DNA of 64,000 nt. It comes from Chloropicon primus (Eukaryota; Chlorophyta; Chloropicophyceae; Chloropicales; Chloropicaceae). Made by a program: the position numbers and the translations under genes. The notes beneath the pieces are model-generated. The model saw only the letters and a list, made by a program, of their open reading frames with translations. It was not told the origin of the DNA and searched no databases. The DNA is taken from NCBI GenBank assembly GCA_023205875.1, contig CP060762.1, positions 186,001 through 250,000 on the forward strand. The letters are read 5' to 3'. Each line of letters opens with the position of its first letter. The stretch's first letter is position 1. Of the stretch, positions 1 through 64,000 are shown piece after piece.

Positions 1-402
1 GCAGCTCGAGGAGGGCACCTTCACGTTCTGCAGTGGCTTCGAAGCCAGGACCCGCCTTGCCCTTGGAACAAGGCGACTTGTGATTGGGCAGCTCGAGGAG
101 GTCACCTTGATGTTCTGCAGTGGGCTCGAAGCCAGGACCCGCCTTGTGATTGGGGCGAGATGACTTGTGGATGGGCAGCTCAAGGAGGTTGGCTTGATAT
201 TCTCATGTGGCTCCGAAGCCAGGACCCGCCTTGCCCTTGGGACCCTGAGGAGATTTATGACACGGCAGATGAAGAAGGCCACCTTCACATCTTGCAGTGG
301 CTTCAGCTGGAGTTGCGTTTCGAACCGAGTTTAAGCGACGTGAGCTCCGGACGAAGCAGCGTGGAGGAGGACGAGGACGACGACTACACTGATGACGTCT
401 GA
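1..402 (+). CDS. Ankyrin-repeat protein, 3' end only
   Basis: The reading frame is open from the first base of the window, so the 5' part lies outside; 133 residues are visible. They hold about four ankyrin-like units of roughly 30 residues, each with the pattern ARGGHLxVLQW followed by RSQDPPCPW. This CPW-type ankyrin repeat occurs in large families in picoeukaryotic algae; such repeats normally bind proteins, and no enzymatic domain is visible. The last 35 residues leave the repeat pattern and become acidic and serine-rich. A TGTAA polyadenylation-like signal starts directly after the stop codon (403-407). Family assignment is firm; function is unknown. Confidence 0.75.
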   Translation, partial: AARGGHLHVLQWLRSQDPPCPWNKATCDWAARGGHLDVLQWARSQDPPCDWGEMTCGWAAQGGWLDILMWLRSQDPPCPWDPEEIYDTADEEGHLHILQWLQLELRFEPSLSDVSSGRSSVEEDEDDDYTDDV

Positions 403-763
403 TGTAATAAAGGAATCATCATCTCTCTTTGGCTTTGGCCTTGGCTGGGTGGGTTTCTTCGCGAGCGCTCGCGAGGAGATGGATGGATTGCGGGGCGCGA
501 GAGTCGATCCGGGCTCTGGAGATAAAAAAAAAAGAAGAACATACGCCACGAGAGATTCCCGTGTTGTCACCAACCACAGTACTGATCTCGCCCACACGCG
601 CTTGACTTCCGAGTTCTGATGGGATCGGGTATTTTCACGTAGGTATGAACGTATGATAAAGGAAGGTGCGAATTTCGCGTATATATACCCACCTTGTTCC
701 CCCTTCTCGCTGGCGGGGCGGGGGGGAAGAGCGCGCGCGGGAGAGACAGAGGGTCTGGGGTGG
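403..763. other. Intergenic: ankyrin 3' flank and PH-gene 5' flank
   Basis: The stretch starts with a TGTAA signal at 403-407. It contains a GC-rich palindrome centred on GCGAGCGCTCGC near 459-470, an A-run near 525, and a TATATATA stretch near 679-686 about 80 bp before the next start codon. An in-frame ATG at 653 exists but lies upstream of the TATA-like sequence, so I do not use it. No gene is seen. Confidence 0.5.
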
Positions 764-1138
764 ATGGCGCACAGTGCGGGTTCGGAGTACTTGAAGGGCG
801 TGCTGGAGGATGGCGAGGCGGTGGTGAGGTTCGGTGAGGTGACCAAGAGGAAGGCTGGGATCGCGACTGGGGCGTTTACTTGCCAGAAGCGTCTTTTGGT
901 TCTCACGAGCAAGCCGAGACTGCTTTACTTCTGCGTCGATTCCAAGGTTTTCAAGGGAGAGCTTGACGAGGTCGTGACGTGCTACAAGAAGACCGAGACC
1001 AAGTTCGTGGTGAAGACGACGAAGAAGGAGAGGATCTTCGAGACGGGGGAGGACACCGGGGATCAGTCCGCCGATGCTTGGTGCACGCAGATAAGGTTCG
1101 ACTTTGCTGGAACGGAGCACTACGGGAGCCGCTATTGA
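764..1138 (+). CDS. Stand-alone PDK1-type PH domain protein
   Basis: A 124-residue protein that is essentially one pleckstrin-homology domain of the kind found at the C terminus of the kinase PDK1. The visible core is KRKAGI..., then QKRLLVLTSKPRLLYF, VFKGELDE, and a final helix with DAWCTQIRF. In PDK1 this domain binds phosphoinositides; here no kinase domain is attached, so membrane lipid binding is an inference from the fold. I chose the ATG at 764 because the in-frame ATG at 653 precedes a TATA-like sequence. The stop lies only 46 bp before the next gene on the same strand, with no TGTAA signal between them. Confidence 0.6.
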   Translation: MAHSAGSEYLKGVLEDGEAVVRFGEVTKRKAGIATGAFTCQKRLLVLTSKPRLLYFCVDSKVFKGELDEVVTCYKKTETKFVVKTTKKERIFETGEDTGDQSADAWCTQIRFDFAGTEHYGSRY

Positions 1139-1184
1139 CCGATTTGCGGGACCTCTTCTTGCATCTTTTGTTGTTGTGTGTTTG

Positions 1185-1799
1185 ATGATGACGCCGACGA
1201 CGGAGTTCTCGGACGGGGAGGAGGGGTTCATGAGGCTCGCGCTGGCGGAGGCGACCAAGGCGTTCGGGGAGGGGGAGATTCCGGTGGGGTGCGTCCTGGT
1301 TAGGGGGGGGGAGGTCGTCGGCAGGGGGGGGAACAAGACGAACGAGAGCAGGAACGGGAGCCGGCACTGCGAGATGGAAGCGATCGACGAGGTCCTGGGG
1401 AAGTTCGAGGCCGGATCGTTGGAGGTGGGTTCCGACTGCGCCATGTCCAAGTTCTGGTCGGAGGTCGACCTTTACGTGACCTGCGAGCCTTGCATCATGT
1501 GCGCCGGGGCGATCTCCCTCATGGGAATCAAGAACGTTTACTACGGTTGCTCCAACGACAAGTTCGGGGGCTGCGGGTCCGTGCACCCCGTGTCCGACCA
1601 AGGCTGCGGGACCTGCGGCGGGGGGGAGGAGCGCTTCGGCGCGGAGAACGTGAGGAGCTTCAGGTGCAGGAAAGGCCTTTTCGCGGAGGAAGCCATCGCG
1701 ATGCTGCAAGACTTTTACCTCAGGGGGAACGCGAGGGCGCCGAAGCCTCACAGGAAGGTCCTGTGGATGGATCGCAGGGAACAGCAGCAGGAGCACTGA
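1185..1799 (+). CDS. TAD2: tRNA-specific adenosine-34 deaminase (Tad2/ADAT2 type)
   Basis: A 204-residue zinc deaminase that converts adenosine to inosine at the wobble position of tRNAs. The zinc-binding and catalytic motifs are visible: RHCEMEAID supplies the His and the catalytic Glu, and TCEPCIMCAGAI supplies the PCxxC cysteines. The N-terminal FMRLALAEATKAFGEGEIPVG is typical of the family. ADAT2 normally pairs with ADAT3, which is not in this window. An insertion rich in Cys and Gly (about residues 124-150) is longer than usual. The first ATG in frame is at 1185; the frame is open further upstream only through a TTG. The gene follows the PH-domain gene by 46 bp, which suggests a shared transcript. 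Confidence 0.88.
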   Translation: MMTPTTEFSDGEEGFMRLALAEATKAFGEGEIPVGCVLVRGGEVVGRGGNKTNESRNGSRHCEMEAIDEVLGKFEAGSLEVGSDCAMSKFWSEVDLYVTCEPCIMCAGAISLMGIKNVYYGCSNDKFGGCGSVHPVSDQGCGTCGGGEERFGAENVRSFRCRKGLFAEEAIAMLQDFYLRGNARAPKPHRKVLWMDRREQQQEH

Positions 1800-1861
1800 C
1801 CAGCGGTCGAGTGCGTGTGCATCTTTTGTTTTTGGGGTGAAATCTATTTATTTTGAGGAAG

Positions 1862-1906
1862 AGTCTCTCTCTCTCCCTAAGGTCGACGGACTGTCTTCTT
1901 CTCTGC

Positions 1907-1947
<41 letters not shown>

Positions 1948-1952
1948 TGCGT
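1862..1952. repeat. (CT)n/(GT)n microsatellite in a spacer
   Basis: Alternating CT runs, then GT runs, fill the middle of the spacer between the convergent deaminase and uS12 genes (1800-2073). Nothing else is seen in this spacer. Confidence 0.8.
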
Positions 1953-2073
1953 GTCGATGCGTGCGATAGTCGATCTATCTAAAGCCTAGTAGTTTTCAAG
2001 ATTAATAAGTTTGTTACGCGCAAACCCAAGATACGTGCGGTGTGGTTCTTATTCTTATACAGTTAGGAAATCT

Positions 2074-2731
2074 TCACGACCTTGGCTTCTCCTTCTTCTC
2101 CTTGAAGAGCGCCAAGAGGGCGACACCAGCGACCTTGACAATCTTGAAACGAACTCCGGGGATATCTCCCACGGCGTGTCCCCTTCTTCCGAATCCAGAC
2201 ACAAGAACCTCGTCGTTCTCGTCGATGTAGTTCAAGCAACCGTCATGAGGAACGAAGGCAGCGATCTTCTTTCCGTTCTTGATGAGCTGCACCCTGGCGC
2301 ACTTACGGATAGCAGAGTTAGGCTGCTTGGCCTCGATTCCGATCTTCTCGATCACGATGCCCTTACTGTGCGAGCATCCGGCGAATGGCTTCTTCCACTC
2401 ACTGCCGATGTTCGCCTTCTTGTAGTCCTTGTCTGCCCACAACTGCGACTTTCTGTGCAGACGGAGCTTACGTCCGGCTCCAAGTCCACGCGTTTTACTG
2501 CAAAGGAAAGAAAGAAAGAAAGAAAACAGCCGAGTCAGAAAACAAGCTCTTCTCCATCCCAACAAACCCCAACACAACAAACAAGGGATGCCAACAACAA
2601 CAACAACGACAAACGACGACGACAACGACGACGAAAGAAAAGAAAAGAAAAGAAAAGAAAAGAAAGGTGTCCTCCTCCTTCTCCTCGTCGTCGTCTTCGT
2701 CTTCTTCGCCCTTCGTGCGGACTTACCCCAT
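2074..2731 (-). CDS. RPS23: 40S ribosomal protein S23 (uS12)
   Basis: Exon 1 is only five bases (2727-2731, ATGGG). An intron at 2498-2726 with GTAAGT donor and TTTGCAG acceptor follows, then exon 2 at 2074-2497. The protein is 142 residues, the normal eukaryotic length, starting [12 protein letters not shown]. It sits at the decoding centre of the small subunit. The conserved loop [10 protein letters not shown] carries the proline that is hydroxylated in other eukaryotes. The intron is packed with simple repeats (pyrimidine, CGT and TCTTT runs on the plus strand). The tiny first exon makes the gene easy to mis-annotate from open frames alone. Confidence 0.95.
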
Positions 2732-2883
2732 GTTCTTCGGCTCTTGGTCTTGGTCTCCTCAAAGGAATCGACTCGAGTCTCCTGCTCTGTGTCGCGGCTT
2801 CTCTCCGATCGACGAAATTCTTTCTCTTTCGTCGCCGCCGCCGCCTTTGGAAATGTTGCTCCCCTTCCCGAAGGGAAAATGTT

Positions 2884-3052
2884 CGTACTTCACATTTGAA
2901 ATACAAGTGGAGTACATCACGCTTAGTAAGGAAGTTAGAATTGAATTTCGGAAAGGTTGGAAACGTTTGGATTTGGTCGTACTTCACATTTGAAGTTAAT
3001 CTCGTGTAGGGTTTCCCGTGTGAGTGAGTTAGAATTTAATTTTGGAAAGGTT
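2884..3052. repeat. Diverged tandem repeat, about 94 bp, two copies
   Basis: Both copies begin CGTACTTCACATTTGAA (2884 and 2978) and end in AGTTAGAATTxAATTT then GGAAAGGTTG. Between these blocks the copies have diverged. A related ATTTGAAAT block occurs near 60328-60358, and its reverse form appears near 32598-32615. Confidence 0.65.
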
Positions 3053-3234
3053 GCAGCCGCCACATACGTCTCTCGCCAAATCACCCAGGGGAACCGAAAC
3101 CGAGGAAGAGAGAGAAAGCGCCAAGAGAAGAGCGGCGGACGTGGTGCGCTGCAAGACCGTGTGTCGAGGCTCTAGACGGAGAAGACAATTGAACACAACC
3201 GTAACCCGAATCAGGTGACAGATCGTTTCGCGAT

Positions 3235-3269
3235 CTTTCGATCGATACCAGCCTTGCTTTGTCTCGGGG
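3235..3269 (+). promoter_or_regulatory. CTTTCGA upstream element
   Basis: CTTTCGATCGATACC lies about 110-125 bp before the eIF4B-like start codon in the same orientation. The second half of the element is weak in this copy. Confidence 0.45.
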
Positions 3270-3361
3270 GCGTCCTCGCTCTCGAACCAAAGCGCATTTG
3301 TTTTGATTGGTTTCTTGAGCAAGGAGATTGGAAGGAAGCTCTGTAGTTTGCATTGAGGAGG

Positions 3362-4582
3362 ATGTGGGCAGACGACGACGATCACGACGAGCCGAGGGCG
3401 CAGGGTCCCCCCGTGTCTCGCTTCGGTAACGCCTCGGACGACGTTTACAAGACCGCGCCGGTGTACACGCAGCAGTCCCCGTCGAGGAGGGACAACAGGA
3501 GGGGAGAGAGGGAGGAGAGGAGGGGTGGAGGAGGAGGAGGAGGTGGTGGCGGCGGTGGTGGTGGCGGTGGCGGTGGCGGTGGAGGGTACAGGGACAACTT
3601 CTCGTCCAGCTTCTCGTCCAACTTCTCGTCCAACCGAGGAGGTGGCAGGGGGTACCAGCAAGACGAGCAGCGCCCCGTTCCGGAGAGGCCGCCCTTCACC
3701 GCTTTCGTGGGGAACATACCGTACGAGTTGCAGGACAAGGACGTGGAGGACCTCTTCGCGTCCTGCGGTGCGATCCAGGAGGTGAGGATCAGCCGCTGGA
3801 GAGACAGCGACAGGGCGAAGGGCGTGTTCGTGCAGTTCGAGGAGAAGGAGTCCCTCGTCAAGGCCTTGGAGAAGAACGGAGAGATGTACGAGGGCAGGCC
3901 CCTTCGACTTTCCGTGGCCGCGGAGAGGAGCAGAGACTTTGAGCGCGGAAGGGACAGGAGCTGGTCCGGAGGCACCGTGGGCATGAACAAGGGGTACGGG
4001 AAGGCCCACTACAACGAGAGGAGGGGGGACAGCTACAGGAGCAGCCACAGCCACCAGGACAAGCCGCCGCCGGCCTCTTTCGCCGAGGCCGACGCGGCGT
4101 CCCTGGCCTCCAGGCCAAAGCTCAACCTCAAGCCGAGGAGCGTCCCCGTCGGCGGGAGCAAGCCGTCGGCCGGCGGCGGCTCTAGCAGCATCTTCGGGTC
4201 GGCCAGGCCGGTCGACAGCTCCAAGAAGCTCGAGGAGGTCGAGAACAAGATCAGCCAGGAGAAGGAGAAGATCAAGCAGGAGGTGGAGGCCTCCACGACT
4301 GCGGCCAACGCTGGTGAGGGCGCCGCGAAGGGAGGAAGAGACAGCACCGCCCAGATGGGAGGCGGGTTCAAGAGGACTTACAACGCCGCGAAGGAAAAGA
4401 AGGACGGGTTCGAGAACTTCTCCAGGTCGGGTCCCAAGTCCAACGCGAGCGCCGCCGCGTCGGACGGCTTTGTGCAGCCAAAGCACGTGCAGAGGTCCGC
4501 CAAGGAGGAGGAGGCCAAGGAGGAGGCCAAGGTCGAGAAATCCGTCAATGCCTTCGACTTGCTCAACATGGACGACGAGTGA
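3362..4582 (+). CDS. eIF4B-like translation initiation factor
   Basis: A 406-residue protein. After an acidic start (MWADDDDHDEP) comes a long glycine run and an RGG-like stretch (about 58-95). One RRM follows at about 113-190, with FTAFVGNIPYEL as RNP2 and AKGVFVQFEEKESL as RNP1. A disordered tail contains RPKLNLKPRS and SSIFGSARPVD, the repeat-like signature of eIF4B. eIF4B stimulates the eIF4A helicase on mRNA 5' ends. The first ATG in frame is 3362; the frame extends upstream only via a TTG. The glycine-rich run is coded by a GGN repeat and may vary in length. Confidence 0.82.
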   Translation: MWADDDDHDEPRAQGPPVSRFGNASDDVYKTAPVYTQQSPSRRDNRRGEREERRGGGGGGGGGGGGGGGGGGGGGYRDNFSSSFSSNFSSNRGGGRGYQQDEQRPVPERPPFTAFVGNIPYELQDKDVEDLFASCGAIQEVRISRWRDSDRAKGVFVQFEEKESLVKALEKNGEMYEGRPLRLSVAAERSRDFERGRDRSWSGGTVGMNKGYGKAHYNERRGDSYRSSHSHQDKPPPASFAEADAASLASRPKLNLKPRSVPVGGSKPSAGGGSSSIFGSARPVDSSKKLEEVENKISQEKEKIKQEVEASTTAANAGEGAAKGGRDSTAQMGGGFKRTYNAAKEKKDGFENFSRSGPKSNASAAASDGFVQPKHVQRSAKEEEAKEEAKVEKSVNAFDLLNMDDE

Positions 4583-5290
4583 AGCGGGGCGAAGCGAAGC
4601 GTGCGTCCTGTTCTAAGGAAACTATTATGAGACTTCAGCAGCACCACACACAAACACAGCGAGAGGGTGTGTGTGCGCCAATTTTTAAAGCTATAATCAC
4701 ATCATCCCACGGGAGACAACCAATCAAACGGACGAACGAACGAACGAACGACGGCCTCCACATGACTGAATTGTCGGTCCTTCCCTCTCCCTCTCCCTTC
4801 ACATTTTGCCTTCTGATCTGATTGATCCAACAAGGCAAGATAGAGAGTCAGAGATACAGCCGGTCGGGTGTGCTGGATCGCACCCTCTCCCCTTGCCCTT
4901 CACCCCCCCACACCAACAAGTCCTTGCTCCTGATGAGGATGGCTCCATCCTGTCCATCAGAAAAGAGAGAAACAGTGTGTAAGTGCATGAGAGAGAGAGA
5001 GAGAGAGAGAAACAGTCGAGTCGGGTGGTGCCCTGTCCTCCTCCTCCCCCTGCCTGCGCTGCATTGCCATTCATTCTTCCAAAAGTCCATCAACCTTGAG
5101 GATTCCTCATTCAACCTTGGGAGCTCCTCAACGCATCGCCATCCAAAATGCAAAAGTGACAAGACAACGCAGTAGTAGTAGCGGATCTCGGGCAAAGGCG
5201 CGACGGCGACGGACTTTGCAGAGGGCTACGTTCGAGGAAGAGCGCGAGAGGGTTACGAGGTTCGAATTACGACGAAGCTTGTCTCGCGAG

Positions 5291-5326
5291 CTTTCGATTG
5301 ATACCTTGGTTGGATAGGTTTGGTCC
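5291..5326 (+). promoter_or_regulatory. CTTTCGA upstream element, first of two
   Basis: CTTTCGATTGATACC is followed by TTGGTTGGATAGGTTTGG, about 200 bp before the phosphatase start codon. Confidence 0.5.
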
Positions 5327-5451
5327 AGGAAGAAGCCTGGCTCGCGACGACAAGACGGCAGTGGGGGTGGCGACGCTCTGCGGAAGGGGAAGAGGTCGAG
5401 GGGAAGAGGTCGAGGGGAGGCAGCTCCTCGCCGGGCAGAGCATCGCGCAAG

Positions 5452-5497
5452 CTTTCGATTGGTCTAATCGAACATTCTCGGTTGGATAGGTTTGGTC
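5452..5497 (+). promoter_or_regulatory. CTTTCGA upstream element, second of two
   Basis: CTTTCGATTGGTC, then CGGTTGGATAGGTTTGG, ends about 22 bp before the ATG at 5520. The second half is nearly the same as that of the copy at 5291, so this looks like a local duplication. Confidence 0.5.
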
Positions 5498-5519
5498 TCG
5501 ATACAAGGTTTGGGTTGGG

Positions 5520-6551
5520 ATGGTGGCCGAGCACCCGTTCAAGCGGGTCGAGAACGACGACCACGAGTTCGTGAGCGAGACGAAGGGGGCGCCCGTGGCG
5601 AAGTCCCCCGCCGGTCCGATGGACAGGAGCGGGCTGGCGAGCCCCGCTCAGAGCGAGAAGGATTCCATGATACACTCGAGCGTGAGAAGCGTGAACTTGA
5701 CGCTCAACATTGAGTCGTCCTCGTCGGACGGCGGGGAGGTCGGGAAGAAGAAGAAGAAGTCGAAGAAGAGAGGGGGCGACGGCAAGTCGAAAGGCGGGAT
5801 CTTGGACTTCATCACGTCGTGCTGCTTCGCGAACCCGCAGGACTCTGTGGACTCGTTCGGCCACGACAGCAACAGGTGGAGCTCGAGGAGCCCCGACGAG
5901 GTCAGGGCTCAAAGGCTGTTCTCCAGGAACCCGTCGACTCCAAGGAGGGAGCAGCTCACGAATTTCAGCGATGTGAACAGGACGTACAGCACCAACCACA
6001 CCCACTTCATGCTCCCGCCTCAGTCTGGGGACGAGATAGGAAAGAAGACCCTTGTCCTGGATCTGGACGAGACTTTGGTCCACTCGAGCTTCGAGTACCT
6101 CGAGGACGCGGACCTGGTGCTTCCCGTGGAGGTGCAGGGCATCATGCAAGAAGTTTACGTGAGGAAAAGGCCTGGCCTGGACAAGTTTTTGGAGTTTGTC
6201 GGGGAGCACTACGAGGTCGGGGTCTTCACGGCGTCCGTGATCAAGTACGCCGACGCGGTCCTGGACAGGATAGACCCGGGGAAGGTTGTGAAGTGGAGGC
6301 TGTTCAGGGAAAGCTGCTGCCAAACCAACGAGGGTTATTACGTAAAGGACTTGGGGTGCTTGGGCAGGCCTCTGGAGGACACCATCATCATAGACAACTC
6401 CCCCCACTCGTACTTGTTCCACCCCGAGAACGCGATTGGAATCAAGAGCTTCATAGATGACAGGGACGATAACCACTTGGTGGATCTCCTCCCTTTCCTG
6501 CACGAGGCGACGACAGCGAAAGATGTCCGGGAGGCTCTCAGGAGCTTGTAG
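5520..6551 (+). CDS. SCP/FCP1-type CTD-like phosphatase
   Basis: A 343-residue HAD-superfamily phosphatase. The first 170 residues are low complexity with a Lys-rich block. The catalytic domain starts with KTLVLDLDETLVHSSF, where Asp181 and Asp183 form the DxDxT nucleophile motif. Later conserved parts are VYVRKRPGLDKFL, VGVFTASVIKYADAVLD, and DNSPHSYLFHPENAI. Relatives (SCP1-3, Dullard) dephosphorylate the RNA polymerase II CTD, SMADs or lipin; the actual substrate cannot be read here. There is no BRCT domain, so it is not FCP1 itself. No introns are seen. The ATG at 5520 is the first in frame. Confidence 0.88.
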   Translation: MVAEHPFKRVENDDHEFVSETKGAPVAKSPAGPMDRSGLASPAQSEKDSMIHSSVRSVNLTLNIESSSSDGGEVGKKKKKSKKRGGDGKSKGGILDFITSCCFANPQDSVDSFGHDSNRWSSRSPDEVRAQRLFSRNPSTPRREQLTNFSDVNRTYSTNHTHFMLPPQSGDEIGKKTLVLDLDETLVHSSFEYLEDADLVLPVEVQGIMQEVYVRKRPGLDKFLEFVGEHYEVGVFTASVIKYADAVLDRIDPGKVVKWRLFRESCCQTNEGYYVKDLGCLGRPLEDTIIIDNSPHSYLFHPENAIGIKSFIDDRDDNHLVDLLPFLHEATTAKDVREALRSL

Positions 6552-6692
6552 CCAAGATCGGATGGGTCCGAACGTTTGCGGTGCTTTCTTTTCTTTCCTT
6601 TTGGCACGCACTCGTTTCGTTCGTCTTGGTTTGGGGATGCGATTTTTTTATATTTTGGTAACCACCCTAAACTACTGGTAACAAAAAAACGT

Positions 6693-8240
6693 TCAAAAAT
6701 GGTTTAAAGGTACAGGAGCGTCGTTGAGCTCAAAGTCTTCAAACAGCTTCATATCCAGCCGCACCGAGTCCTTGGAGCACTCGCACGGCTTGGCCTTGGC
6801 ACCGATCTCGATCCATTTTTGTGTCGCAAAGTTGGTGCTCTCGGCGCAGTTGAACCCGCAATTGAACCCCGCGTGATACGCCCCAGGGAAGTTGATTACC
6901 CATTCGTTCTCCCTCTGCACGAACTTCACCAGAGGGACCGCTTCGGCCTTGAGGATGGCGGGGCTGGCCAGCAATTCCTTGTGCCGCAAGAACTCGCTGC
7001 AATGCATGAAGAGCTCTGGCACGCTTGACCGCATCGCGGACTCGAACTTCCTTCTGTGCCTTGGCGGGACACAATACCACACCTTTGGGGCACCAAAGTG
7101 GAGGTAGTTGACGCTGTAGAGGTCCACGTCCTCGGTGTGCCAGGCAAAGAAACTCCTGTACATTCCAAAGTAGAGGTAAGGAGAGATCACCCCCGGGATT
7201 TCCAACTTCTTCTTTCCCCTGCCCTTCCTCTTGCCCTTCGTTTCTGGGTCGCACGACTTCTTTTGGCTTGCCTTCTCTTTCTCTTTCTTCTCCCTCTTTG
7301 CGTTCTCGGAATTAATGAACTTGTAGAGGACCTTTGACAAAATTGTATCCAAGTTCCTGATGTCCCAACGGCCAAAGGTCGTCTCTTCCCCTTCCCGCAA
7401 CTCGTCGAACAGGGACCCCTCCACGTCGGCACCGTACAGGGGTGGCTGGTACGTCACGTTCTTCCAGAAATGTCTCTCTATCGCATCGAGGTCAAAGCCG
7501 TCTTCGCCCTTCCTGGGTGGCTGCTTTTCCTTGCTGTCGGCCAAGGGCTTGAACTGGCTTCCGACGTGCATGGGCTTCTGCTCTACCAGAACCGTCCTGT
7601 AGACCCCCTTCCTGCCGGTGGCGTGCTGCCTGATAGCTTTCTCGATCACCAGGTCGTCCGCTCTCTCCCTCAGGATCTCGGTCCGGCGCTCGAAGAAGCC
7701 GGGTTCGACGACCTCCAGTTCACCCCCTCCGGAAGACTCCCTTCTCTGCCTCTTGGGCCCCTCTTTGTCTCGGCCGCTCGCCGTGGAGCAAGGGGACCAG
7801 CCCGGTGGTGGAACTACTTTGCCAATCCCAAACCTCTCCAGCACGGGCTCGATGAGCGTGATGAAGTCCTCAAAGGGCCCCCTGCAAACCACGAAGGAGA
7901 AGAGCAAGACAGCAGCAGAGGAGTGTCTTGTTAGGCGGGTTCTATTCAGGGGAAAGAGAGAGAGAGAGAGAGAGGGAAGAGAATCGGGACGAGAGGGACG
8001 AAAGACGCCTGCCTGATCGCCTGCTTACCTCGTGTGGGCCTCTTCTGGGTAGAACACGGGCACGCTGATACATCCGCCAGAGAGCTTCCCCGTCTCCACC
8101 TCGTTCTCTCCTTCGCTTTCGGAGGAGCTGTGCTCCCCGCTTTCAATTCCTGGCGCCACGAACGATCCATCAGGCTTCTCAAACCTGTAACGCACGCCGT
8201 TCACCTCGCCGTAACCGCAAGCGTGCTTCCCTTCCACCAT
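6693..8240 (-). CDS. JmjC histone demethylase, KDM4/JMJD2-like
   Basis: Two exons: 8029-8240 and 6693-7881, with a GTAAGC donor and TTTGCAG acceptor. The splice joins the two halves of the JmjN domain (ISVPVFYPEEAHTR to GPFEDFITLIEPV). The protein is 466 residues. In the JmjC domain AWHTEDVD gives His319 and Glu321, and AYHAGFNCGFN gives His407: the Fe(II) triad. A KPCECSKD motif matches the KDM4 zinc site. A Lys/Glu-rich insertion lies before the iron motif. KDM4 enzymes demethylate H3K9me3 and H3K36me3 using 2-oxoglutarate. No PHD or Tudor domains follow. The start at 8240 is inferred from the JmjN position; an upstream in-frame extension runs into repeat sequence. Confidence 0.88.
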
Positions 8241-8401
8241 CGTCCTCCAAATCCTCCTCCTCTCGGCGTTCGTTGTTGTTCCGTTCCTCCTCGAACAAAC
8301 AAAAACAAAAACGAAAACGAAAACGAACGCGCAACAACGCAGCGGAGGAGAGAACGAACGAGAACGAGACCTTGCCGCTTCCTCAACTCCACGCCGTCCT
8401 C

Positions 8402-8432
<31 letters not shown>

Positions 8433-8477
8433 GCGACGTTCTGCTTCGAGACGCCAACAGAAAAAGTGAAAAGACTT

Positions 8478-8702
8478 GAGCTGCGCGCGATTGATTGGTT
8501 GCTTCGGAGGGACCGGCGAGCGGCGATGACGAAGGAGTGAGCGGAGGAGGTCCAGACAGAAGGCTGCGTCATCTCGAGAGCTTTCCATCGCTGGGTCGGT
8601 AGAAGGATTTGACCCACGGAGTGGTCGAGGGTGTCGAATTGGAGCGACGCAGTTGCCACCGAGGCAACAACTGAGGGGCACGAAGGGGGGAAGCAGAGGG
8701 GG
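8478..8702. repeat. 225-bp duplicated divergent-promoter block, copy 1
   Basis: This block reappears at 10508-10732, exactly 2,030 bp away in the same orientation. I count two differences, at 8601/10631 and 8656/10686. Both copies lie between a minus-strand gene on the left and a plus-strand gene on the right. The flanking genes are unrelated. Confidence 0.9.
8581..8615 (+). promoter_or_regulatory. CTTTCGA-like element inside duplicated block, copy 1
   Basis: CTTTCCATCGCTGGG, then GGTAGAAGGATTTGACC, is a variant of the bipartite element. It is about 230 bp before the start codon at 8844. Confidence 0.4.
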
Positions 8703-8757
8703 TAGAGGTTTGGGAGGAGTTCAGGAGGTTCGATTGCGAGGACGTACATCTCGAGGT

Positions 8758-8787
8758 CTTTCGATTGATTGGTCGTTTGCTCGGTGC
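8758..8787 (+). promoter_or_regulatory. CTTTCGA upstream element
   Basis: CTTTCGATTGATTGG lies about 70-85 bp before the ATG at 8844 in the same orientation. Confidence 0.45.
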
Positions 8788-8843
8788 TGTGACCCGAGTC
8801 TCGGTTGAGGTTGGAGTGAAGCAGGGGAGGAGCAAGCAGTGGG

Positions 8844-9500
8844 ATGGGGAGCGGGAAGAGGAAGAGGCCTTACTCGAGGCCGAGGAAGGGGAGCGCGGAG
8901 GAGAAGGCGGTGGAGAAGGCGGTGGAGAAGGACGAGGGGAAAAAGGAGCTGAGTGCGGAGGAAGAGCACCTCCGAGAGAGGCAGAGGAAGCTGAGAGAGA
9001 TAGCTTTGCGGGAGAGGGCCAATGGGAGGGAGTACAAGAAGGCAAAGTGGAGGCGAACGATACAGAAGACTCCGAGGAAGGACGTGAAGAGGGACAGGAA
9101 GGGCATCGTCCCTGATGTCGTCATCGTTCCAATCGCGTGGAAGGAGAGGAAGGAAGAGTGCGAGAGCATCTTCAACGCGTGCAGAGACCTTCAGAGGGGA
9201 ATGAGGAAGGCGGGGGTGCAGTGCACTCTGGACGACAACAACGAGTTCATGCCCGGGACCAAGTTCAAGTACTGGGAGCAGAGGGGCGTCAAGGTCAGAG
9301 TGGAGCTGGGCCCGAGGGATTTCAGGCAGCATTTGATCACCATAGCGACGACGAGCGTCCCCGGGAAGCTTGCGGACAAGCAGACGATCAAGCACATCTC
9401 GGAGCAGCAAGTCGCAGACCACGTGAAGCGAGTGCTCAAGACGGTCAACGAGCAAGTGGAGGCGGAAGAGAGCAAGAAGCACGTCAAGTTCGACGCATAA
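8844..9500 (+). CDS. Free class II aaRS anticodon-binding-domain protein
   Basis: A 218-residue protein. The first 90 residues are highly basic and charged. Residues about 90-170 match the anticodon-binding (HGTP_anticodon) fold of prolyl- and related tRNA synthetases: DVVIVPIAWKERKEE, CRDLQRGMRKAGVQ, TLDDNNEFMPGTKFKYWE and VKVRVELGPRDF. In ProRS the matching motif is GxKFxxWExxGVPxRxExGPRD. No catalytic synthetase core is present or nearby. A role in binding tRNA or another structured RNA is inferred. Its stop lies 23 bp from the stop of the convergent neighbour. Confidence 0.72.
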   Translation: MGSGKRKRPYSRPRKGSAEEKAVEKAVEKDEGKKELSAEEEHLRERQRKLREIALRERANGREYKKAKWRRTIQKTPRKDVKRDRKGIVPDVVIVPIAWKERKEECESIFNACRDLQRGMRKAGVQCTLDDNNEFMPGTKFKYWEQRGVKVRVELGPRDFRQHLITIATTSVPGKLADKQTIKHISEQQVADHVKRVLKTVNEQVEAEESKKHVKFDA

Positions 9501-9523
9501 TTGTACACAAAATCATTTATTAT

Positions 9524-10246
9524 TCATTCTTCTCCGCGCCGGTGGTGTCTCCTCCTCGTCCCCTTGGACGACTCACTCCCCCTGTGACTCCGGTGGTGGT
9601 GGTGGCGGTGTTTCTTGCGCTTTCTTCTTCTCTTGTGGCCATCCTCGCCGCCGTCGTTGCCCCCGCCGTCCTGGCCGTCCTCGTCGTCGTCACACAGAAG
9701 TATCTGCTGGTTTTCGTCCCCCTCGGCCCCGCCGCCCCTTATCGGTTCCCGCTCGTACTCGTGCCTGAGCTCGTACTTGCTGTCCACGCTGCTCCGCAGA
9801 GAGGGCGGGGGCGCAACTCCGTCAGCCTCTGGCCGGTCCTTCCTCAACCAGATTGGAACAGGGTTCGGATTCTTCAGAGAGCTCCCTGCCGACGTTCCCG
9901 AGCCACGCCTCTTCGAGTCCTTCTCCTTCTCCTTGTCCTGCTGCCTCTCCTTCTCCCTCTCCAGGGCAACCTTCTTCTCCGCCTCATCCAAACCCGCAGG
10001 ACGGGCGTACATGAACGACAGCGCGACCTTCCCTTCGGCAAGGGCCTTGGCGCGCTTGTCCCGATGCAGCAAGCTCGCCCTCTTCAGCTTATCACTCTCT
10101 CTCTCTAGTTCCACTGCCCTCTCCTTACTCCTCTTCTCTTCCTCCGCTGCCCTCGCCTCCGCCTCCTGGACCCTCTCCCTCGCCCTCTTCCCTCCCGTGT
10201 GCCACGACTTCCCGTTCAGGAACGAAAGCGGCCCTCCTCCCCCCAT
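9524..10246 (-). CDS. CIR_N-domain protein (CWC25/CIR1-like splicing factor)
   Basis: A 240-residue single-exon protein. The start GGGGPLSFLNGKSWHTG matches the CIR_N motif (MGGGxLxFLNKKSWHTGxxxN) of plant CWC25/CIR-type proteins. A charged coiled coil follows, then LSFMYARPAG, like the LxFMYExPPG of CIR1. The tail is extremely basic, with a run of Arg, Lys and His near the C terminus. CWC25 acts at the first step of splicing; CIR1 is a corepressor and splicing-associated factor. The sequence does not decide between them. A CTTTCGA element lies 80-115 bp upstream. Confidence 0.65.
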   Translation of the reverse strand: MGGGGPLSFLNGKSWHTGGKRARERVQEAEARAAEEEKRSKERAVELERESDKLKRASLLHRDKRAKALAEGKVALSFMYARPAGLDEAEKKVALEREKERQQDKEKEKDSKRRGSGTSAGSSLKNPNPVPIWLRKDRPEADGVAPPPSLRSSVDSKYELRHEYEREPIRGGGAEGDENQQILLCDDDEDGQDGGGNDGGEDGHKRRRKRKKHRHHHHRSHRGSESSKGTRRRHHRRGEE

Positions 10247-10325
10247 CCTCTCCCCCTCTCTCCTCCTCGGCCGTCTCTCCTCCTCCTCCTCGGCCTGTCT
10301 CTCCTCCTTCCCTTCCTCACCACTG

Positions 10326-10359
10326 GCTCGCTCCCTTCGAGTGAGGGCTCGTTCGAAAG
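10326..10359 (-). promoter_or_regulatory. CTTTCGA upstream element, minus strand
   Basis: On the minus strand CTTTCGAACGAGCCCTCAC, then TCGAAGGGAGCG, ends about 80 bp before the CIR_N gene start at 10246. Confidence 0.5.
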
Positions 10360-10507
10360 AGCAGGACAAGACGATCAAGACAATCAAGACGATCCTGTCC
10401 CTCCCACCCGCTTCCTCCCCTTCCTCCGCTCCAGCCGCGCGATGTCCTCGTCGTCCCTCCTCTCTCTCTCTCTCTCTCTCTCTCAAGCTCTGCAGACTCG
10501 AAGGAAG

Positions 10508-10732
10508 GAGCTGCGCGCGATTGATTGGTTGCTTCGGAGGGACCGGCGAGCGGCGATGACGAAGGAGTGAGCGGAGGAGGTCCAGACAGAAGGCTGCGTC
10601 ATCTCGAGAGCTTTCCATCGCTGGGTCGGTGGAAGGATTTGACCCACGGAGTGGTCGAGGGTGTCGAATTGGAGCGACGCAGTTGTCACCGAGGCAACAA
10701 CTGAGGGGCACGAAGGGGGGAAGCAGAGGGGG
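10508..10732. repeat. 225-bp duplicated divergent-promoter block, copy 2
   Basis: Second copy of the block at 8478-8702, same orientation. It ends 10 bp before the ATG of the next plus-strand gene (10743), whereas copy 1 ends 141 bp before its plus-strand gene. Confidence 0.9.
10611..10645 (+). promoter_or_regulatory. CTTTCGA-like element inside duplicated block, copy 2
   Basis: CTTTCCATCGCTGGG, then GGTGGAAGGATTTGACC, about 100 bp before the ATG at 10743. Confidence 0.4.
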
Positions 10733-10742
10733 AAGGGAGGGC

Positions 10743-11723
10743 ATGGGATTGTTCGACGACCTTCCTGAGGCTAAATCTGGGTCAAAGGGATCGGGTGATG
10801 GGCGGGTGTGTCCTGCTTCCTCCGAAGCACCACCATCTACCTTGAAAACAGAAGATGGGGAAGGGCGACACAAGAGGTCGAGGGGTGGGGAAGCACACGA
10901 GTTGGCGGGGTGTTCGCGTTCCAAGAGCGTCAGATTCGACGATGGCCCGAAGAAACCGGCCGTGAGTATAGTCCAGGCGCTGGAAAAGATCGAGAAACAC
11001 ATCAAGCGACCTGAGAAGTGCCACAAGGCGTGCAAGCTGCTGCTCACGCTCATCGAGGAGAAGCAGCTGAACAAGGACAACGCCCACAATTTCTTCCTGG
11101 CCCTTCGTGCGAGCTTGGAGGACAGACATGCATCGGCCAAGCCAGAGCTAAGGAGGATCTACCGCAAGCTGTTTCTGTCCGCGGAAGCCAATATTGGGGC
11201 CTTCAGTGACGAAGACTCGTCTTGGATTCGGGAAGCTTTTGCTCTCATCGCCATCGTGAGGAACGAGCTGTTTACGGACGACAGTTTCGTCTTCAACAAG
11301 CGGATCAATTTCGTGAAGAAGGCTTTTCTCGGCCTCGGGCAAGCAACGGTTGGGGACCAGAAGCTCGTGGAGTGGCGCATGGAGGCGCTTGTCGAGTGCC
11401 TTGAAGCCGCGGAGTCTGTCTACAAAAGTTGCTCCTGGACCAGATCGGCTACGGACTTGCTCGCTTCCGCTGCATACCAATCCATCGCCTCCCTCGACCA
11501 GCGGCAGGACCTGAAGGAGAGGTGCCTCTCGGCGTACAGGTCGATCGAGAACCTCAAAGTTGAGAGGAAAAGGTCGGGTGGACCCTCCTTTGGGGAAAAG
11601 GAGGAAGGGGAGAACACGTTTGACGCCGCGGTCGGAGACTGGAAGAGCAAGGAGGGGGTCAGCAAGAGGTCGGGTCAGGGTGGGGGCGAGTCTTGGAGAG
11701 GAACCTCAAGCACTCTTGGTTAG
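10743..11723 (+). CDS. Unknown helical protein
   Basis: A 326-residue single-exon protein that I do not recognise. It starts MGLFDDLPEAKSG; a basic, disordered region runs to about residue 65. A helix-rich part follows (about 75-260): SIVQALEKIEKHIKRPEKC, LLLTLIEEKQLNKDNAH, SWIREAFALIAIVRNEL, FVFNKRINFVKKAFLGLG. The tail is Gly/Ser/Lys rich. It has no signal peptide and no membrane segment, so it is probably cytosolic or nuclear. The ATG at 10743 is the first in frame (the frame continues upstream only through a GTG inside the duplicated block). The helical arrangement could be HEAT- or TPR-like; that is a guess. Confidence 0.6.
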   Translation: MGLFDDLPEAKSGSKGSGDGRVCPASSEAPPSTLKTEDGEGRHKRSRGGEAHELAGCSRSKSVRFDDGPKKPAVSIVQALEKIEKHIKRPEKCHKACKLLLTLIEEKQLNKDNAHNFFLALRASLEDRHASAKPELRRIYRKLFLSAEANIGAFSDEDSSWIREAFALIAIVRNELFTDDSFVFNKRINFVKKAFLGLGQATVGDQKLVEWRMEALVECLEAAESVYKSCSWTRSATDLLASAAYQSIASLDQRQDLKERCLSAYRSIENLKVERKRSGGPSFGEKEEGENTFDAAVGDWKSKEGVSKRSGQGGGESWRGTSSTLG

Positions 11724-12120
11724 GTAAATCGAATTTCCTCCCACTTGTTTAAGATAATCTATCGATCACCAGGACCGTTTTCACATTACACATTCAGTTT
11801 AGCATATTTAGAATCCTAGTGTGATCGCTCACACTCATGACGCTACCCGCAGAGCTTCGCTATAGCTAGGCTTGCTCTGCGTCTACATGCTGTACCATCA
11901 TCGTGATTCATACGATACCATCACGCAGGGGTAACCCCCATCAGGTACCTTCGATTGTAATCTGCGGCCCTCCCCCACCATCCTCCTCTCCTCCGATTGA
12001 TTTGAATCGTCAGACAGATTTTCAAGGAAAGGAAAGGAGCGGAGCAAGACGACCGGAGCGCGGCGGGGAGGACACGAAGACGAGGACGAGGACCGAGGCG
12101 AAGACGAGGACGAGGACATC
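11724..12120. other. Intergenic before TXNDC9
   Basis: A 397-bp spacer between two plus-strand genes. A weak CTTCGATTG motif occurs near 11949. A GACGAGGACGAG repeat just before the TXNDC9 start resembles coding sequence but is 5' UTR. No gene is seen. Confidence 0.45.
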
Positions 12121-13103
12121 ATGGCGCACCAACTCATCCAGCAGCAGCTGGAGTCCAACCTTCTCAACATCGCCAACACCATCGAGCAAAGTTTGGACGA
12201 TGAGATGCACAGGTACGTCGTCGTGAGATGAAACCTTCAAACGAGGGGGAGAGAGGAGCTGGCGCAACAAGGCGAGCGTCGGAGTGAGCTGCTCAGGGTG
12301 TCGTCTCGCGTGTGGGTTTTCTTTTCCCTTGTCTTCGTTCGTCATGGTTTGTTTTTCTTTTCCTGATGGTCTTTGCTTTGGATCTGCTTGTGCTTGTGCT
12401 TAGGCTTGATAATATGGGGGAGGAGGACTTGGACCGCTTGCGCGAGCAGAGACTGTTGGCCTTGAAGAAGCAGCAGAAGAAGCGCCAGGAGTGGATCAGG
12501 AAGGGCCACGGAGAGTATCGCGAAGTGGAGGAGAAGGAGTTCTTCAACGAGATGAAGGTGAGTCATCCAAACGTTTTGAACTGGAAGGCACTGGAGCCGG
12601 GGCACTTGCTTACTTGCCGCACTGCTCTGCGCTGCTCTTTGCGCCCTCTTTGGCCTTTCTTCCTCTCGAAACAAAAAATGAAATAACAGGGAGAAGATCG
12701 CATGGTGTGCCACTTTTACCGCAACAACTGGCCCTGCGAAGTGATGGACAAGCACCTGAAGATCTTGAGCACGAAGCACTTGGAGACGAAGTTTGTGAAG
12801 CTGAACGCGGAGAAGGCCCCCTTCCTCACCGACAGGCTGAAGATCTGGATGCTTCCCACCCTGGCCCTGATCAAGAACGAGAAGACGACTGACTATGTGG
12901 TTGGATTCGACGAGTTGGGCGGTGTGGACGACTTCCAGACAGAGACTCTGGCGATGAGGCTAGTGGCCGGAGGCATCATCTTTGAAAGTGACGACTATAA
13001 GCCACAGGCGGCGTCCGAAGGGCCAGCCAGGTCCATCAGGTCGGCGACCGACTTTAGGAACTACAAGAAGACCGAAAGTGATGAGGACAGTGATTTTGAC
13101 TAG
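12121..13103 (+). CDS. TXNDC9: Thioredoxin domain-containing protein 9 (phosducin-like)
   Basis: Three exons: 12121-12212, 12404-12557 and 12690-13103, all with clear GT-AG borders, giving 219 residues. The N-terminal coiled coil is ESNLLNIANTIEQSLDDEMH followed by RLDNMGEEDLDRLREQR. The thioredoxin fold includes VCHFYRNNWPCEVMDKHL, KFVKLNAEKAPFL and LPTLALIKNEKTTDYVVG. In place of the CxxC redox pair only the WPC cysteine remains, as in TXNDC9/APACD. The family modulates the chaperonin CCT and tubulin/actin folding. The acidic C terminus is typical. A TGTAA signal sits at 13114-13118, 11 bp after the stop. Confidence 0.93.
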
Positions 13104-13181
13104 GCGTCATCAATGTAATTTTATTTTCATGGCTACATTTCGTATCGCGTGGGGCCTTTCCTTGGCCTTCGCCCTAGGCTG

Positions 13182-14522
13182 CTACCGGCTCTCGTGCATC
13201 GACTGAGGGCCCTTCCTCTTCGTCGCCATGGCCTTCACCATCATCCGAAGCTTAGAGCTCACCTCAGATTCTAGACCCTTGGCCCGTGCCTCCAGGGCTG
13301 TTCTGTATTCCTGGTGGATCTCCCCGATGGCGGCCGCGTAGGCCGTCTCGAGGTGTTCCTCCTTCGTCTGCAACTCGCCAAGAACTTGCCTCAACATCTG
13401 AAGCTTCGAGTCTATCACGGCCCTGAACTCCCGAATCTCCCCAACCTTTCTCTCCTTCTCCTCCATGAAATTCCTTATCTTGCCCTCCAAGGACCTCGAC
13501 AGCTCCCTCTCGTAGTCCTCGAGCTTCTCTTTGGCTTGCCGCTTCAAAGCCTTCTGACTCGCCACAAGCTCGAGCTGCATCTTGCTCTCTTCGACCTTCT
13601 GAAGCTCCCTCCTCAATAGCATGGACTTCTTCTCCAGCTCCTCTTCTTCCCTCCTGTAGTACGCGGCGCCAGAATCTTCCACATCGATGCCGCCGTTGCC
13701 AATCCTGTTCAGTGGCAGCGACCCAAGAGGGTGGGAAGGCGGCGCTGAGCTGGGCTGAGGGGCGTCCAACTCATCCCCGTCCGTCAATGCTCTGTCGAAG
13801 ACGGCTCTGATGTCCGCGGCAAAACTAGAGTAGAGGTCCTCCGATGTCTGAGGAGCATCGTTCCACAGTCTCCCTTGAGAGAAAGGGGAAATTCTTGGGC
13901 CGACTGGATCTTCCTTGCTGCTGGATCGGGCGACCTCCGACCTGCCAGGCTTGCCCCTGGCCTGCCTCCCGCTTCGGGAGGAGTCAGAACCGTTCTCATC
14001 TCCCTGAAAACGCACTTGCTTCACCCTGCGCTTTTGCTCCTGGGCCCTTTTCCCCTTGGGATTGTCCTCCTGCTTCCTCTCCCTCCCCTTGGCACTCCTT
14101 CGCTTGCTCCTGTCCCTGTCCTTCAAGCTTTGCATGGCTTGCTGCCGCCTCTGGGAGCTCCTTGGTCTCCCGCTCGGTGGAACATCCCAAGCCCCTCCTT
14201 TCTCCAACCCGCCTTGGACATTCTCCTTTACCTGTTGTTGGAAGCCCTGCTGATGGTGTCCCCTGGGAAGTGGGTCATCCATGTCACGAGGAGCACCACT
14301 GACCCCAACACCGTTCGAGTCCCCTTCCTTCCCCTTGCCCTTGCTCAGGGAGGATATGGTGGGTTGGAGGTAAGTGGGAACACTATGAGGATGAGGTTCC
14401 AACTCCACCTTTCTGTCACATTCTTTGGTGTTCTCGGTGGGTTGACGGTAAACTTCCAGGTCACTCAAGGTCTCTGACTCGGACAGAGAGTCCCCTTCCT
14501 CTTCATAGGACACGTACCGCAT
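13182..14522 (-). CDS. Unknown protein with C-terminal coiled coil
   Basis: A 446-residue protein that I do not recognise. The first 280 residues are polar, disordered and basic. From about 290 to the end runs a long coiled coil: YYRREEEELEKKSMLLRREL, LEDYERELSRSLEGKIRNF, FRAVIDSKLQMLRQVLGELQ, HQEYRTALEARAKGLESEV. It carries no signal peptide. The start at 14522 is the first ATG in frame. A further upstream exon cannot be excluded, because the sequence before the ATG is pyrimidine-rich. It converges with TXNDC9 (78-bp gap). Confidence 0.6.
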   Translation of the reverse strand: MRYVSYEEEGDSLSESETLSDLEVYRQPTENTKECDRKVELEPHPHSVPTYLQPTISSLSKGKGKEGDSNGVGVSGAPRDMDDPLPRGHHQQGFQQQVKENVQGGLEKGGAWDVPPSGRPRSSQRRQQAMQSLKDRDRSKRRSAKGRERKQEDNPKGKRAQEQKRRVKQVRFQGDENGSDSSRSGRQARGKPGRSEVARSSSKEDPVGPRISPFSQGRLWNDAPQTSEDLYSSFAADIRAVFDRALTDGDELDAPQPSSAPPSHPLGSLPLNRIGNGGIDVEDSGAAYYRREEEELEKKSMLLRRELQKVEESKMQLELVASQKALKRQAKEKLEDYERELSRSLEGKIRNFMEEKERKVGEIREFRAVIDSKLQMLRQVLGELQTKEEHLETAYAAAIGEIHQEYRTALEARAKGLESEVSSKLRMMVKAMATKRKGPQSMHESR

Positions 14523-14751
14523 TGGGACAGACAACAAGACTCCGCCTTGGTTCCTATCTTGGCCACTGACCTTTTTCCCGCGAAAAAGCCAGGAGCTAGA
14601 GCTTGGAAGACAGGTGGTGAGAGCAAGGTTTTAGCAAGCTCGCAGAGCGGCGACCAGGGTGGTTAGGGCACGAGGGAGAGGGAAGGGGTGGGACACCCGG
14701 GAGGGATCGTCTCTTCACCTTTTTTCAGTGGTCGCTCGAAGGAAGAGGCGT

Positions 14752-15052
14752 GACAGAGGAGAGGCTCTCGAGTCTGGCCTGGTGACGGAGGAGGAGTACG
14801 CCGAAGCCGTGCAGGAGGCCCAGCAAGTCACCGGGGAAGAAGAAGGAGATCGCGAACTACAACGAGGCGTTGAGCATCATCTTTGCGGACGCATCTCTTA
14901 TGCTGAGCGACAAGGAACAATGCATTGTGAAGAGAGAATACCTGGAAGAGGTCGGGCTCTGCAAAGCTCCGCGTCCTCCGTCGTCGAAGAGAAGACGAAG
15001 CAAGACAGCTCCATCGTCAAGGTCAAGCAGGAAGAGTGAGGAGGGAGAGTGA
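14752..15052 (+). pseudogene. Possible broken or unresolved small gene
   Basis: Two overlapping plus-strand frames look protein-like. Frame one reads ALESGLVTEEEYAEAVQEAQ around 14760-14827. Frame two reads KKKEIANYNEALSIIFADAS, then MLSDKEQCIVKREYLEEVGL, from about 14837 to a stop at 15052. Neither has an ATG upstream; the first ATG in frame two is 14900 (50 residues). A short intron, a frameshift or an assembly error would each explain this. I do not recognise the family. If intact, only the 14900-15052 part is translatable from an ATG. Confidence 0.3.
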
Positions 15053-15404
15053 CTTTAGGGCAGAGCAAGCAAGCTGTATAAGCAAAATGTAGCTACAAAT
15101 GTCACCACTCTTCAGTGTCTTTGCCCTGACAAGTCTTTCCTCCTCAACATCATCCTTGCCCCGACACGAGACCGCCGCGTACGTTACAAAGCAAGGAAGC
15201 GGAATTCAACTCAATTCATTTCTTGACCCATCGAAAGCAGTGGAGAGCAAGCAAGAGTCCCTCCTTGTATCACAGTTTCTCTGGCCCCTTCCTTTCTTTC
15301 CCCTCTTGCCCTTGTCCATCATCCCTCCATCCTCCTGGTTCGCCAGGAGTCCCCTCCTGAGGATTTGGGGATGAGATCGAGAAGTTTGAAAATAAAAAAC
15401 GTGT

Positions 15405-15563
15405 GGAGGTTAACGCTCGGGCACGTCGCACGAGAGGGAAGGGAAGGTGTTTTTGTCGAGGACTTTGTGCACGGACGGGGACGGCGAAGGGGAGGAGGTG
15501 TTGAAAGAACGGAAGCGCTTCTCAAGGGCTTTCGATTGATACCTCGGCTGAAGGTTTTTGGCG
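15405..15563. repeat. Dispersed repeat R1, copy at 15.4 kb
   Basis: The sequence from GTTAACGC through TTGTCGAGGACTTTGTGC, ACGGACGGGGACGGCGAAGG and GTTGAAAGAACGGAAGCGC to a CTTTCGA element matches 25162-25328 almost base for base. A more diverged copy is at 34930-35060. Confidence 0.8.
15529..15562 (+). promoter_or_regulatory. CTTTCGA element at end of R1 repeat
   Basis: CTTTCGATTGATACCTCGG, then CTGAAGGTTTTTGGC, about 320 bp before the start at 15878. Confidence 0.5.
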
Positions 15564-15705
15564 CACGGAGTCCAAGGGCGAAGGGGAAAGAAACGAACGG
15601 TCGAGAGGAGAAGAACCACGATCGTTCGTTCGTGGCGAGGGAGAAAGAAAGAGGAAGGTGGAGGAAGGGCGCGAAGTCGTACTGTTCGAAAGAACATCCC
15701 AAGGG

Positions 15706-15739
15706 CTTTCGATCGATACCTCGGCTGAAGGTTTTGACA
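15706..15739 (+). promoter_or_regulatory. CTTTCGA upstream element
   Basis: CTTTCGATCGATACCTCGG, then CTGAAGGTTTTGAC, about 140-170 bp before the ATG at 15878. A second, palindromic TTCGAAAGAA lies just upstream at about 15685. Confidence 0.5.
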
Positions 15740-15877
15740 AAAAGAGTGGTCCCTCGCGCTCCTTTGAGGTTAGAGGATCTCAGAAGTTTGTTTGTGAGCT
15801 CGGTTCGTGAAGAGGAAGAGGAGGGAAGTCTTTGAGGACCCCTGCTGGAGCAGTGCAGTGTTTGTGTTTGTGTGGCG

Positions 15878-16768
15878 ATGAGGCGTCCCACGAGACAAAG
15901 TGGCAGAATACGCACCAGGTCGACGACGGGGACGACAGCGGCGACGGCCGCCGACGCCGGCGGTGGTGGTGCTGACAAGGGAGGGTTACCCCCAGGTGTC
16001 ATGGCGATGGACATGGACGCAGAGTGTTTGCAGAGCTTCGTGACGGGTTCTACCACCACCACCGAAGAGGAGCGTGGCAGTGAGGAGGATATTGGTGGTG
16101 CGGGTTCGTCCTTGCAACCTGAGTCAGAGTCAGCGCAGGTGCTGATGACTATGATGAGAGACAACGCACGTCCTACCAAGACCCCCAAGAGAAAGAGTAG
16201 GCTTCGTGATATCGTCCATCGCGTTCTTCAAGATGCGGGAAGGAGTTTACGACCCAAAGAGATCCTTCGCCGGATCCAGGCCAAGAAGTTGTTTGTGTTC
16301 AAGAAGAGAGATGGCTCTGTTTCTACTGATGATGAGGCAATGCGCGCCACTGTCAGCGGTGCTTGTAGACATAGCCCCTGCATTGTTCGCACTGCGTACG
16401 GAATATATGCCGTTGCCAAGGAATCCTTGAATGGGTCCAATGCTCAAGATGTGAAAGCACCCTCACCGCTTCGGGATGCCATCTATCGCGTTCTTCAAGA
16501 TGCGGGAGGGAGCTTGCGCACCCAAGACATCTTTGCCCGTATCAAGGCCAAGAAGTTACATGTGTTCAGGCGTCGGGATGGTTCTGTTTCTACTGATATC
16601 AAGAAAATGCGAGCCAGTGTCACCGTTACTTGTTCAAAGTGCCCCCGCGTTGTTCGCATTGAACGCGGACTATATGCCATTTCCAAGGAATACTTGAATG
16701 GGTCCACCGCTGACAAGCTGAGTGAGGAGGATTCTAACGACAACAGCAACAGCTCGATCGAATCTTGA
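15878..16768 (+). CDS. Twin HARE-HTH-like winged-helix protein
   Basis: A 296-residue protein. After a disordered, basic start, two domains of about 75 residues lie in tandem (about 107-187 and 196-275). Each reads LRDxxxRVLQDAGxSLRxxxI, AKKLxVFxxRDGSVSTD, then VRxxxGxYAxxKExLNGS. This pattern fits the HARE-HTH/winged-helix fold, which binds DNA and links chromatin proteins (HB1, ASXL) to DNA. The assignment rests on pattern only. The two DNA copies (offset 267 bp) are still very similar, so the duplication looks recent. The ATG at 15878 is the first in frame. A TGTAA signal is at 16907-16911. Confidence 0.55.
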   Translation: MRRPTRQSGRIRTRSTTGTTAATAADAGGGGADKGGLPPGVMAMDMDAECLQSFVTGSTTTTEEERGSEEDIGGAGSSLQPESESAQVLMTMMRDNARPTKTPKRKSRLRDIVHRVLQDAGRSLRPKEILRRIQAKKLFVFKKRDGSVSTDDEAMRATVSGACRHSPCIVRTAYGIYAVAKESLNGSNAQDVKAPSPLRDAIYRVLQDAGGSLRTQDIFARIKAKKLHVFRRRDGSVSTDIKKMRASVTVTCSKCPRVVRIERGLYAISKEYLNGSTADKLSEEDSNDNSNSSIES

Positions 16769-16941
16769 ATGCTGTGAAGGCTGGGTAGAGCAGGACAAGA
16801 CAAGAAATGTGCAGGCGTTTGGTGATGAACGGAATGGGGGGGGGAGAGAGTGTTCACCGCTGGCCGAAGGAGGCCCATCGTCACTGGATTAACCAAAGTA
16901 CTAATATGTAATTTTATAGCTTGCGTTTCAAGGCGTTTCGA

Positions 16942-18681
16942 TTATTCCATCTCGGAAATTGACGACAAAGGGTTCTCCGTCAGGCTGTAAGATGGTTTGC
17001 TCTCCTTGCTTGGAGTGTTGCTGTTGTACGATCCTAGTTTGGACCAAAGGTTTGTGGACTCGGTTGCCTCTGTACCGCCATCATTTGACCCTGAGATCGA
17101 AAGAGAAAGGGAAGAAGGCAAGGTAGAGAGGGAGATGGACTTCCTGTATCTCTCGGGGAATTCTCCAGTCTTCTCGTACTCAGTCAGGACCCTCTTCCTC
17201 TCGACCAGCTCTGCTTTCTCGACAATGACGAAGTGCTGCCGCATGTCGATCACCACAAAGATGGTGGAGATCATAGTGAAGGGAAAGATGGTCCAGTACG
17301 TCTCCATGTCATTGATGGGAAGGAAAAGCGGAATCATTGAAGTCGCAATGGCGATCAGAATTCTCACCAAGTACGATATCAGACGCTTTCGCTTCCCCTT
17401 GAAGCCTTGCCTCAGAAACCTCATCGCGGTGAAGAAAGTGAGAATGGATCCAACAGATATGCTCAGCATCCAAGTCGTAGCCAAGCTAGTCTTCTCGTTG
17501 TTGAACATGTACTTCATGGAGATACCAACCAGAAGCATGAAGAAGGTCATGGGCAGGTGGAAGAGTGTCCACACAACCGCCAGCTTGTTGTTGTGAGGTG
17601 GGAGTGAAGATGCGCCCCTCTCTGCGTCCCCTGACTTGTGCACGAGCGAGGGCAGCTTGTCGAAATGAATCACTGCAAGGTTGAAGACCAGGGCACCGGA
17701 CAAGCCAGCAATCGCGTATCGGTGAAGAGAGCTCTCCGACAGCTTCTCCAGATCTGGCAGAAGAAGCTGGATCACGCTCTCTCCCAAGACAACCATTGTG
17801 AAGCAGCCCAACCTCTCCGCGTTGTGGTGCTCGACGTCGTGATTGACTTGCTCGTACTTGATGCGGGACACGACGTCGCAAACGAGCTCCAGGGCGATGG
17901 AGATGGTCCACAAGTAAAAGATTTGGTTGTGGTCGTCAAGACCCAAGCAAACGATGTGGCACAAAGTGGAGAGCACCAAACCAATCATGCTAAACCTGAC
18001 TTCCCGAAGCTTCTTTCTGTTTTTGTGCACAATGTACGCGTACATAGCGAAGATGGTCGTCTTCGACATGAGTATTCCAATCGACACAGCTTTCGCTTCG
18101 ACGATCTCCTTCTTCAGGTACTTCAAGCTAATCAGGTTGATGCAAATCTGTTCCGAGAGGGAGGGGAGAGGGGGAGGTGTCACCAAGTCAGCGCTCTGCC
18201 CGACGGCCATCGAAAATTCGAAGCACTTACCTGGGAGACTGCGGCGCACTGCGTAAACAGAAGAAAGATGTGTGCCAGGTTGTTCTTGTGATGCTTGCTC
18301 AGATACCGTTGGAGCTGGTACCACATCGTCCAGAACAGCGAGAATATCAAGCAGCAGTACATGATTTGGTCCATCTCTGCTTTCTTGGTAACGGCTCCCA
18401 GCTTAATCATTCCAGCAACGAAGAGGAGGTCGTAGAAGAGCTCAAGCCAAGCCTAGGAAACCGAGAACCACGCGCAAGGGAAACGAGAAAGAGTTAGCTC
18501 AGGCCCCACCACCACCTCGGGTCCCGCGCACGCTCACCGCAATGGCACCAAGCCCGCAGGACCCCTCCCACGTGCACGCCAAGCTGCTCTCAGCTTCACA
18601 AACCACAGTACTCACCTCCTCTCGCAGCCCCTCCTCCTCCAATTTGACCGCCTGCAGGTCATCCAGAGATATCGCAGGCAT
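16942..18681 (-). CDS. LtrA-type multi-pass membrane protein
   Basis: Three exons: 18616-18681, 18231-18452 and 16942-18147; introns of 163 and 83 bp with GTGAGT and GTAAGT donors. The protein has 497 residues. It matches the bacterial low-temperature-requirement A family: the N-terminal WLELFYDLLFVAGMIKLGAV (family WLELFYDLVFV) and the HHNAERLGCFTMVVLGESV motif (family HxxERFGLFTIIVLGES). About ten hydrophobic segments are visible. A serine-rich cytoplasmic tail of about 90 residues is an addition to the bacterial form. The biochemical role of LtrA proteins is unknown. Exon junctions are all phase 0 and rebuild the family motif exactly. Confidence 0.85.
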
Positions 18682-19004
18682 CGCGAGTCACGCACGGGCG
18701 GGCCAACTATCGAACGAACAATCTGCCTCGGCACACTTCCTCCCTTGGTCTCGCCCCCCCTTCGCCTTGGCCTTAACTTGCCACTCGCTGCCACTCTTAT
18801 CTTGTCCTCCACAGGGTGTGTGACGCCCTAGTCCCTCCAAGGGCAACGAAGGCAAAGGGAGAGGACCCGAAAAATAGGCCTTTGACGAGACTCTCCCGGT
18901 CCTGACACCTTCCCCTCGCGCTTTCTCCAACCCCTCGGGACCCAAACCTCTCCCTCTCCAGCCTCTGGTTGGCCACCTTGGGCCTCTCCTGGTTGACCTA
19001 TATC

Positions 19005-19044
19005 ATACACCATTCATTCGACTTCATACACCATTCATTCGACC
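19005..19044. repeat. 19-bp tandem direct repeat
   Basis: CATACACCATTCATTCGAC occurs twice with a two-base spacer in the LtrA/MFP2 divergent spacer. It may be an operator-like site; nothing else supports that. Confidence 0.6.
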
Positions 19045-19187
19045 TGACAACGTGGAGAGGCGGCGATCAGAAATATCTCAAGGCGAAGGCGAAGAGAGCG
19101 AGAGAGGTGAGTTCGTGCGTTGTTGGAGGGAGGGGACGAGGGAGGGGAGGAGGAGGAATGGCACAGGGGCGATCCTCGTGTTTTTAT

Positions 19188-19222
19188 CTTTCGAACGACC
19201 CCTCCATGGAAAGAAATGGTGG
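19188..19222 (+). promoter_or_regulatory. CTTTCGA upstream element
   Basis: CTTTCGAACGACCCCTCC, then ATGGAAAGAAATGGTGG, about 310 bp before the MFP2 start codon. Confidence 0.5.
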
Positions 19223-19368
19223 GGATTTGTGCATGGACTGACACCTTGTCGTGACGTTGCCTTAGGTGGTTCGAGCCCCAGTACGAGGTGAGTATGGCGA
19301 CGGAGGGTAGGCGCGGAGGGAGGAGGGAGGAGAAGGGTGGTGGTGGTTTGGATGCTTCGCTCCTCGAT

Positions 19369-19402
19369 CTTTCGAAAGAGCCTCGCTCGAAGGGAATGGC
19401 GG
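19369..19402 (+). promoter_or_regulatory. CTTTCGA upstream element
   Basis: CTTTCGAAAGAGCCTCGC, then TCGAAGGGAATGGCGG, about 130 bp before the MFP2 start codon. Confidence 0.5.
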
Positions 19403-19530
19403 ACCGGGGGATGATTTGCTTTTCCAAAAGGAAAAGGGCACTGACTTTTTCTCGTGGTTGTTGCGCGAATTTCACGCTGCAGACGAAGAGAGACGTTTTA
19501 GAGAGAGAGAGAGAGACGGAGACGGAGATC

Positions 19531-19673
19531 ATGTCTGCGGGACCCACGTGTACGATGTCTGTCGACAGGCAGGGCGTTGCCACAATTGTCTTGACAAACG
19601 CGCCAGTGAATGCTTTGCACCCAGACGGTAAGTTTCGTCACAACACCCAACATCTTTTTTGTGTCCAAGGGGG

Positions 19674-19716
<43 letters not shown>

Positions 19717-21911
19717 AGTGGACTGACCCGCGCGTGTTGGCGTGTTTGTGCTCCCCCCCTTCTTCTCTCTCTCTCGCAGTGCTCGCTGCGTTGCAGAGGC
19801 TCCTGGAGGAGTGCCACGGAAGGAGCGACGTCAAGTGCGTGGTGATCACCGGAAGCGGGAAGAACTTTTGTGCTGGCTTCGACATCGCTCAGTTTGCCGC
19901 CCAGTCTCCTGACAAGGTCAAGGAGAGCGTGAGCGGCGCGAGCGAGATCTTGACCAGGGTGCTGGAGGAGGGAAGCAAGCCGACCGTTGCCGCCATCCAG
20001 GGCGTCGCTCTTGGCGGAGGCTGCGAGGTCGCCGCGGCTTGCAATGCCAGGGTTGCCACGCCTGACGCCAAAATTGGCCTCCCCGAGCTCCAGCTCGGAA
20101 TCATCCCAGGTTTCGGTGGCACCCAGCGCCTCCCTCGCTTGGTGGGCCTGCAGACCGGCCTCGAGCTGATCCTCACCTCCAAGTCCGTCAAGGGCTCCAA
20201 GGCCCACTCCCTTGGACTCGTGGACGAGGTGGCCCAGACGCCTCAGCAGCTCTTGGCGGTCGCCAAGGCGGTCGCCCTCGACCTCGCGAGCGGAAAGAGG
20301 AAGAGGGTGAGGACCCTCGAGAGGGAGGACAGGCTGGAGCCAAAGGACATCGCCAAGATGATCCTTGGGATCGCCAAGGAGCAGACCAAGAAGAGGGCTC
20401 CTAACGTGATGCACCCGCTGCTTTGCATCGACGCCATCGAGGCGGGCATCCTCAAGGGAGGTAAGGCCGGTCTCGCCGCAGAGACGGCTGCTTTCAACCA
20501 AGCCGCCCAGCTGCCAGCGCACAAGGCGCTCGTGAACATCTTCTTCGCCGCGAGGGGAACCAAGAAGGTGAAGGGGGTGTCCGACGGCACGAAGCTCTCC
20601 GTCCCGAAGAGAAAGTTGCAGACGGTCGCTGTCATCGGAGGTGGCTTGATGGGCTCGGGAATTGCGACGGCCTCCTTGCAGGCGGGCATGAGCGTGGTCC
20701 TCAAGGAGATCAACCAAAAGTTCTTGGATGCCGGAATCCAGAGAATCCACAAGAACCTCGAGTCCAGAGTGAAGAAGGGAAGGCTCTCGGAGGACAAGTT
20801 CAAGCAAATGATGAGCAGGGTGAAGGGCGTCCTTACCTACTCGAAGCAGGACTTCCAGAGGGTGGATATCGTCATCGAGGCGGTCATCGAGGTTGTCGGC
20901 CTCAAGCAGCAGATCTTCAAGGACCTCGAGGAGGTTTGCAGACCAGACTGCGTCCTTTCTACCAACACCTCGACCATTGACATCACCGTGATCGCCGAGA
21001 AGATGAGAAACCCGGAGAGAATCATCGGGGCTCACTTCTTCTCCCCCGCCCACGTCATGCCCCTGCTCGAGATCGTCAGGTCCAACCTCACCCCTCCGGA
21101 CATCACCAGGGACTTGTTGAGGTACGGTTCCATGATCAAGAAGACCCCAGTGGTTGTTGGAAACTGCACCGGCTTTGCCGTGAACAGGGTCTTCTTCCCC
21201 TACACCATGGCTGCCATGCTGTTGGCGGACGCCGGGGTGGACGCCTTCAGAATCGACAAGATCGTTCAAAAGGTGTTTGGCATGCCAATGGGACCCTTCA
21301 GGCTCTCCGACCTCGTGGGCGGGGACATCGGCCAGCACGTCGGTGCCAACTTTATCCAGAGCTTCCCCGAGAGAACGTACGGAAACGCCAACGGCCCCCT
21401 TGTCCAGATGAACCAGAAGAAATGGCTCGGCGAGAAGACTGGCAGAGGGTTTTACAGGTACGACAAGGGCGAGAAGAAGAGGACGAAGATGGTGAAGGAC
21501 CTCGAGGCCATCGGCCCCGTTTTCCAGGAGAGCAGGAGGGCCGCCCAGCAGCTTGGAGTTCCCCACCTCCAGGGAGTCTCTGACAGGGACATTGTGGAGA
21601 TGATCTTCTTCCCCGTGGTCAACGAGGCTTGCAGGGTTCTGGCAGAGGGAGTTGTCGAGAAATCCAAGGACATGGACATTGCGACCGTGATGTCGATGGG
21701 CTTCCCAGCTTACAGGGGAGGCTTGGTCCACTGGGCCGACAGCGAATGCGGTGCTTCCTACATCGCGTCCAGGCTGCAGACTTTCGCGTCCATGTTCCCT
21801 CAGCAGAGCGGATTCTTCGTGCCATGCGAGTACCTCCTACACTGCGCTTACAAGGGAGTTCCTCTGTCCCAGGGACAGTCGTTCTACGTGAGCCCAATCG
21901 CTAAGCTTTAA
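19531..21911 (+). CDS. MFP2: Peroxisomal multifunctional beta-oxidation enzyme (MFP2 type)
   Basis: Two exons: 19531-19627 and 19780-21911 (GTAAGT donor; CTCGCAG acceptor), 742 residues. The N-terminal enoyl-CoA hydratase domain shows [30 protein letters not shown] and [20 protein letters not shown]. The 3-hydroxyacyl-CoA dehydrogenase follows with the NAD-binding [16 protein letters not shown] and the catalytic-His region [17 protein letters not shown]. The protein ends in AKL, a type 1 peroxisomal targeting signal, so it should act in peroxisomal fatty acid oxidation. The intron carries a long GA microsatellite. A long open frame on the opposite strand is a codon-bias shadow. Confidence 0.95.
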
Positions 21912-22138
21912 AGCGCGCCTTTAGACGACTATGTTTTTTGATTCAATCTTTTGTGTGTAGTACTTTCTCTCTTGCGCGCCTTGCGTTCCAGCAGCAGCAA
22001 GGGCGGCCGCTCGCCTTGGGTTTCGGAAGCCAGGAAACTTGTGTGGGATAAAGCTTAGAACAGCAACGACAATTTATTAGGATGTGCGCTTACTCGCTTG
22101 GTCGCCTCCCGCTCGTGTGCAACGCGACGCACACGAAC

Positions 22139-23074
22139 TCAATACAAGTTCCTAATGGTCAGGTCCAAAAGCTTGGTGACGCCTTCATCGATGGGGTGAA
22201 CGATGAGAGGTATGACACTCAGGCCCACTAGGGTTGGCGCCCACTTCTTCGCGGGCGCGGGCAGCTTCCCGTCGAAGGAGTCCGTCAGCTTCTTCGCCAG
22301 CCAGACTATCCTGTTGATGGTGTAGCCGGGAATGATGACGCTGGCGAGACTTTGCCAGATCAAGGTGTCCACGGCAGCTTTTGCGGCCTCGACCTCCGGA
22401 CTTTTCGCCGCTTCCCCCGACGCCTGCCCCGACCCCGTGGCGGCAATCGCCTCCGCCTTGATGCCCTTGTCCGTGGCGTCCGCGATGACGTACATGATGG
22501 CGACGGCGTAGCTCGCCCTGTAAGTCGTCTTCGAAACGATGTTCTTGAACGACTCCCCGACCTCGTTGGCGTAGCCGGCGTAACGCACGAAAGTGTCCCT
22601 GTAGAGGTCAGGGGCGTGCTCCCCCTCCGCAGAGATGGACGGGGCGAACTGGCTCGACGAAGCGAAGGCCGACTTGGCCTCCTCCCCCGACCGAAGGGTC
22701 GTCGCCAACTCTGCTGCTGTCTGGCCCTCCTCGCCGCTCTGGATCGTCTCCGCCCTCTGCAGGGCGTTCGCGTTCGCCGAGCTCAGAACCTGCGTCAGCG
22801 CCAGCGTCATCGACACGGCGCCCTTCAGCACCCTCTCTCCGAGCTCGCCGCCCTTGCCCTCCCTCTCCCGCTGGCCGAACAACTCGCCCTCCTCCTGCCT
22901 CGGCCTCAGGGCCAGCAGACTCACTCCACGAGGCGGCACGGACATCCTCGACAGAACCCCGCGCCTCAGGCCCAACCCTCTCCTCGACTTCACCTTCCCG
23001 CACCTTCCGCTCATCATCCCCGTTCCGCTCGACATCCCTCTCGCCTCTCCTCCAAAAGGTACTGCAGTACCCAT
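22139..23074 (-). CDS. MTFP1: Mitochondrial fission process protein 1 (MTFP1/MTP18)
   Basis: A 311-residue protein. The first 80 residues are rich in Arg, Ser and Gly and fit an organelle-targeting sequence. The conserved domain starts at about 163 with DLYRDTFVRYAGYANEVGES and continues with YVIADATDKGIKAE, DTLIWQSLASVIIPGYTINR and LSVIPLIVHPIDEGVTKLLD. These match human MTFP1, an inner-membrane protein affecting mitochondrial fission. The N-terminal extension is much longer than in animals. The first ATG in frame is at 23074; a CTTTCGA element lies 60-95 bp upstream on the same strand. Confidence 0.9.
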   Translation of the reverse strand: MGTAVPFGGEARGMSSGTGMMSGRCGKVKSRRGLGLRRGVLSRMSVPPRGVSLLALRPRQEEGELFGQREREGKGGELGERVLKGAVSMTLALTQVLSSANANALQRAETIQSGEEGQTAAELATTLRSGEEAKSAFASSSQFAPSISAEGEHAPDLYRDTFVRYAGYANEVGESFKNIVSKTTYRASYAVAIMYVIADATDKGIKAEAIAATGSGQASGEAAKSPEVEAAKAAVDTLIWQSLASVIIPGYTINRIVWLAKKLTDSFDGKLPAPAKKWAPTLVGLSVIPLIVHPIDEGVTKLLDLTIRNLY

Positions 23075-23133
23075 CGTTTCGATCGAACCAGACGCCAACC
23101 AATCGCAAACGACGACGTTAATCCCTCAATCCC

Positions 23134-23168
23134 AAGTCATTTCCCTCAAGAGATGGGTCGTTCGAAAG
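23134..23168 (-). promoter_or_regulatory. CTTTCGA upstream element, minus strand
   Basis: On the minus strand CTTTCGAACGACCCATCTC, then TTGAGGGAAATGACTTGG. It ends about 60 bp before the MTFP1 ATG. Confidence 0.55.
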
Positions 23169-23391
23169 ATGTCGACCAGAACCTTCGGCTTGCGTGGTCC
23201 CCTTCACCCCTTGACGTCCTCCGCGAACGCACTTACCTCTTGAATTGCGCTCCTCCGCCCACTCCTGCACGCCGCCAAGATGGGTTTTGTGGTAGGAAAA
23301 TGCCGAAGATCATCCAGCAGCAGAAAGAATGCTATCGCTTGGCCTGGACCTTTGCAATTGGAGGAGGCAATGGCGGCCGAAAAGGGATCAT

Positions 23392-23420
23392 CCATCCATC
23401 CATCCATCCATCCATCCATC
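23392..23420. repeat. (ATCC)n microsatellite
   Basis: About seven ATCC units in the MTFP1/CAMKMT spacer. They explain the repeated Ile-His-Pro-Ser open frames seen there. Confidence 0.8.
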
Positions 23421-23718
23421 CCGCAAGGACGAGTTCGAGTTGTTCCTTCCTCTCTGTTCTACGGATTGGTTTGGTTTGGTTTGGTTCGGTTTGGGGGTAC
23501 TGGTCAATCATCACCTGCTCTCCCTCTCTCTTCTGTGTTGTTGTTGTGTGGCTTGGGGAAGCTGTGGTATCCTTCCAAGGATCTTGGTCTTGAGTTTTAA
23601 CGCCGTAAGGTTGCTCAGGATGAGAGGTGGGATCGGGAACACCTTCAATCGAGGAGAAGAGTCTTCTGACAACAGAAATAAAATAGTAATAATCGCATAA
23701 TGTACATCCTTCGATCGT

Positions 23719-24916
23719 TCAGTAGTGCTTCTTCTTCTTCTTCTCCTTCTTCTTCGCGAGGACGCAGAGGCGAGGGTAAGACGCTTCCTCGAGGCCTCTG
23801 GATTCCCGCGTCGTCTTTTGGTGGTGGTGATCTCCCAGCTCCGGCGGGATGGTCCACCCGCTGTCCTCCACATCCTCGGCGGTCTCGCCAAGGACTTGAA
23901 GGAACAGGGAATGACCCCCGTGCCTGTTCGGGCACATCAGCCAGCACTCCGTCCCTCGCTGCTGGTCGCGCGTGAGGAGAAAATCAAGGCACCCACTCAA
24001 GGGGCGGAACAGCTCCTTGTGGTAGATGCAGTCGGCGCAGAGGACGTGGTCGACGCCTCCTCCGAGCTCCGCAACGCTCGTCTCGTCCCACCAGGTTCTC
24101 AGGCCCGCGTCACTCCAATCCAGCTTCTCCGCCCGAACGACGGTGTCCCCAAACTTTGCAGCGTTCAGGGCAATGTTTTCTCTGGGGAGGAGGGAAAGAG
24201 TTTTGCGCGGGCAAAGCGGCGTCGCCTCGTTGTCAGTGCTTTCCGCCACCCACCAAAAGGACTCCTGATCTCCCGAGGCGGGAACTTACCTTAACCGACT
24301 CACGGCATCGGAGTTGCCGTCGGTGAGCACGACGAGCTTGGCTTTTGTGGTCGCAGCGATAGCAAGACCCGCGAGTCCCAGCCCCGAACCCACCTCCACA
24401 ACGACCTTCCCCTCAAAGGCTCCCGCCCGCTTCGAGCACACGTACCCCAAGGCCTCCTCGCTAGGCCACACCGTCACTATGCCCGTCCTGTCCGCATCGC
24501 TCTCCCTCGTGCGCAACTCTGACAGGCTCTTGACCTTGAGCTTCTGCTCCTCGCTTTGCTTCAGCGTCAGGCTGCAAGCATTCGAGACCCCGTACCGAAC
24601 CTTGACGTAGCCGTCACCGCTCTCGACTGCAAGCCGCCAGGGGAAGGACAAACCCGATCGGATACCGTCAGTCTGCCGCGATCAGAAGATCCCAATCCCG
24701 CAGTCACTTACTCTTTTCTTTGGAGAACAGTTGCAGATCAGCTAGCGTTCTGGTCGTGATGTCCGCGTACTCCCTCAAGTCGACTTCCTTCTTCAGAAGA
24801 ACGGACCTCAGGAGGTCCCAGCGCCTCCTCGATGTCGCCGACGAGGTGGACCCCTCCTTCCCTCCGCACTCCACCCCCTCCGCGCCACGCTGATGGACAA
24901 CCTCTCCACTCGCCAT
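23719..24916 (-). CDS. CAMKMT: Calmodulin-lysine N-methyltransferase
   Basis: Three exons: 24712-24916, 24290-24626 and 23719-24181, all GT-AG, 334 residues. The class I methyltransferase core shows WPSEEALGYVCSKRAGAFEG, VVVEVGSGLGLAGLAIAA (SAM-binding motif I), VVLTDGNSDAVSRLREN and DHVLCADCIYHKELFRPL. The pair WPSEExLxY and LTDGNxxA is diagnostic of CaM KMT, which trimethylates Lys115 of calmodulin. The C terminus ends in an unusual Lys-rich run. Splice phases rebuild LTDGNSDAVSRLRENIALN across the last junction, supporting the exon model. Confidence 0.92.
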
Positions 24917-25090
24917 CTGCAAACCGCCTCCTCCTCTGGCGACCACCAAACGAAAGGGGTTACCAAATCCTCGTCACTGAGGCGTTTCCTTTGATCAGGA
25001 CCTCATTGGAAAGACAACAGAGAGACGCTAGTGGTTCTTCATCCACATTCCTATTCCTCACAAGCCCTCCTTGACGAAACGGGCGCCACC

Positions 25091-25128
<38 letters not shown>

Positions 25129-25161
25129 GGATTTCCTCGCGCGAAACCCTAAAGGAGTTGA

Positions 25162-25375
25162 AAACGTTAACGCCCGGGTTCGTCGCGCAACAAGGGAGAG
25201 GGAAGGTGTGTTGTCGAGGACTTTGTGCACGGACGGGGACGGGGACGGCGAAGGGGAGGAGGTGTTGAAAGAACGGAAGCGCTTCTCAAGGGTTTTCGAT
25301 TGATACCTCGGCTGAAGGTTTTGGCAAGAAGGAGAGTGGTCCTTCTTTTGAGACGACAGGCGTTAGAGGAGGCGA
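25162..25375. repeat. Dispersed repeat R1, copy at 25.2 kb
   Basis: Matches 15405-15563 nearly base for base up to its CTTTCGA-like element. It then continues with sequence like 15733-15773 (GAGTGGTCC...GTTAGAGGA). Its element points away from any plus-strand gene; the only gene with its 5' end nearby is CAMKMT on the other strand. Confidence 0.8.
25293..25326 (+). promoter_or_regulatory. CTTTCGA-like element, orphan
   Basis: TTTTCGATTGATACCTCGG, then CTGAAGGTTTTGGC, inside R1. There is no plus-strand gene downstream, so this copy may be non-functional or may belong to an unseen transcript. Confidence 0.4.
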
Positions 25376-25473
25376 TCAGAGGGAACAAGGTGTATTGAGG
25401 CTGCAGGGAAGGCACCAGCACAAAACAGAGACGGTGAGCGTGGGGTGCAGCCAGACTTGAATGACTTGTACCA

Positions 25474-26627
25474 TTACAATTTTGCGAAGGCAGATTTCCT
25501 GACCAGCTTCTTAGGGTTCTTGCAAGAAGGCAAGGCCTTGCACTTGTCTACGCACGCGTCGTCGCCCTTCACACAACCCAGCATACATTTGCTGCACTGC
25601 GTAAAGTGTCCCACCGGACACACCTGGCTCGAGACCCTCTCGATGTCAGAGACGATTCCCGTGCTCCTTCTGTTTGCCCCGGCGCACTTGATGAACCCCG
25701 GGCCGCAAGTGTTCTCGTCACACTTGAGACACTCCTGCGAAAGGGCGACGTGGGAGGCAGGCAAAGAGAACGTGGTGGGTCAGGGGCGAACACTTTCCCC
25801 TTCCTATCTCAAGGCGTAAGGGTAAAGCAGGTTCAACTCACCTCGAACTTTCCATTGTTATTCGGATCAAAGAACTTTCGTATGCACTGAAGCTTGCAGT
25901 GAACTGCATCGCACTGGATGTCGTCGGTCCAGCAGTCCATGCAGCTGGGCCCAGGGCCAGCCAGAGGGTTGGGATTGAAGCTATTCGTGTCGTTCAAGGT
26001 TATGTTCTCCTCGTAAAGGCACTTCCTGAGAGCTTCGAGGTCGTGGGTCCCTCCCAACACGGCGGGCATTGAGAACTTGATGGAGCACTTGGTCATCTTT
26101 GACGTGATAAAGGTTTTTGTATTGTAGAGGACCATCATGTCGTCCGGGCTTGAGCACGCTCCGCAGGCACCACAGTGCAAGATGTGCAGACCCGAATCGC
26201 TCTCCTCGGCAGCTTGTCTCGTGGTGGTTCTCCACTCCCCGCTGCTCAAGACCATTGCGCACACGTTCGATGTTGAGAAGTTTCCGCACCAAAAGTTCTC
26301 ATCAAAATACTTCTTCATCCCCCTTTCCACCAGGAAGCCAATAGCCTGTCCACCCCTCGTGCACTTGCAGTGCTCCCCGAACCACTCGTCCTCGTTCCCG
26401 TCCCGGTCAACCCTTGTTCCCACGATGCTCTCGTCGTAAAAGCCGTAAGTCCAGCGGCAGTCCCTGTCACACTGCTGGAAGTCTTTCACCACCTCCTTCC
26501 CCTCTCCAGTTGTGGTCTCGAGTGGACTGTTTCGAACACCACTGACCTCCCAGAAGCAAAGGGAGGACACCAGAGCCATCGTGATCCACGTGACCGCCCG
26601 TCTTTGAGTCCGCATTGCCACCCTCAT
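25474..26627 (-). CDS. Secreted or luminal cysteine-rich protein
   Basis: Two exons, 25842-26627 and 25474-25734 (GTGAGT donor, TCGCAG acceptor), 348 residues. The N-terminal hydrophobic segment VTWITMALVSSLCFWEV looks like a signal peptide or anchor. About 30 cysteines follow, including CGACGACSSPDD, CMDCWTDDIQC and CSKCMLGCVKGDDAC, and Asn glycosylation sequons (NFS, NIT, NDT). I do not recognise the family. The last residues are AKL, a peroxisomal-type tripeptide, but a signal peptide would override it. The first ATG in frame is 26627. Extracellular or ER-luminal location is inferred. Confidence 0.7.
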
Positions 26628-27083
26628 CGCATACTCCTTCGCCTTGCACGCCCTCTCTCCTCCGCACCCACAAGCACCTAGCACTACACCAGCGAGAGGA
26701 GCTCGTCGCCAGTCTATCAAATCCTCCGCTGGGGGTCTTACGTTTCGAGCAAGGGTGAAATGAAAAGCTGGAAAGGCAATGATTCCACCTAGTGCTCGTC
26801 TGGGTACCTCACCACCCGCCCTCGGCGACCATCACCGGCACTAACTCACCTCTCTGTCTCTGTACCCTCTTAGAGGGCTCTGATCCCAAGGACAACTTTC
26901 CATTTGATGGTGATGGGAAGGTGTCACATCCAGGGGACAATCCAAGGCAGTTGGGCAGTTGAGGGTTGGCCTCCTCGTCAAGGTCTAGGGGTCGTGGTAG
27001 ACGCTAACATCCAGTGAAGAGGAACATCCAGTGAAGAGGAAAACCTCTCCTCTCCTCTCCTCCTTTCCTTTATTCTCGTGGAG
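26628..27083. other. Divergent promoter region
   Basis: A 456-bp spacer. A 16-base unit AACATCCAGTGAAGAGG is repeated in tandem near 27005-27041, followed by CTCTC runs up to the next start. No CTTTCGA element was found here. Confidence 0.45.
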
Positions 27084-28361
27084 ATGGCGGTGTCCAGTGG
27101 ACCAAGGGGAAGGGGAAGGGGAAGGGGAGATGGGAACAAGGGTTGGTCTAACATCGCAAACGCCAGAATTTTTGTCGTGGCTTTGAGTCTTGTCGTTCTG
27201 CTTACGGCTAGAAGGATCGTCATTAATGGGATAAGACCAGCCGAAGCTCCAGTTCCAGTTCCACCGCCACCGCCACCTCAGAGGTGTGACTGGACGCTAG
27301 ATGAGCAGCACTACAGCAGCTACTACGAGGACCAATGTTGGAAAAACTTTTCTGTGCCGAACTGGAGGGACGTTGAAGGTGCAAGTCGAGCTATTTATGA
27401 TGACGGAGCTTTGTATATGAAAAGCGTGATCGACTTCGAAGAAGCAAAGAGGTTCAGCACATACTTGGCTTCTGTGGTGTCCCCCAGAACGCTGGATGGG
27501 GAGGAATACTTTGTAGGAAACTTGAGAGACCCGGACGGGAGGTACGACATCACGTTGGACCCAAGGGAGCATGCTCCTGTAATGGATATGCTGAACAAGG
27601 TTGTTGGAAGACTGAAGCCTACCTTGGAGAGAATAGTGGGTCCAAAAGGACAACTCGCGGACTTTTCCTTGTACGTGACTTGCAACTCCTCAGCGCAAGC
27701 GGTTCACGTGGACGCTTGCGCCCTTTGCTGCCCCATCAAGGACAAGTACGAGTCCAGAATGGAAGATGTTGAGATGGTTTACAGCGACGAAATGATGGCT
27801 GTCCTGAAACCAAAATACTTTGAGAACGAGAAGCAAGGTGCGTTTTACTCCATGTTTATCGCGTTGCAGCCGACGACCAAGGAGAAGAACGGCGTGACGT
27901 TCACTTATCCACGTACTCACAGGGCCTTCGCATGGGCGGACATTCCGGGTAAGAAAGGAGGAGGAGAAGTACCTGTTGACTACCTTGGAGACTTTCTCGC
28001 ACAGAACTATCAGAGGTGTGAGCCACCACTGAACACGGGCGACGGATTCATATACAACTCAAAAACATTCCATGCCGCCAACGCGAACCCATCGATCTCC
28101 GCAAGGATGATGCTCTTGATAGCCTTTCAGTCGGGACCAGACAGGAGGGGTATGCCTCTGGGCTCGACCTATTCGATAAAGAAGGACTTCGTCAAGCCGG
28201 GGGCAATCTTTTCCACGCAAATAAAAAAAGAACCAGACGCCTACGCGCGCGATTGCATGAGGATGAAAGGGCTCAGGCCGCCAGCCGTTGTTTTTGGCAA
28301 AATCACTGTGGACAAGTTCCCATTGACTGTAGACTCCCTCAACGAAATCGTTGCGTCCTAA
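27084..28361 (+). CDS. PhyH-like 2-oxoglutarate/Fe(II) oxygenase, membrane-anchored
   Basis: A 425-residue type II membrane protein. A basic start is followed by one membrane segment (about 30-46, IFVVALSLVVLL), a proline run, and a luminal domain. AVHVDAC provides His208 and Asp210, SKTFHAAN provides His330, and ISARMMLLIAF provides Arg341. This arrangement (HxD...H...R) fits the Fe(II) and 2-oxoglutarate sites of phytanoyl-CoA-hydroxylase-like enzymes. The substrate is unknown; a Golgi or ER location is inferred from the anchor. The frame extends upstream only by a GTG, so the ATG at 27084 is used. No introns are seen. Confidence 0.62.
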   Translation: MAVSSGPRGRGRGRGDGNKGWSNIANARIFVVALSLVVLLTARRIVINGIRPAEAPVPVPPPPPPQRCDWTLDEQHYSSYYEDQCWKNFSVPNWRDVEGASRAIYDDGALYMKSVIDFEEAKRFSTYLASVVSPRTLDGEEYFVGNLRDPDGRYDITLDPREHAPVMDMLNKVVGRLKPTLERIVGPKGQLADFSLYVTCNSSAQAVHVDACALCCPIKDKYESRMEDVEMVYSDEMMAVLKPKYFENEKQGAFYSMFIALQPTTKEKNGVTFTYPRTHRAFAWADIPGKKGGGEVPVDYLGDFLAQNYQRCEPPLNTGDGFIYNSKTFHAANANPSISARMMLLIAFQSGPDRRGMPLGSTYSIKKDFVKPGAIFSTQIKKEPDAYARDCMRMKGLRPPAVVFGKITVDKFPLTVDSLNEIVAS

Positions 28362-28848
28362 GGTCAAGGGGCGAGACTCCTCCTGTCCCGTCGATTATCA
28401 TAACAATGCACATAGATATAATATAGATATAATATATATATAATAAGACCTTTTGCAGGAGTACATCCTTTGCTTTGCATCGCGATGCTTCACACCTCGG
28501 TTCCTGCCAAAGCAGGTGAGGCTGAGAGAAACAGAGAGAGGCAAAGAGAGAGAGAGGATGCCAAGGTTGAAGCACGACTCGGGTGAAGGCCTCTTCACTT
28601 CAATCACCATCCCCACCACCATCCAGGATCTCTTCATCATGATCTCTTGATTTCCAAGGAGAGCATCCAGGAGGAGGGCAGGGCAGGGCGAGGAGAACAG
28701 GTTGTTTTGCTGCTGTTGCTGTTGTTGGTCGGTGGTCTTCGGAGCGAGAGCGATTGGAGGGGAGGAGAAGGGAGGGTTAAGTTGCAGCCTGATTCAAGGC
28801 ACACCCGCCTCAAGGGCTTTCGTTTGATACCGCAACTGTTCGGTCGGC
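28362..28848. other. Intergenic before KXD1
   Basis: A 487-bp spacer. It begins with an AT-rich tract (ATAGATATAATATATATA, about 28410-28446), then GA-rich sequence, and ends with a CTTTCGA element just before KXD1. No gene is seen. Confidence 0.45.
28817..28848 (+). promoter_or_regulatory. CTTTCGA upstream element
   Basis: CTTTCGTTTGATACCGC, then a degenerate second half; it directly abuts the KXD1 ATG at 28849. It is the closest copy to a start codon. Confidence 0.4.
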
Positions 28849-29617
28849 ATGAGCAGCGAAGAAGGGGAAGGTGTTGGTGTTGATGTGGAAGAGACTTCTG
28901 CTCCTGGTGTGGTGGAGGAGGGGGAGGGAGCGGCGGGGGCTCAAGGGGGGCCCGTGATCGACAAGCTGGAGAACTTGGTCCTCGAGGAGGGACGGGAGGA
29001 GGGCGCGAGAGGGGATGACGAGGAGGAGGAGGGGACCTCCGACAGACAGGACACTGAAGCGAGCAGCCAGAGTGCGCACGGCTTCCACTTGGACAGTCCA
29101 GCGTCGGTAACAGGCGGGCAGGGAGGGGGGGATCGACGAGCAATCGAGGTGAATGATGGCTTGAGCCTCGCGGGCGTGGTTCGGCAAGTCGCCACATTGG
29201 TTCCCGGGGAGGCCACGCAAAGCATCTTGAGGCTCCAACAGAATATGTAAGCCACCCACACTGACTCGGGGATGTGCTCCCGATGCTTCGGTCGATTTTG
29301 AACTTGGAAACTAACAGGCGCCCGCCATCTGCTCCCTTTTTCTTCTTCTTCTTTATTCGTGGTCATCATCGTCGGATAGTTTGAACAACTTGAAGTCCAC
29401 GAACAAAGCTGTGACCGACTTCAACATCTTTTCCGAGGAGAAGTACTCGAGCATCTCGCCAGACCTCACGAAGCTTGCGAAGAACCTGAAGAGTATCAAA
29501 ACCGATTTAGATTACATATACAAGAAGACGCATTCGATCAAAGTCAAGCTGAAAGGGAAGTACCCCGAAGCCTTCGTCCCGCGGGCAGACCCCGAGCAAC
29601 AGGAAGTAAATGAATGA
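28849..29617 (+). CDS. KXD1: KxDL motif-containing protein 1 (BORC subunit)
   Basis: Two exons: 28849-29246 and 29380-29617 (GTAAGC donor, GATAG acceptor), 211 residues. The first 110 residues are an acidic, disordered extension. The conserved coiled coil spans the splice: SILRLQQNI joined to LNNLKSTNKAVTDFN, then LKSIKTDLDYIYKKTHSIK and KLKGKYPEAFV. KTDL is the KxDL motif. KXD1 is a subunit of BORC/BLOC-related complexes that position lysosomes and endosomes. The junction codon (AT plus T) gives Ile where animals have Met or Leu. The stop is 77 bp from the convergent neighbour. Confidence 0.85.
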
Positions 29618-29694
29618 ATGAAATTCCTTGGCTGATTCTGATTTTGTGTGCAACCTGAACCAAAAAACGATGGGGCTCCCTTCTTTGTCCTCTC

Positions 29695-31872
29695 TCAGAC
29701 AAACTTGAGCCTCTTGGCCACGCTCGCGTTGGCTCCCAGCTTCCTCTTCTTCCTATCCAGTCCCGTGCTCACCCACTTTATGAAGTGGATCGAAAGGAAG
29801 AGCCACTCCCTGAGCCCGTCTTCGTACTGGATGAGGTGCTTGCCAGAGAGTCTATCGAATGCCACGACATTGCCCCACTGGAAGGTGCCTATCTCCGGTC
29901 TGTACACCCCGACTCCCTTGCTAACCACTGTCACGCCAACCTCGTGACCCCTGGCCCTGAGCCAGTCGCCTACCGCTGGTCCTGGAACGTCGCCATCCTT
30001 CATCTTGACTTGGATCAGGCTCATCCAACTGCCCCACCAGCAGCTCTGGCCCCCGGCCTTCTGCACAAAGTCCGCGGGCCTGATCTCCTTGCCCTCGTAC
30101 AGGATCATGTCCTCCCTCTGGCTGCAGCCGCTCACGAGGAAGCCTTCCAAGTCCCCCATGATGACCGGCAGGATCTCGGGGTTCTGGCCAGCGGCCTCAA
30201 GCAGGCCCTTGGCCTTCGCGAAGCCCAGTGGGGCCCACTTCAGAAGCTCCTTCCCCTTCTTCTTGCTTCCCGCCGGCTTTGCCAACCCATTGAATTCTCC
30301 CCTCTTCAGCGGGGACACCACGGTGGCGGGCTGCAGGCTCGCAGCGAAGTTCAGAGCCGACTGCAGGATCGTGTGGAACCAATCCTGGACGGTGGCAAGC
30401 TGGAACTGCAAGGCCTTCCTCGAGTAAGGCAAGTAAGATCGGATCCCAAAGCTCCCTTCCCCCTTTGAGTGCATGTTCGCCGACACCCTCGGCGAGCGCA
30501 CCGGAGTCCTCTTCCTGATCTTCTTCACCACCCGGATACCAAAGTCCACGCTGCTTCCTGGGAGCCACCTCACCCACTCCATGGAAAGGTGAAGCCACTC
30601 CTCCTCGAACCCGTCCAGGTACCTCACTAGGTGCTGGCCGTTGGTCCTGTCGAAGTCCTCGATGATCCCGCTCTTGAACAAGTTCAGCTTCTTGCTGTAT
30701 ACCGAAACTATTTTACCTAGAACGGTGCTCCCAAGCACCTTGCCCCGCACCCTCAGCCACTCTCCCACAGACTGTGCTGACTCCTCGGCCCTCCCTCCGT
30801 CCAGCTCGCCCTTCACTCTCAGGGCCGCCTTCCAGTTGTTGTGGAAGATTCCGGTGCCCATCCTGACGAACTCGGAAGGGTGCATCAGCCTCCCGTGGTA
30901 CGAGACGTACTCCTGGGAGTGGCGCAGCGTGCAGCCAAGGAGCTTGCCCGTCAAAGGCCCCGAGACGACTTGCACGGACCGAGGCCTGTCCTCCTTGAAG
31001 TGCCGAAGAGCCTTTGGGGTCTGAAGCTCGGCGTTGGGGTTCGGCTGCCAGAAGGAGCGCACCCCCTCGAAGTGCTTCGCCAGGTGCTTGGACTTGTTGT
31101 GCTTGGACGAGGAGGCCCCCCCGCCCCGCCCTCCGCCGCAAAAGAGGTCGTAGGGGTTGCTCTCGTCCAAGGCTGGGGGAGGCTGCAAGCACCGGAGGAT
31201 CGGCTTCCTCGCCGCGTCTCTCTTCCTAACCCAGTACTTGTACACCTGGGAGAGGTCCTGGTACACAAGGTGCGAAAAGCCGTTGGCCGCCAAGATGGCT
31301 ATGGCGGACTCCTGGGGGAGGGACTCGGCGACGGACCTGCAGGTCCGCTTCCTCCCTCCGCTGCTCCCGGCGTCCTCCTGGGACGCCTGGGCCGTCGACG
31401 CCGTCGCGTGGAGGGCGAACTCCAGCCGTATCAGCATGTTCTCCAAGTCCTCCTCGAGGATCTTGCTCCCCTTCTCCCTCTCGCTGAGCCAAACCTCGTC
31501 CTCCTCGTCCAGGTCGTACTCCAGCCCCGTCTCCGGGTTCCTCTGCCTCTCGTGAGACGCCTTGATGTACCCGTCCGGCACCACGAACGTCTTCCTCTCG
31601 AAGAACTCGTTCTCGTACCACTTGGTCACCACCTTGCAGCTCGGCGTCTCGATGTCCAGCGAGCGCAAGTTCTCCAACGTGGAGGAGGGGGACGGCGACG
31701 ACGGCGACGACGAGGCACCACACAGGGACCTGGACTCCAAGCTTGGTATGGGGTTCGTCAAGTACGTCCTCGCCCTCACGTCGTCCAGCTCGCTCAAGTC
31801 CCTCACGATGTCCAGCCTCTTGTGCTCGTCGATCTTCCTGTCCCTGAACACCCTCCCTGTCGAACCCTTCAT
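29695..31872 (-). CDS. Enhancer-of-Polycomb-like protein with two repeated C-terminal modules
   Basis: A 725-residue single-exon protein. The N-terminal 40-260 region has features of the EPc-N domain: LEYDLDEEDEVWLSE and YKYWVRKRDAARKPILR. EPC proteins are subunits of NuA4-type histone acetyltransferase complexes. The C-terminal half has a module repeated twice (about 303-455 and 569-715). Each starts with a SAND-like part (GPLTGKLLGC..., LMHPSEF..., NNWKAALRVK; and GDLEGFLVSGC, IRPADF). Each then has a Tudor-like part (VGEWLRVRGKVLGSTVLGKI, FDRTNGQHLVRYLDG; VGDWLRARGHEVGVTVVSKG, FDRLSGKHLIQYEDG). The EPC call is fairly strong; the SAND and Tudor names are pattern-based. Confidence 0.68.
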   Translation of the reverse strand: MKGSTGRVFRDRKIDEHKRLDIVRDLSELDDVRARTYLTNPIPSLESRSLCGASSSPSSPSPSSTLENLRSLDIETPSCKVVTKWYENEFFERKTFVVPDGYIKASHERQRNPETGLEYDLDEEDEVWLSEREKGSKILEEDLENMLIRLEFALHATASTAQASQEDAGSSGGRKRTCRSVAESLPQESAIAILAANGFSHLVYQDLSQVYKYWVRKRDAARKPILRCLQPPPALDESNPYDLFCGGGRGGGASSSKHNKSKHLAKHFEGVRSFWQPNPNAELQTPKALRHFKEDRPRSVQVVSGPLTGKLLGCTLRHSQEYVSYHGRLMHPSEFVRMGTGIFHNNWKAALRVKGELDGGRAEESAQSVGEWLRVRGKVLGSTVLGKIVSVYSKKLNLFKSGIIEDFDRTNGQHLVRYLDGFEEEWLHLSMEWVRWLPGSSVDFGIRVVKKIRKRTPVRSPRVSANMHSKGEGSFGIRSYLPYSRKALQFQLATVQDWFHTILQSALNFAASLQPATVVSPLKRGEFNGLAKPAGSKKKGKELLKWAPLGFAKAKGLLEAAGQNPEILPVIMGDLEGFLVSGCSQREDMILYEGKEIRPADFVQKAGGQSCWWGSWMSLIQVKMKDGDVPGPAVGDWLRARGHEVGVTVVSKGVGVYRPEIGTFQWGNVVAFDRLSGKHLIQYEDGLREWLFLSIHFIKWVSTGLDRKKRKLGANASVAKRLKFV

Positions 31873-33107
31873 ATTGATACTATTGATATAGTAGTGAGAC
31901 CAATATCAATATCAATATCAATCAAACAATCGATCGATCGATCGAACGAACGATCCAAAAAAAAAATATCCCAAAGGGATGGCGAATCGAATCGAATCTA
32001 ATGAAGCAACCAAGCAACGAACGAACGAACGAACGAGAGAGAGAGAGAGAGAGCAAACTCAAAAACGAATGGTTTTGTTTGGTTTGGTTTGTCTCCTCCC
32101 TCCCCGTTCGAACGGCAAGCCTGGGCCAAAAAAAAAAAGGCGAGAGGAGGGGAGAGTCTCCGCCTGCCTCGCCTGTCCGTCCCCGTCTCGCCCTGCGGAC
32201 AAAGACGACGACCTCGTTGTCCTGTCGTGTCACTAAGACCTCCCCTAGGGTCCACCTCCCAGCATGAACCCCTCCCACCTCACCGCGAGGAGGTCGCCTT
32301 TCGCTTCGGGTCCCCACGCGGGCCAAAATGCGCGAATGAGGGGTCTTTCGAAAGATCACGAGACGAAGAATCGAATGGTCGCGACCTCCTCGTCTCTCGC
32401 GGACTCGCTCGCGCTGCGATCGCTCCCCAAAGGCGCTCTCTCCCCAAAGGCGCGCTCCTCTCGACTCGATGGCGCGCGAAAGGTGTCGTCGCCGTAATTT
32501 AACGTGTGTTTTCTATTCCAAAAATATCTCCATTAGCACGGTGTTTTCTATTCTATTCTCTCATGGAAATATCATACAACATTTCCAAAAGTACATTCTA
32601 ATTTCAAATTTCAAGTGGCGTGTGCAATGGCGTAAAGGGTCTGTTTCTGACCCAGAAAGACCTTGGATGGAGGGGACGGCGACCAGCGTTGGACCAGGGC
32701 ACGAGTTTTGGATCAGCTCAAACGGAAGCTAAGCTTCACCTCGGTGGTTGTATCTCTCAACTTTCTCTCAAAGGTTGAAAGAAAACTCGCCTTTGGGCTG
32801 CGGGTGTCCTCCGCCTTGGCGTGTTAAACGGAATTGGGTTTGGTGCTGGTGCCTTGGCCATTGCAAAGCCAGGGGTACTCGTTGGTCACTGCGTTGTTTG
32901 GAGCGGGGAATCTGCGTTGGGATCGAGCGGAATCGCGTCCGGTGCTTTCTTCTCCTTCCCGAGAAGCGAGTTCTTCTCCTCTCCGGAAGAAGAGAAGTCC
33001 AGTGCCTTGAGGAGTGGGGGACGAGGCCAAAGATTGCTGTCGCCCGTCCACTGATTTGGTTGGTTGGTTGGTTGGTTGGCATTGCTTGATTGATCATCCC
33101 TCGCGCG
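31873..33107. other. Divergent promoter region, EPL / EHD
   Basis: A 1,235-bp spacer. From the left: an ATATCA repeat (about 31896-31925), CGAT and CGAA repeats (31930-31950, 32016-32036), GA run, a CTTTCGA element (32345), a short CCCCAAAGGCGC tandem (about 32427-32455), an AT-rich tract (32500-32620) and a GGTT repeat (33057-33078). No gene is seen. Confidence 0.5.
32345..32378 (+). promoter_or_regulatory. CTTTCGA palindromic element
   Basis: TCTTTCGAAAGATC is a perfect palindrome core. The second half is weak. It lies 760 bp before EHD and 470 bp before the EPL start. Confidence 0.35.
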
Positions 33108-34772
33108 ATGTCTTCGAACGAGGATGCGGTGTACGAGGCCTGGTTCGCCGTGGCGGCGGAGGGAGGGGACAAGGTGCTGGGGAACCAAGCCGTGCAGTTC
33201 TTCGGCAGGTCCGAGCTCCCGAAGAACCAGCTGGCCAAGGTGTGGTCCCAGGCGGACTACGACAGGAGCGGGTCGCTTAGCTTGAAGAAGTTCAAGCACG
33301 CCATGAAGCTCCTGGCTTTGAGCCAGCAGGGGAGGGATCTCTCCGAGGCGGCCGTGGATGACGAGTCCTGCGGGATGCCCGCCATGGTGGGTTTGGAGGA
33401 GGTCACGCAGAAGGCGTTGGGCGGGGACGCGGGGAGCAACCCCTTCGCGGAGGACGGGGACGACGGTGCCGACAATCCGTTCGGGTCCCCCTCGTCCCCG
33501 GCGACCGGGACTCCGGTTGCCAGCCAAGGGAGGGGGGTCAAAGTGATACAGAACGCAAAGGAGCAGGCTGCGATGAAGAAGAAGAAGAAGCAGCTGAGCA
33601 AGGCGGAGTGCACCGACATCGTGGACGGCCTGAAGCACCTCTACTTTTCGAGGATCAAGAAAATCGAGGAGGAGTTCAAGTTCGGGTCTTTCTTCTCGCC
33701 GTGCCTCTCCGAGGGGGACTTCGATTCCAAGCCCTCGGTGCTGCTCCTCGGCCAGTACTCCACGGGAAAGACCACCTTCATCAGGCACCTGCTCAAGTCG
33801 GAGTACCCTGGCTCTCACATCGGGCCCGAGCCCACTACAGACAGGTTCGTCGTCGTCCACCACGGGCACGAGCCCAGGAGAACTCCGGGAAACACGCTCG
33901 CCGTGCAGCCTGACAAGCCCTTCCAGGGCCTGACCGTGTTCGGCAGCGCGTTCCTCGGAAGGTTGGAGGGCGCCCAGTGCCCGAACGACCTGCTGGAGAA
34001 CGTCACGCTGATCGACACGCCCGGCGTCCTTTCCGGAGAAAAGCAGAGGGTAGAGAGGGCCTACGAATTCACTTCGGTCTGCGAGTGGTTCGCCTCCAGG
34101 TCGGACCTCATTCTCCTCCTGTTCGACCCCTACAAGCTCGACATTAGCGACGAGTTCAAGAACGTGATCCACTCCATCAAGGGGCACGATGACAAGGTCA
34201 GGATTGTGCTGAACAAGGCCGACCAGGTCGACTCCCAGCAGCTGATGAGAGTGTACGGGGCCCTGATGTGGTCCCTGGGAAAGGTATTCAATACGCCAGA
34301 AGTGGTGAGGGTTTACATAGGCAGCTTCAATACCGAGCCGATCAGCAACGAAAAGAATCCGTTGGCCACCGCGCTTTTCGAGAAGGAGCAAGGTGATTTG
34401 CTCAAGGACCTGTACCAGCTGCCCGAAAGGAGCTGCGACCGCAAGGTCAACGAATTCGTCAAGAGGATCCGGGCTCTGAGAATGCACGTCCTGATTATCT
34501 CCCACCTGCGGAAGCAGATGCCTTCCTTGTACGGGAAAAAGGACAAGCAACAGAAGCTGTTGAACAGCCTCGGAGAGGAATTTTCCAAGCTTCAGAGGGA
34601 GAAGCACCTCCCCCCGGGCGACTTCCCAGACCCGGCTAGGTACAAATCTATCCTTTCCTGCTTTGACCTGTGCAAGTTCAACAAGATCGAGAAGAAGCAC
34701 ATGAAGTACCTCGACGACGCTCTCGCTGTGGACATCCCAAGGCTCGTCAAAATCTTCGAGAACCCTTTCTAA
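33108..34772 (+). CDS. EHD: EH-domain dynamin-like ATPase (EHD), plant order
   Basis: A 554-residue single-exon protein. An EH domain with EF-hand-like features is at the N terminus (about 1-80; SELPKNQLAKVWSQADYD, RSGSLSLKKF). NPF motifs (SNPFAEDG, DNPFGSP) follow. The dynamin-like domain has the P-loop GQYSTGKTTFIRHLL, LIDTPGVLSGEKQR and the NKAD motif. EHD proteins tubulate endosomal membranes and drive recycling. Animal EHDs carry the EH domain at the C terminus; the N-terminal position matches plant EHD1/2. The frame extends upstream only by a TTG, so the ATG at 33108 is used. Confidence 0.93.
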   Translation: MSSNEDAVYEAWFAVAAEGGDKVLGNQAVQFFGRSELPKNQLAKVWSQADYDRSGSLSLKKFKHAMKLLALSQQGRDLSEAAVDDESCGMPAMVGLEEVTQKALGGDAGSNPFAEDGDDGADNPFGSPSSPATGTPVASQGRGVKVIQNAKEQAAMKKKKKQLSKAECTDIVDGLKHLYFSRIKKIEEEFKFGSFFSPCLSEGDFDSKPSVLLLGQYSTGKTTFIRHLLKSEYPGSHIGPEPTTDRFVVVHHGHEPRRTPGNTLAVQPDKPFQGLTVFGSAFLGRLEGAQCPNDLLENVTLIDTPGVLSGEKQRVERAYEFTSVCEWFASRSDLILLLFDPYKLDISDEFKNVIHSIKGHDDKVRIVLNKADQVDSQQLMRVYGALMWSLGKVFNTPEVVRVYIGSFNTEPISNEKNPLATALFEKEQGDLLKDLYQLPERSCDRKVNEFVKRIRALRMHVLIISHLRKQMPSLYGKKDKQQKLLNSLGEEFSKLQREKHLPPGDFPDPARYKSILSCFDLCKFNKIEKKHMKYLDDALAVDIPRLVKIFENPF

Positions 34773-35129
34773 TCATCTTTAATCGTGTGCCGACCGTGTT
34801 CTCAAGAAAGCAATACATCTTTAAACCCCTTCCCGAACGACGACAACGGCCGTGCTGCCATCTTCACTTGCCAAGCCACAAAAACTCAGCCTCCTCCCGC
34901 CCGGTAGAGAGGATAACGCCTTGTCGACGCAAGGTGGTGGTGGCAGAGGTGGTGTTTGTCGAGGACCTTGTTGAAGGTGGGGGAAGGGGAAGGGGGGAGG
35001 TGTGGATCAAACGGAAGGACGAGCTCCGGGTCTTTCCACAGACGGGTTTCGAAGCCGTGTTGGAGCATGGCCGATGGTCTTACCGTCCCTCCTCTCTCGC
35101 GATTCGATTCCTGCGATTGATTGCGAGAG
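34773..35129. other. Spacer with diverged R1 repeat
   Basis: A 357-bp spacer between two plus-strand genes. Most of it (34930-35060) is a diverged copy of repeat R1, with a degenerate CTTTCCAC element at 35032. No gene is seen. Confidence 0.45.
34930..35060. repeat. Dispersed repeat R1, diverged copy at 34.9 kb
   Basis: It shares GTTTGTCGAGGAC, then TTGTTGAAGG, GGGAGGTGTGGA and AAACGGAAGG, in the same order as R1 at 15.4 and 25.2 kb. It ends near TCTTTCCACAGACGGG. Confidence 0.5.
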
Positions 35130-36511
35130 ATGGAAAGGGAGGAAGAGAAGGTGAAGCAGTGCGTTGAGGCGGCCATAGACTTGATCAGACTCGCTGGGAA
35201 CCCACAAGCAAAGTGAGTGTATGGTGTGGCAACCTCTACCCCGTTGCCTTGCTTCCCTCTCCGCGAAGAGTGTCACCCAACAGTGGAATCAACTTTTGGC
35301 AGGCGAGGACCAGAAAGAGACGAGGGGAGGGGGAGAGGGCATCCGAATAGTTTGAACCGACAGACTGACACTCTTGGTATCGCACATCCTCAGGTGGTCT
35401 GCGGAGAGCCTCCGCAACGCGATTTCGTGGCTGGATTCGACGGAGGCATGGGCCAAGCAGCACCACACCAAAGATATTGTGCGGCGAGTCATCCAGGTGA
35501 GTGTGTGAGCAACGGGAGAAGAAGAAGAAGCAAGGGGGCCTTCGACATTTCCTCGTGACGGGGATTCCTTGCGTGCACCAGGTCACTGACTCGCACTCTG
35601 AATGAACGGGCACAACCTTCCAGCAAGTCAGTGCCGTTCTCCCAGACGGCAAGTCGTTTGTGTTTGAGAGCTTGATCACCGCCAGGGACGTGTTCGTGAA
35701 GAACTTGGTGTTCCGGCCCTGCAGCCAACAGGGCCTCGTGGATATGATTGAGAATTTGAAGTCCATCGACTGCGAGAGGATACGCTCAAGCATTGCTTAC
35801 TACACGACGAGAGTCTACTCCCTGGAATCTCAGCTCCAGGTTTCGTGCGACCTCTTGCACAGCATCCGGAGCGAGGCCAGCCAGGGACTCAGGAAGTCCG
35901 TCCTTTCGATTCTCGAGAGCGAGGGGGAGGACGATTGCGAGGGTGACTGTGATTGGAGCTCCTTCTTGGATTATTTGTTGAGCTGGAGGATTGTGTGCCT
36001 CTCGGCCTTTGTCACCCTTCAGGCCAAGCAGGCGTTCTCCAACGGCTGGGACTTTGACGAGGTATTTTTCTCGAACCCTTTGAGTCTGGACCCACCGAGC
36101 GGAGGAGGGCTGCCAAACGCCCTGGAGTGCTGCTGCATCCTTCTCCTCGCAAGGGTGTGGTACCACATCATACACGCTGCACACAGTCGGAGGCTGTACA
36201 AGGCGGCAGGCGAAAAGGAAAGCTCGGCGTTGATGCCCTCGATGGCCGAGGGCGTGAAGGCTGGCCTGCTTGCGAGAATGATCTCGGGGCTTGATGAGCG
36301 GGGGGTTCTCTTCGACATCCACCCCGGCCTTCTGGCGACTTTGTGCCTCCACTGCGCGGAGTTCCGGCAACCTTATGAACGGTTCCTGAGCGACGAGGGG
36401 CGCGGCGGCGACGACGAGAGTCTGGGGGCCTCGGGGACGTGCAAGAGAGTTTTCAGGGCGTGGCTGGTGAGGGCAGACGCTGCCAGCACGGGTTTCGGCG
36501 CCGACTCTTGA
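35130..36511 (+). CDS. Unknown three-exon helical protein
   Basis: Exons 35130-35212, 35394-35496 and 35624-36511, each with a clean GT-AG border, give 357 residues. I do not recognise it. The start MEREEEKVKQCVEAAIDLIR and the second exon (WSAESLRNAISWLDSTEAWA) are helical. The third exon has VFESLITARDVFVKNLVFRP, LDYLLSWRIVCLSAFVTLQ and a Cys-rich hydrophobic helix ALECCCILLLARVWYHI. There is no signal peptide. The two small first exons rest on splice consensus and frame continuity rather than homology. Confidence 0.6.
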
Positions 36512-36562
36512 CACGAGAGCGTGAACTCTTTTCGATTGTATTATTTTGCTTGTATAAACCTC

Positions 36563-36721
36563 CTACATCTGCTTGAGCTCTACGCTCTTGAGACGCTTGC
36601 CATAGACACCCCTCCTGTTCTTCCTTCTCTCCATGTAGCTGAAGCACAGGTGCATGGAGAGAACGAGCAGCACAAGAAGGAGGCACAGTGTCCCTGGAAC
36701 AAGGATGCCTTCTCCTGACAT
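36563..36721 (-). CDS. Small single-span membrane protein, 52 residues
   Basis: A short frame reading MSGEGILVPG, then a hydrophobic span TLCLLLVLLVLSMHLCF, then a basic tail SYMERRKNRRGVYGKR and SVELKQM before a TAG. The layout (short polar start, one membrane helix, positive cytosolic end) is what a real membrane microprotein looks like. Support from context: a CTTTCGA element in the right orientation lies 64-97 bp upstream, and the frame fills a gap between a plus-strand stop (36511) and a divergent plus-strand gene (37000). I do not recognise the family. It could also be a chance frame. Confidence 0.5.
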   Translation of the reverse strand: MSGEGILVPGTLCLLLVLLVLSMHLCFSYMERRKNRRGVYGKRLKSVELKQM

Positions 36722-36784
36722 GTTCTTCCCCCGACGCGCGCTCCAGTCCTCTTCGTTTCTCTCTTCCTCGAATCCTCACCAGAG

Positions 36785-36818
36785 CGACGTTTCTTCCACG
36801 CGACGGCTCGTTCGAAAG
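36785..36818 (-). promoter_or_regulatory. CTTTCGA upstream element, minus strand
   Basis: On the minus strand CTTTCGAACGAGCCGTCGC, then GTGGAAGAAACG. It points at the 52-residue gene. Confidence 0.5.
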
Positions 36819-36999
36819 AGCAAGAGGTGAAGCCCCCGCCTGTTGTGTCCTCCGCCTCCCCTTTCCTCCGCAACGCCGCGCTCCAGTCCTCGTGCCTCGC
36901 CCTCGTGCTCGTCCGTTATGATGGCAGCGGAAGGGAGAATCCACCAAAGAGAAAGAACGATGATCTGTCCCCTCCAAGGTGAGAGGGAGGGTTGAGGAC

Positions 37000-37708
37000 A
37001 TGACGACCCCTCCGGCTTCGAGGAAGGTGTGGGTGGTGCCTTGGGTCCTGGTCTTGGGCCTCCTGGGCTTGTTGGGCAACGCACTCGGGGCTGTGCCCGC
37101 ACCCAGTGGTCTCGTCACGAGACAAACGTATTCCCCCTTGGGGAACAGGCTTACTTTGGAGTGGGCAGCGAGCAGATGCTCGAACGAGCCAGGGACCGAG
37201 GACGTGGACGAGTTGTACAGCTACATCATCTCCGTCTTTCATGCGGTCAATGACTCGCTGGTGGCGACCGAGGAGACAAAGAAGGAACCTTGCAGGGGGA
37301 CTGGCATAATAGGGAAAGCAGGTTGGGTCTTTCGTGATGTTCCTGTCAGTTTCCAACTCACTGGGCTGGAGCCCTACAGCGAGTACCTCGTTGGTGTGCA
37401 GGGAAGGGACGACAGCACGCTTGAGGTGAGTGCAATGAGCCCAAAAGTTCTCGCCAAGCCAAGGAAGACGCCCAAGGGCTCAGGCGTAGACCAAGTGGAA
37501 AAGAATGGCGTAGCGTTTAGCTTTGACAAGGTGGTGATTGAGGAGGACATCGTGGAACTCTTTTCTTGGAACACAGACCCTGGAGTCTGGGAGTCCTGGC
37601 TTGGCCAAGATCACATGACCGGGTTCTCGGGATGGACGGAAGGGATAGAGCACCAGACTTTGGCGTTCGATGCGGACAACGACGGAGATATGGATGTAAG
37701 TAGTTCGA

Positions 37709-37744
<36 letters not shown>

Positions 37745-40700
37745 CTATGATATGTTGGGCTCGGGTCTGGCGTGTGCGTGCGTTCTGACTTTGTTTCTCG
37801 TTGCTGCTCAGCTCTTGTTCGTGATGGGGGGTGTCCACCCCAATCTGTTGATCTTGAACAACGGGACAGGCGATGTGTGGCATGCCCCGCGATACTTGGA
37901 GGCGGCTGAATCTGGCGAGGAGCAGCTCACGTTGGCTCGGCCATGGAATGCTTGGCCCGCTCAAGATTCTCGTGCCGCTGTAGCCGGGGACTTCAACGGC
38001 GACGGAAGGGTGGATATTTTCATCGCAAACAGCAACGAGAAGAATCAAATATACTGGGGCAACGGATGGGAAGGGCCTTCGAACGATGTGCCATCTTTCG
38101 TGGTCACGGGCGACACCAACGTGGACAATGGCGGAGACGTGATGTTCTTCTCGAAGGACTCGCGTGCAGTCGTGACTGGGGACTTCGACGGGGATGGAGA
38201 CCTTGACTTGTACGTGGCAAACTTCAAACAAACCAACGAGCTTCTCTTGAACGATGGATCTGGGAACTTCGTGAGAGCGTTACAAGACGAGTCGACATCC
38301 GATCTGACCTGGGGTGTGGGAGTTGTCGCAGCAGATTTTGACGGCGATGGAAACCTGGACCTGTACGAGGTTTGCGACGTGCCGTTCATGGCTGGCGGGA
38401 ATCCAGAAGACGCGAGGAATAGACTGTACATGGGCCAGGGCGATGGTAGTTTTGTTCGCGCAGACCCGGGGAACGACGCAGAGGCCAGAACAGACAACTC
38501 GTGTGGGGTCGTCGCGGGCGACTTTAACGGGGATGGGTGAGTTTGCTGCGAACGTGAGAAGACAGTAGAAACTTTTTTGGTCACTGACAAGTCGTCGTCG
38601 TCGTCGTCGTTCTATCTCTTCACTCTTTTGCGATTGCAATAACAGGCTGGTCGATATTTTCGTAGCGAGTTGCCTCGAAACACAGTATAACGAGTTGCTT
38701 ATCAACACTGGATCGGGCAGCTTCAGTTCTGCTGATGGCATGGACGCAACGAGGAAGAAGTCTTCAAAACAAGTCAATTCGATCGCCGCCTGCGATTTGG
38801 ATTCAGATGGGGACTTAGACTTGTGGATCGGGGGCCATCCGTCCATGGTGTTGCTGAACGATGGCACAGCAAAGTTCTATGAGGTTTCCGAAGGAAATCT
38901 CTCAACTGTGATAGGAGCTGGTGCCTCGTGCTTTGATGCAACAGGCGACGGAAAGAACGATTTGTTTGTGAACACAAGGTCATCAATTGGCAAGGCGGAG
39001 TTTTTGAAGAGCAGGGCGCGCTATCAATTTGAGGAGTCGGAAGCAGGAGCACTGTCAAGATCCCGTGAGGGCACCAAACATGTCGAAGTGGTCGATGTCG
39101 ACGACGATGGAGATCTGGTAAGTTTTGACACCTTTTTTTTTGGAGCGACCACAAATACGTAGAATGCCTGATCTAACTCGCTCCTTGGCACCCACAGGAT
39201 TTGGTTGTTGTCACCCATACAAATGAGTATCCCTTACAGGTCCTCTTGAACGATGGCATCGGAAACTTCGCTTCTGCTTCAGTGACCCAGAGTGAAGGAC
39301 CCTGCGACCATGCTGCACACATAGACATGAACGGAAATGGCCAACCTGACTTGTTTATCTCGAAAAGGCAAGGAACCACCGGCCCTGTTAAGAACGCAGT
39401 CTACTTCAACAATGGCAACGATGCGGACGAAGGTCCCTTTGACCTTCTGACGGACGAAAATATAATTCAAGAGCTGCTGGACGTGCTGGAGTATCCTTCG
39501 AGATTCGCTCTTGTGGCGGACTTTAACTCGGATGGAAGGGATGATTTGTTCCTTGTGAATGATCTTGCGAACGTCCCCAATGGGCTTTTCCTGAGCGATG
39601 GAAGTCTCGGACACAACTTCGTTCGAAATTTGGACACCTCTTCGAGAGCAGGGCAATCATTGAAAGCTGTTGCGTTTGATGCCGATGCGGACGGCGATCT
39701 CGACATTTTCGTTGTCTATCGCAATGAAACCTGCGAGCTTTTGATCAATGATGGCGCAGGAAACTTTGAGGCAAGCCCTGTTGCTCTTGGCGAAGACGAA
39801 GAAGGAACATTAGTAAGATCTTGGAGTAGCGCAGTTGCTGCAGACTTCAACGGAGATGGAATAACGGATTTGTATGTCAGTGCAGAGGATTACGAGGACA
39901 CGAACGTGTTACTCCTTGGGGATGGCAGTGGAGAATACTCGGTGATATCGGACGGAGAAGCGATTACAAGTGACGCATGCCCAGGGTTAGATTACGTTGG
40001 GATTGACATCGATGGAGATGGAGATGGTACGTTCTGTTTTAGATTCACTCTTGCTTCAAATCCTCATCTTTGTTGACACTTCTCTCGTTCTTTTTCCTCC
40101 CCAAAGTGGATTTGCTAGGCGTGGACAAGGAGGATGCGAGTGCTCTCTACGTCAACGATGGGTCAGGTTCATTTACACAAGTGGATCTCGGCTTCATCAC
40201 TCACTCGGGCGAAGCGAGAGGCGTTGCTGCTGCTGATTTCGACGGCGATGGAGACATTGATCTTTTGTACTACACGAGCATGTTGAGCACTAACAAACTC
40301 TACTTGCCGTGTGGTTCAGGCTATTCGCTAACTCCAGAAGGACGGTGCATTGCGCCGTCAGTCAGGCCAGATGTCACAATCTCTCCAGCTTCTGCAGAAA
40401 CCAAGGGAGCGGCTCTGGCAGTCGTCCAGGGATATCTGGGCAGTGATCCCGAGGGTTCTGTGACCATTGGGGGAAATCTTTGCAGTGTATCAAGCTACGT
40501 CAGCCACAAGTTATGGATATGTCAGATTCCAGAGGGTGCTTCAAGCAGCGTGGAAGTCGTTGTGGAGAATTATGGCCACATTTCTCAGCCCACACACTTT
40601 GCTTATGACCCACCGAGAATTGAGTCAATTGAGCCACAGTTCTTTCAAATTGATTCACCCTTCACTGAAATGGCTTTCACAATCCGTGGATCAAACTTTG

Positions 40701-43700
40701 GAGCAAGCAGGATTGTGAATATCGGGGGTGCAGCTTGCCTTCCTTCCATTGATAGCCCTGACCACGATCCTCATGAAGTTATCTACTGTGAAGTAAGAGC
40801 AAATGGAGATGGTTGGAATTCCTCGTTCTTGTCTGCAGGACTGCTTGATGTAAGCGTAGCAGTTGAAGATCAATCTGACAACACTGGGAAAGCGTGTCAG
40901 GCAGCACAAGCTGGCAGCTTGAAGTGCTTGTGTCCAGAGGGACAAGAATACAAAGACGATGAATGTGTCAGTTGCACTGCAAACCATTATTCAGATGGCA
41001 CAATGTGTATAGCTTGCCCGCTAGGGTCTGTAATCCCTGCGAACGAGAACAGCGAGAACACAGGAGCTGACTCTGATGCCTGTGTGTGTGGCGTAAATGC
41101 TGCACTGAACACTGGTACTGGTCGCTGCGAGTGCAAAGCAGGGTATGGCGGTGATGCCACGGTGGCCAACGTTGGTTGCGGTGAGTGTGGCACTGGAGCT
41201 TACAAGGGTGACATGGGCAATACGCAATGCACCCCGTGCCCTGGAGGATCTTCCATAGTTGGCGGGGTCTCCAATTCCACTGACTCTGATGCCTGTGTGT
41301 GTGGCGTAAATGCTGCACTGAACACTGGTACTGGTCGCTGTGAGTGCAAAGCAGGGTATGGCGGTGATGCCACGGTGGCCAACATTGGTTGCAGCGCTTG
41401 TGGCACTGGAGCTTACAAGGGTTCTATGGGCAACACGCAGTGTACTTCTTGCCCATCTGGATCGTCTATTTCTGGTGGGATCACCAACTCCACTGATGCT
41501 GCATCATGTGTCTGTGGTATCAATGCAGAGCTGAACGAAGTAACTGATCGCTGCGAGTGCAGCGCAGGGTATGGTGGTGATGCAACGAATGAATTTGTTG
41601 GTTGCTATGGGTGTGGTAGTAGTCGTTATAAGAACGATGTTGGAAACACACCGTGCACGCCGTGTCCATCTGGATCCTTGATTACCGAAGGCATCACCAA
41701 TGCCACTCATGAGGATTCATGTATCTGTAACAGTCATTCTGAGCTTAAGCAGCCAGGTATATGTGTCGCTTGGATGCCCTGTGAACCTCCCGAATGTATG
41801 TGCAGTCCAGGATATAAGGGCTCTGCGTCATCTATTCATGGTTGCAGTGAATGCGGTACAGGGAGCTTCAAGTCATATGCTGCAAATGGGCCATGCACTC
41901 CTTGCCCTGCAGGATCGTCTATTTCTGGTGGGGTCACCAACGCCACTGATGCTGCATCATGCGTCTGTGGTATCAATGCGCAGATGAATGATGCCACTGG
42001 TCGTTGCGAGTGCAAAGCAGGGTATGGCGGTGACGCCACAGTGGTGAGCATCGGTTGCAGCGCTTGTGGCTCTACTGGCTACAAGGAGGAAGATGGAAAT
42101 GCACAATGCACTCCTTGTCCCATGGGTGCATTGATTACTAATGGCACCACCAATGCTACTGACTCAGAATCTTGTGTCTGCGGAGGGAATGCCGGGATAA
42201 ATGTAGTTGGTGATCGCTGCGAGTGCAAAGCAGGGTATGGCGGTGACGCCACAGTGGTGAGCATCGGTTGCAGCGCTTGTGGCTCTACTGGCTACAAGGA
42301 GGAAGATGGAAATGCACAATGCACTCCTTGTCCTATGGGCGCATTGGTTACTAATGGCACCACCAATGCTACTGACTCAGAATCTTGTGTCTGTGGCGTC
42401 AATTCAGCATTCGGCGACGAGAGTGATCGCTGCCTTTGCAAACCAGGATACGGTGGAGATGCTACGAGCATCTATGGTTGCAGCCCTTGTGGCACTGGAG
42501 CTTACAAGGGTGACATGGGCAATACGCAATGCACCCCGTGCCCTGGAGGATCTTCCATAGTTGGTGGGGTCTCCAATTCCACTGACTCTGATGCCTGTGT
42601 GTGTGGCGTAAATGCTGCACTGAACACTGGTACTGGTCGCTGCGAGTGCAAAGCAGGGTATGGCGGTGACGCCACAGTGGTGAGCATCGGTTGCAGTGCG
42701 TGCGGCATTCTTGCTCACAAAGGCACAGTCGGGAACACGCAATGCACCCCTTGTCCCGCAGGATCGTCTGTTTCTGGTGGAGTTACCAACGCCACTGATT
42801 CTAGCTCGTGTGGTTGTGGTATCAATGCAGAGCTGAACCAAGTGAGCGGTCGTTGTGAGTGCAGTGCAGGCTATGGTGGCGACGCCACGAATAGCTTAAT
42901 TGGTTGCAGTCCATGTGGCATTCTTGCTTACAAGGGTGACATGGGCAATACACAATGCACCCCGTGCCCCGGAGGATCATCTGTTTCTGGTGGAGTTACC
43001 AACGCCACTGATTCTAGCTCGTGTGGTTGTGGTATCAATGCAGAGATGAATGTTGCCACTGGTCGTTGTGAGTGCAGTGCAGGCTATGGTGGCGACGCCA
43101 CGAATAGCTTAATTGGTTGCAGTCCATGTGGCATTCTTGCTTACAAGGGTGCTAAGCGCAATGCCCAATGCACTCCTTGCCCTGCAGGATCGTCTGTTTC
43201 TGGTGGGGTCTCCAACGCCACTGATGCTGCATCATGCGTCTGTGGTATCAATGCAGAGATGAATGTTGCCACTGGTCGTTGCGAGTGCAGTGCGGGACAT
43301 GGCGGTGATGCCACGGTGGCCAACATTGGCTGCAACATCTGTGGCACCAGCGCATTCAATGGTGATGTGGGTAACGTGCAATGCACCCCATGTCCCTCTG
43401 GAAGCACGGTGCGCGACGGGGTAACAGCGACCAGCATGGAAGAATGCTTTTGTGATGTTGGAACGGTGACAATGGGTAGTGCGGATACTTCGATCTCATG
43501 CCAGTGCGCTCCTGGTTATTTTGGCTCTGCGCTTGATAACACGTGTGACTTGTGCCCTGTGGGTGGCTACAAGGACACGCCGGGAGATGCTGTAGCGTGC
43601 ATGCCGTGCACAAGCAAATTGGGAGAGGGTGCCACCACGCCGAAGCAAGGATCGCTTTCTTCCGAGGAATGCGTGTGTGGAAACGGGTATTACATGCACC

Positions 43701-45774
43701 GGGGAATGTGCATGCCTTGCGAAGTAGGGGCCTTGTGCCCTGGCGGCAACATCAGTAGCATGATCGCCCTTCCAGGGTTTTGGAGATCGGACCCTGCTTC
43801 AACTTCGTTCTTTAGCTGTGAGAGTCCCAACGGCTACACCCTCTGGTAAGTATTTCGCCACCTTTCCTCTCTTTCTAGTAGCTTATCTCCAGTCAGTCTA
43901 ACATCACCTTTGCGCCTTCTGTTCTACGCCTCAGCATGGGAGGAGCTTCCAACCACACGGGAAGCGGGGCTTCGGGACCCCTGTGCCGAGAGGGGCACGA
44001 GGGTCTCTTGTGCTCCAAATGTACGAAAGGGTATGGCAAGACTTACGGAGTTTGCGCCAAGTGCGATTCCTCCTTCAGTGCCAGCGGCATCATTTTCGTC
44101 TTGTTTGCGATCTTTGCTTTTTTCGCCTTGCTCTACGGATTAGTCTCCAACAACCTGAGGAAGGCCACTGCACATGCCAACTCAAAGGACGAAGAATCCA
44201 TTGCTCTGAGTGTGGTGAAGATCATAATCAACTGGCTGCAGATGGCATCCATAGCCGCACAGGTCCGGGTGACCTCGAACGAGAGCATGGACAGGTTTTT
44301 CCAGATCCAAGATGTCTCGAACGTCTCGCCCTTTCAGTTCAGCAGCTTCAATTGCATGGTGCAGGCGGATTATTACGCCCAATTTTACTCGGCGCTGGTC
44401 ATCCCCCCAGCTTGCGTGATCCTCGGCCTGTGCCTGACGGGGATCCACTTTTTGAAGAGGACCACCAAGAACATACGATTCGGGGACATGTTTGTGATGG
44501 TGAGCCAGATGCTCTGGTTTTTCACTTACAGCATGGTGAGCCAGATTCTTCTCGGAATCTTCGAGTGCCGCGATTTGGACCGGGGTGTGTCTGTGTTGTC
44601 CGCAGACTTGTCCGTGCAATGTGAGACCTCCAAGCACGACTCTGCCGTGAAGTTGGGGTACATTTTCGGACTGCTGTACATTGTCGGCATACCTCTGCAA
44701 GTATTTGCCCAGCTCTACTGGTATCGAGGGAACCTGGCCGATCAGTCGGTGAAAGTGAGGTACATGTTCATGTTCCACAACTACCGGGAGGGACTTTACT
44801 GGTACGAGTGCGTCAACATGCTGAGGAAGATCGGCTTGGTCACGGCTTTGGTTCTCCTTCAAGAGGATCTTGGGACCCAAGTCTTCGCCCTGAGTGTGAT
44901 TTCGATGACCTACTTGACCCTTCACGCTTACATCAAGCCGTACACTTCTCGGACGCTGAACGAGCTGGAAACCGCGGCTTTGTTCGTGACAGCCCTCACA
45001 CTCAGCACGTGCAGCTTCTTTTACTCGAATCCGACGGGAACCGGGAACCCCGTCGTGGAGCATGGGTTGACCTGGAGTGTGATCGTACTGAGCACGTGCT
45101 TGCTCATTTGCAGTCTTGCAATTCTCGGCAAGGGGGGATTGGTCGCTTTCACCCGTGGGAAGCCTGCGGGGGGGAACTCCCAGCTGCCTTCCAAAATATC
45201 CAAGGAGTACCTTAAGAGCGAAGACGCCGAGAATTGCGTTGGATCGCCATCCCAGTTCAAGTCCTTGCTTTCTCACGACGGAAATCTGTCTCATGAAGGA
45301 GATCCTGACAGTCCAGCAAGCTTGGCAACGAAGAAGGTTGTGATGGCAAACCCTCTGGCACAAAGCCAGTCTCAGAATGGGAGACTTACCCCACTGCCCT
45401 CTGCTGTCGAGAAGCATCTTCGCCGCCTGAGCGGTGCGGGTGAAGGTGAGCCACGCGGGGAGCAATATTCCTCACCTGCGGTGAGGAACCCGCTGTGTCC
45501 TGTGATTTCAGACCTCCCTGGGAAAGAGATTCACGCGCAAAATGACGAGGAGGCATCGCACTTACCAGAAAAAGTGGTTCAGAAGGTCGGGGCGACAATA
45601 ATAACGCAGACCTCCTCTGCAGACCATGAAAAGGTGGTCTCTAACGCTGGTGGAGTGGAGAATCCTTTGAGTGCGGAGCAAGCGATTGATGGACACGCAA
45701 AGGATCTCGACGGTGAGACCAGCGGCAGAAAGAGCCAAGTGGCACAGAATCCCATGATGTCGCAGCTTGTATAG
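37000..45774 (+). CDS. Giant receptor-like protein: FN3-like, FG-GAP, IPT, cysteine repeats, multi-span membrane domain
   Basis: Six exons: 37000-37695, 37812-38536, 38646-39117, 39198-40026, 40107-43845 and 43935-45774; all borders are GT-AG and all phases agree, giving 2,766 residues. A signal peptide (1-31) precedes an FN3-like region. FG-GAP/VCBS repeats (about 220-980) follow, with many DxDxDG calcium loops such as GDFNGDGRVDIF and DFDGDGDLDLY. IPT/TIG-like parts lie at about 1010-1180. About eleven 71-residue cysteine repeats (about 1190-2105) contain CTPCPxGSS and CECxAGYGGDA. The last exon codes a cysteine cap and about 8-10 membrane spans, then a 200-residue cytosolic tail. A cell-surface sensing or adhesion role is inferred. 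Confidence 0.8.
37706..37744. repeat. (ATG)n microsatellite in intron 1
   Basis: About eleven ATG units lie inside the first intron of the giant receptor gene. The resulting poly-Met and poly-His open frames are artefacts. Confidence 0.85.
41080..43440. repeat. Coding tandem array, about 213-bp units
   Basis: About eleven units of 71 codons inside exon 5 of the giant receptor. Most keep the exact length; one unit near 41.7-41.9 kb is longer and divergent. The second and eighth units (about 41187 and 42486) are nearly identical in DNA although 1.3 kb apart, as are the two adjacent units at about 42060-42420. This suggests recent duplication or gene conversion. Confidence 0.85.
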
Positions 45775-46218
45775 TATAGTAAAATCGATGGTTGGTGCAC
45801 AATAACATATGTTTTTCTGTTTTCCTACAATCAGAGGAGGTCAGGTCCATTGTGTTAGCGAGTCAGGCTGCGGCGGCGGCTTCCGCTAGGGAGTGGACGT
45901 CATCCTCATCATCTTCTACAACAAACTTCTAACGATCGACGTGCCTTCATTGCCTTGCCCTCCCCCCCCCCGCCACGCCCCAATCCAAGAAAAATTTCAA
46001 GGGCCGGCCGAAAATTGGCATTGATAAAATCCGTCGCACGTTATGATGAAAGCGGCGAGGCGGTGGCGTGGCGTGGCGTGAATTGGTTCGGTATTCTCAA
46101 CGACGGAAGGGGCGAGGCGGTGGCGGTGTATCGTCGTCATCGAGCGGGATCTGCGACGAGGATCAAGAACGTCACGCACCTGCAGCTGCAATAGGCGTGT
46201 CAGAGCAGTGAACAAAGG
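45775..46218. other. Intergenic before LPMO gene
   Basis: A 444-bp spacer. A GGCGAGGCGGTGGCG unit occurs twice (about 46053 and 46109), with GTGGC repeats. No CTTTCGA element and no gene are seen. Confidence 0.45.
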
Positions 46219-47445
46219 ATGAAGATCAAGAGGGAGGTCCTCGCGATGGCGTGGCTCGCCGTCGTGGTCGCCGCGGCGGGAGTGAGTGGGCACGGCCTGC
46301 TGACGAAGCCAGGGGGAAGGTCATTCAAGGCTTGGGAGGATACGCAGAGAGGCTGGCCCTACGGACCCAGGCAGCCCGAATGGAATCCGCACTCGATGAA
46401 CCGCGGGGGAGTGTGTGGAACCTCACAGACAGACGCCACGAGGAACTACAACAATCCCAAGGATGTGAACGGCAATCCCTTCACTCCGCCGGTGACGGAC
46501 ACCTACGAAGCGGGTCAGGTCTACGATTTCGAGTTCATCATAACGGCCCACCACTATGGCCACGTCGAGCTGAGACTGTGCAGGGACTGGCGGAGGCCGA
46601 CCCAAGCTTGCTTCGACGCCCACCCTCTGGAGTTCGTCTCGGATGAGCTTTACGGCGCGCTTCCTGATCCGAGGCACCCGGAGAGGGGTTATATGGCCCC
46701 CGCGAACCACATCGAGAGGCGCGTCCCGCCTTCCGGGGGTGCTTTCGAGGGCGGGATGCAGTTCCGCATGAAGTTTAGGATCCCTTTGAGCATCGGAAGG
46801 TGCGATCATTGCGCGCTGCAGTGGACTTACGTGACGGCGAACTCTTGCCTCGTCGGCGGGTACAGGCAGTACGACTTCCCCGATCCTTCTTGGTGGGCGG
46901 GCCATCTTCCGGACTGCGAGCAGACCGAGAACTGGCCCCGCGACGGAAGCGCGTTCCCGGAGCAGTTCTGGAATTGTGCGGACGTGAGGATCGTGCCATC
47001 AGGGAGCAGCACGCCGCTGCCAGCACCTGCCCCAAGACCATTGCCTGTGCCAGAGAGAAAACCATTGCCTGTGCCAGAGCCAAAACCATTGCCAGCGCCA
47101 GAGCCAAAACCATTGCCAGCGCCAGAGCTTGTGCCGAGGTGGGGGGCTTGTGGCGGGCGGAGTACAGAGCACTGCCGCCAGGACAAGAGATGCTCCCGAT
47201 GCGCACACGGCTGGGCTTGCAAAAGAGAAAGTGAATGGTATTGGCAATGCCTCCCGAGAAGATCCTCGAGCAGCAGCAGGGGGGCCACGGTGACCTCCAG
47301 ACCAGCGACTACTCTCGTGCCGAGGTGGGGGGCTTGTGGCGGGCGGAGTACAGACCACTGCCGCCAGGACAAGAGATGCTCCCGATGCGCACACGGCTGG
47401 ACTTGCACAAGAGAAACTGAATGGTATTGGCAGTGCCTCCCATAA
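46219..47445 (+). CDS. AA15-type lytic polysaccharide monooxygenase with two CBM1-like modules
   Basis: A 408-residue secreted protein. The signal peptide (1-24, ending AAGVSG) leaves His25 as the mature N terminus (HGLLTKPGGR), as needed for the copper histidine brace. The second copper ligand is probably His112 in AHHYGHVELRLC. Further AA15-like parts are CFDAHPLEFV, CDHCALQWTYVTANSC and FWNCADVRI. A proline-rich linker (PEPKPLPAPE repeats) leads to two CBM1-like modules (about 305-347 and 367-408) with CGGRSTEHCRQDKRCSRCA and WYWQCLP. The enzyme would oxidatively cleave cellulose or chitin outside the cell; which one is not decided. It precedes a GH45 gene with related modules. Confidence 0.85.
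   Translation: MKIKREVLAMAWLAVVVAAAGVSGHGLLTKPGGRSFKAWEDTQRGWPYGPRQPEWNPHSMNRGGVCGTSQTDATRNYNNPKDVNGNPFTPPVTDTYEAGQVYDFEFIITAHHYGHVELRLCRDWRRPTQACFDAHPLEFVSDELYGALPDPRHPERGYMAPANHIERRVPPSGGAFEGGMQFRMKFRIPLSIGRCDHCALQWTYVTANSCLVGGYRQYDFPDPSWWAGHLPDCEQTENWPRDGSAFPEQFWNCADVRIVPSGSSTPLPAPAPRPLPVPERKPLPVPEPKPLPAPEPKPLPAPELVPRWGACGGRSTEHCRQDKRCSRCAHGWACKRESEWYWQCLPRRSSSSSRGATVTSRPATTLVPRWGACGGRSTDHCRQDKRCSRCAHGWTCTRETEWYWQCLP
47131..47443. repeat. Duplicated CBM1-like module, offset 186 bp
   Basis: The two modules (47131-47257 and 47317-47443) are almost identical in DNA, starting GTGCCGAGGTGGGGGGCTTG. This is a recent duplication inside the LPMO gene. Confidence 0.85.
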
Positions 47446-47726
47446 CCTCGTTCCTAATCCAGTTCAGTTTGTTTTCCCATGCCACCATTGTTCTTGCTCT
47501 CCATTGTTCTTGCTCTCCCTGGCTCAACCGCAGCCGAGTAGTGGCATGGCGATCCCTCTCGCTGATCAAGCGGAGATAGATGAGGATCGTGGAGATTAGC
47601 TGCTTTGCAATTGATTGCAACCAACGCGGTGGCTGGGCAGCACCAGACGACGACAAGGACGACGACAAGGACGACAAGGACGACGACGAGTGAGCTCAGA
47701 ACACATCAGGATTTTTGGTCACGAGA

Positions 47727-49424
47727 ATGCCGCAGGCTACGTTTGGGACATGTTTGGTGTTCCTCCTCCTCTCCATGTTCTCCTCCCTTCGAAGGGTGAG
47801 GGCAGATGTCAGCGACTACGGCAATTGTGGTGGCGTGAGCACTCATCCGTGTGCAGAGGATCGAGCTTGCGCGGACTGCGCGTCCCCCAACTTTGAGTGC
47901 GACCGCCAGTCGGAGTGGTACTGGCAGTGCCTTCCTTCCGATTCATCCTCGAGCGCCGGCTGCACTGATGAGGCTGCCGATAACTTCGACCCCCTCGCGA
48001 CCAAGGACGACGGGAGCTGCGAGTACACGATCTATGGTTGCACGTTCAGATCGGCGGCCAACTACGACCCCCTAGCGACGGAAGACGACGGCTCGTGCTC
48101 GTTCTTCACAGAGACAGAGGCAGAGGAGACAACAGACTCTGCTGAGGAGGAGACCACGGCAGCGATTCCTGCTGCCGAGGAGACAGAGCAGCCACTTGCT
48201 GAGGCAGATGTCGCCGAGGAGGCCACAGCACAGCCGCTGCCCGAGGAGAGCGCCCAGCAGCCATCGGTGGAGGCCGCCGAGGAGACCCCAACTGCCGAGG
48301 AGGCGTTACCCCAGGCGTTACCGTACAAAGCCTGTGGAGGGATCAACCTTTGCGGAGCCGACGAGGAGTGCAGGTCCTGCTCTGCCGGTTTTACGTGCTC
48401 GAAAAGCAACGAGTGGTACTATCAATGTGTAAGAGAAACGGGGGAGCCGACTCTCCCTGTCCCGTCGGCTCCAACGCCTGCTATTCCGGAGGCGGAGCAG
48501 GAGCCACCCTCGGCCTCGGCGGCGGACTACGAGGCGTGTGGGGGTTCGGATCTTTGTGGCTCTGACGAGGAGTGCAGATCTTGCTCCTCCGAGTCATTCA
48601 CTTGCAAGAGGACCAATGCTTTCTACCACCAATGCGTGCCAGATGATTCTGCCGAAGGCGACGTCGAGACCGAGGCCGAGACCGAGGCCGAGGTCCAAGA
48701 ACCCACGACCGCCGAGCCGGACAGCGCCTTCACGACCTCCGAGGGTCTTGGCTCGACCACTCGCTTCTTTGACGGATGCAAAGCTTCGTGCTCGTGGGAG
48801 GGGAACGTCGGGAAGACTGTGAGTGGCGTGGTCAAGTCTTGCTCGAACAAGTTCGACGACGAAGGCAACCAAATCCCGCTGGAGAATCCCAACGTCAAGT
48901 CGGTTTGCGGAGGTGGAGGAGTCGAGGAGGAGGGCGGGTCGGTGGCCTACCAATGCATCGACCAGCAGCCGTTCAATGAAGGAAAGCAACGCTACGGGTT
49001 TGCCGCCTCCAACGCCCGCTGCTGCGAATGCTACGAACTTACCTTCCAAGAGGGAGATATCGCTGGGGAGACGGCCATCGTGCAGGTGATCAACGAGGGC
49101 GGCGATCTCGGGGAGAAGCAATTCGATATCCAGATTCCCGGCGGAGGTTATGGCATCTTCAACGGCGCAACCGGCAGCCCGCCAAACGGACCACCTCTTT
49201 TCGAGAACTCAGTGGAGGCAGATTGGGGGCAGCGCTATGGGGGTGTGCAGAGCAGAGAGGAGTGCTTCAACCTCCCCTCCTCAGTGCAGCCAGGCTGCCT
49301 CTGGCGCTGGGATTCCCTGGGAGGCGCGGACAACCCGAGCGTGACGTACAAGAGGGTCAAGTGCGGCCTGCATCCAAAGCTTTACGAGAAAAGCGGCTGT
49401 CTCTTGGCTGCCGATTTGGTGTGA
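47727..49424 (+). CDS. GH45 endoglucanase with three CBM1-like modules
   Basis: A 565-residue secreted protein; signal peptide about 1-26 (LVFLLLSMFSSLRRVRA). CBM1-like module 1 lies at about 32-70. Two GCTDxAADNFDPLATxDDGSC-type repeats (75-128), an acidic Thr/Glu linker, and modules 2 (about 199-236) and 3 (about 267-305) follow. The GH45 domain is at about 343-560: TTRFFDGCKASCSW gives Asp349, and GGDLGEKQFDIQIPGGG gives Asp460 and Asp467, with the same 7-residue spacing as fungal Cel45 enzymes. It should cleave beta-1,4-glucan internally. The first ATG in frame is 47727. The GCTD repeat is common in marine bacteria, so lateral transfer of that part is possible. Confidence 0.9.
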   Translation: MPQATFGTCLVFLLLSMFSSLRRVRADVSDYGNCGGVSTHPCAEDRACADCASPNFECDRQSEWYWQCLPSDSSSSAGCTDEAADNFDPLATKDDGSCEYTIYGCTFRSAANYDPLATEDDGSCSFFTETEAEETTDSAEEETTAAIPAAEETEQPLAEADVAEEATAQPLPEESAQQPSVEAAEETPTAEEALPQALPYKACGGINLCGADEECRSCSAGFTCSKSNEWYYQCVRETGEPTLPVPSAPTPAIPEAEQEPPSASAADYEACGGSDLCGSDEECRSCSSESFTCKRTNAFYHQCVPDDSAEGDVETEAETEAEVQEPTTAEPDSAFTTSEGLGSTTRFFDGCKASCSWEGNVGKTVSGVVKSCSNKFDDEGNQIPLENPNVKSVCGGGGVEEEGGSVAYQCIDQQPFNEGKQRYGFAASNARCCECYELTFQEGDIAGETAIVQVINEGGDLGEKQFDIQIPGGGYGIFNGATGSPPNGPPLFENSVEADWGQRYGGVQSREECFNLPSSVQPGCLWRWDSLGGADNPSVTYKRVKCGLHPKLYEKSGCLLAADLV

Positions 49425-49555
49425 GCAAACGGTTCAAGCTTGATCGATTGATTTTTTTTTTTCACTTTTTTGTTTTGTAGTTACACATTCTTTCCCTCGT
49501 ATTCATATATATGTATATATCGATATAAAACAGCAGCAACAACAAGCTGTGTCGG

Positions 49556-51109
49556 TCAATCGTAAGCCACCTTGAAGGACCTCCTCCTGACTTTTTGGGG
49601 CTTCCCTGGACCATCGGACCTCGTGGAATCCGAGGGCAGCGTCTGGGCTTTCCTTGGGTCCGCGATGGAGCTGATCTTCTTGAACGACTTTGCGAAGAAG
49701 CAGAGGTAGCACAGGTACTGCAGGGCAATCATCTGCAAGACCACCGAAGCGATGGAGACGAATCTGTGCCTGAGTCGTGGGGCAAGTCTGTCCGCGACGA
49801 GGACCGAGAACGGAAAGGCAAGCAGCCAGATGGATCCGAACAACGCGATGCTCAGAATGGACGTGCTCAACTCCCCGCCCTTCTCGCAGCCAGAGTAGCT
49901 CATGGCTGCTCCCGCTATGAACATCACCCACAGGATCACCCTGAGCACCAAGATGCACTTGCCAGGCCAGTGTTCGTGGTCGTGGAACTGGCTGAACTCG
50001 TCGTGGTATTGCCGGCCCATCATCTCCAGAGCCAGGTTGATCACAGTCAGCCCGGCGACAAACACGCCCCCGAGGGAGACCTGGCTGAATATGCTTCTCA
50101 CAGGCGAAGACAGCTGCCTTGCCATCGATTTCACGAGCCTCTTGACTCTCGGGTTCCGCATCAGCGCGTTCAAGGCCCCCATGATGCTGTCGCCGGACCC
50201 TTTTCCTCCCGAGCTCTTCGTCACGCTCTGGACCACGTCGTCGAAGCTCTTCGTTGTCCATCCGCAGGCCAAAAAGATGAGAAGCAAAGAGATCAGGTGC
50301 TCGCTGGCCCCTTGGGCTATCTCGCTCACGAAATCCAGCGCAAAGAACGTGTACCTCCACCTCAAACCATGGCCGTTGTAGTTGAAAACGATCAGGTGCA
50401 GCGTCTCGCACACCAGGCTGAGTATCTGGAGAAAGTACGCGGCGACGACCACAAGGATGAAAGCATGGATCTGCTTCTGCTTCTGGTACACCTCAAAGCA
50501 CTTGCGGATCAGCAGGACGAACAGGGCGGAGAGAACCAAAGAGGTGAGGAGGTTGAACGTCAAGAGCCCCCACTCGTCACTCGGCAGGTGGCCCAAGTGC
50601 TCCGTCACAATCTCCAAATCATAGAGAAGAGGAGGCAACCCCTTGGCGTTGTACCACTCCAGAGCGCAATCCGTGACGTAGATGTACAGCACCTGGGACT
50701 TCTTCTCGTTCTTCCAGTCCAAGCTGATCGCGACACTCGAGCCCTTCTTCTCCTCCGAACGAAGTCTCGGTGCCACGGGTTCCCGCTTGTGAGCATGCTT
50801 CACCCTATCGTCGCAAAGGCTTCCCTTGTCCAGCTTCTGCTTGAATGTTCGGAACCCATCCTCCGTGAAGATGTCCAGCTCCACCTGGTGCTTCTTCTCC
50901 CAGAACCCTCCCCTCGCTTCAAACTTGGCACGGACTTTGAGTTCGGCATCCCCATCCGCAGCGAACTTGGTCAAATACCTCTCCGTGTTGATGGAGCTCA
51001 ACTGAAGTTCGCCGTGGACCTTCTTCGCCTCGCAGGCGTGGTCCTTGGACGAGGATGCCAGGGCCGCTACCACCACCACCACCAACGCCACCACCTTCGC
51101 CACCGCCAT
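49556..51109 (-). CDS. GPR180/TMEM145-like seven-span receptor (GOST-type)
   Basis: A 517-residue single-exon protein. A signal peptide (VVALVVVVVAALASSS) precedes an extracellular domain of about 165 residues with few cysteines. The membrane domain starts near 185 (LLTFNLLTSLVLSALFVLLI) and includes YFLQILSLVCETLHLIVFNY, GLRWRYTFFALDFVSEIAQG and SEHLISLLLIFLACGWT. These match the GpcrRhopsn4 domain of GPR180 and TMEM145. Seven or so spans are visible; the C-terminal tail is basic. Family members act in trafficking or signalling, and ligands are largely unclear. A TTACA (minus-strand TGTAA) is at 49481-49485 past the stop. Confidence 0.78.
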   Translation of the reverse strand: MAVAKVVALVVVVVAALASSSKDHACEAKKVHGELQLSSINTERYLTKFAADGDAELKVRAKFEARGGFWEKKHQVELDIFTEDGFRTFKQKLDKGSLCDDRVKHAHKREPVAPRLRSEEKKGSSVAISLDWKNEKKSQVLYIYVTDCALEWYNAKGLPPLLYDLEIVTEHLGHLPSDEWGLLTFNLLTSLVLSALFVLLIRKCFEVYQKQKQIHAFILVVVAAYFLQILSLVCETLHLIVFNYNGHGLRWRYTFFALDFVSEIAQGASEHLISLLLIFLACGWTTKSFDDVVQSVTKSSGGKGSGDSIMGALNALMRNPRVKRLVKSMARQLSSPVRSIFSQVSLGGVFVAGLTVINLALEMMGRQYHDEFSQFHDHEHWPGKCILVLRVILWVMFIAGAAMSYSGCEKGGELSTSILSIALFGSIWLLAFPFSVLVADRLAPRLRHRFVSIASVVLQMIALQYLCYLCFFAKSFKKISSIADPRKAQTLPSDSTRSDGPGKPQKVRRRSFKVAYD

Positions 51110-51791
51110 GGCCGCGAGATCACGAGAATCAGATTCTCTGATCTGAGAGAGAGAGAGAGAGAGAGAAGAGGATGGATGGATGGTTTGGTGATAGGATTGG
51201 GGCAAGGAGGGAGGGAAGCATTGTCCTGCAATCAATCCTCTCTATAATGCTTCTCTCTCTTTCTCTCTCTCTCTTTCTGTCCGATCAATGGATCAATTGG
51301 AGGGTTCACCTCGCTCTGATCAGAGAGAGAGAGAGGGAGAGAGAGAGAGAGAGAAGAGGATGGATGGATGGTTTGGTGATGAGGGTTGGAGCAAGGAGGG
51401 AGGGAAGCATTGTCCTGCAATGAATCCTCTCTATAATGCTTCTCTCTCTTTCTCTCTCTCTCTTTCTGTCCGATCAATGGATCAATTGGAGGGTTCACCT
51501 CGCTCTGATCAGAGAGAGAAAGAGAGAGAGAGAGAGAGAAGAGGATGGATGGATGGTTTGGTGATGAGGGTTGGAGCAAGGAGGGAGGGAAGCATTGTCC
51601 TGCAATCAATCCTCTCTCTTTCTCTCTGCTCTGTCTGCTCTGTCTGCTCCAGCTTAGGTTGGTATCCACACCAACGAGCACAAGGAAACAGGACCGTGGA
51701 GGAGGAGACTTGGACCTCGGAGAATATCCCGTCTGCTGTTTTTGTTTTTGGTCTTCCAGTTGGTGAGATTACAGGAGAGATTGCTTGCTTG
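51110..51791. other. Spacer made largely of tandem repeats
   Basis: A 682-bp spacer upstream of the GPR180-like gene and downstream of SDHAF3. Most of it is the 185-188-bp tandem repeat. No gene is seen. Confidence 0.5.
51165..51620. repeat. Tandem repeat, 185-188 bp, about 2.5 copies
   Basis: Units start GAAGAGGATGGATGGATGG at 51165, 51353 and 51538. Each includes GCATTGTCCTGCAATxAATCC, CT and GA runs and a CTCTGATCAGAG palindrome. The copies differ at only a few places. They directly flank the 5' end of the GPR180-like gene. Confidence 0.85.
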
Positions 51792-52157
51792 TTACGCATC
51801 GGGTCGAGTGAAGCCATCGATCTCGTCCTTGAGTCTTTTCAGCTGCTCCCTCTGCTCGTCGCTCAGAGTCTTCAAGGTCTCTTCCTTGAGGTCGCCGCTA
51901 ACGACATCCCTCTCTGCCACGGACTCTCCAGCGCCTTCCTGTGGCGCCGTGCCTAAAGTCTTGGCGTAGTCCTCCCACTGCCCCGAAAACTCGTCGTAGT
52001 GCTTCTCCATGTCAGCGTCCTTCAGGTTCCACATGGATCTGAACTCCTGCCTGACATACTGGTCACCCATATCCCTCAACGGGAGCGGGAGGCTGCTCCT
52101 GTGGAGACGGAGGATCCTCGCATACAAGCGCAAGAGAACCTCCTTCGTCTTCGTCAT
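51792..52157 (-). CDS. SDHAF3: Succinate dehydrogenase assembly factor 3 (ACN9)
   Basis: A 121-residue LYR-superfamily protein. The start EVLLRLYARILRLHRSSLP and the block MGDQYVRQEFRSMWNL match ACN9/SDHAF3 (family: LYKRILxLHRxLP, LGDxYVKxEFRxHK). GQWEDYAKTL is also conserved. The factor helps mature the iron-sulfur subunit of complex II in the mitochondrial matrix. The LYR tripeptide is LYA here, as in some members. The C terminus is extended with acidic helix. A TTACA signal lies at 51769-51773, about 20 bp past the stop. The start codon is the first ATG in frame. Confidence 0.88.
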   Translation of the reverse strand: MTKTKEVLLRLYARILRLHRSSLPLPLRDMGDQYVRQEFRSMWNLKDADMEKHYDEFSGQWEDYAKTLGTAPQEGAGESVAERDVVSGDLKEETLKTLSDEQREQLKRLKDEIDGFTRPDA

Positions 52158-52258
52158 GATCTTTCCCCCCCCTCTCTCTCTCTCTCTCTGTTCCTGTCCC
52201 CCTCGCCGCGCACGTCGTTCGCGCCTCACTCAAACACACTCAAAAGACAAGCAAACCC

Positions 52259-52926
52259 TTAGCTCGACGGCTTGGTCGCCGTCAACACGCCCATCTGCTG
52301 CTGCTCGAGCTCAACCAGCTGCTGCTCTCTGTCCGTCTCGATGATCAATGGCACAACCAACACCAAGAACGTCGTGGACATGATCCACGCCGCCTTTCCA
52401 GTACTCGCGAACAACTTTTCACAAAAAAAACAAAACACAGATGAAGATGAGACAAGAGAGAGAGTGAGAGGCGAGAGAGGGTCAGTCACTCGAACGAAAC
52501 CACGGGCCAGAGTCCCGCCATCCCTTCCACTACGAAAACAAAACAAGACCGAAGAGTTCTCCTCCCTCACTTCATGCCTTCCTCTCTAAACTCTTGTCGA
52601 CAAGGCTCGTGCTGCCAAGACGACACGAGGGGCGAGGGATACGGAAGGACCGGTGACGAAGGACGTTACGCCGCAACGTAACGCATCCCTCGTCCTCTCC
52701 TAATCCTCTCGTCCTGCCTTTCTTGTCCACGAACGATCGATCGAACGATCAATCGATCGAAGAGAACGAACGAACGAAGAAAAAAACGAATCGAGAGAGA
52801 GAGAGAAGGGAGAGGAAAGGGGAGGATGAAGGAGCGGCTTACCTTCTTCGCAGTTTTGAGGAGCCTCCTCTTGGCGCTTCCCTTGCTCGTGCTCGCGTTG
52901 CCTCCTGCGCTAACGATCTCCGTCAT
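52259..52926 (-). CDS. TOM9: Mitochondrial import receptor subunit TOM9/TOM22, plant type
   Basis: Two exons: 52843-52926 and 52259-52414, joined by a 428-bp intron with GTAAGC donor and GAAAAG acceptor, give a 79-residue protein. The splice rebuilds LLKTAKKLFASTGKAAW, followed by a single membrane span (STTFLVLVVPLIIE) and TDREQQLVELEQQQMG. This matches plant TOM9, which keeps the membrane helix and intermembrane part of TOM22 but has a shortened cytosolic receptor domain. It is a core subunit of the outer-membrane import pore. The plant-like truncation is strong evidence for the green lineage. Both exons are too short to stand out as open frames. Confidence 0.92.
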
Positions 52927-53100
52927 CGTGAAACCTCTTTTTGTTTTTCTTTCTCCTTCGCCGCCAAAAGCATTCCCTCGACCTGGGGACAGAGCGGAGC
53001 GGAACTCGACAGAGGAAGGGGCTCGTGGAAGCGTCCAGAGTGGCGAGGAGGGCGAACGGAGGGGAGAGGAGGGGAGACACGCGGAAGCACCGTCTCTTGC

Positions 53101-53135
53101 TCTTTCGATTGATACCTCGCTTGAAGGGATTGGCG
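53101..53135 (+). promoter_or_regulatory. CTTTCGA upstream element
   Basis: CTTTCGATTGATACCTCGC, then TTGAAGGGATTGGCGG, about 80-115 bp before the NFU start codon. This is one of the best matches to the consensus. Confidence 0.55.
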
Positions 53136-53214
53136 GAGAAGAGAAGGAGGTAGGTCTGGGTTTCGTTGCCCGGATTGTGGATAAGCTCGTGCTCGACAGG
53201 AAGGCAAGGCGAGG

Positions 53215-54654
53215 ATGGCGTCCACGGCGAGGGGCTTCGGCGTGGTCGTGCCGCGGGTAGTGGTTTCGCGTTTGGTTTCGACGTCGTCTGAGACTAAGAA
53301 TAGGGCGACGAGGGCGAATAATCTCGCTCTGGCGCGAGAGAGGATGGTGGTGGCGATGACGATGACGATGATGTCTGGGCCACCCGGACGTTGCCTCCGC
53401 TTGCGTGCCGTGGTCTCGGATGACAACGTGCCCGAAGGCCACGCGAACTTGCACAACGAGCTTTACGGGGACAAGTCAGAGGGAGGGAAGGCCCACGCCG
53501 CGGTGGTGGTGAACGACTTTGATGAAGTCTTGGAGGGAGAGCTCGACGGCACGACGCTTTTCGTCACTTCAGAGTGGCTCGAGAAGCGGGACGGAACGAA
53601 GCCTTGCGGGCTTTACGCGATTTACGACGAGGGGGAATCGCTCAAGTTCGTAGGATATTCCCGAAACATCGTGTTGGCGATCCGCGGATACACGGAAGTG
53701 GACGCCGAGGGCAAGCCGGACGAGTTCAAGCACTGCAGGGTCAAGCTGATTAGCGGCAAGCGCCTGACCAGCAGGGCGTACATGCAGCAGCAGAGGGACT
53801 CTTGGGTTGAGGATCTCACGGGGGCAAAGGGCGGGGAGGGTGAGGGGGTGGCGCTCTCTTCGGGACAGGGGCCTCAACCCGCGGTGAAAAGGTCCGAGGC
53901 AGAGGAAGCGACGCACGAGGAGCAGAAGCTGAAGATGAGGAAAGCGATGGGCGATAGCCTGGACGCGCCGGCGAGCGGCCAGGAGACGGAAGACAAGAAG
54001 CAGAGGAGGCTCAATACGATCAAGGCCGTGGAGGGTGATGACTGGAGCGAGGTCATTGACCGCCAGACGCGGGAGACGAGGGGCCAGTCCCCGGCGACCG
54101 AGGAGGGCTCTGCTCCCGCAGACCGAGTGAGCCCTTTCGCGAAACCCGGGTCCGCGATGCCGCGGGGCGGCGAGGCGGGGGGACGCTCGGTGATGGACGC
54201 CGACACGGTGAACGAGGTCTTGGACGAGGTGAGGCCTTACCTGATCGCGGACGGCGGAAACGTGAGCGTCGTGGCCGTAGAGGACGGCGTGGTCAAGCTT
54301 GCGCTCGAGGGAGCCTGCGGCAGCTGCGCCTCTGCGACGGCCACCATGTCGATGGGGATCGAGAGGGCGCTGAGAAACCACTTTGGGTCGCTTCTCAAGC
54401 AGGTGGTCAGGGTTGACCCGGGTGCTGGAGGCGGGAGCGACGAAGGAGTCGCACCCAGCGCGGTGGACGCCCACCTGGACATGCTCAGGTCCGCCATCGA
54501 GAACTATGGGGGGAGCGTGCGGGTCAAGTCGGTGGACGGGGCGGTCTGCGTGGTGCAGTACAAGGGGCCACCGCCCCTCAGCAAAGGCATCGAAGCGGCG
54601 ATCAAGGACAGCTTTCCAGCCCTTCGGCAGATCAATTTCGTGTCTTTTGATTGA
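53215..54654 (+). CDS. NFU: Plastid-type NFU iron-sulfur scaffold with GIY-YIG-like N-terminal domain
   Basis: A 479-residue protein. The first 60 residues are rich in Arg, Ser, Val and Met and fit a plastid transit peptide. A GIY-YIG-like domain (about 131-200) shows CGLYAIYDEGESLKFVGYSR, as in plastid glutaredoxin GRXS16. A long charged linker follows. The first NifU domain (about 327-405) has GACGSCASATATMSMGIERA with Cys368 and Cys371 for cluster binding. The second (about 418-479) lacks the CxxC but keeps NYGGSVRVKSVDGAVCVVQY, as in plant NFU1-3. It would transfer Fe-S clusters in the plastid. The GIY-YIG fusion is unusual in the NFU proteins I know. Confidence 0.88.
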   Translation: MASTARGFGVVVPRVVVSRLVSTSSETKNRATRANNLALARERMVVAMTMTMMSGPPGRCLRLRAVVSDDNVPEGHANLHNELYGDKSEGGKAHAAVVVNDFDEVLEGELDGTTLFVTSEWLEKRDGTKPCGLYAIYDEGESLKFVGYSRNIVLAIRGYTEVDAEGKPDEFKHCRVKLISGKRLTSRAYMQQQRDSWVEDLTGAKGGEGEGVALSSGQGPQPAVKRSEAEEATHEEQKLKMRKAMGDSLDAPASGQETEDKKQRRLNTIKAVEGDDWSEVIDRQTRETRGQSPATEEGSAPADRVSPFAKPGSAMPRGGEAGGRSVMDADTVNEVLDEVRPYLIADGGNVSVVAVEDGVVKLALEGACGSCASATATMSMGIERALRNHFGSLLKQVVRVDPGAGGGSDEGVAPSAVDAHLDMLRSAIENYGGSVRVKSVDGAVCVVQYKGPPPLSKGIEAAIKDSFPALRQINFVSFD

Positions 54655-54668
54655 GGTAGTTTACAGCT

Positions 54669-55661
54669 TTAGTAGATCTTGGGATTCAACTTTCTCAGGC
54701 CCCGGCCTCCTGCCTTCGTCGTCTCGAGCTTCGTCGGACTGTACAACTCTCGAACTCTCTCCCTGACCTCGGCAATCCCTTGGGTTCCTTGACCGTGGGT
54801 CTCCTCCCTCACCCAAATAGTGGCCGACCACTTTTCTCCCGAAATGACCGGGCAGCCCTCGTGCAGGGAGGCCATGTCCTTGTACACGCACGCGGGATCC
54901 AAGTCCCAGAACACCAAGGCATCCCCCTTCTTCGGCTTGATGCTGTTATCCTTCTTCATCCGTACTCCCTTTATGTACTGAGCCCATAACCGCTGGTAGG
55001 CAAGTGCGCCATCGCAGCGGGTTTCCTGGCTCTTCCTTTCGCTGTACTTGCTGTCAAAGTCAGGGTGAAGCTTGCCTGCAGGGAAGTTCGTCTCCCCGCC
55101 GGCTTCCACCTCCGAGAGGTACATCAGTATCGTGAGGGCTCTGTTGGGAGCGCCGTTCAAACGCTCGCGATCGTAGGCATCCAAGTGCGGCGTGTACTTC
55201 TCCGTTGGATTGTACCGGAGGACTTTCAGCGTCTCACCGTGAATGGCAGGGTATCCAACGAGTAAGGCCACCTTTTCCTGCACGGAGCCAATAACCTTGG
55301 TATGGTACCGGCCCAAACTCGCGGACCAGCTTGTCCTTCTCTTGTCAATCGTCACCGTTTTCCCAGAGTCCCCAGAGACTGCACTCCTGTCCAGGTTATC
55401 CCTGGCAAGCTCGATCATGTGGTCGGCCTCCCTGTCCGTCAACCAGTTGTGAACCACGAAAGCCCGAGGGGACCAGGACAAGACCTCCAACCACGTCTCG
55501 TTTGATGTGCCTTCTTGCCCGAGGGAAAGAGTCAATTGCTCCACCGCATAATTCCGGTTCCTCAGCTCTGGTGCTCGATACTCCTTCGGCATCCAGTAGT
55601 ACACGACGCAAACGGCGAGGGCGAGAAGGGCCATTCCCTTCACAGCTTGCCGTCGTAGCAT
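54669..55661 (-). CDS. Prolyl 4-hydroxylase, type II membrane form
   Basis: A 330-residue protein with an N-terminal membrane anchor (about 9-22, GMALLALAVCVVYY) and a luminal P4H catalytic domain. YTPHLDAYD gives His159 and Asp161; SLHEGCPVISGEKWSATIWV gives His267 and Lys277, which bind Fe(II) and 2-oxoglutarate. LSWSPRAFVVHNWLT and KVLRYNPTEKY are typical of plant and algal P4H. The enzymes hydroxylate prolines of cell-wall glycoproteins in the ER and Golgi. The first ATG in frame is 55661. The stop lies only 14 bp from the stop of the NFU gene, with a TTACA signal (54661-54665) in between. Confidence 0.93.
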   Translation of the reverse strand: MLRRQAVKGMALLALAVCVVYYWMPKEYRAPELRNRNYAVEQLTLSLGQEGTSNETWLEVLSWSPRAFVVHNWLTDREADHMIELARDNLDRSAVSGDSGKTVTIDKRRTSWSASLGRYHTKVIGSVQEKVALLVGYPAIHGETLKVLRYNPTEKYTPHLDAYDRERLNGAPNRALTILMYLSEVEAGGETNFPAGKLHPDFDSKYSERKSQETRCDGALAYQRLWAQYIKGVRMKKDNSIKPKKGDALVFWDLDPACVYKDMASLHEGCPVISGEKWSATIWVREETHGQGTQGIAEVRERVRELYSPTKLETTKAGGRGLRKLNPKIY

Positions 55662-55928
55662 AACGCTGCTGCTACTGGTGGTGGTGGTGGTGCTCCTGAT
55701 GATGATGTCCAAAGGAGTTTCGTCCAACAAACTGAAGCAGAGAACTGTTGTTGTCTCAAGGGCGGCTGGCGTGGGAACCGACGCTACGCTTCGAGGAAGA
55801 CCAAGTCCCTTGATCCATCGGCCCACTGGGCCGTCTCCTGCAAGGCAAACACAAGGGAGGGAGGGACAGAAGAGATGTCTCCTCTGGTGTCACACAAGCT
55901 TGCGTTGTCTCTTCACGACCAATGATGG

Positions 55929-55962
55929 CGCCAATGTGACCTTGTGAGGGCACAATCGAAAG
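55929..55962 (-). promoter_or_regulatory. CTTTCGA upstream element, minus strand
   Basis: On the minus strand GAGCTTTCGATTGTGCCC; about 270-300 bp before the P4H start codon. The second half is not clear. Confidence 0.4.
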
Positions 55963-56477
55963 CTCGTGAGATGAAGATTCGTCTGAGAACGCTCCGGTTC
56001 CATTCAGACCATCGCCTGACGCGCCAAGCGGTCCCAAACTCCTCCCCTTTTTCGCCTCTTCACTTGGGCAAAGTGAAGTCCAAGATCTTCATCTTGGGTG
56101 TAAAAACTCATCTTGGGTGCAAACCCTCGTCCAGAGCGGCCGATGGCGTCGTCCTCGGGCCACGCTCTTTCCAAAGATGGCGCCTTTGCCCCGTTCCGCT
56201 TCGCGCCCTCGCCTCGTCGTTCTTCTCCTTCATCCAGCCTCGTGGTGTAGAGAGCACGGGAGGTTAAGTCTGAGAGGACGAGGCTACCTTGCGACCTCCT
56301 CAGGATTAAGATTAGGTGTACTCGATGATGTGCACTGCTATGCTTTTTGGCCTCCCTCGCCTCGTCCACCATCATCAGGAATGATTCATCACTCCTCCTC
56401 CTCCTCCTCCTCCTCCCCAAATTATTGTCAAGTGAAAGACACAGAGCACGGCTCTGTTGGAAAGAGAGAGAGAGAGA

Positions 56478-56930
56478 GCATGGCACGATCGATGCCCCCA
56501 TCCCGCCGCGCCTCCCCTCGCTCCTCGGCATCCTCCCCCTTCCTTCTCTACCATTCACCTCGCCACCTCGCCGAAACCCAAAACGGAACAGGCCTCTGGC
56601 CTGAGCTCTACAAGAGTGGGGAGGGAGTGGAGTCACCGCTTTCTTTCATGGAGACGCAACAAGTACACCACAACATTAGCATATTACAAGAATGGATGAG
56701 AATGCATATCGTTTCTGGGGGACCACGGCGAAGCAAAGGTGGCGATGGTGGCTTGTTCTCCCTTCCCTGTCCTCCTCCTTCTTCCCGTTCGCGTCACACA
56801 CTGTTTGGTCCCATAGGGTTTTTCCCTTGGAAGACAAAGAAAGAGAGAGAAAGAAAGAAAGAAAGAGATCATGGCACGATCAATGCTTCCATCCCGCCGC
56901 TCCTCCCCTTGCCATTGCCCTCCCTCCTCG
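56478..56930. repeat. Diverged direct repeat pair, about 60-90 bp
   Basis: GCATGGCACGATCGATGC near 56478 and TCATGGCACGATCAATGC near 56868 begin two related stretches, both ending in CCATCCCGCCGC and CTCCCCT. They are each preceded by AAAGAGAGA-type runs. Confidence 0.55.
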
Positions 56931-57000
56931 GACATCCTCTCCTTTCCTCCCTCCCTTCGAGGTTTACACTGGTTGGCGACCCGTAGGGTTTTGGTTTTGC

Positions 57001-57036
<36 letters not shown>

Positions 57037-57086
57037 GGCGCTGACGGTTTGAGAGGAGAGAGAGAGAGAGGCGAGGCGAGGAGAGA

Positions 57087-58069
57087 ATGATGTGGGCACT
57101 GAGAGCGGTGGCGAGTCAGCTGACGCGTGCGCAAAGCACCGGCGTGGCGGCGACGTATTTGAGGAACGTGAGGACACTCGGTGGTGGAATGAACCCCTTT
57201 TTGAGGAGGAATTATAGTGACGAGGCTAAGGACGCGAGTGCATCGGAGGCGTCCAAGGAGGCGTTCTTGAAGAAGTGGGCGGAGGTTGCGCCCTCGACGC
57301 TCGACCCACCAAGCTTTGCATCCGAATTCGCGGCAAAGAGCGAGAAACCTGCGGACGGGGCTCCAGTACCTAGCAAGCTCACCTTCAACTTTTACCTTCC
57401 TCACGAGAAGCCATACAGGTGAGTGGAGAGTCCTCCTCCTCCTCGAATGCATGCGGAGGAGATTCATGTGCATGCATTCGCTCGAACAGAATTGCAATTC
57501 GGGATGTCCCAAACTCCTCCTCCTCCTCCTCCTCCCGTGGGCGGCGATGCAAGAAGTGCATTGTTGGCGAAAAGTTCTTCGCACCCCCCCAGTGGTCAAA
57601 GGTCTCAAACGTGTTTTTCTGACTCCTTTCCTTCCTCTCTCTCTCCCCGTGTGCGTGTATGTGTGTACGTTCTCCTCCTCCTCCTCCTCGCCCCAGTGCC
57701 GCCGAGGTCGACATGGTCCTCGTTCCAGCTGTGACGGGAGACTTTGGTGTGATGCCCGGGCACGTCCCCACGGCAGCGCAGCTCAGGCCAGGTGTTCTGA
57801 CTGTGCAGGAGGACGAGGGAACAAGCAAGAAGTTCTTTGTATCCAGCGGATTCGCTTTCGTTCACGCTGACAGCACCGCCGACGTCTGCGCCGTCGAGGC
57901 CTTCCCTGTCGAGGACTTGGATGCCGCGACCGTCGAGGCGGGACTCGCGGACTACACTGCCAAGCTGGCCAGCGCCACCTCTGGCGGGGACGATTACGAG
58001 GCCGCTGCTGCTCAGATTGGCGTAGAGGTCTACTCTGCTATGAACGCGGCGATCACGGACAGCAAGTAA
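57087..58069 (+). CDS. ATP5F1D: Mitochondrial F1Fo ATP synthase subunit delta
   Basis: Two exons: 57087-57418 and 57697-58069 (GTGAGT donor, CCCCAG acceptor), 234 residues. The N-terminal 50 residues ([15 protein letters not shown]...RRNYS) look like a mitochondrial presequence. The beta-sandwich domain (homologous to bacterial epsilon) shows [48 protein letters not shown] and [13 protein letters not shown]. The subunit is part of the central rotor stalk. The first exon includes an extra alpha-helical stretch before the conserved domain. The intron is 278 bp and rich in CTC runs. Confidence 0.93.
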
Positions 58070-58197
58070 AAACAATACGATATATTAAATCATCCAAAAT
58101 ACATTCTTATGTATGTATCCTTTTTGCCCATCGCGGTGTTGCTGGGGCACTTTCCCTCCGCGCGCAGAGAGAAAAACTTTACTTAACGTCGGCCAAC

Positions 58198-59814
58198 CTA
58201 ACTGAGGTGGAGGATCATCTTGTCCGGCGACTCCAAGTATGACTTCCACACCTTGCAGAAGGAAGCGAGGGTGGCGCCGTCCACGACTCTGTGGTCAGCG
58301 CTCCAGCTCAAGGGCATGATCGGTGTCTTCTTCAACACGTCGCCGTCGCCCTCGAATCGGGGCAGGTTCTGGGCCCTCCCCAGGGCCACGATGGCCACCT
58401 CTGGCACGTGGACGACAGGAGAGGCGTACGTCCCGGCGATGGTGCCGATGTTGGACACCGTGATCGTGCCCCCGCTGATGTCCTCGGGGGACAAGTGATT
58501 CGACTGGGCGAGGACTTGCAGCCTGAAGAGCTCCAGGGCGATGTCCATGACGCTCTTCTTCGCAACGTTTTTCACGTTGGGTACCACGAGACCAAAAGGG
58601 GTGTTCATGGCGCACCCGATGTTGTGTTGGGCGTGCTGCACGATGGCCTTGGCCCCCTCGTCCACGCTGCTGTTCATCACGGGGAAGTCTTCCAGGGCCA
58701 GGGACAGAGCCTTGAGCAAGAAGGGCATCATCGTGAGCTTCGCCTGAGAGTAATCTACCGCGACGGGGTGGGAGTGCCCGTCCTGCCTCTTGCTCAGAGA
58801 GGTGTCATTGGCCAGCTTCCTTTCGAACTCGGGCTTGCAGACCTTCCTGAGCTGCATCAGGTTTTCCACGTTCAGCTCCTCGTGGAAGCCGAAGTGCGGG
58901 ACGTCCAGAGTCTTCTGCATCGAGTAGAACATGGCCCTCGTGTACCCCTTGAGAGGCACGATGACATCCTCCGCAGCGGCTTCCGTCGCCGGCGCCGCCT
59001 TCGCTCCCTGGGCAGGTTTGGACATGCCCACAGGCTCCGCACCAGCCTTGCCGTGCGCCACCACGTCCTCTTTCAGTATCCTTCCCTTGGGCCCAGTCCC
59101 TTGGACCTGGGCCAGGTCTATGTTGTGTTCCCTGGCCACCCTTCTCACGGCGGGGGACGCCAGCACCGGGCCGGACCTGCCGGCAGCCGGGGAGGCCGCC
59201 GCCTCCGCTGGCTTGGCCGACGTCGACTCCGGCTCCGCCGCCGACGCTTCCGCCTCGATCGCTCCGCTGCCGCCTCCGGACGCCTCCTCCTCGTGCTCCT
59301 CTCCGTCGGACTCCACTTCGATCTCCACCAGGGTGGCGCCGACCTCCGCGATGTCGCCGGGCTCGAAGCAGATGGACTTGATGACCCCCGAGTGCCTGCT
59401 CGTGATCTCTATGTTCGCCTTGTCCGACTGCACCTCGCAGATCGGCTCGAATTGCTCCACCGTGTCGCCCACCGCAACGAACCACTTGATGATCTCGCAC
59501 TCGGCTATGCCCTCCCCCGTCTGCGCCAGCGGGAAGGGGATCACCCTCTTGCTTCCAGCGGAGGACAACGCCCTCCCGGGCAGTCGGGAGAACCCAACGC
59601 CTCCGTTGCTGATTCCTGAGTCGTTACAGCCTCTCGCCCGATCCAGGGAGCCGACCCTTCCGCGCGTCACGGTCCACAACAACCTTCCTTGCTGGTGCCC
59701 GGACACTCCACCGCCCCCGGCTTCCAACACCAAGGCTTGCTTGCTTTCCTGGACGAGCGTCCACCGCCTCGCGCACACCCTCGCGATTCCACCGACGTTT
59801 CTCAAGCTCCTCAT
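58198..59814 (-). CDS. DBT: Branched-chain alpha-keto acid dehydrogenase E2 (dihydrolipoyl transacylase)
   Basis: A 538-residue single-exon protein. A mitochondrial presequence (about 1-85) is followed by a lipoyl domain (about 92-165: VIPFPLAQTGEGIAECEIIK, ICEVQSDKANIEITS, where Lys of SDKAN carries lipoate). An acidic Ala/Glu linker, a peripheral-subunit-binding domain (LASPAVRRVAREHNIDLAQV, GTGPKGRILKEDV) and the catalytic domain come next. The catalytic end is LSWSADHRVVDGATLASFC. FEPICEVQSDKA and MFYSMQKTLDVPHFG favour the branched-chain complex over pyruvate or 2-oxoglutarate E2. It acts in Val, Leu and Ile breakdown. The first ATG in frame is 59814. Confidence 0.93.
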   Translation of the reverse strand: MRSLRNVGGIARVCARRWTLVQESKQALVLEAGGGGVSGHQQGRLLWTVTRGRVGSLDRARGCNDSGISNGGVGFSRLPGRALSSAGSKRVIPFPLAQTGEGIAECEIIKWFVAVGDTVEQFEPICEVQSDKANIEITSRHSGVIKSICFEPGDIAEVGATLVEIEVESDGEEHEEEASGGGSGAIEAEASAAEPESTSAKPAEAAASPAAGRSGPVLASPAVRRVAREHNIDLAQVQGTGPKGRILKEDVVAHGKAGAEPVGMSKPAQGAKAAPATEAAAEDVIVPLKGYTRAMFYSMQKTLDVPHFGFHEELNVENLMQLRKVCKPEFERKLANDTSLSKRQDGHSHPVAVDYSQAKLTMMPFLLKALSLALEDFPVMNSSVDEGAKAIVQHAQHNIGCAMNTPFGLVVPNVKNVAKKSVMDIALELFRLQVLAQSNHLSPEDISGGTITVSNIGTIAGTYASPVVHVPEVAIVALGRAQNLPRFEGDGDVLKKTPIMPLSWSADHRVVDGATLASFCKVWKSYLESPDKMILHLS

Positions 59815-59948
59815 TCTCGCCGCCGCTCTGGTCACTCCACGACGCCCTCTCTCTATCCCTCTCCTCTCCCTCTCACCCGCCTGGCCTCGAACCTCCCTGC
59901 TGCTTCAAACCCAATGGAATGGAATGGAATGGTCCGCAACAACCAATG

Positions 59949-59982
59949 CCTCAAACACGGCAAGCGACCCGTCGATTGAAAG
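59949..59982 (-). promoter_or_regulatory. CTTTCGA-like element, minus strand
   Basis: On the minus strand CTTTCAATCGACGGGTCGC, then TTGCCGTGTTTGAGG; 135-170 bp before the E2 start codon. Confidence 0.4.
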
Positions 59983-60137
59983 ATCTCGAGACAAGATTTA
60001 ACTTGACGCGACTCTCTTCCCCTTCCCGTTCGGTTCCCGTTCCCACCTTGGCCCGTATTGCGTCTACCTCTTCGTCTAGCGGACCTTCCTCTGCAAACCA
60101 ATTTCCTCTCTCTCCCGTCAAAGGATTCGAACCCCGG

Positions 60138-60171
60138 CACCAAATGTTTCAACCAAGAGCTCTTTCGAAAG
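60138..60171 (-). promoter_or_regulatory. CTTTCGA upstream element, minus strand
   Basis: On the minus strand CTTTCGAAAGAGCTC, then TTGGTTGAAACATTTGGTG; about 325 bp before the E2 start codon. Confidence 0.5.
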
Positions 60172-60514
60172 ATCTTGACAAAAGCTTTCTTTCTATTCAA
60201 ACCCTTACCACTTCCTGCGCACCTTTAGTGACTCAAACCACCGTCGAAAGTCACTCACTCCCCTTCGCACAGAACCGCGAGCCGTCGACTGGTGCTGACG
60301 ACGCAAACACCGTGGCACCTTTTTGAAATGTACGAGTATTACTCTTACATTTGAAATGCAAAGGAGGGAGGAGGAGAGAGGATCAGATTGGATAAGGGGA
60401 CGGCTTCTTCGGGAAACCAATAAGGTGAAAGGGTAAGTTTTGTGACGAGGTGTGCGACTGTAGGGGAAGGGAAAGGGTTGTGGAGAGGTTTAGAAAATAT
60501 TGTGAGGTTGTGAT

Positions 60515-60549
60515 CTTTCGAATGACCCCTTGGTTGAAAGATTTGGTGG
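60515..60549 (+). promoter_or_regulatory. CTTTCGA upstream element
   Basis: CTTTCGAATGACCCC, then TTGGTTGAAAGATTTGGTGG; about 490 bp before the next plus-strand start codon, a distance that a 5' UTR intron would explain. Confidence 0.5.
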
Positions 60550-60832
60550 TCTGGTGTGGATGGGAGGACTGAAACGGGAAGCGTTGCCTTTGTCTTGATG
60601 TTTGCAGGTTTGCCTCAAGGTAAGTCAGGGGCGAGGCATGGGGCGAGGGCGAGGTCAGGAGGAAAGGCGCGCGTCGCGGTTAGAAGATTTGCCTCTTCAC
60701 CTTTCGTTTGGACTCTCTCCTGGCCGCTCTTCGCCTTTCGTTCGGTCTCTCACTCTGTTGCGAGGATCGGAGGGCTCATCCTTGTTTGGAGAGCCCGTCA
60801 CTCTCTCCTTGAGGCTGGTGCTCTCGCGAGGA

Positions 60833-60874
<42 letters not shown>

Positions 60875-61036
60875 TGCACTTGGTGCCGGGCCCTCTCGGG
60901 CAAAACCTTTCTTATTGACACGCCGGCTCTTTCCATCTCGTCGTCGTCATCTTGTCGTCGTCATCGTCGCAGTGAGCTCTCCACCCGGTATTCTTTCTTG
61001 TGTGCTTTTGCGTGTTTTTTTTTTCAAGATCAGGCC

Positions 61037-61921
61037 ATGGCCGCGAGCCTTCGTCCCACGGGGACGCTTCGTCGCGGCGTGAGAGGAGGCGCCGCCAGAG
61101 CGGTGAGCGGGAGGTGCCTGGGGAGATCGCAGGCAAGCGAAGCGGCGAGGAGGTTGGAGAGATCGCGGGTCTCGCGCAGCGGTGCGAACAAGTTCCAGCA
61201 ATCGGCTCGGGAAAGGAGCTTGGCCGCGAGAGCGAGCTCCAAGTACGTCTTCGACCCAGACAACTCGAGCATCCTCGTGGCGGGCGGCGGCGGAGTCGGA
61301 ATCATGGTCACCCGCATGCTGAAGGATATGGGCGCCTGGGTTTGGATGCTCCAGAGGACGGACGAGCGGAGGGCAGACATCGAGAAGATGATGGCCATCG
61401 TGATCAACGGCGACGCCAGGAACGACGACGACGTTTCTAGGGTCTTCGAGGAGATCGACGACCTGGACGCGGTGGTGTCCACGATAGGAGGCTCGCCAGC
61501 GGACCCCTCGAGCGACAGCGTGGGGAACATCAACCTGATAGAAGCGGCCGCGGCGAAGGGAGTCAAGCGGTTTGTCCTCGTGACCTCGATCGGCACGGGG
61601 AGCTCCAGGGACGCCCCGCCCTCCCAGGTCTACGACGTGCTCAAGCCATGCCTCGTGGAGAAGGAGAAGGCGGAGGAGAGGCTCAAGGAGCTCAGCGAGA
61701 AGATGGAGTTCATCATCATCAGGCCTGGAGGGCTCAAATCGGAGCCCAAAACTGGAAACGGCGTGCTGACGAAGGACACCACCGTCTGCGGCCCCATCCA
61801 CAGGGAAGACGTCGCGAGCTTGGTGTGCAAGTGCCTCTTTTCTCCGGATTCCGCCAACCAAGTCTACTCTGCGGTAGACAAGGAGCAGACCCAGGCAGAG
61901 TTCGAGACCGTGGACTTGTAG
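61037..61921 (+). CDS. NAD(P)-binding Rossmann protein, probably plastid
   Basis: A 294-residue atypical short-chain dehydrogenase-like protein. The first 65 residues are rich in Arg, Ala and Ser and fit a transit peptide. The nucleotide-binding site is SILVAGGGGVGIMVTRML. Later blocks are VINGDARNDDDVSRVFE, DAVVSTIGG, INLIEAAAAKGVKRFVLVTS and FIIIRPGGLKSEP, typical of the NAD(P)H-binding PF13460-like group found in chloroplasts. The glycine motif GGGGVG differs from the usual GAxGxxG. Catalytic Tyr-x-x-x-Lys is not evident, so it may bind nucleotide without classic reductase activity. A TGTAA signal is at 61991-61995. Confidence 0.75.
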   Translation: MAASLRPTGTLRRGVRGGAARAVSGRCLGRSQASEAARRLERSRVSRSGANKFQQSARERSLAARASSKYVFDPDNSSILVAGGGGVGIMVTRMLKDMGAWVWMLQRTDERRADIEKMMAIVINGDARNDDDVSRVFEEIDDLDAVVSTIGGSPADPSSDSVGNINLIEAAAAKGVKRFVLVTSIGTGSSRDAPPSQVYDVLKPCLVEKEKAEERLKELSEKMEFIIIRPGGLKSEPKTGNGVLTKDTTVCGPIHREDVASLVCKCLFSPDSANQVYSAVDKEQTQAEFETVDL

Positions 61922-62003
61922 TAGTTGCGCGTGTACCGGGACCCCTCGAAGCAACGGCACCCGCGCGCGAGGGTAAAGAGACAAATAATTTGTAAATACA
62001 TTT

Positions 62004-62607
62004 TTACTCGGCCTCGGGCTGATCCTTGCTCTGGTCGTCCTCGCTGGCCTTCTCGGCGGCTTCCTCCCTCGCGGCGAGAGACTCTTCTTCCGCTTGGAGC
62101 ATGATGCCATAATACTCTGCATTCTCCTCCATGCATTCCTTCAAAAGCTTCGTCTGATTCAGGCAGTTCTCAACGAAATCCCCGCCTTCCTTGTCCCTGC
62201 AAGAGTCGACGCACTCCTCCCATGCCACGAACACGTCCTTGCACGCCCCTCCCTTCATGAACTTGCAGAAGCCACAAGTCTCCTCCTCCTCCTCCTCCTC
62301 CTCCTGAAAAAGAAAAGAATGAAATATGTCAGTGAGACGATTCCCGGCATCACGGATCCCCAACCCCTTTGGTCGCACGCCTCTCGAGCGATGCCAAACA
62401 CGTACGTACCTCTCCCTCTCCCTCTCCTCCTCCTTCCTTGTGCTCCACACTTTTTCCCGTCGTTGGAGTTGCTTCCCTCTCATCGCCAGCCTTCGTCGAG
62501 GTGGCGTCGGCATCGACATCGTCGTCGGTGCGAGGTGCTTCCCTCCCCGATGCCTCCCTCGCGTCGTCGTCCCCCTCCTTGGCCTTGCTCCTGGCCATCC
62601 CCTCCAT
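62004..62607 (-). CDS. GCK-domain cysteine-motif protein
   Basis: Two exons: 62410-62607 and 62004-62303 (GTACGT donor, TTTCAG acceptor), 165 residues. The first exon codes a charged, disordered region. The second begins with seven Glu codons (a GAG repeat) and then the GCK domain: TCGFCKFMKGGACKDVFVAW, EECVDSCRDKEGGDFVENCL, then LLKECMEENAEYY. The Cys pattern is CHCH-like, which suggests a disulfide-bonded helical hairpin; the GCK domain is found in plants and algae and its role is unknown. The C-terminal tail is acidic. The GAG repeat at the exon start could shift the exact acceptor by a few codons. Confidence 0.78.
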
Positions 62608-62783
62608 GGCGGCTCACCAGCAGATCTGATCAGATCGCAAAATGGAGGAAGAGGATGAGCGCAAGGGGCTTGAGGTGAGGGGATGATGATCATGCGTGGA
62701 GCAAGGACATTGTTCTCTGTCTGTCTGTCTCTGTGTCACTTGGTCTCTCTCTCCGTCTCATCGGACTTGCTGCAGTCTCCTTT

Positions 62784-62822
<39 letters not shown>

Positions 62823-62872
62823 TCCTCGCGAGAGCATCTAATCTGTGTTACAAGCCTGATCCGTTTTTCTCT

Positions 62873-63925
62873 CTAAAAGTAAGAGTTCCAACTTTTTTCA
62901 GTCGCTGCCTTCTCCTTTTCGGTCTCCTTTGAGCAAAGGAGCTGTATGTGAACGCTCGAGGCGAGGACGGGCATCTGTGAAGTGCGTTCTCTTTCCTTCC
63001 TTGCCTTCTTCTCAAACTTGATGGTCTCGTTCTGCTGGCACGCCAAGTACAGCACCCGCTGGAGAAGCTGGTTCGACCCGCAGCCAGCGAGGGAGAAGAT
63101 GTTTGGGTTCTGAAACGGGTACTCTGGCTGAAGGGGGTTCCCATTCGTGTCGTGCTTGTTGTTGTACCTCGCCGCCCTGTAATCGGTCCTGCTCGCTTGG
63201 GTTGGCAAAGATAACCGCCTCGCCTTGCTCCAAGCCTTCTTGGCTGAGAAAGACGTGTCCACCTGAGCCACGGACGCACTCCTCTCCCGGAATAATCCAG
63301 ACCCATCCACACTTTCCGGTCGCTTCCTTTCCTTCTTGCTCTTCTTGGGCTTCTTCCCCGTGGTCTCGAACTCCTGGAGCGTCTTGGCCTCCTTCATCAG
63401 GGCCCCGAAGTTGTAGACGCCAGTAGAGTGCCCGCTTCCGCCGGTGATGCCGTTGGCACCGTCCCCCCCGGGAGCATCGACCTTCTTCCTCTCCCGCGTC
63501 CTCTCTTTCCTCTCCTTCGAGGCCTGCCTGCCGTTCCTTTGAAGTAGCTTCGAGGCCGGGGCGCCACCGCGCGTCGCCGCCGCCGTCGTCGTCGTGGAAT
63601 TCAGGCCGTTCCCACCGATTCGCTTCTTCTTCGAGGCCTCTGCCCTGTTAGATCCGTGGCCCCTTGCCGAGGACGATGTCACACTCTTCTTCTCCAGCAG
63701 CATGGCTTCCCTCTTGTTGTGTTCCCCTTCCCACAAGTCCTGCTGGTATAGCTCCAGGCACTCAATAATCTTGGGCTCTGACCTCACCGCCTCCCGGTAC
63801 GCCACGTGCTCGACAATCCGCCGCATTAGCTTCTCCACATACGTCCTGTTCTCCTGTGCACTCTCACCCTTCCTCCCTAAGGACTTGAGACTCTTCGTGA
63901 GCCCCTTCCCTTCCCTCTTGCTCAT
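62873..63925 (-). CDS. Unknown basic, low-complexity protein
   Basis: A 350-residue single-exon protein that I do not recognise. A helical start (SLGRKGESAQENRTYVEKLM, RIVEHVAYREAVRSEPKIIE) is followed by a basic, Ser/Thr-rich, disordered middle with Lys-Lys-Lys nuclear-localisation-like clusters. A short conserved-looking block YNFGALMKEAKTLQEFETTG lies near residue 180. The end LACQQNETIKFEKKARKERE is helical and charged. A nuclear location is inferred only from the basic clusters. The ATG at 63925 is the first in frame. Only 75 bp of upstream sequence is inside the window. Confidence 0.6.
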   Translation of the reverse strand: MSKREGKGLTKSLKSLGRKGESAQENRTYVEKLMRRIVEHVAYREAVRSEPKIIECLELYQQDLWEGEHNKREAMLLEKKSVTSSSARGHGSNRAEASKKKRIGGNGLNSTTTTAAATRGGAPASKLLQRNGRQASKERKERTRERKKVDAPGGDGANGITGGSGHSTGVYNFGALMKEAKTLQEFETTGKKPKKSKKERKRPESVDGSGLFRERSASVAQVDTSFSAKKAWSKARRLSLPTQASRTDYRAARYNNKHDTNGNPLQPEYPFQNPNIFSLAGCGSNQLLQRVLYLACQQNETIKFEKKARKERERTSQMPVLASSVHIQLLCSKETEKEKAATEKSWNSYF

Positions 63926-64000
63926 CTTGGCCTTATCCTTTCCACAAAATCAATCCTATCAACCAACAGCAACCAACTAAGCGAACGTTCGTCGTCTAAA

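Follow-up and report, generated by a model that had tools for sequence, protein, structure and literature searches.

The window, a 64,000-nucleotide stretch of the Chloropicon primus RCC138 genome, carries recurrent copies of a roughly 52-bp element with a CTTTCGA core. As originally predicted, the genes that share it are functionally unrelated. Matches to a 52-bp matrix are given below with their scores, together with nearby donor-like motifs; in the text, copies are named by the position of their core.

3217..3268, plus: copy ahead of an RRM protein gene (RRM_1); score 38.5
5273..5324, plus: first of a pair, ahead of a NIF-type phosphatase gene (NIF); score 43.8
5434..5485, plus: degenerate second copy with an insertion, 161 bp past 5291; best matrix score there -7.5
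8563..8614, plus: first copy of a tandem pair; score 33.2
8740..8791, plus: second copy of this pair, 177 bp further; score 32.2
10315..10320, minus: donor-like GTGAGG at +39 of the 10359 copy
10326..10377, minus: copy divergent to 10611, within called coding core; score 41.8
10593..10644, plus: copy with flanks near-identical to those of 8581; score 32.9
15511..15562, plus: first of a pair, in sequence upstream of a paralogous gene family; score 48.7
15688..15739, plus: second of the 15529 pair, 177 bp further; score 47.6
19107..19112, plus: donor-like GTGAGT at -81 of the first MFP2-type-gene copy
19170..19221, plus: first copy ahead of an enoyl-CoA hydratase/3-hydroxyacyl-CoA dehydrogenase (MFP2-type) gene (ECH_1, 3HCDH); score 43.4
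19288..19293, plus: donor-like GTGAGT at -81 of the second MFP2-type-gene copy
19351..19402, plus: second copy ahead of the MFP2-type gene, 181 bp further, with a 1-bp spacer deletion; score 15.6
23135..23186, minus: copy ahead of an MTP18/MTFP1 gene (MTP18); score 46.5
25275..25326, plus: copy in another upstream region of the family seen at 15529; it faces the next called gene from the 3' side; score 43.3
28799..28850, plus: weak copy, with an ATG at +32 in frame with a weakly coding ORF; score 18.4
32321..32372, minus: copy predicted earlier as plus 32345; score 51.6
36779-36774, minus: donor-like GTGAGG at +39 of the 36785..36836 copy
36785..36836, minus: copy facing a 3' end by gene calls; score 39.4
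53084..53135, plus: best-scoring copy, ahead of a NifU/NFU gene (NifU domain); score 61.8
55929..55980, minus: copy ahead of a 2OG-Fe(II) oxygenase gene (Pfam); score 41.0
59949..60000, minus: second copy ahead of a 2-oxoacid dehydrogenase E2 gene, 189 bp further; score 32.9
60138..60189, minus: first copy ahead of the E2 gene (2-oxoacid_dh), divergent to 60515; score 48.1
60433..60438, plus: donor-like GTAAGT at -82 of the 60515 copy
60497..60548, plus: first copy ahead of an NAD(P)-binding protein gene (NAD_binding_10); score 45.1
60683..60734, plus: weak second copy past 60515, 186 bp further, with donor-like GTAAG at -81; score 13.5

The recurrence of the element is real: at all 21 places predicted to hold it, the core lies no more than one base from the predicted coordinate, as an exact CTTTCGA in 16 and with one mismatch in 5 (8581, 10611, 25293, 28817 and 59982). 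Some particulars needed correction. The core placed at 53101 is at 53102; at 32345, predicted as a plus-strand copy, the core is present but palindromic, and by the matrix (score 51.6) the copy belongs to the minus strand, at 32354; and 5452, 28817 and 19369 are weak or contain indels, none of them scoring above 20. The proposed second half, TTGAAGGnWTTGG, is present but looser than predicted. Genome-wide (17.58 Mb), the strict core, CTTTCGAWNGAYMCC, has 190 matches, compared with 0 for the reversed pattern, and the window is unusually dense, with 8 matches in 64 kb. Conservation reaches 18 bp upstream of the CTTTCGA core. At scores above 12, the 52-bp matrix finds 34 sites in 264 kb, where three first-order Markov randomizations average 0.0; at scores above 10 the figures are 36 and 1.0; within the window, 18 sites score above 20. 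A 10-bp helical periodicity, which inspection of the matrix had suggested, was not significant (permutation p 0.10-0.25 for periods of 9-11), and dyad symmetry is weak (best correlation 0.37).

The element is sense-oriented and lies 5' of genes, as predicted: 25 of 30 matches scoring above 25 are 5' of a gene on the same strand, with three of the others lying sense in called coding sequence and two facing a 3' end. Called coding sequence makes up 67% of one scanned stretch and 79% of the other, and 2 of 27 matches scoring above 20 lie in it. Nor do the copies belong to one transposon family. Compared as 62 rows (61 places, one entered twice), their flanks form 35 clusters, some of the small ones reflecting only overlapping windows. 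The largest, of 18 rows, consists of the upstream regions of one paralogous gene family, represented in the window by 15529, 15706 and 25293; beyond this family and a few duplications, the flanks are unrelated, and a transposon or SINE family was rejected. A structured RNA was likewise rejected, as was an Rfam family or Pol III gene, the element matching nothing in Rfam and the window containing no tRNA. The sole Rfam match in the window is a 5S rRNA. A scan of viral contigs with the two-part pattern returned no matches.

Copies on the same strand keep a characteristic distance. Among same-strand neighbours genome-wide, 121 matches are separated by 162-192 bp, compared with 12 at 193-223 bp and 3 at 131-161 bp, and reversed-pattern controls give 0. 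Tandem spacing averages 180.4 bp (sd 4.9; 77 pairs among the matches listed, with palindromic double counts merged and 6 rows of a satellite-like array set aside), and arrays of three or more copies exist in genomic coordinates. Relative to 51 most-upstream copies, a second match scoring above 10 occurs at 180 +/- 15 bp in 12 of 49, other offsets giving isolated matches only. The presence of a second copy varies with leader length: it is found in none of 24 genes with leaders shorter than 200 bp and in 11 of 22 with longer ones, the other 11 long-leader genes lacking it. Because in 11 of 14 pairs the flanks resemble each other no more than flanks of unrelated genes do, recent duplication does not account for the spacing in most pairs; tandem duplication is clear in two of the 14 and possible in a third. 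The tandem units at loci L024 and L004 look duplicated. The tandem copies appear to be spaced by about one nucleosome repeat. Composition downstream follows no 180-bp periodicity in 41 sequences (z from -1.1 to 1.3 for ten features), the largest z values there being 2.9 and 2.7 for GG at 200-210 bp and 2.6 for C at 230 bp.

Opposite-strand neighbours are also ordered, with 21 divergent matches and 0 convergent ones at 241-271 bp genome-wide. Divergent pairs lie approximately 243-346 bp apart, and the closest pairs of strong copies, at approximately 243 bp, are too close for two full nucleosomes, so the simplest geometry, with each copy in the linker after the +1 nucleosome, fails there. Neither the 180-bp tandem spacing nor the divergent pairs figured in the original prediction. 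DNMT5-type linker methylation was considered and set aside; one C5-methylase domain, perhaps of this type, was found.

Several features change upstream of the element. GC skew turns from negative to approximately +0.3 to +0.6 near -130, a turn that the 32 copies lacking a divergent partner show too. The frequency of ATG falls from 4.0-8.5 per kb at -500..-130 to 1.3-2.6 at -130..-40, compared with 15.8 falling to 12-14 per bin over the same stretch for the mean of five ATG permutations, and returns to 4.5 per kb at -40..-18; copies that lack a divergent partner have a low ATG frequency at -220..-180 as well. Measured from the start ATG, both onsets lie approximately 250-300 bp upstream in 18 genes with the element and only about 100 bp upstream in 70 element-free genes. 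A donor-like GTRAGT occurs at -80..-87 in 11 of the 51 most-upstream copies, its complement being absent between -120 and +209, and a donor-like motif occurs at +39/+40 in 6 of 51. With the GTRAGT at -80..-87 and both onsets, of skew and of ATG depletion, near -130, we place the element probably downstream of the transcription start, within the transcribed leader and often in the first intron. On the same indirect grounds, the original reading of it as a core promoter element, upstream of or at the start site, loses ground.

We favour, with a probability of about 0.45, a strand-specific, nucleosome-phased DNA element of approximately 52 bp in the transcribed 5' leader that would resemble intron-mediated enhancement (IME) with another motif. 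Its place would be about 100-130 bp past the transcription start, in many cases within the first intron; in leaders of sufficient length a second copy, rarely a third or fourth, could follow one nucleosome repeat on. To IME of the known kind it would add a nucleosome-scale spacing rule. Against this reading stand the closely set divergent pairs, the lack of a 180-bp periodicity in downstream composition, the return of ATG at -40..-18 and its low frequency at -220..-180, the acceptor and branch patterns that do not differ with the donor motif, and the long-leader genes that lack a second copy. The recurrence of the copies at roughly the nucleosome spacing suggests a control element, so far undescribed, that acts from a place past the transcription start. 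More tentatively, it may represent a new class of promoter signal: long, strand-specific, and active as DNA only from within the transcribed leader, with one copy per nucleosome; a factor at each copy would then set the first nucleosomes and the upstream start site, amounting to a chromatin-based IME in green algae.

A start-site core promoter element is an unlikely competitor. Transcription would start at or near the element, as in TCT/Inr-like starts at CTTTC with downstream contacts, and tandem copies would be alternative promoters one nucleosome apart. Sense orientation and 5' position would be expected of such an element, the divergent pairs recall divergent promoters with one common open region, and an in-frame ATG as near as approximately 32-36 bp, the shortest distances seen (28817; C1 159365), implies that the 3' part of the element would be transcribed. 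Against this, the donor-like motif and the onsets near -130 suggest a start further upstream. A signal acting in the transcript, for splicing, export or translation, from the leader or first intron is less probable still. Strand specificity, the putative leader position and the donor-like motifs agree with it, as does CTGA[AC], which is commoner downstream of copies with the upstream donor motif (6 of 14) than of those without (3 of 37); three of four acceptor or branch patterns do not differ between the two groups. Yet five folded copies have no folding signal (z = 0.05, -0.35, 0.14, -0.10 and -1.02), the donor motif is missing from many copies, and the approximately 180-bp spacing is kept in pairs without the -80..-87 motif (8581/8758, L004, L008 and L023).

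We consider it very improbable that the copies are remnants of introner-like or other short mobile elements inserted beside nucleosomes in 5' leaders. Passages in PMC9860276, whose main text does not mention Chloropicon, describe introners of other algae, Micromonas and Aureococcus, as intron-making and linked to nucleosome linkers, for which they show a preference, and the duplicated look of the L024 and L004 units would fit. Introners, however, form families whose members resemble one another and have inserted in genes, whereas the C. primus copies share only the 52-bp core in leaders: the 35 flank clusters, among which one is a gene family, show no likeness over a whole intron length, coding sequence is avoided rather than invaded, and the splice-like sites do not lie at the ends of a common unit.

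If the favoured IME-like reading is true, a natural element with a nucleosome-scale spacing rule would tie intron-mediated enhancement to chromatin. The C. primus genome, at 17.6 Mb, is small enough for genome-wide tests, and the element could serve in algal expression constructs as a compact leader module.

The closest known parallel is the Arabidopsis IME motif TTNGATYTG, which, according to passages in PMC6760150, works from introns and exons alike, but only where it lies in transcribed DNA near the 5' end, has an effect that rises with copy number, and belongs to a mode of enhancement whose introns are often found in constitutive genes. The C. primus element would share the place, in transcribed DNA near the 5' end and on the sense strand, but its motif is different and far longer than a 9-mer, and those passages mention no nucleosome-scale spacing. 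Identity of the two was rejected: TTNGATYTG (up to two mismatches) occurs in 24 of 51 elements, compared with 19 and 21 of 51 nearby windows. Prasinophyte 6mA and 5mC lie between nucleosomes downstream of transcription starts, nucleosome-periodic over the first nucleosomes, in the account given in parts of PMC12695648; these are base modifications, and that account mentions no 50-bp motif and its main text no Chloropicon. The element is not described among the literature matches listed. Downstream strand-specific contacts are familiar from the DPE, and sequence-specific nucleosome phasing from Reb1. To our knowledge, the Inr/MTE/DPE, TCT, Reb1 and Abf1 motifs are all shorter, have fixed positions on the start or upstream of it, and are not repeated on the sense strand at the nucleosome repeat. 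Compared with these core promoter motifs and with the yeast barrier factors Reb1 and Abf1, the C. primus element is longer and recurs in sense-strand copies at approximately the nucleosome repeat.

The original prediction of a recurrent element upstream of genes held at each of its 21 places in the window: the CTTTCGA core was recovered exactly at 16 and with one mismatch at five, with one coordinate off by one. Across the genome (17,584,162 bases in 20 contigs, with the window at C9:186001-250000), the strict core CTTTCGAWNGAYMCC has 107 + 83 matches and its reversed form none, and a longer two-part pattern has 56 matches versus 0 for its reversed control. We derived a 52-column matrix from 44 sequences, namely 35 flank-cluster representatives minus three (L003, C1+64741 and C1-143322) plus 12 loci. 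In 264 kb of unselected DNA (the window and C1:900001-1100000), this matrix gives 34 matches scoring >12 and 36 scoring >10; the corresponding means over three randomised versions are 0.0 and 1.0. In the core columns, conservation partly reflects how the loci beyond the 264 kb were picked (by core), a bias that does not extend to the flanking columns. Strict-core matches are about 10 times as dense in the window (8 in 64 kb) as in the genome overall (190 in 17.58 Mb).

The predicted 5′ position and sense orientation are borne out by a 46-column matrix: of its 30 matches scoring >25, 25 are found on the 5′ side of a gene on their own strand, three fall within called coding sequence in the sense direction and two are aimed at a 3′ end. 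Coding calls occupy 67% and 79% of the two unselected stretches and contain 2/27 matches >20 to the 52-column matrix. Gene calling relied on a simple hexamer score with long reading frames as its training set; start codons are therefore approximate. The scanned downstream proteins are functionally unrelated, as anticipated.

The copies do not form one repeat family: 62 flank-compared rows (61 places, C1+125715 and locus L002 being identical) fall into 35 clusters, some of which, with two to four members, merely reflect overlapping windows around neighbouring copies. One 18-row cluster comprises the upstream regions of a single paralogous gene family. This family and other features observed in the window and genome are as follows.

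15285-16768 and 25128-25372: upstream regions of the gene family, found also at loci L009, L012, L019, L021 and others; ~270-bp tandem internal repeats lie downstream of them in this multicopy family
15872-16768: ORF of a window family member, no Pfam match
538-656 (-): 5S rRNA gene, 101.3 bits
40070-45774: neighbouring ORFs with ephrin-receptor-like/FG-GAP and TRP-like domains
Genome-wide: 17 matches to the chlorophyll a/b-binding family, in keeping with algal DNA
C1:613202-614275: the only genome match to a C5 DNA methylase domain

Same-strand neighbours are regularly spaced. Among the analysed loci (score >11, distance <600 bp), 13 cases lie 177-193 bp apart, and the one remaining pair, at 402 bp, involves a low-complexity match. 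Genome-wide, CTTTCGAWNGA recurs at 162-192 bp in 121 matches, at 193-223 bp in 12 and at 131-161 bp in three, totals that include palindromic cores twice, once per strand; reversed controls give 0 in all three ranges. Among the matches listed, 77 pairs (palindromic duplicates merged, six satellite-like rows on contig C16 set aside) have a mean spacing of 180.4 bp (sd 4.9). A further 13 matches at 346-376 bp are partly triples and longer arrays, one being an artefact of the palindromic core at 60171. The six successive pairs at C16:318341-319369, spaced 169-170 bp and more regular than leader pairs, look like a short satellite array. Tandem duplication as a simple cause of the spacing was rejected for most pairs, since upstream flanks in 11/14 tandem pairs are no more similar than those of unrelated genes; duplication is clear in two (L004, L024) and possible in one (L015). 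A second copy occurs in 0/24 genes whose start codon lies <200 bp past the first copy and in 11/22 with longer leaders (p 5e-5). Because a second copy in a short leader would land in coding sequence, the element seems to be kept out of coding regions, with copies added where the leader offers room.

Base composition suggests that the element probably sits downstream of the transcription start. We sampled 60 copies scoring >25 that do not belong to the gene family; 51 of these are the first (most upstream) copy of their gene. G-rich sequence on the sense strand extends from about -130 to -25, and the sign of the skew switches near -140, whether a divergent partner is present (19 copies) or absent (32). 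In the 51 first copies, ATG occurs at 4.0-8.5 per kb farther upstream and drops to 2.0, 1.3 and 2.6 in three bins from -130 to -40, returning to 4.5 at -40 to -18; the mean of five ATG permutations drops much less. This onset is less clean in copies without a divergent partner, because ATG is also scarce there at -220 to -180. Both onsets lie ~250-300 bp ahead of the ATG start in 18 genes bearing the element and ~100 bp ahead in 70 element-less genes. Donor-like GTRAGT occurs at -80 to -87 in 11/51 copies and in none from -62 to +38; six copies carry GGTRAG at +39 or +40. CTGA[AC] follows downstream in 6/14 copies with an upstream donor-like motif versus 3/37 without (p 0.008), and three other acceptor or branch patterns show no difference between these groups. 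At 19188, 60515 and L024, the second copy again has a donor-like motif, at -81 to -83.

We give slightly less than even odds (about 0.45) to a nucleosome-phased element inside the transcribed 5′ leader, often in a first intron, its mechanism being inferred. Two observations count against this reading: half of the long leaders lack a second copy, and 41 sequences show no 180-bp composition period farther into genes (largest z values: GG, 2.9 and 2.7 at 200-210 bp; C, 2.6 at 230 bp). At the analysed loci, every opposite-strand pair <600 bp apart is divergent, with 12 such pairs at distances of 205-346 bp (the 205-bp pair and one of 280 bp have a weak partner), and at 241-271 bp the genome has 21 divergent matches, representing 16 distinct places, and 0 convergent. 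The pair geometry also speaks against the reading: two 147-bp nucleosomes are too long for a 243-bp divergent gap, so either the element would lie on or near a nucleosome, not in a linker, or the closest divergent pairs would share one nucleosome or open region.

Among the papers listed in literature searches, no published description of the element came up. Introner identity is ruled against by both features tested, the unlike flanks (35 clusters in 62 rows) and the scarcity of coding matches (2/27). PMC12695648, whose main text does not include Chloropicon, describes 6mA between the initial nucleosomes downstream of the start in some prasinophytes, which makes a nucleosome-phased signal plausible in that group by analogy. 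The Arabidopsis motif for intron-mediated enhancement (IME) is not specifically present; in behaviour, as judged from sequence, the element would resemble an IME element as described in PMC6760150.
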